IMG/VR virus record: IMGVR_UViG_3300010885_056921
Location: 1 to 40,471 of that record
From: a virus
Length of the DNA: 40,471 bases
Strand: one strand, 5' to 3'
In this document: positions 1 through 40,471 of the stretch, piece after piece
Layout: each line of letters begins with the position of its first letter
How positions within the stretch are numbered: the first letter of the stretch is position 1
Made by a program: the position numbers and the translations under genes
Notes under the pieces: generated by a model
The model's database searches: none
The model's input: only the letters and a program-made list of their open reading frames with translations
What the model was told of the DNA's origin: nothing

Positions 1-207
1 GTACATTACAAGATTGAAAGTATAGTGATCTTTCTCTTCATTATATTTTACATTAAACTGCGGCTGCATGTCAAGAACGGGAACATAACCTTTGTCTCGC
101 ATTTGCTGGACTAAAAGTCTTTCGTAGTTTTCTCTTGAACTTTGAAAAATAGAATCATCTTTAATAACTCCATTCATCCAAAAATCATGTATTTTACGTG
201 GATACAT
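1..207 (-). CDS. Hypothetical protein, N-terminal part (runs off left edge)
   Basis: I read an open frame of 69 codons from an ATG at 207 to the window edge without a stop. It begins MYPRKIHDFW and is rich in charged and aromatic residues. No domain is recognisable. An AAGGA ribosome site lies about 13 bases upstream; an in-frame GTG six bases before the ATG is an alternative start. A TGA-TATAAT extended -10 box lies 22 bases upstream, inside an 18-base palindrome, so the gene probably has its own, possibly repressor-controlled, promoter separate from the helicase that precedes it. Function unknown; position next to the helicase suggests a DNA-metabolism role, which is only inference. Confidence 0.7.
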   Translation of the reverse strand, partial: MYPRKIHDFWMNGVIKDDSIFQSSRENYERLLVQQMRDKGYVPVLDMQPQFNVKYNEEKDHYTFNLVMY

Positions 208-221
208 TATCACCAATCTTC

Positions 222-239
222 CTTGATAATTATATCAAG
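222..239. promoter_or_regulatory. 18-base palindrome overlapping an extended -10 box
   Basis: The plus strand reads CTTGATA-atta-TATCAAG: perfect 7-base arms with a 4-base spacer. On the minus strand the same bases contain TGA-TATAAT (229-237), an extended -10 box for the gene starting at 207. A palindrome centred on a -10 box is the usual geometry of a repressor operator. It could also fold in RNA, but no T-run follows, so a terminator is less likely. No regulator gene is visible in the window. Confidence 0.5.
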
Positions 240-259
240 TTAATAATTGATTACATAAA

Positions 260-1486
260 TTATCCCGCAGGTATTTCATATACTTCTTTTACAATACCCC
301 TGTTAAGATCCCAGTCCAAATACATACCAAATTCTGTTCCATGACGATTTTTGCGACTTACAATTTCCATAATATTTGAATCAGGATTTTTATGAATAGC
401 AATAGCCATATCAGCATCATACTCAATTGCTTTAGACCAAGCAACTTGATTTAACATTGGAGGGGTATCATGGTCAGATGTTTCTTCTGCAGTTGCAGCA
501 GTAATATCAATAACAGGAATATTATTTCTCATTGCAAGCATTTTAAACTCACGAGAAATGTTCATATTTCTTTCAGTTGGTGCCTTAGAATTATTTGAAT
601 CTGCAAATAATTGATGATAATCAAGAATAACAAGATCTGGCTTATGTTGATCAATTTTTGCTTGGACTGTTGTTGGGGTTACTTGCCCTGCACCTTCATT
701 TGATACAAGAATAAAACCATTCTTATCTAAGAACTTTTTACGTCCCCAATCATCAAAGGCATTAAGATCAACACTACCCCTAGCAAAATCTGAAGATTTA
801 AATAGTCCCGACCCAAGCATTGTATAAATACGATCACGCATATTTTCTGGGGTCATTTCAAGAGATATGATCATAGGTTTAAACCCTTGTTCCCAAGCTT
901 TGCAGGCCAAATAAGACGAGAACCACGTCTTACCCTTACCTGGCCAACCAATCATCACTATAAGGTGCCCTGGAGCCATTCCAGTAGGGTATGCATAATC
1001 AATTGCTTTAAAGCCAGTCATAATTCCTGGACTACCACCCATTGCATCAGAACGATCTCGCACTGCTTCAAAATGCTTTTTTGCCATTTCAAAATCAGTT
1101 AAATCTATATCTCTAACATTTGCAGTAAGTTTATTAAGATTATTGAGTTCTATCTGCATTTGAGCAACAACTCTAGACGACGCTTCTGTTTTTAAGCTTG
1201 CACCTGAAGTTAACAAAAGGTTACGGAGGCGTGAAGCAAGATATTCATTCTTAAGTTGATCTAAGTAGTAAGCGGTTTCCCCTTTAACTTTAACTGGTTC
1301 AAAATCTTTAAATTTTTCTGTAAGGACAGAAATATCAGGAACAGATTTAAACTTTAAATAATAAGATTTTAAGCCTTCCCAAACATCTCTATGGGATGTA
1401 AACACTTCATCAATATTTTCCGCAAGGATTGTAGAAATATCTTTATTTTCACAAACTGCTGTTATGACGGCGGATTCAGTGTTCAT
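260..1486 (-). CDS. DnaB-type replicative helicase
   Basis: RecA-fold hexameric helicase that would unwind DNA at the phage replication fork. The protein is 408 residues. The Walker A motif GWPGKGKT lies near residues 180-187 and the Walker B stretch LVILDYHQL near 285-293, with a family-typical segment IISLEMTPENM between them and an arginine-rich RKNRHG near the C-terminus. The first 150 residues form a helical N-terminal domain, shorter than in bacterial DnaB but usual for phage members. I chose the ATG at 1486 because AAGGG stands just before it; an in-frame TTG at 1501 is possible. It overlaps the upstream small gene by about 11 bases, so translation is probably coupled. Substrate details are family knowledge, not seen here. 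Confidence 0.93.
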   Translation of the reverse strand: MNTESAVITAVCENKDISTILAENIDEVFTSHRDVWEGLKSYYLKFKSVPDISVLTEKFKDFEPVKVKGETAYYLDQLKNEYLASRLRNLLLTSGASLKTEASSRVVAQMQIELNNLNKLTANVRDIDLTDFEMAKKHFEAVRDRSDAMGGSPGIMTGFKAIDYAYPTGMAPGHLIVMIGWPGKGKTWFSSYLACKAWEQGFKPMIISLEMTPENMRDRIYTMLGSGLFKSSDFARGSVDLNAFDDWGRKKFLDKNGFILVSNEGAGQVTPTTVQAKIDQHKPDLVILDYHQLFADSNNSKAPTERNMNISREFKMLAMRNNIPVIDITAATAEETSDHDTPPMLNQVAWSKAIEYDADMAIAIHKNPDSNIMEIVSRKNRHGTEFGMYLDWDLNRGIVKEVYEIPAG

Positions 1487-1808
1487 TGTCCCTTTCTTCA
1501 ACCATAATTTTAGTCTTAGACCTAATCAATTCTCTACGAGTTTTGTCTTCTTTAGATTGTTGCAAAGTTATATCAATCTTTTCAAAATTATAAAAAAACC
1601 ATTGTATTGGATGTCCAGATTTTGTAATTTTAAAATAATACTCCAACAACTCTTTTGCACGATCATAACCAACACTATCAATTACATCTTGCATAGCCCA
1701 CTTTTCTCTGTACTTATTTACAATAGCAGGCTTTTTATAATTTTCTTTGTATAAAGTACAGTAAAGTGAAACTAAGCCATACGCAAGCTTTGCTTCATCC
1801 TTTGTCAT
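1476..1808 (-). CDS. Small protein upstream of helicase; possible helicase loader
   Basis: 110 residues, mostly helical by composition, with an aromatic-rich middle (YYFKITKSGHPIQWFFYNF near 57-75) and a charged C-terminus (SKEDKTRRELIRSKTK). No family is recognised with certainty. It overlaps the start of the DnaB-type helicase and the end of the next upstream gene, so the three are co-translated. In many phages a small helical protein directly before the helicase is a loader or replisome accessory protein; that assignment here rests on position only. Confidence 0.8.
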   Translation of the reverse strand: MTKDEAKLAYGLVSLYCTLYKENYKKPAIVNKYREKWAMQDVIDSVGYDRAKELLEYYFKITKSGHPIQWFFYNFEKIDITLQQSKEDKTRRELIRSKTKIMVEERDNEH

Positions 1809-2014
1809 TTCTTACCCTTTAACTCTTCCTCAATTTCATTAACTTTTTCAATTAACTTTTTTTCAACAAATTTATAAACCCTATCAGTTGCTTCGTCTGT
1901 GCTTTCGCCATCACGCTTAAAGTCTTCAATAGCAATACCTATTTTAATATTTTCGTAATTACCTAAATTGCGGGTAAACTGCAAATCAACTCTAATGCTC
2001 GTCTGGTTCGTCAT
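1805..2014 (-). CDS. Small charged hypothetical protein
   Basis: 69 residues starting at ATG 2014 (MTNQTSIRVD), which has GGGAAG upstream; an in-frame TTG at 2035 would add seven lysine-rich residues. The N-terminal half alternates hydrophobic and polar residues as in a small beta sheet (SIRVDLQFTR, NIKIGIAIEDF), and the C-terminal half is a charged helix ending EEELKGKK. No known family recognised. It overlaps both neighbours by a few bases within the helicase operon. Confidence 0.75.
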   Translation of the reverse strand: MTNQTSIRVDLQFTRNLGNYENIKIGIAIEDFKRDGESTDEATDRVYKFVEKKLIEKVNEIEEELKGKK

Positions 2015-2231
2015 TCTTTTTTTCTTCCCTTTCAACTAGAGCAAATCCTGGCTTAAACTTTTTAGGATTTTTGTCTGAAAGATGTTGATACAACATCATT
2101 AAACGATCCGATATCGCTATCATAGCATCTAGATCATCCTTTTGTAAAGCCAACTCCATAGCATATTCTAAAACCTTTAATGCAGCATCAAGTGTTTGTT
2201 TTGCTTCTTTATTTATTTTATCATTTACCAT
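1992..2231 (-). CDS. Small acidic helical protein
   Basis: 79 residues from ATG 2231 (MVNDKINKEA), chosen because GGAAAG precedes it; a TTG at 2246 is the alternative. It reads as two amphipathic helices (TLDAALKVLEYAMELALQK and DLDAMIAISDRLMMLYQHL) followed by a disordered acidic tail ending DEPDEH. This two-helix form resembles small subunit-binding or anti-restriction-like phage proteins, but nothing specific supports a function. It overlaps the upstream gene's stop region and the downstream start. Confidence 0.75.
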   Translation of the reverse strand: MVNDKINKEAKQTLDAALKVLEYAMELALQKDDLDAMIAISDRLMMLYQHLSDKNPKKFKPGFALVEREEKKNDEPDEH

Positions 2232-2740
2232 TCGGGTGCTTTCCAAACTGGGACAAATTCCCCATCATTGTTTTTAACGTATAAAATGTTTTCTTGTTTC
2301 ATTATAGCTTCTATTTCTGCTCTTGATGGCATATCACCTGGTGTAACCCCGCCATCATTCCTAGGTCTACCCCTATGAACTGTTTTAAAAAAATTATGCA
2401 TTTCCCTAACGTCGTCTTCACTCCAAAAATATTTTCCTGGATGTTTATTGCCATTAAGTGAATATGCTTGTTGTGGGAACTTTAAACTACCACGATACAT
2501 ATGCATTTTAATAGTATCTTCATGCTTACCAATAATTTTTACAACTTCTGAGATGGGGTAAGCATATTGTTTATTTTTATTAACATCAGTTAAATTATAA
2601 GCAACACGCTTACCCAATTGATAATCCCAAGAAATTAATAAGTCTTCAGCTCTAGAGCGACGTAAAACTTTGTGAAGCTTTCCGTTTAAATAGAAATACC
2701 GTAACCGTGTTGCAGTATTTCCTCTTTTTTTGCGATCCAT
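2225..2740 (-). CDS. Putative DNA-binding protein with helix-turn-helix-like centre and AT-hook-like motif
   Basis: 171 residues. The centre (about 60-118) has the shape of a MerR/excisionase-type winged helix: a helix (ISEVVKIIGKHEDTIKMHM), a wing with glycines and aromatics, then WSEDDVREMHNFF. It is followed by RGRPR at 123-127, the core of an AT-hook minor-groove binder, which would suit this A+T-rich genome. The N-terminus is strongly basic. It could be a transcription regulator or a replication-origin protein. The motif assignments are by eye and moderate in strength. It overlaps the zinc-ribbon gene by 55 bases. Confidence 0.78.
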   Translation of the reverse strand: MDRKKRGNTATRLRYFYLNGKLHKVLRRSRAEDLLISWDYQLGKRVAYNLTDVNKNKQYAYPISEVVKIIGKHEDTIKMHMYRGSLKFPQQAYSLNGNKHPGKYFWSEDDVREMHNFFKTVHRGRPRNDGGVTPGDMPSRAEIEAIMKQENILYVKNNDGEFVPVWKAPEW

Positions 2741-2871
2741 GATGCGAACCTATTTTCTCTTTTAATCATCCATCTTTTCCCACATATAGCACAGAACAAT
2801 TCAACCCGCAGGTTTTGGGAATAAACTCTGTCAACGAATACTCGTCCCGTACATTTTTTACATTTAAGCAT
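2686..2871 (-). CDS. Small zinc-ribbon protein
   Basis: 61 residues with two CxxC knuckles, C4/C7 and C27/C30, separated by 19 residues, which is the layout of a four-cysteine zinc ribbon. The rest is basic (KRWMIKRENR). Such proteins usually bind nucleic acid or act as small transcription or replication accessories. No clear ribosome site precedes the ATG. The 3' end overlaps the downstream DNA-binding-like gene by 55 bases in another frame, which is long, but both frames look protein-like. Confidence 0.7.
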   Translation of the reverse strand: MLKCKKCTGRVFVDRVYSQNLRVELFCAICGKRWMIKRENRFASWIAKKEEILQHGYGISI

Positions 2872-2891
2872 TATTAAGTTTTATCTATAAC

Positions 2892-3071
2892 TTACTTTGC
2901 TGGAGCGTTGAAGTGATCAATTGCACCCTTGAGTACAGGACCTAGGACACCAACTAGTGCTGCCCATGCTACCTTTTTGACATCGTGGTTTCCACCTTGC
3001 CAAATTGCCACTGCTGCTGCAGAGGTTGCGTACACGTAATGCTCTACAAGAGCTTTGCGCTTTGTGTTCAT
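2892..3071 (-). CDS. 59-residue hydrophobic protein, possibly holin-like
   Basis: I found this frame by translating the gap: MNTKRKALVEHY at the start, FNAPAK at the end. The ATG has AGGAG seven bases upstream. The centre is alanine/valine-rich (ATSAAAVAIWQGG and WAALVGVLGPVL), suggesting one or two short membrane helices flanked by basic residues at the N-terminus. Small proteins of this kind in phages of Gram-positive bacteria are often called holins; a clearer holin candidate lies next to the endolysin at 28.4 kb. Codons are more G+C-rich than in neighbouring genes, like the metallophosphoesterase just upstream. Confidence 0.75.
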   Translation of the reverse strand: MNTKRKALVEHYVYATSAAAVAIWQGGNHDVKKVAWAALVGVLGPVLKGAIDHFNAPAK

Positions 3072-3089
3072 TTATTTCTCCTATTTAGG

Positions 3090-3845
3090 TTATGCGGTAA
3101 ATATTTTACCGTCAACTACACAAGTGTAATCTCGTGTAATTTGTATTAGCTGAACGTGTGGATAATCATTGACAACATGTGCCACTGCAAATCCCGCCTG
3201 CCAATTTTTTTGGATTGAATAATCCATTTTGTTTTCATCGCATAGATGACCAATTTCATATCCACGCAGTTCTTGACCACTTAGATTGTATGTTTGAAAA
3301 TAAGCACCCATGCGGTGAGAGTGTCCACGCACTAAGGATATACCCCAGTTGTTGACATCGTTACGGACAGATTCTCCAGAGTGTTTAGATATGGATTCGC
3401 CATGGTGACCATACAAATCACCAAAACGCTTAACTGGAGGTTCATTATAATGATGCCAGTTAAAGCCATGCTTATTATATTCATAGAGTGAATCTGGTGT
3501 AACGAAATCTAGTAATGTTGGAGCTTTCTTTGCAATATAGTCTCCGTGTCTTGTCCATCCATGGTTACCGTCATGAAAATGACAATCAGCATTTGGTACA
3601 ATTTCCCTAATATCTGATAAGAATTGACGTGTTCCTAAAACCCCGCCATCCATAATAGAAATTCCTTCATCAGGATATCCGTCTGCCCAACGACTTGTAG
3701 AATCAGCATCATCAATATCTCCAAGAAGGTCTACTGAATCTGGTTTCCACCACTTCATAACTTTAAGGAATAATTCTACTTTGCGTTCATCGTGGAGTGG
3801 GAAGTGGACATCTGAGACCATCATCCATTTTAAATCATTAGTCAT
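3090..3845 (-). CDS. Calcineurin-type metallophosphoesterase
   Basis: 251 residues with the full metal-binding signature of the family: D12-x-H14, G42-D43, G93-N94-H95, a histidine pair at 147-148 and G174-H175-x-H177. These bind two metal ions that attack phosphoesters. Substrates in phages are varied (phosphoproteins, nucleotides, DNA or RNA ends) and cannot be read from the sequence. It has its own canonical promoter (TTGACA/TACAAT) overlapping the stop of the HNH gene and an AAAAAGGA ribosome site. Codon use looks more G+C-rich than in the tail genes, consistent with good expression. Confidence 0.92.
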   Translation of the reverse strand: MTNDLKWMMVSDVHFPLHDERKVELFLKVMKWWKPDSVDLLGDIDDADSTSRWADGYPDEGISIMDGGVLGTRQFLSDIREIVPNADCHFHDGNHGWTRHGDYIAKKAPTLLDFVTPDSLYEYNKHGFNWHHYNEPPVKRFGDLYGHHGESISKHSGESVRNDVNNWGISLVRGHSHRMGAYFQTYNLSGQELRGYEIGHLCDENKMDYSIQKNWQAGFAVAHVVNDYPHVQLIQITRDYTCVVDGKIFTA

Positions 3846-3870
3846 ATAATCCTTTTTCTAGGTTTAGTTA

Positions 3871-3900
3871 ATTGTAGCGTAATATATTAGTTTTTGTCAA
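3871..3900 (-). promoter_or_regulatory. Canonical promoter for the metallophosphoesterase gene
   Basis: Minus strand TTGACA (3895-3900), 18-base spacer, TACAAT (3871-3876). Transcription would start near 3864, giving a leader of about 20 bases with an AAAAAGGA ribosome site. This is the only perfect -35 box found with proper spacing; it overlaps the stop codon of the HNH gene. Confidence 0.75.
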
Positions 3901-4157
3901 GCAACGTGCGCTTTATTATGTTCTAATCTTGAACATAAAAATAGATTAATTAATCTATTATCTATTTTGTTTTCGTTAATATGGTGAATGGTTTCCCAAT
4001 CTTCTAAAATACGCCCAATATTTTTTTCTATAATAAGGCGATGCTCATAATACCAGCCTTTAAAATTTTTAGGATGTTCTGGAACTTTTACTAGAACATA
4101 TCCTTCTTTACTGATCTTCCTATCTTTCTTTGTCCAAAGTTGAATAGGATGATACAT
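3897..4157 (-). CDS. HNH endonuclease-like protein
   Basis: 86 residues from ATG 4157, which directly follows the stop of the upstream gene and has AAGGAG upstream; a longer start at 4187 would overlap that gene. The core EHRLIIEKNIGRILEDWE, then IHHINENKIDNRLINL and a final LEHNKAH, is the HNH_3 (beta-beta-alpha metal) pattern of homing-type nucleases: E39-H40, H58-H59, N61 and N67. Such small free-standing HNH genes often move between phage genomes by cutting DNA that lacks them. It sits between the tail-side small genes and the metallophosphoesterase, a typical insertion boundary. Confidence 0.87.
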   Translation of the reverse strand: MYHPIQLWTKKDRKISKEGYVLVKVPEHPKNFKGWYYEHRLIIEKNIGRILEDWETIHHINENKIDNRLINLFLCSRLEHNKAHVA

Positions 4158-4158
4158 T

Positions 4159-4560
4159 TTATAAGTTTTCTCCTTCAACGTGAACAAGAACTTCTTTTTG
4201 TCCCGCTTGAATTATATCTGCATTAATCCATTCTAGCACATCTGGGTTTATGATGTGACGGCGTTTTGAATCGCTTATAAGATATATTTTACTATCTGAA
4301 ATATCTTTTACCAAAGTCCCGTCCCTAAAGCCTAGTACACCAGCAGTAACTAGTTTGTTTAACATGTTATCGCTTGTTTTAACAATTGGCAGGGACCAAG
4401 TAAGCATGGCTCTTTCAGAAACAAATTTAAACTTTTTCTCACCCTTTATATAAAAATAACCTTTTTCAGTAGAAGCAATTAAGCCACTTGGTACTAAGGG
4501 GTTATATATTTTCTGGGGAGATTGCTTCTTGAATAGATTTTGAATATTCATCTTTAGCAT
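4159..4560 (-). CDS. Hypothetical protein with surface-protein-like repeat motifs
   Basis: 133 residues. After a basic N-terminus come glycine/aromatic segments such as STEKGYFYIKGEKKF, then GTLVKDISDSKIYLI and SDSKRRHIINPDVLEW. The pattern 'Gly-x-Leu-Val-Lys ... Tyr-Leu-Ile ... Lys-Arg-His ... Pro' resembles short repeats found in secreted cell-wall-associated bacterial proteins, so a role in tail or envelope contact is possible; this is a loose resemblance. Starts at 4560 and 4551 are both possible. The 5' part overlaps the 59-residue gene by about 59 bases. Confidence 0.72.
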   Translation of the reverse strand: MLKMNIQNLFKKQSPQKIYNPLVPSGLIASTEKGYFYIKGEKKFKFVSERAMLTWSLPIVKTSDNMLNKLVTAGVLGFRDGTLVKDISDSKIYLISDSKRRHIINPDVLEWINADIIQAGQKEVLVHVEGENL

Positions 4561-4681
4561 TCTCTTTTTCCATTATTTGTGTTAGGTCTGCTCTTAAAAC
4601 AGCAATTTGAGTTTCATAATTTGAAACAATTTCGCCTATACGTTGTTGTAGGGCGGTTATTACTAATTCCGCTTTTTCCAT
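4502..4681 (-). CDS. 59-residue coiled-coil-like small protein
   Basis: Read from the gap between larger frames: starts MEKAELVITALQQRIGEIVS and ends AISPENI. The heptad-like spacing of hydrophobic residues (A, L, I, L, I, V) across the first 40 residues suggests one long helix or coiled coil. AAAAGG stands about eight bases before the ATG. It belongs to a row of three tiny helical genes (4502-5171) just after the tail-fibre genes; such rows often encode trimerising tail accessories or chaperones. Function unknown. Confidence 0.72.
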   Translation of the reverse strand: MEKAELVITALQQRIGEIVSNYETQIAVLRADLTQIMEKENAKDEYSKSIQEAISPENI

Positions 4682-4696
4682 TATATACCTTTTCTA

Positions 4697-4954
4697 TTAG
4701 TTAGATGTTGGAGTTACCGATGTTGCTAAAGCAATTGCTGCATTTTGTGCATCTATTTCTTTTTGAATAATTGCAATTTGTGCATTAACATCTGCTAGTT
4801 GAGCATTCAATTGTGCAATATTAGATTCGTTTGGTATTGACAAAGCATTTGCTTCCATTAAATTTAAAGTAGCATTATACTCAGTATACATGACATTCTT
4901 CATATGCTGTTCTGCAATTGCAAGCTTTTCTTCTGGCGATAAATTTATAGTCAT
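4697..4954 (-). CDS. Small Gln/Ala/Asn-rich helical protein
   Basis: 85 residues. The middle, NIAQLNAQLADVNAQIAIIQ and KEIDAQNAAIALA, is a regular heptad pattern and very probably a coiled coil; the C-terminus VTPTSN is flexible. A near-perfect AAGGAGG ribosome site precedes the ATG, the strongest in the region, and a TGA-TATAAT box lies just ahead, so it is probably well expressed on its own short transcript. Could be a virion accessory or fibre-assembly protein; no family recognised. Confidence 0.78.
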   Translation of the reverse strand: MTINLSPEEKLAIAEQHMKNVMYTEYNATLNLMEANALSIPNESNIAQLNAQLADVNAQIAIIQKEIDAQNAAIALATSVTPTSN

Positions 4955-4969
4955 TTTTCCTCCTTTCTT

Positions 4970-4978
4970 ATTATATCA
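4970..4978 (-). promoter_or_regulatory. Extended -10 promoter before the 85-residue gene
   Basis: Minus strand TGA followed by TATAAT (4970-4975), overlapping the stop codon of the upstream gene. A start near 4963 would leave a leader of only about nine bases, with the AAGGAGG site at its very end. No -35 box is evident. Confidence 0.5.
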
Positions 4979-5171
4979 TATTCATTAAATTATTACGCTC
5001 TTCAGTAAGACTAGATATAATTAATAACAAGTTGTTTATAGATTCTCTTCTTGTTATTCCTTCTAGTTTTTCTATTGGGTCATCTATTATACCTTGTTCA
5101 ACTAATTTAATTGTTAGCTTATAATTATTTATTCTTTCATTTAAAATTTGTATTTTTTCTTTATTATTCAT
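4971..5171 (-). CDS. Small helical hypothetical protein
   Basis: 66 residues, MNNKEKIQILNERINNYK at the start; hydrophobic residues recur every three to four positions (I, L, I, Y, L, I), so it is probably a helical hairpin or coiled coil. AGGA lies about nine bases upstream of the ATG. It follows the 789-residue tail protein after eight bases and precedes two similar small helical genes, which suggests one functional set linked to tail fibres. No family recognised. Confidence 0.72.
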   Translation of the reverse strand: MNNKEKIQILNERINNYKLTIKLVEQGIIDDPIEKLEGITRRESINNLLLIISSLTEERNNLMNMI

Positions 5172-5179
5172 ATTTTATC

Positions 5180-7549
5180 CTATTGAGCATTTGATAATCC
5201 TGAATCTCCTGAAGTTCCTGCTGAGTTTGTAGCATACGCTGCAACTTTCCACTGCACTGAAGTTTTTGGTAAAGTAAAAGTTCCAGAATTAGTACTAGAG
5301 AAAGGACCTTTTGTTGTTTGTATAGTTGAAAAATTATTGGACGATCCATAAGCGTGTAAATAATATGTTATTGGGGCTGTCCCAGTTGAAGCTGACCAAG
5401 ATGCAGAATAATTCCAAGAACTTGAATTTGCACCAATATAAGAAAGAGTAGGTGTTCCTGGTATACTTGGCGCAATTGATGATGGCGTATATGTCCAATA
5501 TGCATATAGAGATATATTTGAATTTGGATAATAAACATTTCCTCTTCCGCCAGCAAAGTTGCCCGAGCCAGATGAACCAGTGTACCATCCATTAAAAGTA
5601 TAATTAGATACAGAACTAGGTGATGGCAAAGTTACATAGCCTCCTTGCGTTGTTGTTACTGATCCAGATGAGCTATCTATTGAATCTACATAAGTAACAG
5701 TATAGCTTGGTGCAGCACCTGTAATAACTTGAGCTGGCCCTACCCAAGCACCGTATGTATTGTTGTTTCTTGAACGAATAAAATAATATATTTGCTTAGA
5801 ATAACCTTGATAAATAGTTTGTGATGTTCCAGTTATTCCTGAATACTGTGCTGAAACAGCTCCCGATGGAGTTGCAGAAATAGTTTGTGAATATATTTCA
5901 TAAGATGAAACATTGTTTGGAAAATTTTGCCCGCCGTAAGTATCTGATGGTGCGGCATTCCAAGATATTACTGCATTATCTGCAGAAGCATAACCTGAAG
6001 CATTTGTGGGAGAAACTGGAGTTCCTGCATAAAAAAATGGAGGACTTGAAGGTGCAGGACTTGAATTTGCTTGAGCAGATCCACTAGCATTTGTTCCTGT
6101 AGATATTCCATAATAATATCCATTTGTTGGGATATCGTAACGAACAGTACTAGAGGATGTACTAATAGTATCATAATAGCTATAGCTTCCCGAAACAGTT
6201 CCGCTTCTATAAATATCTAAACGCATACTTGTTGCACGTAAAGAAGAAGACTGTATGTACCCTTGTGTTGTAAAGTTTCCGACAGAAGAAGAAAATGTTG
6301 GTGTTGCTGGTACTACAGCAACTACTGGACCAACACTAGACGGACTTGCAATATTACTTAACCCACTTGAATTACCAGCATTAACATAAGCTGAAATTGT
6401 ATTGTTATATGAAGAATTATAAGTAAACGTATAATCTACATAATTTGTTGTATATGTACCTGCTTGATTTGATGTTATTGATGTTACAGGAAAAGTATTG
6501 TAATAAATTGTATAATTATAATATGTTGGACTATTTGACCATGTTCCAAAATTTAATCTTAAAGTAGTACCCGATGTTATTTGTCCAGAAAATACGTTAC
6601 CCAATGTATCTGTCCAATACGGATAATTTTGAACAACTGGTACCCCTGGGGAGACTTTTGCTGTTGCTGCATATTTTAAAATACCTTGAGTAGTCCCCGC
6701 ATAATCTGAACCACTGTTATACTGTGTTTCTACAGCATAAATATAATAGCCATTATCTGTTGAAGTTGATGTATATGTAGATGTTGTAGTCCAAGTTGTA
6801 CCGTTATTATTCCATAAAGGCGCTGAACCTGTAATAGGAGTTGCATATGTTTTTATACTTTCAGGGGTTGAATATAAAGTTGTGCTTTTATACCAACTAA
6901 CATTATATCTTGTACTATCTGGAAAATACGCCTCTGTTCCATTCCATGTTGCGGTATATGTTGCTGTTGAATTTACATTAAATGTTGTTGCTGCAGAACC
7001 CATGCTTGCAGAAATATTTAAGGGAGGATTTGTAATAACTATTACTCTTCCATATCCATTACCTACAGAATCAATGCTGGGTATACTTTGAGTATTATTA
7101 TCTGTTATTTGAAAATCTAAATACTTTCCCGCCCAATTTGAACTATACCCATTAAATGATGGTGTTGTTAAATTGATTAATATTCCACTACTGTATGTTC
7201 CTGATGAAATTATTGTGTTAGACCCACCCGTTGATGCTGAACATGATTGAACTTGATATGCATATGAAATTCCAGTAAAACCAGAATTGTTCCATGTCCC
7301 GTTTTGTCCATATAAAGAGCTTCCAATTCTTACATAATTATTAACATAAACATTGTTTCCTGCTAAATCCGTTGAAAAAAATGGAGAAAAAGTTGAAATT
7401 GGTCCAGCTTTTGGCCAAAATAATTGCCAAATATTTGCTGAAGTTTTAACAAATATTTTTTTAGCAATTTGCCAAGTACTTGAAGAAGTTTTAACAAAAA
7501 ATTGTTGAGCTGGAACCCAAGTGTTTGCTGTTTTTTTTATAAATAACAT
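5180..7549 (-). CDS. Tail/adhesin protein with Ig-like domains and an InlB-type repeat
   Basis: 789 residues, very rich in Ser, Thr, Tyr, Gly and Asn. The N-terminus has a threefold short repeat (IKKTANTWVPAQQFF, VKTSSSTWQIAKKIF, VKTSANIWQ), a pattern common at the start of phage tail-tip accessory proteins. The bulk is a series of beta-sandwich (Ig/FN3-like) domains separated by proline-rich linkers. Around residues 650-690 is a Listeria-Bacteroides/InlB B-repeat: YTFNGWYTG ... ISLYAYWT. Such proteins decorate the tail tip and may contact cell-surface polymers. It starts right after the stop of the 958-residue tail protein, with only a weak ribosome site, so translation is probably coupled. 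Confidence 0.82.
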   Translation of the reverse strand: MLFIKKTANTWVPAQQFFVKTSSSTWQIAKKIFVKTSANIWQLFWPKAGPISTFSPFFSTDLAGNNVYVNNYVRIGSSLYGQNGTWNNSGFTGISYAYQVQSCSASTGGSNTIISSGTYSSGILINLTTPSFNGYSSNWAGKYLDFQITDNNTQSIPSIDSVGNGYGRVIVITNPPLNISASMGSAATTFNVNSTATYTATWNGTEAYFPDSTRYNVSWYKSTTLYSTPESIKTYATPITGSAPLWNNNGTTWTTTSTYTSTSTDNGYYIYAVETQYNSGSDYAGTTQGILKYAATAKVSPGVPVVQNYPYWTDTLGNVFSGQITSGTTLRLNFGTWSNSPTYYNYTIYYNTFPVTSITSNQAGTYTTNYVDYTFTYNSSYNNTISAYVNAGNSSGLSNIASPSSVGPVVAVVPATPTFSSSVGNFTTQGYIQSSSLRATSMRLDIYRSGTVSGSYSYYDTISTSSSTVRYDIPTNGYYYGISTGTNASGSAQANSSPAPSSPPFFYAGTPVSPTNASGYASADNAVISWNAAPSDTYGGQNFPNNVSSYEIYSQTISATPSGAVSAQYSGITGTSQTIYQGYSKQIYYFIRSRNNNTYGAWVGPAQVITGAAPSYTVTYVDSIDSSSGSVTTTQGGYVTLPSPSSVSNYTFNGWYTGSSGSGNFAGGRGNVYYPNSNISLYAYWTYTPSSIAPSIPGTPTLSYIGANSSSWNYSASWSASTGTAPITYYLHAYGSSNNFSTIQTTKGPFSSTNSGTFTLPKTSVQWKVAAYATNSAGTSGDSGLSNAQ

Positions 7550-10426
7550 TTAATATGCAACCCACAAATCTCCTATGTAACCAGCTGATCCAGAAGGCGA
7601 ACCACTTGTTAAAGTTCCTGTGGTTGAATAATAAATTGCATATCCTACTACAATATCATTTGCAGTAACTCCTGCATTAGAATTACTAGCAGTTGCTCGC
7701 ACAGCTGATCTTATAAAATAAGTTGAACCATTAGATGTTGGAATTTGTCCATTATCACCCATAACATTTAATCCATTAATTGACAATCCTGTTGACCCAA
7801 ATTTAATGCTTTGTGTTGTATCTTGATAAACTTGGCTACCATTGGCAAAAAAATAATATGCATTTGTTGCCACCGTTGAAGATAATTGTAAATTACTTGT
7901 TGTCATTGTTATTCCGATGTTACTATTAGAATTTAATGTAATTTTTCCTGATTCAAATGTTGCCCACGCACCATACTGTTTAGATGGAGAATATGGCGCT
8001 GAAGTGTCTTTTGCTGTATAAATAAGCATTGACGGTGCTTGTGGGTTTGTAATTTTTGTTCCAGTTGCTGCAGTTCCCGCATCTAATAAAATTCCAATCG
8101 CTGGGGATGCTGACAATTGAATGCCTGTTGAAGTAGCCGTTATAAATGGACTGCTAGTTCCACCAGTAAAATAATTCCATGCACCTGTAAATAGACCTGC
8201 CCCCACTTTAGAAGAAGTTGACCAATAATCTGAAAATGAATTTCCTGCAGCAAAATATGGTCCTGTTGTTGGTCCATTTGTTGGAATAGTTGTGCCTGTT
8301 GAAAATGGAGAAGAAGCACTTGGAGCAGTAATATAAAGATTACTATTTCTTTGTAATATATAAGAAGTCCCGCCATTAGTCGTAGCTAAGGAAATATAAT
8401 CATTAGTTGCATCAAGAGTAATTGTGTTATTTGATGTACCAGCCGATTTAGCCGTTATAATACCAGTTATTTCTGCATTATTAGCGTATAGTTTTCCATC
8501 CATTCTAACTCTAAAATCATTTGATGTACTTGATGGAGTTGGAGTAGTTCCACTTTGACCCGCCCAAAATACTACATCAGTAGAAATTGATGGACTATTT
8601 ATGCCTGCATTATAATTTGGAGTATTTGCACTTGAGACATATATGTAACCATTGGAAGAATCAAGAACTATATTGCCCTTACCAGTAATTCCTGTTTTAG
8701 AAATAGTGCTTGAGTTTACTACCCAACCACCAATATTTGCAGAGGTAGTTGTTAAGCTAGATCCAGTTATAGTTGTAGTAGTTGTTCCAACTCCCCCGCT
8801 ATTAAATATAATTCCAGTGCTTTGAAGAATATATCCTTGGTTTGTTAAATTTCCAGAAGCATCTATTGTTCCAGAATATAATGAACCTCCAGATGCTATT
8901 GACACATTGCCGCTAAAAGATCCTTTTCTTGCAACAATATTTCCATCTATAGTAAAATCTCCACCATTCCAACTAATGTAATTACTTGTTGTTCCACCTA
9001 CTTTTATTGTTGCTGTAGTTCCACTAGTTAAATACCAATAATTTCCTGAGTTTAAATATAAACCTTGGTTTGTTGTTCCACCCACTCCCGCTCCAAATTG
9101 AAATCCATTTGTTGTGCTGATATAACTTGATATGGCAGCGGTGCCCGTTGTTGTAACAGAAGAAAAAGATGTATATGTTGAAACATTATTATAAAAATCA
9201 TATGATGCAATTGCAATTTGATACGTTGTTCCTAAAGAAAGTCCCGAAAGTTTATATGTTGTTCCTGTTCCTGGAGAATCAGCATAAGAATATACTGGTG
9301 ATGTTCCTGTATCAGAAGTAAATCTAATTCTGTATCCCGCCAATTTAGTGTTTGCAGATATTGTTCCTGCAGTCCAACTTAAATTAATGTATGCAGTAAA
9401 TCCTAAAACACCAGAAGGGTCTACTCCCGTTGTTGCTGTTGTTCCTGATGGAGCTCCTGGAGCAGTTACATTTGCTACAACTGGAGAAGTTGGTGTTACA
9501 TTTCTTGCAGTAGAAAACGCCGTATATATTTGACCATTTGAAGAAAATCTAGCGACTACCCATCTTTGACCATAATCTGTTGTGCTTATTATTGCTGGAT
9601 TAATTTTATTAAAATATACCCTAGTGTAATTAGTTGGAGTTATTCCATCTGTTGCATAAGTTATGGCTGGCGCAGAAGAAGCAGTAGATATAATTTCCCA
9701 AATATCAATACCAGAAAATGATGATGATGTCGGCGTAGTATAACTAACTGAATAACTAGAATTTCCTGATGCTAGAGTAATTGAAGGAGTAGGAAGATTT
9801 AATACGTATGTAGGTATAGATGCTGCTGCTACAAAATTACCTGTATTATTTAATGGATCTGCTACTTTTACTAAAATTGAAGTTAATGTTGGAGTAAATA
9901 TATTAAACATTTGTTCATTAATAGATGCAGTAACCGTTAATGTTTGACTTGAAGAAGAAGCATTTATTGAAAACCCGCCATATGTTTTTGTTATTCCATT
10001 AGAATTTGTTAAAGAAATAATAAATTGAGACATTGTTGCATTTTCACTTATTGTTGGATCCCAAGTAAATGAAACTATTAAATCATCTCCAGACCAAACT
10101 GCGGAGACATTTGATGGATCTGTTGGAACAATAACATAGGCACCACTTCCTCCAGGATAAACTGAGGGTGGTAAATTATTAATTGGGGGAATAATGATAT
10201 CTGCAGAAATACCGCTTGCATTTAAATTTCCGCTTCCAACTTTAAAATTTGCATAATTTGCAGTTACGTTTCCAGTATTAATCTCTGTAATTTCAGCACC
10301 CGTACGTGCTTGAGTGATTCCACGTTTTGATTTTTTAAGGCGTGGGTCAGCGGCATCAATAGGGACTGTTTGTCTTTTTCCTACTGATGTTGACGATCTA
10401 TACTTTGGTGGTTCTGCAGTTACCAC
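7550..10426 (-). CDS. Minor tail / central fibre protein with FN3-like domains
   Basis: 958 residues starting at a GTG (10426) with GGGGGT upstream. An FN3-like domain spans roughly 315-425 (AGYRIRF, TYQIAIASYDFYNN). Further on, GNIVARKGSFSGNVSI and LYSGTIDASGNL resemble the central 'IVARRGTFSGNV' region of tail-tip and fibre proteins of many siphoviruses. The C-terminal 400 residues are Thr/Ser/Gly-rich beta structure, probably a fibre or receptor-binding part. Location between tail-tip and adhesin genes fits. The two terminal parts may evolve separately. Confidence 0.82.
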   Translation of the reverse strand: MVTAEPPKYRSSTSVGKRQTVPIDAADPRLKKSKRGITQARTGAEITEINTGNVTANYANFKVGSGNLNASGISADIIIPPINNLPPSVYPGGSGAYVIVPTDPSNVSAVWSGDDLIVSFTWDPTISENATMSQFIISLTNSNGITKTYGGFSINASSSSQTLTVTASINEQMFNIFTPTLTSILVKVADPLNNTGNFVAAASIPTYVLNLPTPSITLASGNSSYSVSYTTPTSSSFSGIDIWEIISTASSAPAITYATDGITPTNYTRVYFNKINPAIISTTDYGQRWVVARFSSNGQIYTAFSTARNVTPTSPVVANVTAPGAPSGTTATTGVDPSGVLGFTAYINLSWTAGTISANTKLAGYRIRFTSDTGTSPVYSYADSPGTGTTYKLSGLSLGTTYQIAIASYDFYNNVSTYTSFSSVTTTGTAAISSYISTTNGFQFGAGVGGTTNQGLYLNSGNYWYLTSGTTATIKVGGTTSNYISWNGGDFTIDGNIVARKGSFSGNVSIASGGSLYSGTIDASGNLTNQGYILQSTGIIFNSGGVGTTTTTITGSSLTTTSANIGGWVVNSSTISKTGITGKGNIVLDSSNGYIYVSSANTPNYNAGINSPSISTDVVFWAGQSGTTPTPSSTSNDFRVRMDGKLYANNAEITGIITAKSAGTSNNTITLDATNDYISLATTNGGTSYILQRNSNLYITAPSASSPFSTGTTIPTNGPTTGPYFAAGNSFSDYWSTSSKVGAGLFTGAWNYFTGGTSSPFITATSTGIQLSASPAIGILLDAGTAATGTKITNPQAPSMLIYTAKDTSAPYSPSKQYGAWATFESGKITLNSNSNIGITMTTSNLQLSSTVATNAYYFFANGSQVYQDTTQSIKFGSTGLSINGLNVMGDNGQIPTSNGSTYFIRSAVRATASNSNAGVTANDIVVGYAIYYSTTGTLTSGSPSGSAGYIGDLWVAY

Positions 10427-10441
10427 AAACTACCCCCTGTT

Positions 10442-10939
10442 TTATCTTGGACCTATTGCCGTCCACATTATATAAAGTTTACCTGTAGGAGCGGTAGATG
10501 ATGTACTTGATATTCTCCATTTAAAACCAGCAGTTGTAATATCATACACAGAAACAACAACTTGTTTATTTGTTGCACTTACGTTTCCAGTAGATGGATG
10601 ACCACTGTATAATGTTGCCGTTACAATTGGGATGGAGCTAAAACTGAATGCTGAAGATATTGCTGTGTCTGAAAAACTTCCTGTACCCCAATATACTCCA
10701 GCTTCTGCGGTTAAAGTTGAAATATCTGCCTGAATTTTTCCATAAACAAGTGCTTGTGAACCTGGATCAAAAACATGCGACCATGTATTTGCAGTCCAAT
10801 CTGTTGGAGCTGAACCTGCTCCATTAAAATTGTTTGTTATGGCAGTAATACTATCTGTATGCTGGTTAATAACATTAATAACTTGTTGCCAAGAAGATAT
10901 GTCAATAATATTTGGGTCTGTAATTTTTACATAAGCCAT
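10442..10939 (-). CDS. Small tail-tip protein, H-type-lectin-like C-terminus
   Basis: 165 residues. The N-terminus (SSWQQVINVINQHTDSITAI) is a helix; the rest is beta-rich, ending FKWRISSTSSTAPTGKLYIMWTAIGPR, the kind of closing strand seen in H-type-lectin-like virion proteins where a final 'WxAIG' strand completes the fold. It probably forms a trimer on the tail tip or a fibre. AAAAGGAG precedes the ATG and a TGG-TATAAT box lies 27 bases upstream, so it can be transcribed apart from the 1527-residue gene before it. Confidence 0.75.
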   Translation of the reverse strand: MAYVKITDPNIIDISSWQQVINVINQHTDSITAITNNFNGAGSAPTDWTANTWSHVFDPGSQALVYGKIQADISTLTAEAGVYWGTGSFSDTAISSAFSFSSIPIVTATLYSGHPSTGNVSATNKQVVVSVYDITTAGFKWRISSTSSTAPTGKLYIMWTAIGPR

Positions 10940-10965
10940 TTAAACTCCTTTTTGTTAATATGAAC

Positions 10966-10974
10966 ATTATACCA
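10966..10974 (-). promoter_or_regulatory. Extended -10 promoter in the tail module
   Basis: Minus strand TGG followed by TATAAT (10966-10971), in the 47-base gap between two tail genes. Predicted start near 10959, leader of about 19 bases containing AAAAGGAG. No good -35 box is seen, which is usual for extended -10 promoters. Confidence 0.55.
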
Positions 10975-10986
10975 TTCTTTAAGCAT

Positions 10987-13900
10987 TTAGTATCCTGCTC
11001 CTGTTTGTAATGAATTTAAGATCAGTGTAGTTTTTAATCCCTTTTGAAATACATGAGATACTTCATGGACTAAATATTTTTGTCCGCTAATGCCCGCTAA
11101 ACTATATGAAACGCTGATAATGTCTCCTACTTGTATTAAGGGGTTACCAAATACTTGTATTGAAGTGTCTTTTGAAAACCCGTCATTTCCAATTTTAATA
11201 ACATTAATAAGTGCTTCTGCAGATTTTTTAGATTGAATCCACGGACTATCAATTTGAATAACTTCAGATGAATTTGCAGGGTCAAGAATTTTTGAAATAA
11301 CCTGTGGATCTGATGGTGCAATAACTTCATGTGTCCAAAGATTTAACGTTACTGAAAATTGATTAATGGAGTCAGATTGTTTTGTTAAATAAACCATATG
11401 CCCGCAATTATTTGTAATTGCCATTCTAGCTCTAAAGCCCGTATTGATAGGTGTTGAATAAGATAGGGAATACTCATCAACTAATTGTTTTTGATAATAT
11501 TGTTGATCTATTGGCTGTTCACCTGGAAAATATTGCCACAAGTATTCAATTGGGAGAACATCAACACTTGTTGCTGCTGGTGTTTGATATTGAACATCAT
11601 AATAATTCATCCCAACTACATCTGGATTAGTTTGAACCATGTAGCTTTTATATTTAGAAAACAAATTTTGTTTCTGGACTAATCCATTTAAAAATTCTCT
11701 ATCTTGATAATAGTAATTAACGCTTCTTTCTACTAATGGTTTTTCAGTTCCATAAATTTCTCTAAACTGAGCAGATATAACTCCAGGGGATTGTGTTAGT
11801 GTTGAAGTAACTGTTTGTGGCAAAACTGGATCTATAGAAGTAAAAAATCCAAATTTGCTCCCAGTAAATAAAATTTTTGAGGTTGCACTTATAAAATTAA
11901 CATGTTGCCTTAAGCCAGTTACTGTATTAAGGGATGTGCTGCCCCATTTATATGTTGCTCCACCATACGTCCATGTTTTTACAACATCAGAATCAATTTT
12001 TGATGGATCTGTTACAACAATTGGTATTTGCCATCCTGTTATTTCTACGTTGTTTAAAAATACTTCTAAAATTTCTCCTTGTATTTCCCCGTCGGTTCCG
12101 TCTGAATATTTATGAACAACTCTTAAATTAAAATACTGGTCAGATGCTACGCCATAACTATAATTATTAGTATTTTTCCCAGAATCTACATAAAGAACTT
12201 TTTCAAAATTTTGTTGTATAAAGTTAACTGTGCCTGTAACATCTGTCCAGGAAATAACGCTCGGCTTTGCAGATGATGCGGAACTTGCTGCTTTATAAAA
12301 AACAATATAATATTTGTATTGTGTATCTACTTTCATCTGAACTAATTCAACAAAATAAGCATTATTGCCCGAAGATCCCGTTTGATTAAAAAATAAACCT
12401 GCTGAGTTAAGGTTTAAAGTATTGCTGTTAAGAGAGTTGGCGTTTAATGCATCAACATTAAAATCAAATTTAACTGAATATGTGCAAAAACCTGGATCAG
12501 TATAAGAAGATGGATAAATTAATGCTTTTCCTGAAGTAGGAGGAACAACAATAACTTTTGCAATTTTTGGATTATCTGGACTTGCAAAAGCAGCAGCATA
12601 AGCAGTTGTTGTAGAAGTTCCTGTTGTTAAAGCATAAGAATTATCTAGTGTTGCTTCTGAAAGATATTTATCTTTACCGTCATTAGTTCCTGGTTTAGAA
12701 GTAATTATTTTATGATCTGATGCCACAGTTCCAAACATTCCTCTTTGAACATTTGCAATTCTTCCAGTTGGCGTAATTTTTACATTGTTATCTGTACTTA
12801 AAGCACTTACAGCAGTGCCGCCAGAAACATAGGTACCAGTATAAGTGCTGGCAAGAGTAAATGAAGATCCTGTAGAAGAAACAACTTTTCCAATAATATT
12901 AAATTGTGATGGAGTAACGTTAATAATAGAAACTCTTTGACCAGGGCTAAAACCATTTGCTGCGGTGTAAGTAATGTTAGTTCCATCTCCTGATGCCCCA
13001 GTTATTGTTATTAAATTTGAAGCTAACCCTACACTATATTTTTTAATAAAAGCATTTATGTAAGATGTAAGTTCAATATCTGTTTTTGGATAAACAAGCT
13101 GATAAATTGAAGAATTTGTTAAACTAGTAATTTTATATTCTTTGTACAAAAATGAAACAACTTCATTTTCAATAATGCCATATCCATCATTATTTAAAAG
13201 ATATGTATGAAAAATATCTAATAGGCTATTGTTGTTCATGCTAAAAACGTTTTCATTTGCAAGCATATCTTTAGACAAATAATTATAACCAACCGAATCA
13301 GCATTTTTTTGACTCCATACAACATCATTTGATGTTGTATAAACAAATGAAGGTGAATTTTGGATGTCAACATCTGTAGCATTTTGTAATGCTAAAGATT
13401 GAAGAATTTTTGGTTCTTGATAGCTAATGGTAATAGCTCCTGGTTTTGTTTTATTAGTTATTGAATAGCCGCCCTGCACAATAGATGAATCAACAAAATC
13501 CATTGTTGAAATTTTATTTTTCATAATATCTGAAAGACTTAAAAATTTCATTATGCTAAATTCATCAATATATGCTCCAATTTGATGAGATAAAAATAAT
13601 TCAGATAAAACATCATATACAGTGCTGGCCTGTGAATTAGAGAAATAATAGTAAACATCAACTGGAGTTAAAGCATCATTACATACATGATAAAGTGAAT
13701 CGTAATCGTAATCAGTATATCCCGCCAAATCTAATATGGTTGAAATAATATCAAATAAACTTTTTTTACTTGCTACATAATCAGGCACCGCAATTGTTTG
13801 TAAATAATTTACAATATCGTAACATTCAACTTTAACTGTTTGGATATCTGTTTCAGCCCAAGCATTTGACCAATAAACTCCAGCTGGCACATATTGTCCA

Positions 13901-15570
13901 GCTCCAGAATTTAAGAAAACTGTACCTGCATTTTGAGTATAAGATATTAGATTCCACCCAAAATAAAATTTAATATTTTTTCTCATCATATTATAAAGTA
14001 TATTAGACGATAAATTGCTTTGACTTGAAAAAATTGGTATTGGGGCATTTTGATAAGTTAATGGAATTGAAGAAAGAGTAATTGAAGCATCATTTGGATT
14101 AATTGATGAAATAGGAATATAATTGTTTTTTGAATCAAGTTGCTTATTAATACTTAGATCCATAACATAAGAAGATAAATCAATTTCAAGTCTTGGGGAA
14201 ACCTCTACTAAATGCATTCTTTTTGCATCACTTATAAAATTTGCGTTTGTATAAGATTGAAATGTAGAATTTAATGTTGTAGCTGTTTGAGTTAAAGTTA
14301 TTTTATTAAATGATTTGTATAAAGATATATATCCATTTGCTTGAAAAGTTGGCATAGTTGACCATTTGTTTGTTGTCCAAGTAGTGCCGTTGTAATAAAG
14401 TATAATTAAGCCATTAGAATCTGGCTGAACTGCTGTTGCAATTTTTGTAGAGTCTAAATAGACATCTATTTTTGGAGTAGAAATAAGTGTATTAAACTTT
14501 AATATTAATTTATTTGCGTTTGCAGCATTAATGTATTTTGCAGAAATGCTTGGGCTATAAGTTGAGTTTGTATATGTATAGCCACTTTTACTTGACCCGT
14601 CCCCTGGATTTGAAACAAAATATTTATAAGGAGCCATTTCACTAGCTAAAACACTTTTATATAATGGCAATGGCGGAGTTGCTAGTGTGTAAGTTGGGTT
14701 TTGAATAATAGGTGTTATTGGTGGATATACTGTTCCTAACCCAGTTATTGTTGATGTATTAATTTTTCTAAAATTAGCGGGAAAAGAAAATTGTGTATTT
14801 CCGCTTCCAACATATGATTCCCCTGGTCTAAAGTGTGTAAATGGGCTATCTGTTGGCCACATAGAATTATATTGATAGTCAAAATATGTTGTTTCATATG
14901 CTTCGGGTTGTGTAAAATAAATATTTATTGGAGAACTAACTGCAGTATTACCTGCAACTAAAAGATCTTGATAAGTACCTACACCATCTATAACATTTGA
15001 ATAAGTGCCATAATTTGCTAGTAACCCTGTATAATTACTATTATTGTAAGAACCAACTACTTCTAAATTGTAAGTATTTATATTAATTGTATAAGTAAAA
15101 GAACTTATGCCGTCTGAAGTACCCGAAGAACCAATGTATGTTAAAACTTTAATATATCCAAAAGCATTTATATCAACAGTTGTTGATCCATATTGAGTGT
15201 TTGTTCCTTTTGCATAAGCATTAACTTGAATTGGAGAATCAGAATCCGTTTTCATATAAGTAATAATTTTATATGCAGATGCAGAGTTTGCAGTAGTTAC
15301 AGTATATGAAATTGATAAATTGGTTCCAGACATTTGAATGTTTTTGGTTGTTACATTAGTCATTGATGCAGGTTGTCCAGAAACATCTGTTATTGTTGTA
15401 GATGGAGAAATAGATGGGGAAGAAAATGTTTCTGAACTGCCCGTTCCCGCCATAGTTATATATGGTTGATTAAATAAATTCATATTCCATTCTGCTGAAA
15501 CAATAGGTGTCATTTGAATAGAATTAGAATTTTGAAATACACTATTTGGAACGTTTGTTACGCTTAGCAT
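10987..15570 (-). CDS. Large tail-tip / tail-associated structural protein
   Basis: 1527 residues. It follows the distal-tail-like gene with a TAATG stop/start overlap, the standard place for the tail-tip hub or Tal-like protein. Residues about 430-760 contain the globular part typical of this class in phages of Gram-positive bacteria (LVEVSPRLEIDLSS, SLFDIISTILDLAGYTDYDY, VYDVLSELFLSHQIGAYID). A later segment around 1010-1180 (YSVKFDFNVDALNANSLN, YKYYIVFYK) has the look of a concanavalin-A/LamG-like jelly roll, perhaps sugar-binding. The C-terminal part (IQVFGNPLIQVGDIISVSYS, YLVHEVSHVFQKG) resembles tail-hub beta barrels. No peptidase motif was identified. Confidence 0.83.
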   Translation of the reverse strand: MLSVTNVPNSVFQNSNSIQMTPIVSAEWNMNLFNQPYITMAGTGSSETFSSPSISPSTTITDVSGQPASMTNVTTKNIQMSGTNLSISYTVTTANSASAYKIITYMKTDSDSPIQVNAYAKGTNTQYGSTTVDINAFGYIKVLTYIGSSGTSDGISSFTYTININTYNLEVVGSYNNSNYTGLLANYGTYSNVIDGVGTYQDLLVAGNTAVSSPINIYFTQPEAYETTYFDYQYNSMWPTDSPFTHFRPGESYVGSGNTQFSFPANFRKINTSTITGLGTVYPPITPIIQNPTYTLATPPLPLYKSVLASEMAPYKYFVSNPGDGSSKSGYTYTNSTYSPSISAKYINAANANKLILKFNTLISTPKIDVYLDSTKIATAVQPDSNGLIILYYNGTTWTTNKWSTMPTFQANGYISLYKSFNKITLTQTATTLNSTFQSYTNANFISDAKRMHLVEVSPRLEIDLSSYVMDLSINKQLDSKNNYIPISSINPNDASITLSSIPLTYQNAPIPIFSSQSNLSSNILYNMMRKNIKFYFGWNLISYTQNAGTVFLNSGAGQYVPAGVYWSNAWAETDIQTVKVECYDIVNYLQTIAVPDYVASKKSLFDIISTILDLAGYTDYDYDSLYHVCNDALTPVDVYYYFSNSQASTVYDVLSELFLSHQIGAYIDEFSIMKFLSLSDIMKNKISTMDFVDSSIVQGGYSITNKTKPGAITISYQEPKILQSLALQNATDVDIQNSPSFVYTTSNDVVWSQKNADSVGYNYLSKDMLANENVFSMNNNSLLDIFHTYLLNNDGYGIIENEVVSFLYKEYKITSLTNSSIYQLVYPKTDIELTSYINAFIKKYSVGLASNLITITGASGDGTNITYTAANGFSPGQRVSIINVTPSQFNIIGKVVSSTGSSFTLASTYTGTYVSGGTAVSALSTDNNVKITPTGRIANVQRGMFGTVASDHKIITSKPGTNDGKDKYLSEATLDNSYALTTGTSTTTAYAAAFASPDNPKIAKVIVVPPTSGKALIYPSSYTDPGFCTYSVKFDFNVDALNANSLNSNTLNLNSAGLFFNQTGSSGNNAYFVELVQMKVDTQYKYYIVFYKAASSASSAKPSVISWTDVTGTVNFIQQNFEKVLYVDSGKNTNNYSYGVASDQYFNLRVVHKYSDGTDGEIQGEILEVFLNNVEITGWQIPIVVTDPSKIDSDVVKTWTYGGATYKWGSTSLNTVTGLRQHVNFISATSKILFTGSKFGFFTSIDPVLPQTVTSTLTQSPGVISAQFREIYGTEKPLVERSVNYYYQDREFLNGLVQKQNLFSKYKSYMVQTNPDVVGMNYYDVQYQTPAATSVDVLPIEYLWQYFPGEQPIDQQYYQKQLVDEYSLSYSTPINTGFRARMAITNNCGHMVYLTKQSDSINQFSVTLNLWTHEVIAPSDPQVISKILDPANSSEVIQIDSPWIQSKKSAEALINVIKIGNDGFSKDTSIQVFGNPLIQVGDIISVSYSLAGISGQKYLVHEVSHVFQKGLKTTLILNSLQTGAGY

Positions 15571-16100
15571 TATACTTCCGTAAATTCTATAGTGATATCA
15601 ACTTCATCGTAACCAATTCCTCTTGTAGAAGAATTTCCATTAGTTCTTTTTACAATATTATAAGTAAATGTTGTCATAAAAGCTTGATAAACATTCCAAG
15701 CATTTCCTGTTACTGGATTAGTACCTATCGGACTTTGTATAGAAGGAGTATAAGTTCCAGTGGCTGGATAGTTACCAATTTGTGGCTGTTGTTGTGCAAA
15801 AATAAATCTTACATAAACTGGTATGTTATAATTTCCTTCATAAAACGCTTTAATCCAAGCGGGACCATTAGAAGGGTAATCAACAAGAAAAGCATCATAT
15901 GTGGGAACTTCTTTCCATTCAACTTTATGTGTAAATTTTCTAGCAATAACATATTTACGCATTGTTCCATTTGCCATTCTATCTGATTGTTCTACAAGAG
16001 TATAGGTAATATTAATGGGTTGACGATTATGATCAGTAAGAGAATACCAAGTACTATTATCTAATGATACTTGAACTCCTTGCGCTATAGCGTATGCCAT
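15570..16100 (-). CDS. Distal-tail-like or tail-completion protein
   Basis: 176 residues, beta-rich: WYSLTDHNRQPINITYTL, RKYVIARKFTHKVEWKEV, VYVRFIFAQ and a final GIGYDEVDITIEFTEV. It sits between the tape measure and the large tail-tip protein, where siphoviruses encode the distal tail protein; its size is small for a Dit with carbohydrate domain but right for the core fold. An AGGAGGT ribosome site is seven bases before the ATG and its stop overlaps the next start (TAATG). Confidence 0.78.
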   Translation of the reverse strand: MAYAIAQGVQVSLDNSTWYSLTDHNRQPINITYTLVEQSDRMANGTMRKYVIARKFTHKVEWKEVPTYDAFLVDYPSNGPAWIKAFYEGNYNIPVYVRFIFAQQQPQIGNYPATGTYTPSIQSPIGTNPVTGNAWNVYQAFMTTFTYNIVKRTNGNSSTRGIGYDEVDITIEFTEV

Positions 16101-16110
16101 TTTTTACCTC

Positions 16111-19100
16111 CTATCCTTTCCTTGCAGCATCTATTTTGTGATTTTGGGGATTAACTTTTTTATGTTTTACAGATGGCTTAACGGCTGGATGACTTGATGT
16201 TGCAGATGTACTTGTTACTTCTCCAGTTGAAGTAATATTAACTTCTACGGTCATACCATTATTATTAGATCCAGCAGCAGTAACACTAGATGCACTAAGT
16301 ATTGGAATATTTTTAGCAGCGGCTATTACTGAACTAATTTTGGTTACACCATTTCCAATTGCATCTTTTAAATTAGCTAATGCTTCATTAATTTGATCAG
16401 CATTTGACTGCAATTTATCTACTTGATCTTGCATTCTTGATTGTACGGTTGTAGCGTTAAAATCTACTTTTGCACCAGAAATTTGTTGTCTTAAAGTTGC
16501 AGCTTGCAAGTAATTACCACTTATCATAGCAGTTTTCATATCATTTTGCAATCCAGATATTTGTTGCTGATATTGAAGTTGTCGCTTTGCTTCTTGTGCA
16601 ATTTTATTTTGTGTATTTAATTGATCTCTTGCAATTTTAAGTTGTGCATTTTGTGCAGTTAAATGACCTTGTAATGTTTTTTCTAATGCTTTTTCTTCTG
16701 GGGTTCCAGTAAATGGTGTTGGACTTGATCCTCCAAGACCATTAGCCTTATCACCTGCTTCTTTAGCACCCGCTGCTTCTGCTGTTTGATTTTTTACAAT
16801 TGCTGGAAGAGATTCTGTCCAAAGTTTTTGTACGGCGGCAGCGCCTTTTAACATGGCATCTGCAACTTTTTTAGGGTCCATTGCAGTAGAATTTATCATT
16901 GCAATAGATTTTGTTAAAGTTTCTGTATCACCACCATTTTTTTCTAAAGCTGCTGCAAGTTTTTTAAAACCTTTATCAGCAGACATTGTGTCAGTTAAAG
17001 CGTCATATACTTTGGTAGAATTTACCGCCTCGGTATCTTTCCTGTTTGTATGTAATTTTGTAAAATTTTCATCTATATTTTTTACATCTCCTTGTGCCAT
17101 CTGACTAAGAGTGTATGCAACTGCTTTATCTTTTGAGGGCGTATATGCCCCAGCAATTTCATTAGAAACATTAGATAGATCAACATTTGCAGCAGCAGTT
17201 GCTACTTGTCCTAATGGAGAACCTTTACCAACTGCTTTATTTGAAATTATTTTAATTGTTTGTGGATCAAGGCCCGCTGATCTTAAATATGCAGTAACAT
17301 CTTGTAATGCTTGTTGTTTAGTTGCTCCATTTGCAATATCCGATGAATATTTTGCTTGAGCCATTGCTACTCTTTGCTCAGTATTTCCTTTTTTAAGCTT
17401 TTCTATTCCAGCTTTATCAAATTCATTTGTAGATTCCATATAAGCTTTTGTTAATGCATCAATTGCTGTTTTATTTTCTGCAACAGATTTTTTATGACTA
17501 TCCAGATTGTCTGTGACCTTAGAAAAATCATAAACTGAAAGAGGTTTAAAATTAAGGCCAAACACTTCTGCTGCCGCTGAACTTACAGTAAATGATGAAT
17601 GTATTGCATCAGAAGATAATTTAAATTGAGCATTTGCATATCTTATACCCTCAGCAAATAATGTTACTGCAGTTGTTGCAATTGCAATTGGTCCCGCAAA
17701 ATTTTGTAATTTAGCTATTCCTGAAAATTGAGCCATCATTCCAGCACTTGCGCCTGTGCTTACGGCTGATGTTGCACCAGATATGTCTACGCCGCCTATA
17801 GATTTTGGTAGCATTCCAGATACCATTGGTAACATCATTGCAAGACCAAGGCCACCAGCTCTTCCCAATTTATTACCCATTGCAGATTTAATTTTTGTAG
17901 CCATAGAACTTGCTGCTTTTTCAGTTACTTTATCTGTTGCATTTATTACTGTGGCGGAATTTTCAGTAATTGCTGAAGCCATTGCAGTAGTTATTCCTTT
18001 TGATGCCGCTTTTACTTTTGGCAAATTTTCTTCAATTCCTGTTGCAGCAGCAGAAGTAATTGCTGCCCCACTTGCTTTTGCTTTTGCTACTTGACCTTCA
18101 AGTGCATCTATTTCAGATTTTGCTATAACGCCTTGTGCGCCATAAACATTAACATTTGGAGAATTAACACCTAAAACTCTTCTTAATAAATTAGGGGTAA
18201 CAATATGAGATTGTACTGCTTCATCGCCAAATTCTGCTCTTTCTTGTATACCTGTTTTTCTATAATCTTGCATCGCACTGAAGCGATCCTTTATTGAAGA
18301 TATAGAAATTCCACTTATTTTTCCATTTTTCCTTCTTTTACCTGGGGTTGCTGCACTTCCTATTGCTGAAGTTTCGTTTAAATAACTTTCTTTAACTACA
18401 GAGTTTCTGTTTAACAAATCTGCTAAAGCGGTGTCGTTTGCATTTGAAATTATTTTTGAAAATTCTTGATCTGAAATAGTTTTTCCATCTTTAGCTAATT
18501 GTGAAAAATGTTCTGTAATTATTTTATGAGAATGATCTAATATTGCTTGTCTTTCTTCAGTTGAAACATCAGTTGAGTGTAGATTTAAAAATTGATAAAG
18601 TCCACTATTCATTCTTGAACCTCTACCGCCTTCTTTATTTGCAAAATCTAACCATTCTTGTGGGTCTGCTGTTCCTCCAGTTAACTTAGAATTAAATGTC
18701 TTAGAAGGTGTTGCTGCTGTAAATGTACCACGATATGATGCATTTTCCCCAGTTAAAAATTTACTTCCTGGTTTATCAGTTTCAAGGCCTAAAATAGCAG
18801 CAGATTGTGCATTAGAGCCTACAGATTGTATTCCAACTTCTCCCGACCTTCTTATCTTTGCATTTGCTGGAAGATTTAATTGTTCTGCAACAGATGTTCC
18901 CATTGCACCAACTTCTGCTGCTAAAGATCCAGTAATTTGAGGAAGTCCCGCCCCTGTTGCCATTGTGCCAGTAAGACCTCTCAAGCTATTTGTTAAAATT
19001 ACAATTTGATCATTAAGAAGTTTAATAGCATCTGCATCTCCCATAACACCTGTGCTAAATAAATCTGATGCATTTTGTGCAGCTATTAATTCTGGTGTTA

Positions 19101-20853
19101 AAAGTTGACCTAATGTTTTTCCACCAGTTACTAGTTCTTTAAGATTAAATACGCCTTTTAATATATTACCCGCAAAGTTTGCAAGTAAACCAGTTAACAT
19201 AATAATAGGGCCTGATAATGCTACAAATCCAACAAGAACTCCAAGGACTAATTTTACTGGGCCAGGTAATCCCTTGAATGCACTAGCTACGTGGTTAGCA
19301 AAATTAAGAATATTTGTAGTAATTTTCATAATCATTTCTCCAACTGGGATAAGATCGGCTTTAAATGTTTCTAATGATCTTTTATATTTTCCAGTTGTTG
19401 ATTCGTTGGCCGTTTTCATTTCGCCCGCTGCTATTGAAGCCAATTGTGTATTATTTGCATTCATTAAGTCAAAAGCAGTTTTTGTTTGACTATTTGCAGA
19501 ACCTAAATTTGTAATCAAAGCTTGAATTCTTGCTTCTTGGAATTTACCAAAAAGTTTTTCAATTAATTGTGCTTGCGCTAATGGTGCTAATCCTTTTAAT
19601 GCTGATTGAAGTTGCATAATCATTTTTACTGGATTGCCACCAGTTGATGTTGCTATATCTTTTAAATTAATGTGAAATGCTGCAAATGCACTCTGTGCTC
19701 CTTTAGATGGATTAATTAATGAAGCAATTGCTGATTTAATAGCGTTTGCAGATTGTGCTGCTGGAACTCCCGCCTCTTTCATAGCAACCATCATTACTGC
19801 TGTATCTTTAAATGATCCACCTAGTTGCTGAACAACTGGTCCGACTTTTGGAATACCTGCTGCTAAATCTTGAAGGCTTGTTGATGTTTGGTTTTCAACT
19901 GCGTTAAGAAAGTTAACTGCATCTGCAAGTTGATTGGTATTTAACTTATAAACATTTTGTAATGAAATAGTTGTTTGCATTGCTGTCTGGGTATCCATTT
20001 CACCCAATTTTTGTAACCTCATGGCTTGCCTTGTTGCTTCTAGAAGGTCGTTTCCAGTTTTACCAGTGGCTGCTAAATCTGCAGCCATTTGTGCAGTATC
20101 TTTTGCTGCAATACCCATACTTGAAGCAAGTTCTCTTGAAAGACCAATAACATCTTTTTTAATTGAATCTAGCACTATCTGTGTTGGTTGAGTTAAACCA
20201 GTTCCATAAACTTTTTGCAATCTCACAAGTTGTTCATTTACATCGTTAAATATTCTTGAAGCAGTAGACCCAAACAAAATAATTGGAACAGACATACCCA
20301 CTGTTAACTGACGTCCAGCCCATTGCGTATTTTTACCCCAGTTAATAAGTGCTTGTGAGCCTTTGTTTACTGCAATATTATAAATATTTTGTTCATTAGC
20401 AGCAATCTTTGTTGCATTTGAAACTGCATCAATTGTTTTTGGAGTAAATACAGAATAAAATCCTCGTTTTGAAGGATCTGACATGACTACAGAATTTTGT
20501 AATTTTGTTTGCTCTAAAGCTAATAGTTTTACAGAATTTGTAGCGGCTCCTGAACGCCCTGTAATAATTTGAAAATATTGTCCAACGCTTAGCTTTCCTT
20601 TTTCAAGAGCAGTTCCAAATTTATGCGTTTCATTTGTTAACTGAACTGTCTGTTTTGTGAAAGCATTACTTTGAACTAATGCATGACTAAAATCATTTGT
20701 TATTGATTTTAAACTAGATGCTAGTTGCGGAGAAAGAGCTCCTGCTCCAAGACTTGAATTTAATGATGTAACTTGAGCTTGTAATGCTTTTATTTGGGCA
20801 TTGACTGATGAGAAATCACCAAGTGCAACTATATTAAGCTCTATATTAGCCAA
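16111..20853 (-). CDS. Tape measure protein
   Basis: 1580 residues, the longest gene, directly after the two tail-assembly chaperones. It sets tail length and is injected with the DNA. The N-terminal half is helical and low in cysteine; residues about 200-500 resemble the TP901-type core (SREL, TAQMAADLAATGKTGNDLLEATRQAMRL, AGVPAAQSANAIKSAIA). Hydrophobic segments lie near 530-560 (LVLGVLVGFVALSG) and 1000 (LGLAMMLPMVSGMLP). A coiled coil spans about 1420-1510. The start is a TTG with GGGGGTG upstream. By the usual rule of about 0.15 nm per residue the tail would be roughly 240 nm long. Confidence 0.93.
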   Translation of the reverse strand: MANIELNIVALGDFSSVNAQIKALQAQVTSLNSSLGAGALSPQLASSLKSITNDFSHALVQSNAFTKQTVQLTNETHKFGTALEKGKLSVGQYFQIITGRSGAATNSVKLLALEQTKLQNSVVMSDPSKRGFYSVFTPKTIDAVSNATKIAANEQNIYNIAVNKGSQALINWGKNTQWAGRQLTVGMSVPIILFGSTASRIFNDVNEQLVRLQKVYGTGLTQPTQIVLDSIKKDVIGLSRELASSMGIAAKDTAQMAADLAATGKTGNDLLEATRQAMRLQKLGEMDTQTAMQTTISLQNVYKLNTNQLADAVNFLNAVENQTSTSLQDLAAGIPKVGPVVQQLGGSFKDTAVMMVAMKEAGVPAAQSANAIKSAIASLINPSKGAQSAFAAFHINLKDIATSTGGNPVKMIMQLQSALKGLAPLAQAQLIEKLFGKFQEARIQALITNLGSANSQTKTAFDLMNANNTQLASIAAGEMKTANESTTGKYKRSLETFKADLIPVGEMIMKITTNILNFANHVASAFKGLPGPVKLVLGVLVGFVALSGPIIMLTGLLANFAGNILKGVFNLKELVTGGKTLGQLLTPELIAAQNASDLFSTGVMGDADAIKLLNDQIVILTNSLRGLTGTMATGAGLPQITGSLAAEVGAMGTSVAEQLNLPANAKIRRSGEVGIQSVGSNAQSAAILGLETDKPGSKFLTGENASYRGTFTAATPSKTFNSKLTGGTADPQEWLDFANKEGGRGSRMNSGLYQFLNLHSTDVSTEERQAILDHSHKIITEHFSQLAKDGKTISDQEFSKIISNANDTALADLLNRNSVVKESYLNETSAIGSAATPGKRRKNGKISGISISSIKDRFSAMQDYRKTGIQERAEFGDEAVQSHIVTPNLLRRVLGVNSPNVNVYGAQGVIAKSEIDALEGQVAKAKASGAAITSAAATGIEENLPKVKAASKGITTAMASAITENSATVINATDKVTEKAASSMATKIKSAMGNKLGRAGGLGLAMMLPMVSGMLPKSIGGVDISGATSAVSTGASAGMMAQFSGIAKLQNFAGPIAIATTAVTLFAEGIRYANAQFKLSSDAIHSSFTVSSAAAEVFGLNFKPLSVYDFSKVTDNLDSHKKSVAENKTAIDALTKAYMESTNEFDKAGIEKLKKGNTEQRVAMAQAKYSSDIANGATKQQALQDVTAYLRSAGLDPQTIKIISNKAVGKGSPLGQVATAAANVDLSNVSNEIAGAYTPSKDKAVAYTLSQMAQGDVKNIDENFTKLHTNRKDTEAVNSTKVYDALTDTMSADKGFKKLAAALEKNGGDTETLTKSIAMINSTAMDPKKVADAMLKGAAAVQKLWTESLPAIVKNQTAEAAGAKEAGDKANGLGGSSPTPFTGTPEEKALEKTLQGHLTAQNAQLKIARDQLNTQNKIAQEAKRQLQYQQQISGLQNDMKTAMISGNYLQAATLRQQISGAKVDFNATTVQSRMQDQVDKLQSNADQINEALANLKDAIGNGVTKISSVIAAAKNIPILSASSVTAAGSNNNGMTVEVNITSTGEVTSTSATSSHPAVKPSVKHKKVNPQNHKIDAARKG

Positions 20854-20874
20854 TTAACTTGCACCCCCATTTTA

Positions 20875-21485
20875 TTATTGCGTCATAAAGCCTAGGCCTT
20901 CGCCTGGACCAAACCCTTCTTTTTCTGCAACACGCTTAGAATTAAGAGTAGAAATGTCTTCTATCTCTTTGCTACTCTCTTCAAGATCAATACCTTGAAT
21001 TGATGCTGCAAACTTTTTATCTTCATAATCTTTTTTTCTTGAAGCATCTAAAACTGCTGTTAGCTCTTCAAGCGAAAGATTTGATTCTAGCTCGTCAAAG
21101 TTTTTCCAATGTCCGAGCAAGAAAACTTCAGACTCTAGGGAGCGGAGATCTAGTTCGTCCCAACTAGAGCTGCTCCCAGAAGGTTTGGGTCTGTTAGCTT
21201 AAGACCTCCAACAACTTCAAGAATTTTCATCATTGTAGGCACTTCAACAACTTCTTCAAACTTATCTTTATTTTTTGATAAATCAGGTCTAATGTTATCT
21301 AAACAAATCATTGATGCCTCAATAAATACTTCCATAGCTGCATCTGGATCTTGTTCGTCTGAATCCTGCATGGTATTTATAACTTCCATAAATTTTCTTA
21401 ACTGCTTAATAGGCAGCGGTTTTAGTGTAATGGATGTTCCATCACTTAGTTCAATTTCTACAATATCATATACGGTTGTTGCCAA
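20875..21485 (-). CDS. Tail assembly chaperone, -1 frameshift product (G-T type)
   Basis: Ribosomes that slip at CCCAAAC (21183-21189) leave the 111-residue frame after residue 101 and continue in the -1 frame for 102 residues to a stop at 20875-20877, giving about 203 residues. The downstream part reads SSSSWDELDLRSLESEVFLL, then HWKNFDELESNLSLEELTAV, and ends GEGLGFMTQ. The -1 frame is open right across the overlap; a stand-alone start (the first internal one is a TTG at 21120) has no good ribosome site. Two chaperones made in a fixed ratio just before the tape measure is a conserved siphovirus arrangement; they coat the tape measure during tail assembly. Confidence 0.85.
21150..21485 (-). 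CDS. Tail assembly chaperone, unshifted product (G type)
   Basis: 111 residues starting at TTG 21485 with AAAGGAG eight bases upstream. The N-terminus is a beta strand set (VYDIVEIELSDGTSITLKPLP), followed by helices (IKQLRKFMEVINTM, DAAMEVFIEASMICLDNI), the profile of tail-assembly chaperones of phages of Gram-positive bacteria. It ends with a stop 15 codons after the slippery heptamer, so most product would be this short form. A promoter (21511-21538) and the hairpin ahead of it separate it from the major tail gene. Confidence 0.87.
   Translation of the reverse strand: MATTVYDIVEIELSDGTSITLKPLPIKQLRKFMEVINTMQDSDEQDPDAAMEVFIEASMICLDNIRPDLSKNKDKFEEVVEVPTMMKILEVVGGLKLTDPNLLGAALVGTN
21183..21189 (-). 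other. Programmed -1 frameshift slippery heptamer CCCAAAC
   Basis: Read in the frame of the 111-residue gene the bases are C CCA AAC, which fits the X-XXY-YYZ rule exactly: both tRNAs can re-pair after a one-base backward slip. The phase was checked: the CCA codon begins 297 bases (99 codons) after the start at 21485. The following sequence carries GGGAGCAGCTCTAGTTGGGA, which may help pausing, but I did not find a clear stem-loop. Confidence 0.85.
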
Positions 21486-21510
21486 TTTATAGCTCCTTTG
21501 TGTTAGTTAA

Positions 21511-21538
21511 ATTATACCAAGATAATAGGTATAAACAA
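21511..21538 (-). promoter_or_regulatory. Promoter for tail chaperone / tape measure genes
   Basis: Minus strand TTGTTT (21533-21538), 16-base spacer ending in TGG, then TATAAT (21511-21516). Predicted start near 21504; the leader of about 18 bases holds AAAGGAG. It lies directly after the hairpin that closes the major tail gene. Confidence 0.68.
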
Positions 21539-21541
21539 ATT

Positions 21542-21570
21542 CAAGACCCCGCCATTTCTGGCGGGGCTTG
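21542..21570 (-). terminator. Hairpin after the major tail protein gene
   Basis: CCCCGCC (21547-21553) pairs with GGCGGGG (21560-21566) around a six-base loop, extended by CAAG/CTTG with one bulged base. Downstream on the minus strand is ATTTGTTTAT, a moderate U-rich tail. It lies 30 bases past the stop of the major tail gene, and would limit read-through or protect the 3' end of this abundant mRNA. Confidence 0.72.
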
Positions 21571-21599
21571 ATATCTATATTAAGTTTTTTTAAAACTGA

Positions 21600-22436
21600 T
21601 TAGTTAGTACCGTATACACGATCAATAACTACGCCATATTCTGATCCTGCATACTTATAGTCAGTATCAGGCAAGCAACGGAAGTTCACTGGGAACACTG
21701 TTGCTGAATCACGCTTTAATCCATGTGAAGTAGTATCAATTGAAACAACACGACGTGCTACATAGACACGCTCTTTGCTGCGAACAACTGATGCGGCTAC
21801 GTTTGAACCTACACCAAGTGAGATTGAAGAGCTTGCACCAGATGGTACTGGTTCTGTAACAGCTGTACCAATTTGCTGTGGAGCTTGTCCAACTGCAATA
21901 AGTACACGCTCTACTGGAGTATCACCTAAAGCGCCTGCAGCTAAGTTTAATGTTGCTGCTGGAGCATCTGAGTTGCCCAAACCTGTATCATTATTAACAA
22001 GTGTTGCAACTGCAGTTACTGTGCTTGCAGTATTTGCAACATAGTAAGAATCCATTTGACCCCATGAGAATGTTAAATTCTCAAGAGTTGCTTCTGTAAG
22101 TTCTGTCTTAAGCATAACTTTAAGAGTTTGCTTGAACAAACGAGCTGCATCCAAAAGTTGATCAACCATTACTTCACCGTATGAAGGTTCGTAAGAAATC
22201 TCAAGTCCTGTAGTTGTAAGACCAACTTCACGGTATCCACCTTGCATTGCTGCAAAGTTACCAGTTGTTTGACCAAGTGATGCCAAGAGACCTTGACGTG
22301 CTGGAGTACCAGCTGGAAAAAGATAGCCAAGATTTGTTGCATCTGTTGATGGGCGACCATAGTTATTAGAATTGTTACCAACGCTAGTAAAGAGTGCTGC
22401 TGCACCAACGATTACGTTTTTAGTATTTAGAGCCAT
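21600..22436 (-). CDS. Major tail protein
   Basis: 278 residues, placed between head-tail completion genes and the tail-assembly chaperones, where siphoviruses encode the tail-tube protein. It is rich in Ala, Thr, Val and Gly; VERVLIAVGQAP and RVYVARRVVSIDTTSHGLKR fit the strands of the tube beta sandwich. Two features mark very high expression: its own promoter with both boxes, and the leader AAGGTGGTG shared with the capsid gene. Its codons also end in C more often than in neighbouring genes. A hairpin follows the stop. Confidence 0.85.
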   Translation of the reverse strand: MALNTKNVIVGAAALFTSVGNNSNNYGRPSTDATNLGYLFPAGTPARQGLLASLGQTTGNFAAMQGGYREVGLTTTGLEISYEPSYGEVMVDQLLDAARLFKQTLKVMLKTELTEATLENLTFSWGQMDSYYVANTASTVTAVATLVNNDTGLGNSDAPAATLNLAAGALGDTPVERVLIAVGQAPQQIGTAVTEPVPSGASSSISLGVGSNVAASVVRSKERVYVARRVVSIDTTSHGLKRDSATVFPVNFRCLPDTDYKYAGSEYGVVIDRVYGTN

Positions 22437-22446
22437 TTATTTATTT

Positions 22447-22455
22447 CACCACCTT
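22447..22455 (-). promoter_or_regulatory. Strong ribosome site AAGGTGGTG, shared with the capsid gene
   Basis: AAGGTGGTG is one base from the ideal AAGGAGGTG and lies 10 bases before the ATG. The surrounding TAAGGTGGTGAAAT is identical to the capsid gene leader at 26.86 kb. Confidence 0.75.
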
Positions 22456-22505
22456 ATTTATTTTAAATTAAAACAAAAAGACGACAATTTGCTTCCTCAT
22501 AGAAA

Positions 22506-22533
22506 ATCATAGCATTTAAAGGAAATAATTCAA
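22506..22533 (-). promoter_or_regulatory. Promoter for the major tail protein gene
   Basis: Minus strand TTGAAT (22528-22533), 16-base spacer ending in TGC, then TATGAT (22506-22511). Predicted start near 22499 gives a leader of about 60 bases, the longest predicted for a coding transcript in the head-tail block. It lies directly after the stop of the upstream gene. Confidence 0.65.
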
Positions 22534-22536
22534 ATT

Positions 22537-23073
22537 TTAGATATATCTGCCAGTATTTGAAGCAGAGCTATCTATTGATCTAGTGTAAGTATAGACAAAT
22601 GAAAAATCACCAACCATAAACCCGCCTTCATCTTCAAATGGCTGAAGGGGATCTGCTGAATCCAATCTGCAATATAAAAACTTAAAAGGACTTGAAGTTT
22701 TTTGAGCATAACTATTTATATCTGCAGCTGATAATTCATATCTGCGAGCAAAATCTGTAAGAAAATTAATAATAGTTAAAATTTGTGAAGTACTTCTTGA
22801 AATAACTCTCATAACCATAGCTTCTTCTGAAATCCACCATTGAACGCCAGTATTTCTTTGAAGAATGTCATAGGTAATATAAGTTTTTCCTGGCAGTAAA
22901 TTGTTAAATTCTGGTACCTGCTGAGACGGTACAATAGGGCAAAGAGGGGTTGTAAAGCCGTTAGAAGCACTTGGAATGTAATCATTACTATTTAGTATGC
23001 CATAACTTTGTAACTGGTCCCAAATGACGTTTCTTATATCTGATACCGCTACTCTTGAATAATCTGTTGTCAT
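22537..23073 (-). CDS. Tail terminator / head-tail completion protein
   Basis: 178 residues. It lies between the HK97-gp10-like gene and the major tail gene, the place of the tail terminator in this gene order. Features: DIRNVIWDQLQSYGIL near the N-terminus, ITYDILQRNTGVQWWISEEAM in the middle, a helix QILTIINFLTDFARRYEL, and a final beta region FMVGDFSFVYTYTRS. The mix of strands and one helix fits the gpU/gp17-like terminator fold, but the assignment rests mainly on position. The start overlaps the upstream stop (ATGA). Confidence 0.72.
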   Translation of the reverse strand: MTTDYSRVAVSDIRNVIWDQLQSYGILNSNDYIPSASNGFTTPLCPIVPSQQVPEFNNLLPGKTYITYDILQRNTGVQWWISEEAMVMRVISRSTSQILTIINFLTDFARRYELSAADINSYAQKTSSPFKFLYCRLDSADPLQPFEDEGGFMVGDFSFVYTYTRSIDSSASNTGRYI

Positions 23074-23789
23074 CTTATAACCGCCCCTAGATCTATTTGA
23101 TTAGCAATTGCAGTAACTGCTTTTTGTACTTCTGCAATACCTGCATTTTTACGACTTAAAGCTTTTGATACATCATTAGATATTCTCTCATATAACCCAG
23201 ATGAATCCATAATTGCATTACCATTTTTTGTATACCATTCAAGTAAATATGTAGCAAATGCATTTTTTGTTTGCACCCCGCCAGGATTTAAAATATTTAT
23301 TTGAGTTCCTGGTGCTATAAAAGCAATTCCATTATTACCCATAAAAGCTAAAACTTTTTTTGCTTGAAAAGAAACTGGAGTTCCAGATTCCATTACTTGC
23401 GCTTTATTCTTAAAAATATTTTTTGTTGAAACTGTTTTACCAGTTGCCCCTGGTTTTAAAAGTTCTGGATTAATTGGAACTGGAATTTTTGATTGCAAAA
23501 ATTTAGTTGAAATTAAAAGAGATCCATCTAAAATTGATGATCTTTCTAACACAAAAAGTCTTGCATTTGAATTTCCAATCTTGCCCCATTCATAAATGTG
23601 ATGCATTTTTTTAGGGTTAATTCTTGCATAGTTATCAATATCAATCATAAATCTTTCACCAGTAATAGAAAATACTGCACGTGAAATTTGATTTAAAACA
23701 GATGGTTGTTTAAGTTCTTTTAAACCAACAAGTAGGGAATCTAAATTTTCTAGAAGATCTTTTGTATTAACTTCAAGCTTGACTGTCAT
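23070..23789 (-). CDS. HK97 gp10-like head-tail joining protein
   Basis: 239 residues, longer than the usual 120-160 of the family. The N-terminal helix region (VNTKDLLENLDSLLVGLKEL) and the basic middle fit gp10-like proteins that sit between stopper and terminator. A segment MHHIYEWGKIGNSNARLFVL and a C-terminal helix pair (LYERISNDVSKALSRKNAG) are visible. It overlaps the upstream gene by 17 bases and the downstream one by an ATGA. Family assignment is by position and general character. Confidence 0.7.
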   Translation of the reverse strand: MTVKLEVNTKDLLENLDSLLVGLKELKQPSVLNQISRAVFSITGERFMIDIDNYARINPKKMHHIYEWGKIGNSNARLFVLERSSILDGSLLISTKFLQSKIPVPINPELLKPGATGKTVSTKNIFKNKAQVMESGTPVSFQAKKVLAFMGNNGIAFIAPGTQINILNPGGVQTKNAFATYLLEWYTKNGNAIMDSSGLYERISNDVSKALSRKNAGIAEVQKAVTAIANQIDLGAVIR

Positions 23790-24225
23790 CTTGCAACTCA
23801 GTCCTTATAAGTGTTCCGTCATAATAAGCAACAGCCCCAAACGGGTCTAGCACGGCGTGTGAGGCGACAACTTCAAAAATAGTATCTGGAGTACCAATTC
23901 TATCAATTTCAACAAATACAGAAATTCCTCTATTTGTTTTAATATTTTGAATACGCCAGCGTTTACTTAAAAGTTGAGTAGCATATATTTTAAGTTGAAA
24001 CTTTTCATTGTAATTTTGATCAGAGCCAACTCCAAATGTTTTGCTGTCTGTTTTTGTTGAAGCTCCCCGAGCTTTAATTGGTTCAATTTTACATTGGATT
24101 GTATCTGAATAAAGCCATGATCTGGTAATTGCTCCATTGCTTGGATCTTGAGTATTTTGCTGAATATAAATGTCAGCAGTCATGTTCATAATAGAACCAA
24201 CAAAACTATTTAAATTATTTAACAT
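23773..24225 (-). CDS. Head closure / stopper-like protein
   Basis: 150 residues. MTADIYIQQNTQDPSNGAIT, then WLYSDTIQCKIEPIKAR and KIYATQLLSKRWRIQNIKT, is the pattern of phage stopper proteins (SPP1 gp16/HK97 gp7 type), small beta barrels that close the portal after packaging. The ATG overlaps the upstream stop (TAATG); a second ATG at 24189 (MNMTADI minus two residues) is a possible start. Its place right after the connector fits. Confidence 0.72.
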   Translation of the reverse strand: MLNNLNSFVGSIMNMTADIYIQQNTQDPSNGAITRSWLYSDTIQCKIEPIKARGASTKTDSKTFGVGSDQNYNEKFQLKIYATQLLSKRWRIQNIKTNRGISVFVEIDRIGTPDTIFEVVASHAVLDPFGAVAYYDGTLIRTELQDDSQA

Positions 24226-25196
24226 TAAATAATAACAATATTTGATTTGCGATATTGATCCAGGATGTTATCTACCATAACATTACCAGTACCATTAAAC
24301 GCCCCGTTAGCCATCTTGAATGAAATTTCACTCAAGCTAACTTGAGACAAATACTTGTTCCTCCAGTTAAAATCATTTGACATTATGTCTTGTTGCAAAA
24401 GCATTGAAGCAAGTTTAATATCTTCTGGAACATAGTTGTAACCAATTTGTCCTACAAAACGGTAAAGGTGATTATCTCTAAAACGTCCATATTCAAAAAT
24501 GGTTGGATCCATTTGATTGTCCCACCCGTTTGCCCAACCTGGGTACCAAATGCGAAGTTGATATCCTGTAGGACTAATATCTGTGCTGTAGCCAAAAGTG
24601 TTATAAACAGGACTTTGTGTTTGATCATAAACTAATATTTCATTTTCATAAATTTGATCTAAAGAAAGCATTTTTTCGGTAAGTTGAATTGTATTGGCGC
24701 CAATTCCAGTTACTTCTTGACCACCATAATATTTATAAAATTTAACCCCTGTGTAACCTTCAATAATAGTTCTAGCCATTTTTTCAGATTTAATAATTGT
24801 ATTAGGATCAATATAATTTGGAGAACTTTCTACTGGAACATAGCCCAAAAAATCCATAGTTTCTGAAATTGATGCATATGGGGTTTCAATTCTATAATAA
24901 TCAACTTGTGTTGTTGCAACGCCATTAACTGTAAAACTCCATTTAACTTCTAAAACCATATTTATTTTAGTAATATTTGAAGTTAATTGATATGAATATT
25001 TCCCAGTTGGGGATTCATTATATGCGTTTAAATTTGTATAAAGGGGTGTTTGACTTAAAATTCCACCAGGATTATAGGTATCGTTATCAGCATTATAAAT
25101 TGATAAAGTTGGCAATGAGTCAGCTTGTGATAGTACTCCGTTGCTATATACTTCTAGGTAAATCTTTTCTTGACTGTTTGTGTTGATTGTTTGCAA
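24225..25196 (-). CDS. Head-tail connector / adaptor protein
   Basis: 323 residues from a TTG with GGGGGTG upstream. The N-terminal 100 residues are an Ig-like beta domain (KIYLEVYSNGVLSQADSLPT, TKINMVLEVKWSFTVNGV). The C-terminal part is helical with typical adaptor segments (KSEKMARTIIEGYTGVKFY, EDIKLASMLLQQDIMSNDF) as in gp6/gp15-type connectors that dock under the portal. The fusion of a beta domain to the adaptor is seen in several phages of Gram-positive hosts. Located downstream of the capsid gene as expected. Confidence 0.78.
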   Translation of the reverse strand: MQTINTNSQEKIYLEVYSNGVLSQADSLPTLSIYNADNDTYNPGGILSQTPLYTNLNAYNESPTGKYSYQLTSNITKINMVLEVKWSFTVNGVATTQVDYYRIETPYASISETMDFLGYVPVESSPNYIDPNTIIKSEKMARTIIEGYTGVKFYKYYGGQEVTGIGANTIQLTEKMLSLDQIYENEILVYDQTQSPVYNTFGYSTDISPTGYQLRIWYPGWANGWDNQMDPTIFEYGRFRDNHLYRFVGQIGYNYVPEDIKLASMLLQQDIMSNDFNWRNKYLSQVSLSEISFKMANGAFNGTGNVMVDNILDQYRKSNIVII

Positions 25197-25219
25197 TCAC
25201 AACACCCCCTATTTAATTT

Positions 25220-25621
25220 TTAAGCGTAGTACTCTTGCGCCTCACGGGGAGTTGCAAGGCGAAAACCCGCCTCTGTATCAAAAATGCTTTGAGCTTCTTT
25301 TTCTGACATTGCCAGAAATGGGTGCTCCTGTGTAAATGTATATACTCCAACTTGATAAGAATGGTTATTTCGTTCCATTTTTACAAGTACTTGATTTGAT
25401 GTCTTTGACATAATTTTCTTTTCTCTCTTTTGTTTTTCAGATTCTGGAACCTTAATATCTTGTTTTTCAGCAGTATCAAACTTATTATACATTTGATAAG
25501 TAATGCCTTCTTCTTCAAGGGCAGCAATGATTTCTGATTTTGTCTTTAATTCAGATGCATCAATAGCAAATGAATCTGCAACCTTTTTTAGTTCTGTAAT
25601 TTTTAGATCTGTAAATGACAT
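25220..25621 (-). CDS. Small head protein with SAP-like N-terminal domain
   Basis: 133 residues from ATG 25621, chosen for GAGAGGAAG just upstream; an ATG at 25639 would place the start only five bases after the -10 box and is the alternative. The first 40 residues, DLKITELKKVADSFAIDASE then LKTKSEIIAALEEEGI, form a SAP/HeH-like helix-extended-helix, a nucleic-acid-binding fold common in the small gene after the capsid gene. The C-terminal half (VLVKMERNNHSYQVGVYTF) is a small beta domain. It probably joins the capsid-connector interface; precise role unknown. Confidence 0.75.
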   Translation of the reverse strand: MSFTDLKITELKKVADSFAIDASELKTKSEIIAALEEEGITYQMYNKFDTAEKQDIKVPESEKQKREKKIMSKTSNQVLVKMERNNHSYQVGVYTFTQEHPFLAMSEKEAQSIFDTEAGFRLATPREAQEYYA

Positions 25622-25644
25622 TTGACTTCCTCTCGTCATTGTTA

Positions 25645-25653
25645 ATTATATCA
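25645..25653 (-). promoter_or_regulatory. Extended -10 promoter after the capsid gene
   Basis: Minus strand TGA followed by TATAAT (25645-25650). It follows the capsid terminator and would start transcription near 25638, giving a leader of about 17 bases to the SAP-like gene. No -35 box is evident. Confidence 0.58.
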
Positions 25654-25665
25654 TTAAATGACTAA

Positions 25666-25688
25666 GGACGGGATTTTTAATCCCGCCC
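25666..25688 (-). terminator. Hairpin after the major capsid gene
   Basis: On the minus strand GGGCGGGATT pairs with AATCCCGTCC around an AAA loop. One of the ten pairs is G-U on the minus-strand RNA but A-C on the plus strand, which supports a minus-strand transcript. The U-rich tail is poor (TTAGTCATTT), so it may also act as a 3' stabiliser. Confidence 0.7.
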
Positions 25689-25710
25689 TCAATCTTGCAA
25701 CTAATTAAAA

Positions 25711-26853
25711 TTAGTATGTATTTCCGTTTACGCCACCTGTTACGTTTGAACCGTTTGTTGCTGATCCAAATGAAGAAGTAGACATTACAGAACCTGCAAC
25801 TGCAACGTTTTTAACAATGACGTGAGCGTCATAGTTTTCCATTACGCAACCAACACGAATGAATAGGGTGTATTCAATTGTGTCTTTCTTTGGTTGGAAC
25901 AAACGATAGACTGTTACGTCACGCTTGATACCAATTACGAAGTTTTGTGGGAATGTCAAGTGGACATCACCTGTGTTTGCGTTTCCAGAATAAGTTTGGG
26001 TTTCTGTAATCAACGGAACGTTGATAACTGGAATTCCAAATGCAAACGGAGTTACTGTTCCTGGACCGCCATCGTTAGCAGCAACATCACCGCGAATGAT
26101 ACCTGAAGCGATATCAAATGGGTTTCCGTTACCAGCGTTAGCTGTCAAATTGAACAAGTAGTCCTGAATCAAGTTAGATCCTGTAAAGAATCGTAGTTGA
26201 TTACGGCGTTGCTTGTACTTACGTGGAAGTACCTTAATAGCTTGGTTAAAAATTGTCTTATCAAGACCATAACCAGCAGCATCAACAACGTGTGCGTTGT
26301 TAAGAGCTAACTGACGGAAGCCTTGAAAAGCTGACATCAAACCTGAACCTGAACCAGTACCGTTAATAAGGGTATCCTCAATATCGTTACCAGCCTGGGT
26401 AGCCATAAGACGTGCAATGTGATCTTCTAGATCTGGACCTTCAATATTATCTTCAAGAGATTCTGCTGAAAGTTCCCAATCTAGACGAAGCTTGCGAGTT
26501 GTTAGAGAGACCTTGTTAAAGGTTGCATTCTGTGCTGTGAATGTTGATCCATTAGCATTAGAATACGTACCTGAAGAAGCCACGAAATCACGTGGATTGT
26601 CTTCTTGTGCAACTGTCATGATACGTTGTCCAACTGCAACACGATCAATTTCGGTTGTGTTTGAACGCATACGAATTGTACGAGCTGTCTTAGCTAGGAT
26701 TGTTGCATCCCACATGTAATCCAAGAAGCGATTAGCTTGATCTGGATATAGGAGACCGTTACCTGAAAGGTTAGAGGAGTCACCTGATGCGTTAACTGAA
26801 GAAGTGCCGAGATTCGTTGTATCAATTACTTTTTGTAGAAGTTCATTACTCAT
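25711..26853 (-). CDS. Major capsid protein (HK97 fold)
   Basis: 380 residues. It lies after the protease/scaffold gene. The order of elements fits an HK97-type shell protein: a long N-terminal arm (LYPDQANRFLDYMWDATI), an E-loop-like strand set (DRVAVGQRIMTVAQEDNPRDF), a spine-helix region (LEDHIARLMATQAGNDIEDT, LINGTGSG) and a P/A-domain part (VLPRKYKQRRNQLRFFTGSN, FAFGIPVINVPLI, NFVIGIKRDVTVYR). Unlike most of the window its codons are biased to C-ending forms, as expected for the most abundant virion protein. It has the AAGGTGGTG leader and is closed by a hairpin. Confidence 0.92.
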   Translation of the reverse strand: MSNELLQKVIDTTNLGTSSVNASGDSSNLSGNGLLYPDQANRFLDYMWDATILAKTARTIRMRSNTTEIDRVAVGQRIMTVAQEDNPRDFVASSGTYSNANGSTFTAQNATFNKVSLTTRKLRLDWELSAESLEDNIEGPDLEDHIARLMATQAGNDIEDTLINGTGSGSGLMSAFQGFRQLALNNAHVVDAAGYGLDKTIFNQAIKVLPRKYKQRRNQLRFFTGSNLIQDYLFNLTANAGNGNPFDIASGIIRGDVAANDGGPGTVTPFAFGIPVINVPLITETQTYSGNANTGDVHLTFPQNFVIGIKRDVTVYRLFQPKKDTIEYTLFIRVGCVMENYDAHVIVKNVAVAGSVMSTSSFGSATNGSNVTGGVNGNTY

Positions 26854-26861
26854 TTTTATTT

Positions 26862-26870
26862 CACCACCTT
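26862..26870 (-). promoter_or_regulatory. Strong ribosome site AAGGTGGTG of the capsid gene
   Basis: Lies eight bases before the ATG of the major capsid gene, in the 33-base gap after the protease/scaffold stop. The 14-base block TAAGGTGGTGAAAT is identical to the leader of the major tail gene. No promoter is visible in this short gap, so the capsid gene is read from upstream. Confidence 0.75.
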
Positions 26871-26886
26871 ATATTTTTGTAGATTT

Positions 26887-27405
26887 TTATATGCTAGAAG
26901 CACTGAGGAAAGCACCTTGCCATATACTTTGTTTTGGTTTTGTTTGACCCATTGGAGCGTCAACTCCGATGGACTTCTGAACTGCAGTAGCTGATTCAAA
27001 AGACTTGAGTTGATGATCAACATACTCAATCTTTCCGAACATGTCAGTTACTGACTTATTTAGTGCTTCATACTTTGAAACGAGTTCTTCATTTGCCTTT
27101 GAAATATCCTCATATCCCTTTGACAAACGTGCCATTTCAGCACGTGTTTCGTTTACAATGTTGTACATGTCCTGTACTGTTGCTGCGTGAGTAGCATAAT
27201 TAGTATTGGACTTTTCTAGTGACTCACCAAAGAAGGTCTTAAGGTCTGAGACCATCTTCTCAAAATCAAGTGTATCTTCAACTTCAGAGATATCTGCAGC
27301 CTTTTCAACTGTAGTATCTGTAGTTTCTGAAACAGATGAAGCTTCTTCGGCTGGAGTCTCTACATCAATTGACTTCTCAATTGTTGTATCTGTATCTTCT
27401 GCCAT
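26887..27405 (-). CDS. Nested scaffold protein (internal in-frame start)
   Basis: An ATG at 27405, codon 305 of the protease frame, is preceded by a perfect AAGGAGGT (27412-27419) with six bases between. It would give a separate 172-residue scaffold beginning MAEDTDTTIEKSIDV. This is the lambda C/Nu3 arrangement. The codon style changes at the same point: the scaffold part has more C-ending codons and higher G+C, like the capsid gene, while the protease part is A+T-rich. Both facts suggest strong independent translation. Confidence 0.78.
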   Translation of the reverse strand: MAEDTDTTIEKSIDVETPAEEASSVSETTDTTVEKAADISEVEDTLDFEKMVSDLKTFFGESLEKSNTNYATHAATVQDMYNIVNETRAEMARLSKGYEDISKANEELVSKYEALNKSVTDMFGKIEYVDHQLKSFESATAVQKSIGVDAPMGQTKPKQSIWQGAFLSASSI

Positions 27406-28317
27406 TTTATTACCTCCTTGTGTGAGCGAAATTTCTTCACTCTTTTTAAGTCCGTTTTCAAACGTGACTTTTTTATTGCTATTTTGATCAGGATAAAGAT
27501 TAATTGTAGCGTTACTATCAATTACATTCCCTGCCAAACCTGGAGCAGCTGTTTCGCCAGCGGCATGAGCGGATGTTGGAGCATCATCTTTTTTAAAATA
27601 AGAATCAATTACTTTTTCAATTGCTTCAAATTTTTCTGAATCTGTTTGTTCAACCCAACCAATATTTATCATTGGTGCATCACAAACAACACAATCTTTT
27701 GACATTGCTTCTGATGTTGAAGCAACTTCATCTTGCTTACACCAATAAACATTTTCCAAGAGAATATCTGCAATCATTCCTTTAATAAAAGAAGATCCAT
27801 CTGTATTTTTTTCAATAGAAAAAAAATTAGCTAACTGATTTGCTGGGGAATCTACAAGACTTAATTCATGCAAATCATAATCGTGTATAACACGACGAGA
27901 TTCTGTATCTCCTTCTGTTTTTTCCATTTTTGCGTTATTTATGTTCCCGCCAATAGAAAATCCCGAATATGTACCATCAAGGCATTTTTCCCAGGCATCC
28001 TGTGCACCTTTTGAAATATAAGCAGTTACATAAACTCCATTATACTTTTTCTGTGTTTCTGGATCAAAAAATGTGTCATGTTTAAATTTAACCATTTTGC
28101 CAACTGCTGTTGGTCCGTGCATTTCACGAATATTGCCCCTAAATCTTTCAAAGGCTTTTTTGTTTGCATCAGCCGTTACAATATCGCCATGACGATCAAC
28201 ATTGTCCAGTGAAGCAAATCCAGATACTAGTCTTTTTTGCTTATCAACTTTAGTGATGGGAAAATGAAGCGATGTTGAAGATTCGCTATTTTGCCAATAA
28301 GTTTTTTGAATATCCAT
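26887..28317 (-). CDS. Prohead protease fused to scaffold
   Basis: 476 residues. The first 170 have the marks of the HK97-type (S78/U35) prohead protease: SGFASLDNVDRHGDIVTADA near 32-51, the catalytic-type histidine in REMHGP near 67, a TYSGFSIGG serine segment near 116-124, and HELSLVDSPAN near 150-160. A linker with C-x-x-C (DCVVCDAP) follows. The last 170 residues are acidic and then coiled coil (YNIVNETRAEMARLSKGYED), the scaffold part, which also has its own start at 27405. The ATG at 28317 follows a TGC-TATTAT box by ten bases, so the leader is almost absent. Confidence 0.88.
   Translation of the reverse strand: MDIQKTYWQNSESSTSLHFPITKVDKQKRLVSGFASLDNVDRHGDIVTADANKKAFERFRGNIREMHGPTAVGKMVKFKHDTFFDPETQKKYNGVYVTAYISKGAQDAWEKCLDGTYSGFSIGGNINNAKMEKTEGDTESRRVIHDYDLHELSLVDSPANQLANFFSIEKNTDGSSFIKGMIADILLENVYWCKQDEVASTSEAMSKDCVVCDAPMINIGWVEQTDSEKFEAIEKVIDSYFKKDDAPTSAHAAGETAAPGLAGNVIDSNATINLYPDQNSNKKVTFENGLKKSEEISLTQGGNKMAEDTDTTIEKSIDVETPAEEASSVSETTDTTVEKAADISEVEDTLDFEKMVSDLKTFFGESLEKSNTNYATHAATVQDMYNIVNETRAEMARLSKGYEDISKANEELVSKYEALNKSVTDMFGKIEYVDHQLKSFESATAVQKSIGVDAPMGQTKPKQSIWQGAFLSASSI
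27405..27419 (-). promoter_or_regulatory. Internal ribosome site AAGGAGGT for the nested scaffold
   Basis: AAGGAGGT (27412-27419), six bases, then ATG. In the long protein these bases encode Q-G-G-N-K-M. It is one of the best ribosome sites in the window. Confidence 0.8.
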
Positions 28318-28327
28318 ATGTAAATAA

Positions 28328-28336
28328 ATAATAGCA
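28328..28336 (-). promoter_or_regulatory. Extended -10 promoter before the protease/scaffold gene
   Basis: Minus strand TGC followed by TATTAT (28328-28333) in the 52-base gap. The ATG is ten bases past the box, so the transcript would have a leader of only three or four bases and no ribosome site. No -35 box is apparent. Confidence 0.55.
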
Positions 28337-28369
28337 GGATTTATAACTAACTCATAATTTTAGCAGATA

Positions 28370-28711
28370 TTATTTTATAATATTGCTATTGATTTGGATG
28401 ACTTTTTTAACATCCGCCCCTTCTGGTTTATAAACTTTAACTTCCGCAATTGGTGGTGGCACCCCTTGACTCCCGTCATTTATGTTATTTACATAGGGGG
28501 TTTGTATATGAGAATCTGGTAAAACGTTAGGGGAAAAGGATGAGTTGTGTGATGCTAGGCCTCCTGTTATAAAGCCCATTACGGGGTATATTAGCCCCGT
28601 AAAGCTCTTTTGAAACCCCGTTGCTGCCCACATTCCATATGAGCTTATAAGGGCAATACTTAACTGTTTAGCGTCTGAAATATTAAATTTAAAATGATGC
28701 TTTAATTTCAT
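28370..28711 (-). CDS. Holin-like membrane protein
   Basis: 113 residues. Two hydrophobic stretches lie in the first 55 residues (AKQLSIALISSYGMWAATGF and LIYPVMGFITGGLA) with a basic N-terminus, and the C-terminal half is hydrophilic and proline-rich. It directly follows the endolysin gene (ATGA overlap, AAAGGGA ribosome site). A small two-segment membrane protein beside an endolysin is the usual basis for a holin call. The long polar tail is unusual for a holin but not disqualifying. Confidence 0.72.
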   Translation of the reverse strand: MKLKHHFKFNISDAKQLSIALISSYGMWAATGFQKSFTGLIYPVMGFITGGLASHNSSFSPNVLPDSHIQTPYVNNINDGSQGVPPPIAEVKVYKPEGADVKKVIQINSNIIK

Positions 28712-29565
28712 AGTGATCCCTTTAAATTATCATAGACAATCTGTGGAACTGCCCCACCTTTTACTATAATTCCTAATTTTTTATCAAATTTTACAAGTCC
28801 CGCTTTTGTTTGAGAGTTCATAGTTCCCGTTGCATATTTAATATCAAGCATTTTATTTTTAACAAGAGCTTTTTGTATTGTCAATACAGCATCATTAGTT
28901 TGTCCTATTTCAAATGAATTTTGAGATGAAGGAAATGGTGGCGCAATAAATACCGTAGGTGTTGGAGAAGGATTTGGATTTGCTGTCCCAGCTGCTGTTC
29001 CTGTGTGTAATATCCCAGTCGCTCCTGCAACGGCTGCACCTGCTCCACCAACTACTGCTGTTGCTTTTTTACTTCCAGATACACCAATTGTTGGTTGAAA
29101 AGTTACTGGATATTTTGGCCTAACAATTGCCATTATAAAAAGATAATTTCTGTGTAATCGCCAACAACCTTCTTGTGTTGGATCATTTACATTGCCAGTA
29201 TTAAAGCCAATTGTAGTTAATCCTCCAGGTGATGCGGCTTCAATTAATTCAACATGATCTACGGTGCCGTCACCATTCCAGTCAAAAAATGCCAGGTCTC
29301 CTGGTTGAGCTTGCATCTTGTTAACAACCATACCTTGTCTTTGAAACCATGGCAAAGCTGCAGGATTATAAGAAAAACCTTTAGGAGTTTGTGCAGCGAT
29401 TAAATGTGATAGGCCAACTTGTGCAAAGCACCATGATATTCCCATTGCACAATATGGAGCGTTTGGAACACCATACCAAATTCCATATGGATTTTCATTT
29501 GAAGCACCTTCATGAAAACCAATTTGCGTTCTAGCTACATTTAATACGTCTAATGCTGTAGCCAT
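28708..29565 (-). CDS. Endolysin: CHAP amidase/peptidase with peptidoglycan-binding domain
   Basis: 285 residues. The N-terminal CHAP domain shows the catalytic Cys39 in NAPYCAMGISW, His104 in TVDHVELIE, and TGN at 123-125; GDLAFFDWNGDGTVDH is a typical family segment. After a Thr/Pro/Ala linker (about 165-215) comes a PG_binding_1-like domain (NDAVLTIQKALVKNKM, TKAGLVKFDKKLGI). It would cut peptidoglycan at lysis; alternatively it may act in virion entry, since it lies among head genes. AAGAAGG precedes the ATG; the portal stop is two bases before the gene. Confidence 0.9.
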   Translation of the reverse strand: MATALDVLNVARTQIGFHEGASNENPYGIWYGVPNAPYCAMGISWCFAQVGLSHLIAAQTPKGFSYNPAALPWFQRQGMVVNKMQAQPGDLAFFDWNGDGTVDHVELIEAASPGGLTTIGFNTGNVNDPTQEGCWRLHRNYLFIMAIVRPKYPVTFQPTIGVSGSKKATAVVGGAGAAVAGATGILHTGTAAGTANPNPSPTPTVFIAPPFPSSQNSFEIGQTNDAVLTIQKALVKNKMLDIKYATGTMNSQTKAGLVKFDKKLGIIVKGGAVPQIVYDNLKGSL

Positions 29566-29567
29566 TT

Positions 29568-31148
29568 TTAATTGCCTTCTTGAGGACCTTCACCTTTAGC
29601 ATTACGTGCAGTACCCATTTTATCTGGTGCATTTAATGTTCTATTTTGATCACGCTTTTTATTTCCACTTGCATCAGAGGCTGCATCTTGTTGTTGTTTT
29701 GGATTAAGAACAAGAACCGCATCTCCACCTTCAAGAGGAGCCATTCCACGACGTGAACGAACTTCATTTGGAGTAATAACTTGATCTTTAAGATAACGAT
29801 CATCAATTCGTGATTGAGTTTCTTCATCTGTAAGTGCAAGTTCATTAAATCTTAAAACAAATGCGTCTGTAAATTCTCTAATAATCAAGTTAATTTTAAA
29901 CTCAAGTTCTTCTTGACGTGGACGGCATACTTGCTCTTTAAATGTTTTATCTGCATCTTTAGCATTTGCCAAGGATACATTTGCAGGCATTCCAAGTTTT
30001 GATACTGGAACACGGTGTGAAAGAAGAATACGATCTCTATTTTCTACTGCATAATTTCTAAAAGAAGAGTCTTGAATTCCCGCTTCAATTGGCTCCATAT
30101 TAAACTCAACACGCCCTTGATCTCCATCTGATGGAAGGGGGATGTAAAGAGTTCTATGGTTTCTACCTTTTAATCCTGTTTGAAAAAATTCAAGTAATTT
30201 ACGTTCTGAATCAGCAGTAAGTTTTGCGCCTTTAACTGTGATAATGTAACGTGGAACAGCTTTATTTTCAAAGTAGTCTAAGTTAAAGCGTTGAGCGAAT
30301 TCATCACCAGCAACTGCATTTTTAGCAGACAATACATCGGGAACTCCGTAATATGTATTTGATGGGGTAAATACTTTAAAGTGAATAACTTCATTTGGTT
30401 GTGGATCAGTTCCAATTTGATCTGGAGTTTCTGTATCTCCAAAATTTCTAAAAAATGTATAGCGGTTATAGACAACTTGAACAAATCCATCACGGTGACG
30501 ACGGATACGCATTGTTGTAGTTGGAATATGACCAACATAACCAATCTTGCCCGTTGAAGTACGACCAATTTCCATATATGCATTTCCAGTAGATTCTAAG
30601 TCAATAAATATTTTTTTCATTGTTTCTGAAAATGAATCGTCTGAATTTAATGATTCTAAAAATTGACGTAAATTTTCTTTCATGCTTTCAATTTTTGAAC
30701 GCAATTTATCTAACTTTTTAGGGGTACTCATAACTTCTTCAATTTTTAAAGTAGTAGCCCATGTATTTTCAAATTTATATCCAAGTCCAGTAACATTTGC
30801 AGCTTTAGCATTTACTGCTGAATGATGATATGGAGAAACATCATAAAGTTGTGCTAAATAAAGAATGTTGTATGGAGGCTGAACAATTTGAAAAAGAGAA
30901 TATCCTGTAAGATCAAGTGGATCAAGTTTTTTAGATTTTGCATCATCTACGCCAGTAAATGATTTTTGAATTCTATTCACTTGACGGCGAAAATTAGGGC
31001 TTAATCCTTCAGATTTCTTAATGTCATCCCATGTTGCATTAAATGGATCAACAAAATCATTTTCTACTGTATGGATAGGGTTATCCATTTTAACGGTAAT
31101 CCCGCCCTCATCTTCATCAATGGAATCATCTATTTTTAAATTAGCCAA
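29568..31148 (-). CDS. Portal protein
   Basis: 526 residues, beginning at a TTG inside the last codons of the upstream gene, with GAGGGAG nine bases before it. Typical PBSX/HK97-type portal segments are visible: LTGYSLFQIVQPPYNILYLA, YHHSAVNAKAANVTGLGY, DLESTGNAYMEIGR, HFKVFTPSNTYYGVPDVLSA, and a polar C-terminal tail (residues 480-526) that is probably disordered. The dodecameric portal forms the DNA gate at one capsid vertex. No terminase is next to it; instead fibre genes precede it, which is an uncommon order. Confidence 0.92.
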   Translation of the reverse strand: MANLKIDDSIDEDEGGITVKMDNPIHTVENDFVDPFNATWDDIKKSEGLSPNFRRQVNRIQKSFTGVDDAKSKKLDPLDLTGYSLFQIVQPPYNILYLAQLYDVSPYHHSAVNAKAANVTGLGYKFENTWATTLKIEEVMSTPKKLDKLRSKIESMKENLRQFLESLNSDDSFSETMKKIFIDLESTGNAYMEIGRTSTGKIGYVGHIPTTTMRIRRHRDGFVQVVYNRYTFFRNFGDTETPDQIGTDPQPNEVIHFKVFTPSNTYYGVPDVLSAKNAVAGDEFAQRFNLDYFENKAVPRYIITVKGAKLTADSERKLLEFFQTGLKGRNHRTLYIPLPSDGDQGRVEFNMEPIEAGIQDSSFRNYAVENRDRILLSHRVPVSKLGMPANVSLANAKDADKTFKEQVCRPRQEELEFKINLIIREFTDAFVLRFNELALTDEETQSRIDDRYLKDQVITPNEVRSRRGMAPLEGGDAVLVLNPKQQQDAASDASGNKKRDQNRTLNAPDKMGTARNAKGEGPQEGN

Positions 31149-31479
31149 GTTTCATCTCCCTCATCTCTTTAATATAATCAAGCATAGCTGGCAGATCTTG
31201 TTCATCTGGAACTAAACCTAGTTCTAATCTTTGTTTTTGAATTTCAAGTTCTTCATCGTTTACTGGTCTATGACCTGCAAAAAATACTGGCTTTCCTTCA
31301 TTTAAACCATAATGATTTGCTGCATCCTTAAGTTTTTTAATTTGGCGTATGTCGCCCTTCATGGACGGGATACTTAGATACGCTCCAGTTTCATCTGTAA
31401 CAAGAGTATCATCTGGCATTTGCCAAGCATATAAACCCCAGTTTACTTCATCAATTGGTGTTACTTTCATTTTGCTCAT
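31141..31479 (-). CDS. Hypothetical protein preceding the portal
   Basis: 112 residues from ATG 31479 (MSKMKVTPID); the longer in-frame TTG at 31506 would use bases of the promoter itself. Segments: VNWGLYAWQMPDDTLVTDET, IRQIKKLKDAANHYGLNEGK and RLELGLVPDEQDLPAMLDYI. No family recognised. The ATG starts at the seventh base after a TATTAT box, so the mRNA is predicted to be leaderless. It overlaps the portal start by eight bases, suggesting translational coupling and perhaps a packaging or portal-assembly role. Confidence 0.8.
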   Translation of the reverse strand: MSKMKVTPIDEVNWGLYAWQMPDDTLVTDETGAYLSIPSMKGDIRQIKKLKDAANHYGLNEGKPVFFAGHRPVNDEELEIQKQRLELGLVPDEQDLPAMLDYIKEMREMKLG

Positions 31480-31485
31480 ATGCCA

Positions 31486-31494
31486 ATAATACCA
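31486..31494 (-). promoter_or_regulatory. Extended -10 promoter giving a leaderless head-operon mRNA
   Basis: Minus strand TGG followed by TATTAT (31486-31491); six bases later is the ATG of the pre-portal gene. A TTGACA is present but only nine bases upstream, too close to act as its -35. Confidence 0.62.
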
Positions 31495-31531
31495 CGTAAA
31501 TGTCAAAAATAGAACATTAGCCTGCCATTTT

Positions 31532-31605
31532 TAATAGGTATATTCGTATGTTATTACTGGCTGCCCGCCATTTATTGCCTTGTTTGCACGACATACTACC
31601 TATTA
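31532..31605. repeat. Nested inverted repeat with apical hairpin
   Basis: TAATAGGTA (31532-31540) and GTATGT (31546-31551) pair with ACATAC (31591-31596) and TACCTATTA (31597-31605), leaving a five-base bulge on one side. Inside, TGGC (31558-31561) pairs with GCCA (31567-31570). The right outer arm overlaps the TATAAT box of the promoter at 31602. No T-run follows on either strand. Confidence 0.65.
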
Positions 31606-31628
31606 TACCTTTAAACTAGGATTGTCTA
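31602..31628 (-). promoter_or_regulatory. Promoter candidate inside the structured gap
   Basis: Minus strand TAGACA (31623-31628), a short 15-base spacer, then TATAAT (31602-31607). Predicted start near 31595, so the RNA would begin within the inverted repeat, losing most of its left outer arm. Confidence 0.45.
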
Positions 31629-31645
31629 TAAAAACTTACTATGCG

Positions 31646-32305
31646 TTAATTTATTTCTTTAATTTTAACAATAAAATCTTTAAAATTACCCATATATTTC
31701 ATAGAACCTATATGGCTACAGGTTTTAGATGGGTCAATAAATACTTTAAATCCGCCCTTAATAAGTTTTTGACAAACTAGTACATCTTCAGAAATGATAT
31801 CTCCATCTTGAATTTTAACTTCAAAAACCCATCTGCGATCTTTTTCATTATGTATATAAGAATCTGAATTATCCCATAAATGTTTTACAGCTTCTTTAGA
31901 CATATAAAGAAAACCTGTTCCCACACTTTCTACACTAATTAATCCATCTTCATCTTCTTCAAGATCTTCAATTTTACATTTAATATTATATGATTCTTGA
32001 GTAGCGCTTTTTTTAATGACGGGTAATCCAAAAACATCTTTACCAGAAGTAACTACATCTATTGCCCATTCAGGATTCCATTCCATATCAGAATCAATCC
32101 AAAGGATGCCATCAAAATTGTTATCTACTGCAATTCCCACCAAATCATTTCTAGAGCGTTGTATTAATGCATCATAAGATAAAAATACTGGTTTAAAAAT
32201 TATTTCTTTTTCTAATCCGAGTAAGATTGTATTAATAAGAGAATTTGTGTACCAAGCATCTAGCCTTCCGTCATAAGAAGGAGTAGCAATTAAAACTGTT
32301 TTCAT
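31646..32305 (-). CDS. Anp1-like glycosyltransferase (GT-A fold)
   Basis: 219 residues. The N-terminus VLIATPSYDGRLDAWYTNSL, the RSRNDLVGIAV segment near 51-61 and the DxD metal site WIDSDMEW (D71-S-D73) match phage and bacterial glycosyltransferases of the Anp1-like GT-A group. A later GTGFLYMSKEAV and ISEDVLVCQKL fit the acceptor side of that fold. It starts just after the fibre gene stop. It may add sugars to the fibre, to other virion proteins or to the host surface; the target is not shown. Confidence 0.87.
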   Translation of the reverse strand: MKTVLIATPSYDGRLDAWYTNSLINTILLGLEKEIIFKPVFLSYDALIQRSRNDLVGIAVDNNFDGILWIDSDMEWNPEWAIDVVTSGKDVFGLPVIKKSATQESYNIKCKIEDLEEDEDGLISVESVGTGFLYMSKEAVKHLWDNSDSYIHNEKDRRWVFEVKIQDGDIISEDVLVCQKLIKGGFKVFIDPSKTCSHIGSMKYMGNFKDFIVKIKEIN

Positions 32306-35300
32306 TTATTTAATCTTTTCTTCTAATTCAGCTATTTTTGCTGAAAGCTCTTGTATTGCTTTAACTAATATAGGTATAAGTTTACCAGGTGTTGCTTCTA
32401 GACGATCTTCATTGTCATCTAAAACTAATTGTAGCCATTCTTTTGCCTCAAATTTATTTTCTGTTTCAAGCAAATCTTGAGCAATAAATCCAGCTTCTAA
32501 TTGACCTACTTTTGCTCCATCCCGCATATTCCATTCAAATTTAACAGGTTTTAAATCATTTATAAATTCAAGTCCGACGGGGATTGATTCAATATTTGTT
32601 TTATCTCTTTTATCAGAAAGAGCAGTAATAGATGTAACTTGAGCGCGAATTGTTGCTATAGCCGAATTACCTAAAGTTATTTCATTAGAAACTGTTGCAG
32701 AAGAAGGTTGTGCATTAAACCCAATAACTGTATTATTTTGTCCAGTAGTTAAATTATAGCCAGCATTATATCCAATAGAAGTGTTGTTATTTCCTGTTGT
32801 GTTAGATTGAAGAGCAGCATATCCAATAGCAGTGTTGCTAGTTCCTATTGTGTTAGATTGAAGAGCACTACTTCCAATAGCAGTGTTGCTAGCTCCTGTT
32901 GTGTTATAATAAAGAGAATTATATCCAATAGCAATGTTGTAAGTTGCTGTTGTGTTAGAATAAAGAGATTGATATCCAAAAGCAACGTTGGAATATCCTA
33001 TTGTATTGGCTTGAAGAGACTGATATCCAATAGCAGTGTTGTAACCTCCTGTTGTGTTATTGTAAAGAGCACCATATCCAATAGCAGTGTTGCTAGTTCC
33101 TGTTGTGTTAGAATAAAGAGCAGCACTTCCAATAGCAGTGTTGGAAGATCCTATTGAGTTAGTATAAAGGGCATTATATCCAATAGCACTGTTGTAATTT
33201 CCTGTTGTGTTACTGTAAAGAGATTGAAATCCAATAGCAGCGTTGTAATATCCTGTTGTGTTAGAATAAAGAGCATTATATCCAATAGCAATGTTGTTAT
33301 CTACTTTATTAAAATAAAGAGCATTATATCCAATAGCAGTGTTGTTGTTTCCTGTTGTGTTAGAAGTAAGAGCATTATATCCAATAGCAGTGTTTTGAGT
33401 TCCTGTTGTGTTTTGACTAAGAGCAGCAACTCCAACAGCAGTGTTGTAACCTCCTATTGTGTTAGAATTAAGAGCAACATATCCAATAGCAGCGTTGTAA
33501 TTTCCTGTTGTGTTAGAACTAAGAGCACTCAGTCCAATAGCAGTGTTGTAAGTTCCTGTTGTGTTAGAAGTAAGAGACTGATATCCAATAGCAGTGTTGT
33601 TAGTTCCTATTGTGTTATTGTAAAGAGATTGATAGCCAATAGCGGTGTTGCTAGCTCCTCCTGTGTTAAAATTAAGAGACTGATATCCAATAGCAGTGTT
33701 GGAATATCCTGTTGTATTGGCTTGAAGAGCATTATATCCAATAGCAGTGCTGCTATTTCCTATTGTGTTAGAAGTAAGACTATTATATCCAATAGCAGTG
33801 TTGTTAGTTCCTGTTGTGTTAGAAGTAAGAGCACTACTTCCAATAGCCGTATTGTAAACTCCTGTTGTGTTAGTATAAAGAGCATTATATCCAATAGCAG
33901 TGTTAGTATCTACTTTATTATTATAAAGAGACTGATATCCAATAGCAGTGTTGTTATTTCCTGTTGTGTTAGATTGAAGAGCATACGATCCAATAGCCGT
34001 ATTGTAAATTCCTATTGTGTTAGAAGTAAGAGCAGCAACTCCAACAGCAGTGTTGTAACCTCCTGTTGTGTTAGAATAAAGAGTACTACTTCCAACAGCA
34101 GTGTTGCTAGCTCCTATTGTGTTAGAATAAAGAGCAGGATATCCAACAGCAGTGTTGCTAGCTCCTATTGTGTTAGAGCTAAGAGCAGTATGTCCAATAG
34201 CAGTGTTGAAACCTCCTATTGTGTTAGAACCAAGAGCACTACTTCCAATAGCAGTGTTGCTAGTTCCTGATATATTGGTTTGAAGAGCACTATTTCCAAT
34301 AGCCGTATTGTAAACTCCTGTTGTGTTAGAATTAAGAGCAAAATATCCAATAGCAGTGTTAGAATCTACTTTATTAGAATAAAGAGCAGCATATCCAATA
34401 GCAGTGTTGTTATTTCCTGTTGTGTTAGTATAAAGAGCATACGGTCCAATAGCAATGTTGGTAGTTCCTGTTGTGTTAGCAAAAAGAGCAGCATATCCCA
34501 TAGCAGTATTTAAATTCCCTGTTGTGGTATTTTGAAGAGTAGCATATCCAATAGCAGTGTTGTAATTTGTCATGTTATTCTGAAGAGCAGAATATCCAAT
34601 AGCAGTGTTGCTAGTTCCTCCTGCGTTAGCATAAAGAGTACTACTTCCAATAGCAGTGTTGTAAGTTCCTATTGTGTTATTGTAAAGAGATTGATAGCCA
34701 ATAGCGGTGTTGTTAGTTCCTGTTGTAAGATATAAGAGAGCATTAGTACCACCATAAGTATTGGTTCCAGATACATTGACTCCCGCACCTGTTATACCTT
34801 GAAAACCCTGTATACCTTGTACTCCTTGAATACCTTGTGTGCTACCAGCTGTTCCTTGAACACCCTGCGTACCTTGTGCTTGGTTAAATCCTCCGCCTTG
34901 CAAACCTTGTAATCCTTGAACACCACGTACACCTGTAAGAGTAATTGTCCAAGAAGTTGCGGTTGTTGTACCTAGGTTATAATCTGCTGCAATTGCAAAA
35001 GATGTGCCACCAGTAATTGTTACAATGCCTTCAAATAAATTTGCTGCAGTATTAATTGCACGAACACGGTCACCTGTAGCAAATGCTCCTTGAGCATTAG
35101 TAGTTAAAGTTATTGTTCCAGTAGACGCTGGTGTTGCTGAAGTACTAGATGTGACTCCAGAGTAACCAGTCCCTTGAAATCCTTGCAAGCCTTGTAAACC
35201 TTGAACGCCTTGTACGCCCTGTAATCCTTGTGCTTGTTGATAACCAAATCCTTGCAAACCTTGTAAACCTTGTACGCCCTGTAATCCTTGTGTACCTTGA

Positions 35301-36835
35301 ATTCCTTGAACACCCTGTGTGCCCTGTGCGCCCTGAACACCCTGTAATCCTTGTGCTTGTTGATAACCAAATCCTTGCAAGCCTTGTAAACCTTGTAATC
35401 CTTGAATGCCTTGTACACCTTGTGTGCCTTGGGCTCCTGATGTTCCAGAAAGATTTACTTGCCATCCCGCATATGATCCAGTTGAACCAGTATAACTAGT
35501 TTGAGTAAAAGTTAAACTACCAGTAGTTGTATAAGAAGTATATCCAGTTACTGTTCCATATTGAATACTTGTACCATGAGTTAAAATAATTGATTGACCT
35601 GTAGTATATGCTAATCCAGCAGATACGCTTATTGTTTGAGTTCCGCTTGAAGCTACTGTAAATGTATCACCTGTTGATGTTAAATATATGCTTCCACTAT
35701 ATCCTTGTAATCCTTGAATTCCCGCCGAACCTGTTGTTCCTTGTACGCTACCAGCTATTCCTTGAACGCCCTGTATACCTTGTGCTTGATTAAATCCTCC
35801 GCCTTGCAAACCTTGTAAGCCTTGTAATCCTTGAGTTCCTTGAACACCCTGTGTACCTTGTGCTCCCTGAATACCTTGTGCGCCATTTATTCCAACAGTT
35901 CCATTAGTTCCCGAAGAACCTTGAATACCTTGAATACCTTGCAAACCTTGTGCTTGATTAAATCCTCCGCCTTGCAAACCTTGTAAGCCTTGTAATCCTT
36001 GAGTTCCTTGAATACCTTGTGCGCCATTTGCTCCTGGAGATCCTGCAGCACCTGCAAGATTTACATACCAAGGATTTGGAACAGATCCATAAGTTCCAGA
36101 TCCAATAAAACTATTTTTAACAAATATTAAATTATTTGTTGAAGCAATTCCATTATATGAAACAACTGTTCCAGATTGTACATTGCTGACATCATATGCA
36201 ATTGTAATTGTTTGTCCTGGAGTATATGCTAGTCCAGTTCCAACAGTTATTGTTTGTTGTTGTTGATTTGATGATAATGTAAATGAAGTAGGGGAAGTTG
36301 TTGCATATAAATCTCCACTTGCGCCAGCAGATCCTGAAGTTCCCGTCGCACCTTGTAAACCTTGAAAACCTTGAATGCCCTGAGTTCCTGATCCTTGAAT
36401 TCCCTGTACACCCTGTATGCCTTGAACACCTGATCCCTGAATTCCTTGCAAACCTTGTGTACCTTGTGCACCTTGCGTTCCTGATCCTTGTGAGCCTTGT
36501 GTACCTTGCAAACCTTGTACGCCTTGAATACCTTGAATTCCTTGTGCACCCTGTGTTCCTGTTCCTTGAACACCTTGTGTGCCTTGCAAACCTTGTAATC
36601 CTTGAGTACCTTGTAGCCCTTGAATTCCCTGTACACCTTGTGTACCTTGCAATAAAGTTGCAGGAGCCCACGAGCGGACACCTGATGTAGTAGAAGTTAA
36701 TACTTGATTTGCGGTTGATGGTACGCCTAAATCTGGCTCTGTTTCAGATAAACCAATATAGTTATATCTGTCTGCATTTTGTGCAGCTTGTAAAGAAGGG
36801 GTTTTTTTTACTTTACCTGATAAATTTTTAGCCAT
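32306..36835 (-). CDS. Giant tail fibre: collagen-like tracts, YadA-like repeats, S74 chaperone
   Basis: 1509 residues. An N-terminal virion-attachment part is followed by Gly-x-Gln collagen-like tracts at about 63-165, 268-377, 465-557 and 635-682, separated by small beta domains. Residues 709-1384 are forty tandem copies of a 17-residue unit (consensus [17 protein letters not shown]; four copies have 16), resembling YadA head left-handed rolls. The end is a peptidase S74 intramolecular chaperone with the Ser-Lys dyad S1407/K1412 (SDKRDKTNI) and a final coiled coil ([17 protein letters not shown]). The protein should trimerise, then cut off the chaperone near S1407. Likely a receptor-binding fibre. 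Confidence 0.9.
32684..34711 (-). repeat. Forty 51-base tandem coding repeats
   Basis: Each unit encodes 17 residues starting Asn-(Thr)-Ala-Ile-Gly. Units 3, 7, 16 and 28 lack one codon; units 7, 16 and 28 share the rare ending NKVD, giving a higher-order period of 9-12 units. DNA identity between units is high, so unequal recombination can change copy number. Antisense frames through this block are artefacts of the repeat. Confidence 0.92.
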
Positions 36836-37205
36836 TAGATGTTTCCAATATACTTAATACAATTTGGAGAGTGCTATTAGCGCTTGCATAAGCGTAAACT
36901 TGATCTCCTGTCATAACAACAAGTTTTCCAGATGTGACAGAAACAGAATCATTACCTGGTACTGAAAAACCTTGTATTAAAGAAATATTGGTAGGAGTAG
37001 TACTTGCGGCTGTAGCTGTTGCTATATTATAATAAGAAAATGTTGCTTGTGCTGCAGAAGAAGTTATATTGCTAATTTGAGCCATAAGAATGATAGATGT
37101 AAAACCAGTTGGGGCGGTGTATAAAAGCTGACCATAAGCACTACTACCAATAGTAGTCAAAGTTGTTGTAAACGTTTTAAATGTGTTTAATTGTGTTACT
37201 GCCAT
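36828..37205 (-). CDS. Small beta-rich virion protein
   Basis: 125 residues, Ala/Thr/Ser-rich: [40 protein letters not shown], then [20 protein letters not shown] and a final strand [13 protein letters not shown]. This is the shape of small phage structural jelly rolls that close or trim fibres, often found beside fibre genes. GAGGGG lies upstream of the ATG, and the end overlaps the giant fibre start, so it is probably made together with it. Exact role unknown. Confidence 0.72.
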
Positions 37206-37210
37206 TTTCT

Positions 37211-38677
37211 TTACCCCTCAAGCGCCAGTATATATGGTGTCATTATAGCAAATAGACTTTTATTAAAGGCTGTACCACTAATTGTACCCGAAGCTTGATT
37301 AATTACTAAATTGGGACCAATTTTGAAGTTTCCTTTTTGGTCTGTGCTGGTAAAGAATATTTGCCCTCCGCCACTTGTTACGGTTTCTGCATTTCCCGTA
37401 ATAAATTGTCCGCCTAATTGTGGCAAAGATGTTGCTGGATCTATTCCATATCCGCAATATTCAAAGGTATGCCCTGAAGCAACAATTCTACTATTTTGAT
37501 AAAATTTTGCGGTAGTACCAGATGAAATTGTTGTTGTTATATTTGATGTTAAGTTAATTGTTGCTCGGCCACCAGATAGCTGACTTGCAATACTATCTAT
37601 AGTGTAGTATGTTGTTCCATTATCAAATGTTACAACATTGTTTGCATATGGAGTTTGGCTTAAACCACTAATTACAACCGTTGAATCATTTATATTAATT
37701 GTATTTGCTGCTGTTCCTGAATATAATAAAGAACTTACTCCTGCTGCTTTTAAACCAATATTTCCAAAAGATGAATCTGATCCAATAAGGGAACAAAATC
37801 CTCCAGATTCGCAAAGAACTCCTACATCTGTAAAAATTGTATAAATAGAAACTAATTGTGCGTATCCTTGATTAACAATATGAATACCAGTTCCACCATA
37901 ATTAATTTGAGTATACTGACCAGCAACCATTGATTTATTTCCAGTTACTTTACTACCATCAATATACATTCCTTTGCCGCCAGTTGAAATTGATGAACAA
38001 TTATATACATAAGGGCTTCTTGTAATAGCCCCCGCAGAACCATTTGGATTATAAGATACTGCAGAAGCACCTGATGTATGACCTTTAAATGTAACTTCAG
38101 AAATGTATACACCATTGTTAAGATAAAAAATGTCAGAAGTTGTAGTTGATGGTCTAATAGTTACTGATCTTAAGCTATCACCAATAACTGAAACACCTGT
38201 AGGAATTGTAACTGGATTTACTTCTGTATACTCCCCGCTTTTTACAAAAACAGTTGTGCCATCAGTTGCAATTGCAAGTGCTGCTTTAATTGTTAAAAAT
38301 GCTGATCCAATTGTTGTTCCATCATTTCCATCATTTCCAGTTTTAGCAACATATAAAACTTTTGTTGTAGCATTTGCTACACCCGAAGATCCCTGAATTC
38401 CTTGCACACCTTGTATGCCTTGAACACTATATCCTTGTATACCTTGAACACCTTGAACACTATATCCTTGTATACCTTGAAAACCTTGTACACCTTGAAC
38501 GCCTTGTATACCTTGTAAACCTTTTGGTCCTTTATTTAACGATAGATATGCATCAAGTTCTGATGCCAAACGAAAAATATCTCTAGGAACGTCTGGGGAG
38601 TCCGTGTAGGCGGGATAATTAAACTGTGCTCCAGAAACGGTTTGAAGATTACTAGTATAACTGTATGTAGGACTCAT
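37211..38677 (-). CDS. Tail fibre / depolymerase-like protein with collagen-like tract and beta helix
   Basis: 488 residues from ATG 38677; a TTG six codons earlier would lie in the promoter. Residues about 47-97 are Gly-x-x repeats ([16 protein letters not shown]). From about 105 on is a right-handed parallel beta helix of the pectate-lyase type: LYVAKTGNDGNDGTTIGSAF, VFVKSGEYTEVNPVTIP, GVYISEVTFKGHTSG, GKGMYIDGSKVTGNKS. Such helices bind or cut polysaccharides; no catalytic residues could be assigned. The same collagen-like motif occurs in the giant fibre, suggesting shared origin. Its mRNA is probably almost leaderless. Confidence 0.85.
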   Translation of the reverse strand: MSPTYSYTSNLQTVSGAQFNYPAYTDSPDVPRDIFRLASELDAYLSLNKGPKGLQGIQGVQGVQGFQGIQGYSVQGVQGIQGYSVQGIQGVQGIQGSSGVANATTKVLYVAKTGNDGNDGTTIGSAFLTIKAALAIATDGTTVFVKSGEYTEVNPVTIPTGVSVIGDSLRSVTIRPSTTTSDIFYLNNGVYISEVTFKGHTSGASAVSYNPNGSAGAITRSPYVYNCSSISTGGKGMYIDGSKVTGNKSMVAGQYTQINYGGTGIHIVNQGYAQLVSIYTIFTDVGVLCESGGFCSLIGSDSSFGNIGLKAAGVSSLLYSGTAANTININDSTVVISGLSQTPYANNVVTFDNGTTYYTIDSIASQLSGGRATINLTSNITTTISSGTTAKFYQNSRIVASGHTFEYCGYGIDPATSLPQLGGQFITGNAETVTSGGGQIFFTSTDQKGNFKIGPNLVINQASGTISGTAFNKSLFAIMTPYILALEG

Positions 38678-38685
38678 ATGGTATA

Positions 38686-38694
38686 AGTATACCA
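38686..38694 (-). promoter_or_regulatory. Extended -10 promoter before the beta-helix fibre
   Basis: Minus strand TGG followed by TATACT (38686-38691). The ATG lies eight bases after the box, leaving at most a base or two of leader. No ribosome site is present. No suitable -35 box. Confidence 0.6.
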
Positions 38695-38724
38695 AAATAT
38701 TAAATAAAAGCGTTTATTCAATAT

Positions 38725-39279
38725 TTAAAGTTTTTTTAAATTTTCATTTATAGCTGTTTTATACTGTTCTGGTATGTCTTGTTTAAGAAGTTTTTCAAAA
38801 ATATCTTTTGATTCATCCCGCCGACCCAGCCACCAAGCTGACACACCTTTTTCAAACTCAAGGCAATATTCTCCATAGTATTCAACATCAACAGGAAGAG
38901 GTTCAATTCTGGATGTATGCATCAATCCTAATTCTGCAAACAAATAACATTGTTGCCATTTTTGAGATTTTTCATAATACCTGGAAAGTACAAAGTATGC
39001 TTCTGGTCTTTTTGGCAAATATTGAATGGCTTGAAATAAAGCATTTTTTAATGTATGTTCCCGATTGCTTTGATCGTCCATACAATATGACATTCTAATT
39101 AATGAAGCATAAACTAAATTTGGATGCGTATCATATCCATATTCTGCAGTTCTTAAATAAAATGACATTGCGGCTGCAGTTTGACCAATTAATTCATACT
39201 CTCTTGCAATTTTAAAATTATGTTCTGGATTAAGCATATCTGAAGATGCTAATTCAATTAACTCTTCAATTGTTGCCAT
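38725..39279 (-). CDS. TPR-like helical protein
   Basis: 184 residues, all helical by composition, with repeated helix pairs: HNFKIAREYELIGQTAAAMS, RPEAYFVLSRYYEKSQKWQQ and KGVSAWWLGRRDESKDIFEK. Spacing and residues (Trp/Tyr, Ala, Gly) fit tetratricopeptide repeats. In phages and bacteria such repeats often occur behind or next to glycosyltransferase domains, and here it lies between a glycosidase-like gene and fibres, so a role in fibre glycan modification or assembly is possible. AGGAGG precedes the ATG; the start overlaps the upstream stop by 14 bases. Confidence 0.8.
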   Translation of the reverse strand: MATIEELIELASSDMLNPEHNFKIAREYELIGQTAAAMSFYLRTAEYGYDTHPNLVYASLIRMSYCMDDQSNREHTLKNALFQAIQYLPKRPEAYFVLSRYYEKSQKWQQCYLFAELGLMHTSRIEPLPVDVEYYGEYCLEFEKGVSAWWLGRRDESKDIFEKLLKQDIPEQYKTAINENLKKL

Positions 39280-40276
39280 ATGATATTGCCTCCTGTATCA
39301 TTTCTTCTATTAATGTATTTGTAATTTTAAGTACAAAAGCTGCATTATCGCTAAACCCAAATGTTAATAATAAATTATCATCTAGTACCGCCGCACCAGA
39401 ACAAAATTCAACACATGCATCTAAAAATGAAAACTTTTCTGGTGATAAACCAATTAAATTATAATTTTCATCAAAAACACAAAGTCTATGTCGGTATAAT
39501 CCATTTTTTTGATTAAGGTAGTTATTCCATAATCCAACTTCATGGGTTACAGAAAGATAATAATTATTCCAACGAACTAACTGAGTCCCGCCTCTTTGAT
39601 CTGCTGGAACATCAAATGTATTTGTTAGTGACACCTGCTCACATCGGGCGGGAAGTTCTGGATAAGTTCTTACAATTTCTGTAGGTGCAGTCCATTTAAC
39701 AAAATGATATGGTTTGTCTAATATTGGGTACCAATTTTTTTCACAATATGATTCATCAGTTCCTGGGGCTGGAATTCTTAAACGAGATATTTCTTTGGCT
39801 GTCCATTTATCTTTATTTATTTCAATTTCAGATAATTCCATACGACCTTGACCGTTTTCAGTAGTATCTCTACGAACTCCTGCTAAATAATATTTGCCTT
39901 CCCATTTAACTAAACGTCCATCTTCTAATCCAACAAATTCCCAAAGGGGCGGGACGTCAAGAGCACTAGTATCAATTAAACAATAATCAGTCATATTTAA
40001 ATTTTTATCTAATCTACATAAATAATTATATGTTCTAAGATTCATATCTTTTTCTGGATGCAAATATGCTAAAGGTCCCCAAGGTGAAGGAAATTTCATA
40101 TTTTTTTCAGCATGATAAAGCGAATAATTAATATGTCTAAGATTGACAAGTATGTCGCCATCATCATCTATAAAAATGGCGGGATTTGTTAAGCCAGTTC
40201 CTTTAACTAATCCCTCTTTAATAACAATAGGGACTAATTTACCCCCAGCATTTATTGCTCTTTGAACTAAATTCAT
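39266..40276 (-). CDS. Five-bladed beta-propeller glycosidase-like protein (GH130/GH43-type)
   Basis: 336 residues. GLTNPAIFIDDDGDILVNLR near 28-47, then GLEDGRLVKWEGKYYLAGVR near 116-135, and later RGGTQLVRWNNYYLSVTH and FCSGAAVLDDNLLLTFGF, are blade signatures of GH43/62/130 propellers. In GH130 the related E-D-P-R holds the catalytic Asp; here it is E118-D119-G-R, so activity may be altered or the protein may be a non-catalytic binder. It could process mannose-type glycans on the host surface or on phage fibres. The ATG is the seventh base after TATAAT, with no ribosome site. Confidence 0.83.
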   Translation of the reverse strand: MNLVQRAINAGGKLVPIVIKEGLVKGTGLTNPAIFIDDDGDILVNLRHINYSLYHAEKNMKFPSPWGPLAYLHPEKDMNLRTYNYLCRLDKNLNMTDYCLIDTSALDVPPLWEFVGLEDGRLVKWEGKYYLAGVRRDTTENGQGRMELSEIEINKDKWTAKEISRLRIPAPGTDESYCEKNWYPILDKPYHFVKWTAPTEIVRTYPELPARCEQVSLTNTFDVPADQRGGTQLVRWNNYYLSVTHEVGLWNNYLNQKNGLYRHRLCVFDENYNLIGLSPEKFSFLDACVEFCSGAAVLDDNLLLTFGFSDNAAFVLKITNTLIEEMIQEAISYGNN

Positions 40277-40282
40277 ATACTG

Positions 40283-40288
40283 ATTATA
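40283..40288 (-). promoter_or_regulatory. -10 box giving a leaderless glycosidase-like mRNA
   Basis: Minus strand TATAAT (40283-40288), six bases, ATG (40276), identical spacing to the pre-portal promoter at 31.49 kb. It lies just after the stop of the upstream gene. It lacks the TGn element. Confidence 0.6.
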
Positions 40289-40290
40289 TA

Positions 40291-40471
40291 CTACTGAATA
40301 GGTTCTTGTAAAGTAAGTTGAGATGCTTGATTAATTAAAGCATTAATTTCTTCTTGAGTTAATCCCGCATCAATTAATTTTTGTGTACCAGAATTTACTG
40401 GATCTATAGGTGCGGGAGGTGTAAAAGTATTTGTTTCTTTATCATATGTCCATCCAATTCCCGCTGGATTA
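40291..40471 (-). CDS. C-terminal end of an unidentified (probably virion) protein
   Basis: 59 codons open from the right window edge to TAG at 40291. It reads PAGIGWTYDKETNTFTPPAP near the start of the fragment, then LIDAGLTQEEINALINQASQ and ends LQEPIQ. The 'GWTYD...F.PP' segment is a motif seen near the C-terminus of many short phage tail accessory proteins, so it is likely a tail or fibre accessory gene. The N-terminal part is outside the window. Confidence 0.75.
   Translation of the reverse strand, partial: NPAGIGWTYDKETNTFTPPAPIDPVNSGTQKLIDAGLTQEEINALINQASQLTLQEPIQ

Follow-up and report, generated by a model that had tools for sequence, protein, structure and literature searches.

Genes and word sites of the window

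The window, the whole stretch of 40,471 nucleotides that was analysed, is by its similarities a fragment of an actinophage near the Stanwilliamsviridae (that family or a sister group). It was placed there because its DnaB-like helicase is 62-63% identical to those of Streptomyces members, and the assignment to a family rests on similarity only. Homologues of the portal, the helicase and the capsid protease of that family are all present, the protease at 40% identity, and the portal gene served as the query with which relatives were collected (Table 1). The Stanwilliamsviridae, which are Streptomyces phages (SEA-PHAGES cluster BE), also have an Ig-domain tail protein, WhiB and a RecA/Cas4/resolvase module in common with the window or its relatives. 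Unlike them, the window clade comes from freshwater metagenomes, has 33-42% GC and lacks CCGG altogether (0 against 475 expected). A WhiB-like gene, a mark of actinophage host range, was found in four of the ten long relatives; the window, itself a fragment, has none. A cyanobacterial host had been hinted at by the MAG contig CAINGU010000031.1, but this was rejected: the MAG has the cyanobacterial HIP1 word and ordinary CCGG while the phage contig has neither, and the presence of WhiB on that contig also opposes such a host.

Table 1. Sites of the heptamer GGCGGG[A/G] in the window, with the helicase and portal genes
Feature	Position	Strand	Context
DnaB-like helicase gene	260..1501	-	62-63% identity to Streptomyces Stanwilliamsviridae helicases
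GGCGGGG	2347..2353	-	in ORF 2225-2740
GGCGGGA	3192..3198	-	in metallophosphoesterase gene 3090-3845
GGCGGGG	3641..3647	-	in metallophosphoesterase gene 3090-3845
GGCGGGA	7127..7133	-	in ORF 5180-7549
GGCGGGA	8368..8374	-	in ORF 7550-10426
GGCGGGA	9335..9341	-	in ORF 7550-10426
GGCGGGA	13720..13726	-	in minor tail protein gene 10987-15570
GGCGGGA	15445..15451	-	in minor tail protein gene 10987-15570
GGCGGGA	18946..18952	-	in tape-measure gene 16111-20853
GGCGGGA	19768..19774	-	in tape-measure gene 16111-20853
GGCGGGG	21547..21553	-	3' arm of intergenic terminator-like hairpin
GGCGGGG	21560..21566	+	opposite arm of the same hairpin; no independent site, because it is the same palindrome
GGCGGGG	23276..23282	-	in ORF 23070-23789
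GGCGGGA	25681..25687	-	between ORFs 25220-25639 and 25711-26853
GGCGGGA	27945..27951	-	in head maturation protease gene 26887-28317
Portal gene	29568..31148	-	about 52-54% identity to Stanwilliamsviridae portals
GGCGGGA	31100..31106	-	in portal gene
GGCGGGA	35720..35726	-	in tail-fibre-like gene 32306-36835
GGCGGGA	38609..38615	+	template strand of tail-fibre gene 37211-38695
GGCGGGA	38816..38822	-	in glycosyltransferase-like gene 38725-39279
GGCGGGA	39586..39592	-	in ORF 39266-40276
GGCGGGA	39647..39653	+	template strand of ORF 39266-40276
GGCGGGA	39948..39954	+	template strand of ORF 39266-40276
GGCGGGA	40178..40184	+	template strand of ORF 39266-40276

Count and specificity of the word

A sequence-only reading of the window had reported the pentamer GCGGG as strongly enriched, with about 47 copies on the minus strand and about 8 on the plus strand, and a recount over the whole window gave 47 and 9. 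Its details were borne out as well: the sister words GCGGA and GCGGT occur 17 and 10 times on the minus strand (previously 15 and 9), GGCGGG makes up 24 of the 47 minus-strand copies (previously about half), the commonest next base is A (26 of the 47) and five of the nine plus-strand copies lie past 38.6 kb (previously five of eight). Expectation for the minus strand is 7.4 copies from composition and 9.4-9.5 from a second-order Markov model. In minus-strand genes 41 copies were seen against 8.0 after within-gene synonymous shuffling (z 12.5) and 13.4 after a stricter shuffle that preserved junction dinucleotides too (z 8.2), and GCGGG ranked first among the 1024 pentamers under both. Such shuffling, named in the earlier reading as a way to refute the over-representation, thus did not reproduce it, and the excess is confirmed as real. 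Nor is it confined to one codon phase (26/13/2 copies across the phases against 5.9/1.8/0.3 expected), and non-coding DNA also carries the word. Together the two synonymous nulls and the non-coding sites rule out a codon or amino-acid cause, and the signal persists after removal of the Gly-rich collagen-like tail genes. A maximal-order Markov test on pentamers masks the signal because the word itself raises GCGG and CGGG.

The enrichment of GCGGG thus stands, but the exact word is a different one, the heptamer GGCGGG[A/G]. It occurs 18 times on the minus strand of the window against 0.97 expected and 5 times on the plus strand against 0.24, about 1.2 copies being expected in all. GGCGGGA is by far the top heptamer of the window (16 against 1.0, fold 7.9), with the runner-up at a fold of 1.9; the same ranking recovered the known HIP1 word from a control cyanobacterial MAG (GCGATCG, 125 against 8.4). 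Across eleven related genomes GGCGGGA is enriched about 11-fold and most single substitutions bring this down to 0-2.4x, those tolerated being G (7.0x) and T (3.4x) at position 7 and A (4.3x) and T (2.9x) at position 2; the flanking bases hold little information. The density of GGCGGG[A/G] is about 0.2-0.7 copies per kb. At homologous sites with unchanged amino acids, GGCGGG is retained at 39% against 16-26% for its neighbours, and CCCGCC at 39% against 12-18%; the word is conserved by count, with turnover of its sites.

The total absence of CCGG could itself raise related words, which would make GGCGGG[A/G] a neutral by-product of displacement by avoided restriction sites, or else of context-dependent mutation or repair. 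Avoidance of CCGG probably does explain why the clade uses GGCGGG rather than GCCGGG or GGCCGG. As the origin of the excess a neutral by-product is very unlikely: GCGGA and GCGGT are equally free of CCGG and occur at expectation, and the relative G021, which does not avoid CCGG (197 sites), still enriches both GGCGGG and GCCGGG. Furthermore, the one-step neighbours of the word are mildly enriched, where directed mutation would require their depletion.

Strand, orientation and spacing

Strand polarity had been put forward as a property of the word. It is present by count (47:9, against 9.4:4.8 expected in the window alone, somewhat above composition; 692:256 against 190:81 when pooled) but is for the most part base composition. 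It does not define the word, because in the window clade both strands are enriched to nearly the same fold (for GGCGGGA in the eleven genomes, 144 against 13.9 and 43 against 3.5), and no orientation preference beyond composition was found in the pooled clade. Fold enrichment is also similar in major-strand genes, opposite-strand genes and non-coding DNA, and the signal is therefore a DNA word. The equal fold in opposite-strand genes rules out a signal at the level of RNA, and terminators are ruled out as the source, a single hairpin being found among the heptamer sites. The suggestion of a packaging or segregation-polarity word was not upheld: spacing is near random, adjacent sites do not share an orientation more often than expected, and neither the regular spacing nor the orientation runs typical of such words were seen.

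The same data bear on the possibility that the sites are bound by a phage repressor, silencer or nucleoid protein with which the spelling co-evolves. The model here would be the stoperators of cluster A mycobacteriophages, in which an asymmetric word is likewise repeated and its consensus drifts from one related phage to another. Such lineage-specific drift, a stoperator hallmark (PMC6550527), is found here too, and DNA-binding proteins of the HTH or Lsr2-like kind are encoded by several relatives. Stoperators measure about 13 bp, mostly point the same way with respect to transcription and are bound by an immunity repressor. In contrast, the window word has 7 bp, lies mostly inside genes at random spacing and is enriched to about equal fold on both strands, indifferent to gene direction; no repressor or integrase was recognised among the genes scanned in the window or the relative G003. 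Binding sites of this kind are thus rather improbable.

Another reading takes the word as an initiation or replication signal, for instance a priming site of a phage DnaG-type primase (zinc ribbon plus Toprim). In relatives such a primase adjoins the helicase, and the specificity of a zinc ribbon could drift. Primase sites have about three bases with loose flanks rather than seven, and under the same null the T7 primase pentamers are barely enriched (GGGTC 32 against 28.3, TGGTC 72 against 54.8), so that we give this reading little credence.

Spelling across lineages and the putative reader

The words of sister lineages are joined by single substitutions (GGCGGGT, GGCCGGT and GCCCGGTG) and can be summarised as G-S-C-S-G-G-W. 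In S. griseus, S. lividans and S. viridochromogenes, a single strain of each yielded phages of two subfamilies, and each subfamily lacks the word of the other. For the two subfamilies on S. griseus, GGCGGGT was counted 21 times against 1.9 in one and 0 against 2.1 in the other, and CCCGGTG 0 against 1.5 and 15 against 2.2 respectively. Three unrelated Streptomyces phages (phiC31, R4 and Zemlya) have none of these words, and enrichment is weak or absent in the relatives G005 and G024 and in Rhodococcus phage Dorin. Judged from these genomes, the word tracks phage lineage rather than isolation host, although the natural host may differ from the host of isolation.

This finding speaks against a host Chi site and favours a reader inherited by the phage. 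The Chi traits named in the earlier reading do hold, the word being G-rich, strongly over-represented and kept in relatives. Like Chi of E. coli (GCTGGTGG, with RecBCD) and of B. subtilis (AGCGG, with AddAB), it is short, G-rich and non-palindromic, exceeds what composition and codon use predict in coding and non-coding DNA and in all codon phases, is enriched in some phages and is kept by number. It could on this ground be the Chi of a host AdnAB, RecBCD or AddAB, carried to survive or exploit the enzyme. The likeness to the AddAB site (PMC4824097), the known enrichment of host Chi in phages (PMC3784561) and the orientation preference seen in Streptomyces relatives (41 against 2.9 and 7 against 2.0 in Karimac-type phages) would all fit. 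The identification with a host Chi is nevertheless not supported. The three same-strain pairs are exclusive and the unrelated Zemlya (S. lividans) and R4 (S. coelicolor) lack the words, so that, judged from phages alone, the word is not common to a host and the phages of that host. RecBC is missing from Streptomyces (PMC1193525), and neither AdnAB (PMC4824097) nor the likely hosts have a known Chi. We regard a host Chi as unlikely.

We tentatively favour, at somewhat under even chances, a reading in which GGCGGG[A/G] is a recognition word with a Chi-like role for the phage's own recombination and end-processing proteins. Relative G003 encodes a RecA-like recombinase, a Cas4-like exonuclease and a Holliday resolvase, as do the Streptomyces relatives. 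We infer selection as the cause of the excess, acting on copy number and not on position, and a role in recombination. The putative reader would most likely be a protein encoded and inherited by the phage, because the spelling drifts by single steps along the phage phylogeny and not with isolation host. During recombination-dependent replication or repair the word would be met by phage end-processing and strand-exchange proteins (the Cas4/RecB-like nuclease, the RecA-like recombinase and resolvases); on meeting it, these proteins might pass from degradation or resection to strand exchange, and the word might also mark the DNA as self. To our knowledge the readers of known Chi sites are host helicase-nucleases and not phage proteins, which counts against this proposal. 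Classical Chi is moreover active in one orientation, and the lack of such a preference beyond composition in the window clade also tells against it.

More specifically, it is conceivable, if doubtful, that this family of tailed phages possesses a private Chi system, in which the phage would encode a reader that evolves and would carry the matching heptamer throughout its genome, the spelling drifting along the path GGCGGGA - GGCGGGT - GGCCGGT - GCCCGGTG. In such a system the word would act independently of the host in recombination and in the recognition of replicating phage DNA as self. Chi-like words are usually viewed as a host property borrowed by phages. In this lake virus and related actinobacterial viruses the spelling seems to shift stepwise, as if a virus-encoded reader were evolving: related phages on one bacterium have exclusive words, with single-base changes along the phage tree. 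Culturable Streptomyces phages would allow a direct test of how a sequence signal and its reader arise and evolve. Because streptomycete AdnAB has no known Chi, a positive result for either a phage or a host reader would resolve an open question. The word may also serve as a lineage signature for freshwater actinophages, which are difficult to link to their hosts. A comparable fold enrichment is seen for cyanobacterial HIP1 (GCGATCGC), likewise a short genome-wide word but palindromic and found in cellular genomes.

A heptamer containing GCGGG

A linear virus fragment with a GC content of 34.9%, the window carries genes for a DnaB-like helicase, portal, head protease, capsid protein, tape measure, tail fibres and endolysin. 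Its nearest isolates are Streptomyces phages of the Stanwilliamsviridae (about 52-54% identity in the portal, 62-63% in the helicase and about 40% in the protease). IMG/VR holds 440 related stretches, and WhiB, a marker gene for actinobacteria, occurs in four of the ten long relatives that together with the window form a clade of eleven genomes.

The sequence-only reading had described GCGGG as enriched and strand-polar. By direct count the word occurs 47 times on the minus strand, where 9.4-9.5 copies are expected under a second-order Markov model, and nine times on the plus strand, with 17 copies of GCGGA and 10 of GCGGT on the minus strand. The 31 mechanically called minus-strand genes contain 41 copies, against 8.0 under within-gene synonymous shuffling (z 12.5) and 13.4 (z 8.2) when codon-junction dinucleotides are also kept; under both shuffles GCGGG ranks first of 1024 pentamers. 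All three codon phases are raised (26/13/2 copies against 5.9/1.8/0.3 expected). Thus neither shuffling nor codon phase, both proposed as tests of the claim, refutes it.

With Gly-rich genes removed, GGCGGGA is the strongest heptamer in the eleven genomes, with 144 copies on the coding strand (13.9 expected) and 43 on the other (3.5 expected). Single-base changes lower the enrichment to 0-2.4x except at position 7 (G 7.0x, T 3.4x) and position 2 (A 4.3x, T 2.9x), and the flanking bases carry little information. GGCGGGA is also the top heptamer of the window alone (16/1.0 observed/expected, fold 7.9; runner-up 1.9), where GGCGGG[AG] occurs 18 times on the minus strand (0.97 expected) and five times on the plus (0.24 expected). 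The identical procedure recovered the known word HIP1 in a cyanobacterial MAG and gave a fold of at most 4.6 for any word in phiC31, R4, Zemlya and Dorin.

Conservation and strand

GCGGG exceeds second-order expectation on both strands in all ten long relatives, so that the claim also survives comparison between genomes, and it lies within the top seven pentamers in 11/11 genomes (first in five); outside the clade it ranks 853rd in the Stanwilliamsviridae phage Karimac and 523rd in the cyanobacterial MAG. The compared contigs are fragments, and genomes inside one clade have common ancestry. Where homologous sites encode unchanged amino acids (60-95% protein identity), 39% of GGCGGG copies are retained, against 25% for AGCGGG, 26% for TGCGGG, 16% for GGCGGA and 19% for GGCGGT; on the opposite strand the figure is 39% for CCCGCC against 12-18% for comparison words. 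This comparison is descriptive, as homologous pairs are not independent. The word is kept by number while its sites turn over. One relative, G005, has only 12 GGCGGG[AG] sites, and Dorin and G024 show little enrichment.

The word is a feature of the DNA, not of RNA or codons. On the main strand GGCGGG[AG] stands at 208/16.3 in main-strand genes, 22/1.4 in opposite-strand genes and 50/2.6 outside ORFs, and on the other strand at 53/3.2, 16/1.1 and 18/1.2 respectively; GCGGG follows the same pattern. Since fold enrichment is about constant over gene directions and strands, most of the polarity reflects strand composition. Spacing is near-random, and neighbouring sites share orientation no more than by chance. 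Streptomyces relatives do show an orientation preference beyond composition (e.g. 41/2.9 vs 7/2.0).

Drift between lineages and possible roles

Sister lineages have different sharp words: G[GC]CGGGT in Loccivirinae (GGCGGGT 61/6.2 in one group), CCCGG[TC]G with a favoured preceding G in the Karimac/Elmer type (48/4.9) and G[GC]CCGGT in the LilMartin/Daubenski type (58/6.7). All are single-substitution relatives within G-S-C-S-G-G-W. The window clade enriches GGCGGG alone among the GSCSGG hexamers (6.5x) because CCGG, wholly missing from this clade, occurs in each of the other three; in G021, where CCGG is present, GGCGGG and GCCGGG are both enriched. Boydwoodruffvirinae enrich C-rich versions, one group avoiding GGCGGG (2/10). 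The four hexamers stand at 0.4-1.2 in the MAG, as they do in three unrelated Streptomyces phages. A sister freshwater lineage (L166-L193) enriches AGGGCGT (33/5.9), GGACGGG (24/3.9) and AGCGTCC (34/8.0) alongside GGCGGGA.

Lineage words (observed/expected) in phages sharing an isolation host
Host	Phage	GGCGGGT	CCCGGTG	GCCCGGC
S. griseus ATCC 10137	Annadreamy	21/1.9	0/1.5	
S. griseus ATCC 10137	Karimac	0/2.1	15/2.2	
S. lividans	Faust	21/2.9	1/1.3	
S. lividans	Elmer	1/2.5	14/1.4	
S. viridochromogenes	BillNye	17/6.2		0/2.6
S. viridochromogenes	LilMartin	0/1.4		13/1.1

Judged from such counts, the word tracks phage ancestry, the hosts compared being isolation hosts and perhaps not the natural ones. 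No lineage word is enriched in the unrelated Streptomyces phages Zemlya, R4 and phiC31. Streptomyces lacks RecBC (PMC1193525), and no Chi is known for AdnAB (PMC4824097).

Such words are known as Chi sites, as operators or stoperators and as priming sites, and these roles were weighed here. Priming is weakened as an explanation by T7 primase pentamers, for which the same null shows hardly any enrichment. Stoperators share with the word a drift between lineages but follow an orientation rule (PMC6550527), which the word does not. Phages are known to enrich host Chi (PMC3784561). The literature searched, which did not take in subscription journals, contained no earlier description of a word of this kind in the phage family. 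The specificity profile, the Chi-like look and the relatives' genes for a RecA-like recombinase, Cas4-like exonuclease and Holliday resolvase suggest, as a best guess, a phage-encoded Chi-like system with a putative protein reading the heptamer.

Avoided words and other features

CCGG is absent from the 770 kb of the eleven genomes (475 expected), as are ATCGAT, CTCGAG and TCGCGA; TCGA (108/1093), CGCG (63/289) and TGCGCA (4/106) are scarce. This looks like strong restriction-site avoidance, and most sister freshwater lineages likewise lack CCGG. GCGGC is a second, clade-restricted avoided word: strongly depleted in several of G003 and G005-G010 (e.g. G003 2/28.5, G005 0/15.6), it is close to normal in G001, G002 and G004, and the window shows only a slight deficit (8/15). 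One relative, the 110 kb actinophage contig CAINGU010000031.1 (G001:C31), has been assigned to a GenBank MAG that bears the label uncultured cyanobacterium. This is a misbin and no sign of a cyanobacterial origin: HIP1 and CCGG at normal frequency occur in the contigs that belong to the MAG itself, and neither occurs in the phage contig.

Other located features of the window and of one relative
Sequence	Position	Strand	Feature
Window	21547-21566		Intergenic terminator-like hairpin, GGCGGGG in both arms (-24.1 kcal/mol, z -6.0)
Window	33224-34270	plus	348-codon open frame antisense inside the 1509-aa tail gene; probably a by-product of that gene's repetitive codon use
G003 (L109)	8467-14294		Early region: HSP20 chaperone, ferritin-like protein, weak match to a proteasome subunit

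Follow-up and report, generated by a model that had tools for sequence, protein, structure and literature searches.

Known and predicted leaderless promoters in bacteria and phages

The cI gene of phage lambda, as transcribed from PRM, provides a phage mRNA that starts at its AUG, in an enterobacterial host with weak leaderless translation. Leaderless genes make up ~20% or more of the total in actinobacteria (PMC3160421, PMC3898074). Such messages are common and efficient in this phylum, and mycobacteria translate them well (PMC3160421, PMC3898074, PMC4633059). Leaderless genes of Mycobacterium tuberculosis, M. smegmatis and Streptomyces have a TAnnnT box ~7-12 bp before the transcript start and an ATG located at or within ~5 nt of that start, and they carry no Shine-Dalgarno (SD) sequence (PMC3898074, PMC4633059, PMC3160421). 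Leaderless SigA promoters have also been predicted in cluster O mycobacteriophages such as Corndog (PMC4351075) and for P90 of Adephagia (PMC11373665).

Four sites in the DNA of a lake virus resemble the actinobacterial genes in their TAnnnT box, in the short predicted distance between +1 and the ATG and in the missing SD. They very likely represent leaderless or near-leaderless promoters in an actinobacterial phage, read by the host RNA polymerase together with its main sigma factor. Unlike the bacterial examples, they belong to a phage, have a recognisable -35 element and mostly carry TGn before the box, a feature of just 7% of the TAnnnT promoters of M. tuberculosis. The mycobacteriophage promoters are few and come from single phages or one cluster, whereas the arrangement described here can be followed through several genera at head genes that are orthologs, and its spacing is kept while the sequence changes. 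The contrast with lambda is one of both gene and host: a repressor gene in an enterobacterium there, virion genes of an actinophage here.

A putative actinophage from lake water

The window, by which we mean the whole stretch of DNA analysed, is a 40,471-base virus record that represents a fragment, with a GC content of 35% and all called genes on the - strand. Its portal protein is 52-54% identical over nearly the full length to those of Streptomyces phages of the Stanwilliamsviridae. The protease is 38-41% identical to theirs, again over nearly the full length, and also matches that of a Rhodococcus phage more weakly. The gene order (small gene, portal, protease, capsid) is common to the window and these relatives, and differs in that the window has an endolysin gene inserted between portal and protease. 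Judged by head-module homology and synteny, the lake virus, which is known from a 40-kb fragment, appears to be a Stanwilliamsviridae-like actinophage. The promoter region of its protease gene is present in ~75 lake viral contigs. An Rfam search of the window matched no RNA element.

The sequence-only reading offered no actinophage context. This context is now provided by the relatives, which carry WhiB and are Stanwilliamsviridae-like, a group whose hosts commonly use leaderless mRNA. WhiB, which has been called an actinophage marker (PMC10202952), is present in five of six long freshwater contigs, in contig C31 of G001 and in all ten cultured phages, and among 14 control genomes it is found only in Corynebacterium. 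The host is probably an actinobacterium, judging from WhiB in the long relatives and from head genes that are nearest to those of Streptomyces and Rhodococcus phages.

Contig C31 of G001 (L165) is an actinophage contig of 110 kb in which ARAGORN finds 22 tRNA genes, and it is filed in a cyanobacterium-named MAG. A cyanobacterial host was considered from this placement and rejected, since the sole WhiB gene of the 5.4-Mb bin is on the phage contig; for the same reason, the contig is probably misbinned. A phage sigma factor was likewise rejected as an explanation, because no sigma-70 region 2 (PF04542) was found in 14 freshwater contigs (several incomplete) or in 10 complete cultured phages.

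Four promoters that adjoin start codons

The four -10 boxes stand 6, 8, 6 and 10 nt before an ATG at 40.28, 38.69, 31.49 and 28.33 kb, respectively, all on the - strand (Table 1). These spacings were reported in the sequence-only reading and are confirmed from the sequence, as are the ATATG context without SD at all four start codons and the TGn that precedes three of the boxes (38.69, 31.49 and 28.33 kb, with none at 40.28 kb). At each site, the TAnnnT box would put +1 on the start codon or no more than 5 nt from it, as in a leaderless promoter.

Table 1. Promoter elements and associated genes in the window (positions of the whole stretch)
Feature	Positions	Strand	Remarks
Cargo gene, 336 aa	39266..40276	-	no Pfam/PHROG family; weak sequence match to PLL/PHL beta-propeller lectins
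Cargo -10 box TATAAT	40283..40288	-	6 nt before ATG at 40276
Cargo -35-like TTTACA	40307..40312	-	18 nt before -10 box
Fibre extended -10 box TGG TATACT	38686..38694	-	8 nt before ATG at 38677
Fibre -35 element GCTTT	38707..38711	-	exactly 15 nt before -10 box
Small head gene phrog_9394	31141..31479	-	directly before portal gene
Head extended -10 box TGG TATTAT	31486..31494	-	6 nt before ATG at 31479; 35/39 distinct relatives
Head maturation protease gene	26887..28317	-	phrog_9427, E 3e-116
Protease extended -10 box TGC TATTAT	28328..28336	-	10 nt before ATG at 28317; (nearly) invariant in 43 distinct relatives
Protease conserved 43-nt promoter block AAATTATGnnTTAtttATAAA-nnnTGnTATTATTTATTTACAT	28318..28360	-	kept in 43 distinct sequences
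Leadered extended -10 box TGA TATAAT	25645..25653	-	start codon 25621 behind GAGAGGAAG; kept with SD in relatives

Within the window alone, four genes without an SD have a -10 box at 6-10 nt compared with 1.34 in dinucleotide shuffles, and 209 of 5000 shuffles (about 4%) reach four such genes, an excess that is weak evidence in AT-rich DNA. This result, together with the low GC content and the frequency of non-SD genes (259 of the 706 genes pooled from eight contigs), would fit a reading in which TATAAT-like hexamers fall by chance near the starts of ordinary non-SD genes. Among the same 706 genes, box frequency peaks at 6 nt, where it reaches 2.27% compared with 0.36% at internal ATGs. That the sites exceed chance is established by their conservation in relatives, and not by the count in the window.

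The head gene site (31.49 kb)

The sequence at this site is TGG TATTAT-TGGCAT-ATG, and orthologs of the small head gene are assigned by synteny as Wakanda gp19, Beuffert gp22 and Karimac gp47. Of 39 distinct lake-phage sequences, 35 have an extended box at a distance of exactly 6 nt before the ATG, while most bases of the spacer vary among relatives and the genes upstream differ. The four remaining sequences comprise one with the box at 7 nt, one (L080) whose weaker box is in register with the others, one that is truncated, and one (L075) in which the promoter is absent and a GGAG SD is present instead. At this gene, promoter and SD are mutually exclusive. The encoded proteins have N-termini of three lengths among relatives (MKV, MxKMKV and MKPxxPMK), and because the 6-nt distance holds across all three, the box shifts with the start codon.

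In column profiles numbered relative to the A of the ATG, the box occupies -12 to -7 and TGn occupies -15 to -13; TGG was a selection criterion in these profiles, and was seen without selection in a separate comparison of relatives. Textbook spacing would give these positions if that A were +1.

The conservation pattern also bears on a reading in which the boxes are promoters whose ATGs are mainly translated from longer, SD-less read-through messages with unstructured, AT-rich leaders, such that the short distance simply reflects compact genomes. The genes are tightly packed on one strand, and upstream genes could be read through. However, the distance is not just short but fixed at 6 nt, it tracks start codons across N-terminal lengths, and the relative that has lost the promoter carries an SD. 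We consider this reading very improbable as the main explanation of the sites, although read-through from upstream genes could also supply some leadered messages in addition to leaderless ones.

A TTGACA located 9 nt before the box was evaluated as a -35 element and rejected, as its spacing is wrong and it is not kept in relatives. The intergenic stretch before the head gene (31480-31645) includes a possible ORF of 25 codons as well as an inverted repeat of the AGGTATA...TATACCT type. An adjoining stretch, TGGCAGnC...ATGTnC, recurs in relatives beside unrelated upstream genes, as if it were a cargo-boundary mark. In L075, an HNH-like reading frame is located directly upstream of the head gene.

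The protease site (28.33 kb)

The protease site has the sequence TGC TATTAT-TTATTTACAT-ATG. In relatives with <70% protein identity, the 43-nt promoter block retains 87% mean identity to the window's phage, compared with 55% identity at third positions of same-residue codons. The protease promoter is conserved far beyond synonymous sites. The predicted RNA begins 5'-ACAUAUG, with +1 at the A of ACATATG, which would leave a leader of about 4 nt. An RNA with this probable leader may differ in behaviour from a truly leaderless one.

The tail fibre site (38.69 kb)

This site has the sequence TGG TATACT-TATACCAT-ATG and opens a gene for a collagen-like tail fibre. In one relative (L168), the fibre gene has retained TTTTGGTATAAT at a distance of 8 nt and has a spacer of another sequence, and the fibre genes of G001C31 and G002 are arranged likewise, a comparison that involves few relatives.

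The cargo gene site (40.28 kb)

The sequence at this site is TATAAT-CAGTAT-ATG. Its gene was previously called a glycosidase, an assignment that is not supported, as the gene has no Pfam or PHROG match and a weak lectin-like match is seen instead (Table 1). The gene has over 200 viral relatives. Among 39 distinct upstream 25-mers, TATAAT (≤1 mismatch) is located at 6 nt in 14 and at 7 nt in 4, compared with 0-2 boxes at every other distance, and the contexts are varied. The relatives have TTTACA or TAGACA at the -35 position. Other copies of the gene stand behind other genes and have no box, and one group of relatives starts with GTG. The proposal of a leaderless or near-leaderless promoter family is supported, with the distance between -10 box and ATG fixed across relatives at both the head and cargo genes.

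The same arrangement in cultured actinophages

A search for the arrangement in related phages, as the sequence-only reading had suggested, finds it at the same two head genes of cultured actinophages. In ten cultured phages (nine of Streptomyces and one of Rhodococcus), the small head gene has a TAnnnT box at a distance of 6-7 nt from its ATG. A TAnnnT box also precedes the protease ATG at 6 nt, or at 9 nt in the Rhodococcus phage, and the capsid gene has a strong SD. Members of the Stanwilliamsviridae (Karimac, Wakanda, Beuffert, TunaTartare, Tomas and others) are like the window in the two head genes, the box at 6-7 nt and the absence of an SD. They differ in that their late starts have TTTGC as the -35 element, whereas the window group has nnGCnTT, and in their spacer sequences. 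We found no published description of leaderless late gene starts in the Stanwilliamsviridae.

The pattern TTTGC-N17..19-TAnnnT-N6/7-ATG occurs 31 times along the gene strand, has no match on the opposite strand and scores 2 in the reversed control, and because it was drawn partly from those same sites, it describes recurrence rather than providing an independent test. This strand bias, the spacing held in lake relatives while the spacer varies, the recurrence of the arrangement at these genes of Streptomyces phages, and the strong conservation of the protease block all stand against a chance origin, which is already refuted for the head and protease sites and which we regard as extremely improbable for the set.

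For the small head gene of Tomas (L247, near 462) and NootNoot (L248, near 435), the start given in the annotation is not the ATG found 6 nt after the box. The annotated starts are likely errors in public records, and we reassign them here.

Promoters with leaders

Not every block begins in the way that the sequence-only reading proposed. Four blocks do appear to open with leaderless or near-leaderless starts, whereas others use extended -10 promoters followed by a leader and SD, including those before 25621, 21485, 10939, 4954 and perhaps 37205. An in-frame ATG at 25639 was evaluated as a fifth leaderless start and rejected, as it is not conserved, whereas the SD-led ATG at 25621 is. The 25639 ATG is the start of the longest ORF and lies 5 nt after the -10 box, and automatic calling picks this wrong start.

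The same reading suggested that leaderless starts could favour 70S initiation, or an escape from SD competition, late in infection. The sites do open virion blocks, and 70S ribosomes are believed to act on leaderless messages (PMC4633059). Against this, leaderless starts behind TTGACA-like promoters are found away from virion genes in relatives too, some block promoters are leadered, and the capsid genes use an SD. Because leaderless starts occur off virion genes and the inferred hosts are actinobacterial, such a late purpose is not needed, and we find it improbable.

The -35 elements and a possible regulator

None of the sites was originally credited with a convincing -35 element. This is incorrect for three of them, which have TTTACA (40.28 kb), CGCTTT (38.69 kb) and GAGTT (28.33 kb), the latter two in a 15-nt register; the head site itself is degenerate. 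The fibre, head and protease promoters of freshwater relatives carry GCnTT at a distance of exactly 15 nt upstream of the box. A scan for GCnTT-N12-TGn-TAnnnT-(5..11)-ATG, which was run after examples were seen, gave 9 matches at a gap of 15, compared with 0-3 at other gaps and 1 in a reversed-sequence control. Because they share this -35 variant, the fibre, head and protease promoters probably form one co-regulated late class. That a phage WhiB aids recognition of the shared -35 is speculation.

It is possible, though unlikely, that these late promoters need a phage regulator (WhiB acting on the host sigma factor, or another activator) to use the GCnTT or TTTGC element, in which case the leaderless starts would be a by-product. 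This idea is compatible with host-read leaderless promoters. It would account for the shared -35 at a fixed 15-nt gap, for a conserved 43-nt block that exceeds a bare promoter, and for WhiB being present throughout while a phage sigma factor was not found in the contigs and phages searched. However, actinophages generally carry WhiB, which also acts in other roles, and leaderless starts are seen as well at genes with TTTACA or TTGACA promoters, the cargo gene among them. A more specific version, which seems rather unlikely to us, is that the fibre, head and protease promoters are a phage-specific late class (GCnTT-N12-TGn-TAnnnT) that requires phage WhiB on the host sigma factor, with the fusion to the start codon coupling regulated late transcription to leaderless translation as one inherited module across soil and lake actinophages.

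Proposed mechanism

If the four sites are host-read leaderless or near-leaderless promoters, then the host RNA polymerase, directed by its main sigma factor, would read a mostly extended -10 box plus a -35 element, and transcription would start 7-9 nt downstream of the -10 box. The mRNA would begin at the AUG itself at 31.49 and 40.28 kb, and 2-4 nt before the AUG at 38.69 and 28.33 kb. The actinobacterial ribosome would then initiate on the 5'-terminal AUG without a Shine-Dalgarno sequence. What the comparison shows is the architecture, its conservation, the mutual exclusion of promoter and SD at the head gene and the fact that the group consists of actinophages. What we infer is where exactly transcripts start, that the sigma factor comes from the host, and that the real host initiates leaderlessly.

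Significance

Since actinobacteria themselves often use such messages, the arrangement appears to be a known strategy that is well conserved rather than a new one. Comparison alone suggests that leaderless starts of virion genes are old in a large actinophage group, old enough for the distance between the -10 box and the ATG to have been kept while the DNA around it changed. The analysis also corrects start codons in public records, and it points to a -35 element (GCnTT or TTTGC) that late promoters of these phages appear to share.

Follow-up and report, generated by a model that had tools for sequence, protein, structure and literature searches.

A candidate glycan-building module beside the fibre genes of a freshwater phage

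Why would a phage keep sugar-handling enzymes among its tail-fibre genes? The question is raised by a freshwater phage DNA of 40,471 nt (IMGVR_UViG_3300010885_056921; the whole stretch analysed, hereafter the window), for which a first-pass annotation had proposed a glycan module of a glycosidase-like propeller, a TPR protein, two fibres and a glycosyltransferase. All five genes are present where claimed on the minus strand, together with a gene for a 125-aa protein that the annotation did not mention. Their single direction of transcription is real, but carries little weight, since nearly every major open reading frame of the window lies on that strand. The tie between glycan genes and fibre genes is borne out by the recurrence of propeller with TPR gene and of glycosyltransferase with fibre gene, and by an enrichment of collagen-like genes. 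The propeller and TPR genes are the unit, and the glycosyltransferase-fibre pair is a second, separable unit. We give about an even chance to the reading that the window encodes a cytoplasmic glycan-building module, with a virion protein, the phage's own fibre or another, as its likeliest acceptor. A search of largely open-access literature found no description of the propeller-TPR pair, and NCBIfam gave no matches for the three window proteins searched. A defence role was dropped, as PADLOC returned no defence matches.

The propeller-TPR pair in the window and in other viruses

The propeller gene (39266-40276, minus strand) encodes a 336-aa protein that resembles the five-bladed beta-propellers of GH130 and GT108 in its AF2 model, in Foldseek and VIA comparisons and in residue conservation across 129 relatives. 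It is followed by the gene for a TPR-like adaptor in a short, bare form (38725-39279, minus strand, 184 aa; phrog_13126, GT+TPR, E 6e-9). The propeller stop and the TPR start overlap by 14 nt (39266-39279), and a Shine-Dalgarno sequence, AGGAGG (39269-39274; gatacaGGAGGcaatatcatATG on the minus strand), lies within the propeller gene a few bases 5' of the TPR ATG, an arrangement that suggests translational coupling. Overlaps of 4-41 nt dominate the propeller/TPR junctions among relatives. The window protein itself scores 19.3 bits against a Pfam TPR cut-off of 25.7, whereas relatives in four other loci (L061, L077, L082 and L083) pass TPR_17.

Co-occurrence in other genomes, proposed earlier as a check, is strong for this pair. 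A TPR gene follows the propeller gene in 127 of 141 non-redundant viral loci, and in the reverse test a propeller gene lies upstream in 46 of 46 TPR-first loci, although the loci behind both counts are not phylogenetically independent. The two proteins also diverge together (matrix correlation 0.81, against a permutation maximum of 0.08). At the loci in which a TPR gene was not found, the neighbours mostly look like glycan genes as well; at one such locus (L253), they resemble a NeuD-like acetyltransferase and a UDP-GlcNAc-3-dehydrogenase. Propeller relatives number in the hundreds in viral contigs. A scan of genome contigs from about 85,000 cellular genomes yielded five matches, all on contigs with phage-like genes; these look viral, and a cellular origin of the propeller was rejected. 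The pair occurs in Synechococcus phages, among them the isolated cyanophage S-SCSM2R (on Synechococcus WH7803), where it adjoins nrdA/nrdB and small genes, and in a phage whose portal shares 54% identity with those of Streptomyces phages.

The TPR domain either stands alone, as in the window, or is fused to FkbM and other methyltransferases, GT2, GT17, GT25, GT7C, WavE or oxygenase-like domains. Clustering of the fused domains gave one linked cluster, because the chains are multi-domain, and Pfam tallies were used instead. By these tallies, the fused domains comprise GT25 (16 of 70), GT2 (15), DUF6445 (14), GT17 (9), Methyltransf_24 (9), FkbM (7), GT7C (7) and WavE (4); 20 further FkbM-TPR fusions stand besides these tallies, and a stand-alone FkbM gene lies directly behind the TPR gene in 11 loci. 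Since methyltransferases and glycosyltransferases are carried on the same TPR domain in relatives, the TPR protein would serve as an interchangeable adaptor.

The fibre genes and the adjoining glycosyltransferase

Fibre 1 (37211-38695, minus strand, 494 aa) matches the PHROG tail-fibre family phrog_17885 at E 7.9e-83, and consists of a short collagen-like stretch, sub-threshold in Pfam (22.4 bits, cut-off 27.2), followed by tail-fibre domains. Its true start is likelier the ATG at about 38677 (MSPTYSYTSNLQ), as in the homologue at locus L085. A palindrome 5' of fibre 1 (GGTATACTTATACC) occurs in one copy in the window. Between fibres 1 and 2 lies the gene for the 125-aa protein without known function (36828-37205, minus strand; phrog_1276, E 3.4e-11), a 46% homologue of which is also located between two fibre genes at locus L020. 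Fibre 2 (32306-36835, minus strand, 1509 aa; Pfam collagen 110.8 bits, Peptidase_S74 43.5 bits) has an interrupted collagen-like N-terminal part with 82 Gly-X-Y triplets, 37 units of about 17 residues (xNTAIGYxALxSNTTG) and a C-terminal Peptidase_S74 intramolecular chaperone.

The Asn/Thr/Ser-rich repeats noted by the annotation are real; their proposed quality as acceptor surfaces found no support. N-x-S/T sequons number 40, which is not above composition (shuffle mean 33.5, maximum 48), and the idea of sequon enrichment in the fibres was dropped. The Asn and Thr of the NTAIG repeats recur at fixed places in a regular 17-residue unit, which suggests a structural role. Collagen-like genes make up 93 of 921 genes near the propeller (10.1%) versus 9 of 434 far from it (2.1%; Fisher p 1.5e-8; loci not phylogenetically independent). 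One lies within five genes in 63 of the 141 propeller loci, so not every locus shows a link to fibres. In the triplets of 89 neighbouring collagen-like proteins, Thr makes up 28% of the X and Gln 68% of the Y positions.

The glycosyltransferase gene (31646-32305, minus strand, 219 aa; phrog_1574, E 1.4e-17) abuts fibre 2 with a gap of 0. Its Anp1-like label, like the GH130-like label of the propeller, falls below the Pfam cut-off (Anp1/GT62, PF03452, 17.3 bits versus 28.8), and both are supported at the fold level by predicted structures. According to its AF2 model (pLDDT 91.4), the enzyme is a GT-A fold with a DxD metal site. The nearest folds are STIV A197 (Z 18.3), Mnn9 (15.2) and ColGalT1 (14.9), and scores of about 13 are common among GT-A folds. 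The DxD motif (D71, D73) is invariant in 18 of 18 sequences, and E173-D174 and H198 are also conserved. Fold and DxD are common to STIV A197, GT62/Anp1-like and ColGalT1-type enzymes, although identity to them is low. Despite the presence of ColGalT1, LH3 and mimivirus R699 among the nearer folds, collagen hydroxylysine glycosylation was rejected for the fibre 2 triplets, because lysine is absent from the X and Y places of all 82. LH3 is matched through its accessory domain, and the scores of generic GT-A folds are only slightly below those of the nearer ones.

The co-occurrence of this enzyme with fibres held in part. An NTAIG-type fibre adjoins it in 6 of 11 non-redundant loci, namely all six of the closer ones (Fisher p 0.10, with few independent lineages), and close relatives lie directly beside NTAIG fibres in unrelated phages with different neighbours. 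At loci L273 and L274, fibre and glycosyltransferase occur together with propeller, TPR and FkbM genes. As a fixed partner of the propeller the enzyme was rejected, its family being present in only 9 of 141 propeller loci.

Product and acceptor of the module

In the mechanism that we propose, the propeller, with its GH130/GT108 fold, would transfer glycosyl groups with inversion to form beta linkages, and would run towards synthesis with a sugar-1-phosphate or a nucleotide sugar as donor. The TPR protein, made from the overlapping gene, would keep the propeller, along with other enzymes, at the acceptor. The GT-A enzyme would put a sugar on the adjoining collagen/NTAIG/S74 fibre, the propeller-TPR unit would extend or vary the chain, and in many relatives an FkbM enzyme would then O-methylate it. 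Fragments of aquatic phages carry the pair by the hundred, in company with sugar-adding and sugar-methylating enzymes that can replace one another; its most likely product is therefore a coat of sugars, probably attached to the phage's own fibres. Since phage fibre regions are hotspots of gene exchange, neighbouring genes by themselves do not identify the acceptor.

The serious rival, unlikely in our estimation yet to be reckoned with, is that the enzymes alter O-chain, capsule or wall sugars of the infected cell and so exclude competing phages or aid release. In pelagimyophages and cyanomyophages, glycosyltransferase genes lie among the tail-fibre genes of a host-recognition cluster, and the authors who described it took them to modify the host O-chain (PMC7029224). 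That cluster, as here, combines fibres, glycosyltransferases and collagen repeats in a variable island, although the propeller-TPR pair is undescribed there. Two of the families fused to TPR, WavE and GT25, bear names that refer to LPS synthesis, and NTAIG-type loci lie in hypervariable regions. Against this, only 3 of 1068 neighbours of the pair are multi-pass membrane proteins (at least four predicted TM segments), which leaves no sign of a flippase, polymerase or Gtr-like set; TM segments were predicted in 0 of 143 propellers and 0 of 127 TPR proteins. Furthermore, the pair spans different host types (Synechococcus phages and the phage with the Streptomyces-phage-like portal), and therefore one common LPS acceptor would not suit them all, although host sugars vary in any case.

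Phage glycosyltransferases often decorate modified bases of the phage genome. Such a role, which the authors of DSL-LC02 assigned to its glycosyltransferase (PMC10611076), is improbable for the module: no base-modification enzymes were noticed in the locus neighbourhoods of the pair, whose usual company is FkbM methyltransferases, GT2/17/25 and fibres, and the glycosyltransferase adjoins a fibre in unrelated phages.

Decoration of the phage's own virion, the reading that we prefer, has a precedent in mycobacteriophages, where phage glycosyltransferases glycosylate virion proteins (Freeman et al. 2023, cited in PMC12619734 and PMC11652166). There the proteins concerned are those of capsid and tail tube, and a propeller or TPR adaptor is not mentioned in the portions of these sources consulted. 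More tentatively, a virus-specific GH130/GT108-fold family, practically absent from cellular genomes, and its dedicated TPR adaptor may work in aquatic phages as an assembly line for glycans with exchangeable parts: the adaptor would be constant and the enzyme fused to it replaceable (by a methyltransferase, by a glycosyltransferase of at least five kinds or by an oxygenase-like domain), so that every phage would bear a sugar coat of its own on its fibres. Aquatic phage genomes hold many unexplained glycan genes beside fibres, usually read as modifiers of the host surface or of DNA. A core recurring in hundreds of loci, with a GH130-type sugar site and an adaptor for exchangeable enzymes, provides a handle on such glycan islands. 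If the acceptor is the fibre, host recognition would hinge on sugars invisible to sequence-based receptor prediction.

Fold and site residues of the propeller

GH130/GT108 structures in the PDB take Foldseek ranks 1-14 against the AF2 model of the propeller (pLDDT 83.3, pTM 0.86), and VIA gave Z 22.9 to 5ay9 and 22.6 to 9gph, with GH43 as the next fold at 17.4. The Pfam GH130 score (PF04041) is 13.2 bits, under the gathering cut-off of 26; the propeller profile found no GH130 match in the PDB by sequence, and profile-profile comparison with a GH130 alignment gave short local matches only. The assignment is thus carried by the fold comparison, and membership in GH130/GT108 is supported at the level of the predicted fold. 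The likeness to GH130 enzymes (RaMP1, Teth514_1788, BfMGP, BT3780) lies in the five-bladed propeller (predicted Z 19-23), at an identity of about 11-16%; unlike these, the window propeller is co-encoded with a TPR adaptor in viruses. The Leishmania MTP enzymes of GT108, GDP-mannose transferases/phosphorylases (6q50, 6q4x, 6q4w), and the mannoside synthase Uhgb_MS share the fold and work in the synthetic direction, likewise predicted for the window propeller; 9erg is also among the Foldseek and VIA matches. However, the GT108 match is lower (Z about 16), the window propeller is outside the GT108 sequence family as far as tested, and both its operon context and its host are viral. Giant-virus proteins annotated as fucosyltransferase, LicD/FKTN and WcaK-like carry the same propeller fold.

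Conservation in the 129 relatives was mapped to BT3780 (PMC4599007). The counterparts of Asn74, Arg89, Glu141, Asp142, Lys199, Tyr302 and Asp363 are N31, R47, E118, D119, K180, Y261 and D310, invariant in 128-129 of 129 relatives; the catalytic Asp of BT3780 is kept as D119 (PMC4599007). This bears on the doubtful possibility that the propeller is a non-catalytic, lectin-like virion or receptor-binding part that merely resembles enzymes, as its place among fibres and weak local matches to Photorhabdus PLL lectins might suggest. Those matches span only about 43 residues and were dropped as grounds for a lectin, whereas neither Asp119 nor any other part of the GH130 sugar site varies, even in the most distant sequences, and the propeller is co-inherited with the TPR-enzyme fusion.

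R228 (129 of 129) and H245 are also invariant, on the nucleophile/leaving-group side, where the mapping to GH130 is a gapless motif alignment at about 15% identity. A glutamate pair, Glu227/Glu268, makes GH130 members hydrolases (PMC4599007); in the propeller family it is replaced by T196 (T/S/C) and R228, the latter position being Glu268 in hydrolases and Gly in phosphorylases. H245 is kept as in the phosphorylase Y-H-G, where hydrolases have Asn. Among the three basic residues that hold phosphate in phosphorylases, the Arg of L-L-H-R corresponds to T196, with K194 two residues before it and R228 in addition. The comparison of the active site with GH130 thus found the sugar-binding residues and catalytic Asp kept and the hydrolase pair absent. 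Trimming of host or virion mannosides, in the manner of the GH130 beta-1,2-mannosidases, has the fold, the +1/-1 sugar-binding residues and K180 at the place of Lys199 in its favour, yet is very improbable, because the hydrolase pair is absent and the neighbours are biosynthetic (glycosyltransferases, FkbM methyltransferases, sugar dehydrogenase, acetyltransferase), and no signal peptide or TM segment is predicted in the propeller.

The E-D-G-R motif (E118-R121), from which the first-pass annotation had read a changed activity, is present without a sign of one. Position 120, Pro in the EDPR of GH130, is mostly Ala, Cys or Gly in the propeller family (A 87, C 20, G 10, V 5, S 4 and P 3 among the 129 relatives), which rules out an activity switch and makes E-D-G-R ordinary for this family, in which E118 and D119 never vary.

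The propeller-TPR pair and its surroundings

The first-pass annotation proposed a fibre-glycan module of propeller, TPR protein, two fibres and glycosyltransferase (GT). The module is real and wider than a single reading of the window could reveal, with corrections to its details: it is putatively a builder of glycans rather than a trimmer, and it is centred on the propeller-TPR pair, with GT and fibre forming a separate pair. The six genes all lie on the minus strand, namely those of the propeller (39266-40276), the TPR protein (38725-39279), fibre 1 (37211-38695), a 125-aa protein between the two fibres (36828-37205), fibre 2 (32306-36835) and the GT (31646-32305), after which come a small conserved gene and the genes of the portal and a CHAP endolysin. 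Their shared direction is true but nothing special, as almost every large ORF in the window, a virus record of 40,471 bases, is on one strand. The portal is 54% identical to portals of Streptomyces phages such as Wakanda, a resemblance that points to a probable actinobacterial host.

The TPR gene overlaps the propeller gene by 14 nt and its start is preceded by AGGAGG; overlaps are mostly 4 to 41 nt among the relatives' loci listed. In a first scan, the TPR gene was directly behind the propeller in 80 of 80 loci. Later scans queried with a cyanophage propeller and a divergent relative gave at least 600 stretches each, and loci were collapsed at 95% identity before counting. A same-strand TPR-domain gene was found downstream in 127 of the 141 non-redundant loci with room, among the matches listed, and the reverse search, which covered closer relatives of the TPR protein, found a propeller upstream in 46/46 non-redundant loci with room, bearing out the proposed co-occurrence. 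Propeller and TPR distances correlate at 0.81 (permutation maximum 0.08).

About 34 of the 127 TPR proteins, like that of the window, are bare, and the rest bear added N- or C-terminal segments. FkbM is fused to 20 of the 127; fusions among 70 other TPR proteins comprise GT25 (16), GT2 (15), DUF6445 (14), GT17 (9), Methyltransf_24 (9), FkbM (7), GT7C (7) and WavE (4). A separate FkbM gene immediately follows the TPR gene in 11 of the loci listed. The pair is carried by the isolate S-SCSM2R, whose TPR protein includes a DUF6445 part, and by the metagenome-assembled cyanophage DSL-LC02, as TPR-FkbM-radical SAM within a fibre cluster. The TPR gene is absent from 14 of the 141 listed loci, three of which are of the divergent DSL-LC01 type; several of the remainder have recognisable glycan genes behind the propeller, such as the acetyltransferase and sugar dehydrogenase genes of L253.

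Two further contigs were observed. L088, a T4-like contig binned as Rhodobacteraceae, has three consecutive radical-SAM-like genes on the opposite strand (29-2977), adjoining the pair. The Actinomycetia phage DSL-LC01 (L084:7451-8332) encodes a TPR-less propeller of 23% identity that keeps E-D-P-K and adjoins a methyltransferase gene; viral contigs gave only two relatives of it (L265, L266).

Predicted propeller fold and putative active site

The propeller scored 13.2 bits against Pfam GH130, far under the 26-bit cut-off. For a model built from 34 relatives (pLDDT 83.3, pTM 0.86), Foldseek ranks 1-14 were all taken by GH130 or GT108 structures, and a second aligner gave Z scores of 22.9 for RaMP1, 22.6 for Teth514_1788, 20.0 for the mannoside synthase Uhgb_MS and about 16 for GT108, as against 17.4 for the first GH43. 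Residues were mapped by way of GH130 relatives aligned in the PDB, with BT3780 positions numbered as in PMC4599007. Kept in the 129-sequence alignment are N31, R47 (128 sequences), E118 and D119 (BT3780 Asn74, Arg89, Glu141 and catalytic Asp142), K180, Y261 and D310 (Lys199, the beta-1,2 determinant, Tyr302 and Asp363), R228 and H245. By a gapless motif alignment at low identity, from which this part of the mapping is inferred, the hydrolase pair Glu227/Glu268 corresponds to T196 (T/S/C) and R228, and H245 to a position that is His in phosphorylases and Asn in hydrolases. The missing pair and phosphorylase-type histidine predict a phosphorylase- or transferase-like inverting enzyme, not a glycosidase, its catalytic direction being itself a prediction. 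Of the two activities first suggested, building is thus favoured and trimming disfavoured. E-D-G-R had been taken as a sign of changed activity; it is a family mark and no change particular to this protein, because its third position varies among relatives (A, C, G, V, S, P).

Fibres, glycosyltransferase and the putative acceptor

Collagen-like genes are enriched near the propeller among the loci listed (93/921 within five genes vs 9/434 farther; Fisher p 1.5e-8, the loci not being independent), and one occurs within five genes in only 63 of the 141 listed loci. The window GT, a phrog_1574 member, gave a confident GT-A model (pLDDT 91.4) and DxD is invariant in its family alignment. Its nearest folds are STIV A197 (Z 18.3), Mnn9 (15.2), ColGalT1 (14.9) and mimivirus R699 (14.8); generic GT-A folds score about 13. 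Close relatives adjoin NTAIG-type S74 fibres in phages with differing neighbours, in 6 of 11 non-redundant loci; co-occurrence of GT and fibre holds to that extent, the local statistic being weak alone (p 0.10). Contigs L273 and L274 each unite fibre, GT, FkbM, TPR and propeller. In L285 (1-10645), from the near-identical group L282-L285 and L287, a more remote relative of the GT (47%) is found two genes ahead of an NTAIG-type fibre.

In fibre 2 the collagen-like segments are separated from the C-terminal S74 chaperone by 37 units, each of about 17 residues (xNTAIGYxALxSNTTG), which by eye resemble YadA head beta-roll repeats. Its Asn/Thr/Ser-rich repeats had been proposed as an acceptor surface, a proposal that lost ground: sequons were not enriched in fibre 2 (40 vs 33.5 expected by composition, maximum 48), and a structural role is suggested for the Asn and Thr by their place in the 17-residue repeat. 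Lys is absent from the collagen triplets, which are rich in Thr and Gln; this leaves room for O-linked sugars on Thr/Ser. As to the other fibre genes, a near-palindrome, GGTATACTTATACC (38675-38695), lies just upstream of the likely ATG of fibre 1 as the sole copy in the window; the 125-aa protein belongs to phrog_1276 with a weak, sub-threshold match to a Pfam GH5 C-terminal domain, and a relative in L020 is likewise between fibres.

Work cited in PMC12619734 and PMC11652166 established that phage GTs glycosylate virions in mycobacteriophages. A change of the host surface, the published reading of pelagimyophage GT-fibre islands (PMC7029224), stays as a rival. No membrane segments were predicted in the propeller or TPR proteins, and only 3 of 1068 neighbour proteins have four or more; with membrane proteins this scarce, no complete lipid-linked surface pathway is evident among these neighbours, which favours a cytoplasmic acceptor, such as the assembling fibre. 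DNA modification, suggested for one DSL-LC02 GT (PMC10611076), also stays as a rival to that acceptor.

Distribution

Phage glycan islands and the GH130/GT108 fold are already known; the literature searched seems to contain no description of the virus-specific propeller family or of its exchangeable TPR adaptor. The predicted viral structures nearest the propeller fold are phage and pithovirus proteins, and the fold also occurs in giant-virus proteins annotated as fucosyltransferase, WcaK-like or LicD/FKTN. Patterns from close relatives matched only five contigs in 84,980 species-level genomes, all with phage-like neighbours. One, L085, is syntenic with the window, portal and endolysin included. 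The CHAP endolysin gene (28708-29565) is unusually positioned between the portal and prohead protease/capsid genes, an order shared by L085. Elsewhere in the window, a 789-aa protein (5180-7549) has a Listeria-Bacteroides repeat domain (Flg_new) above the Pfam cut-off, and its 958-aa neighbour has a weak fn3 match.
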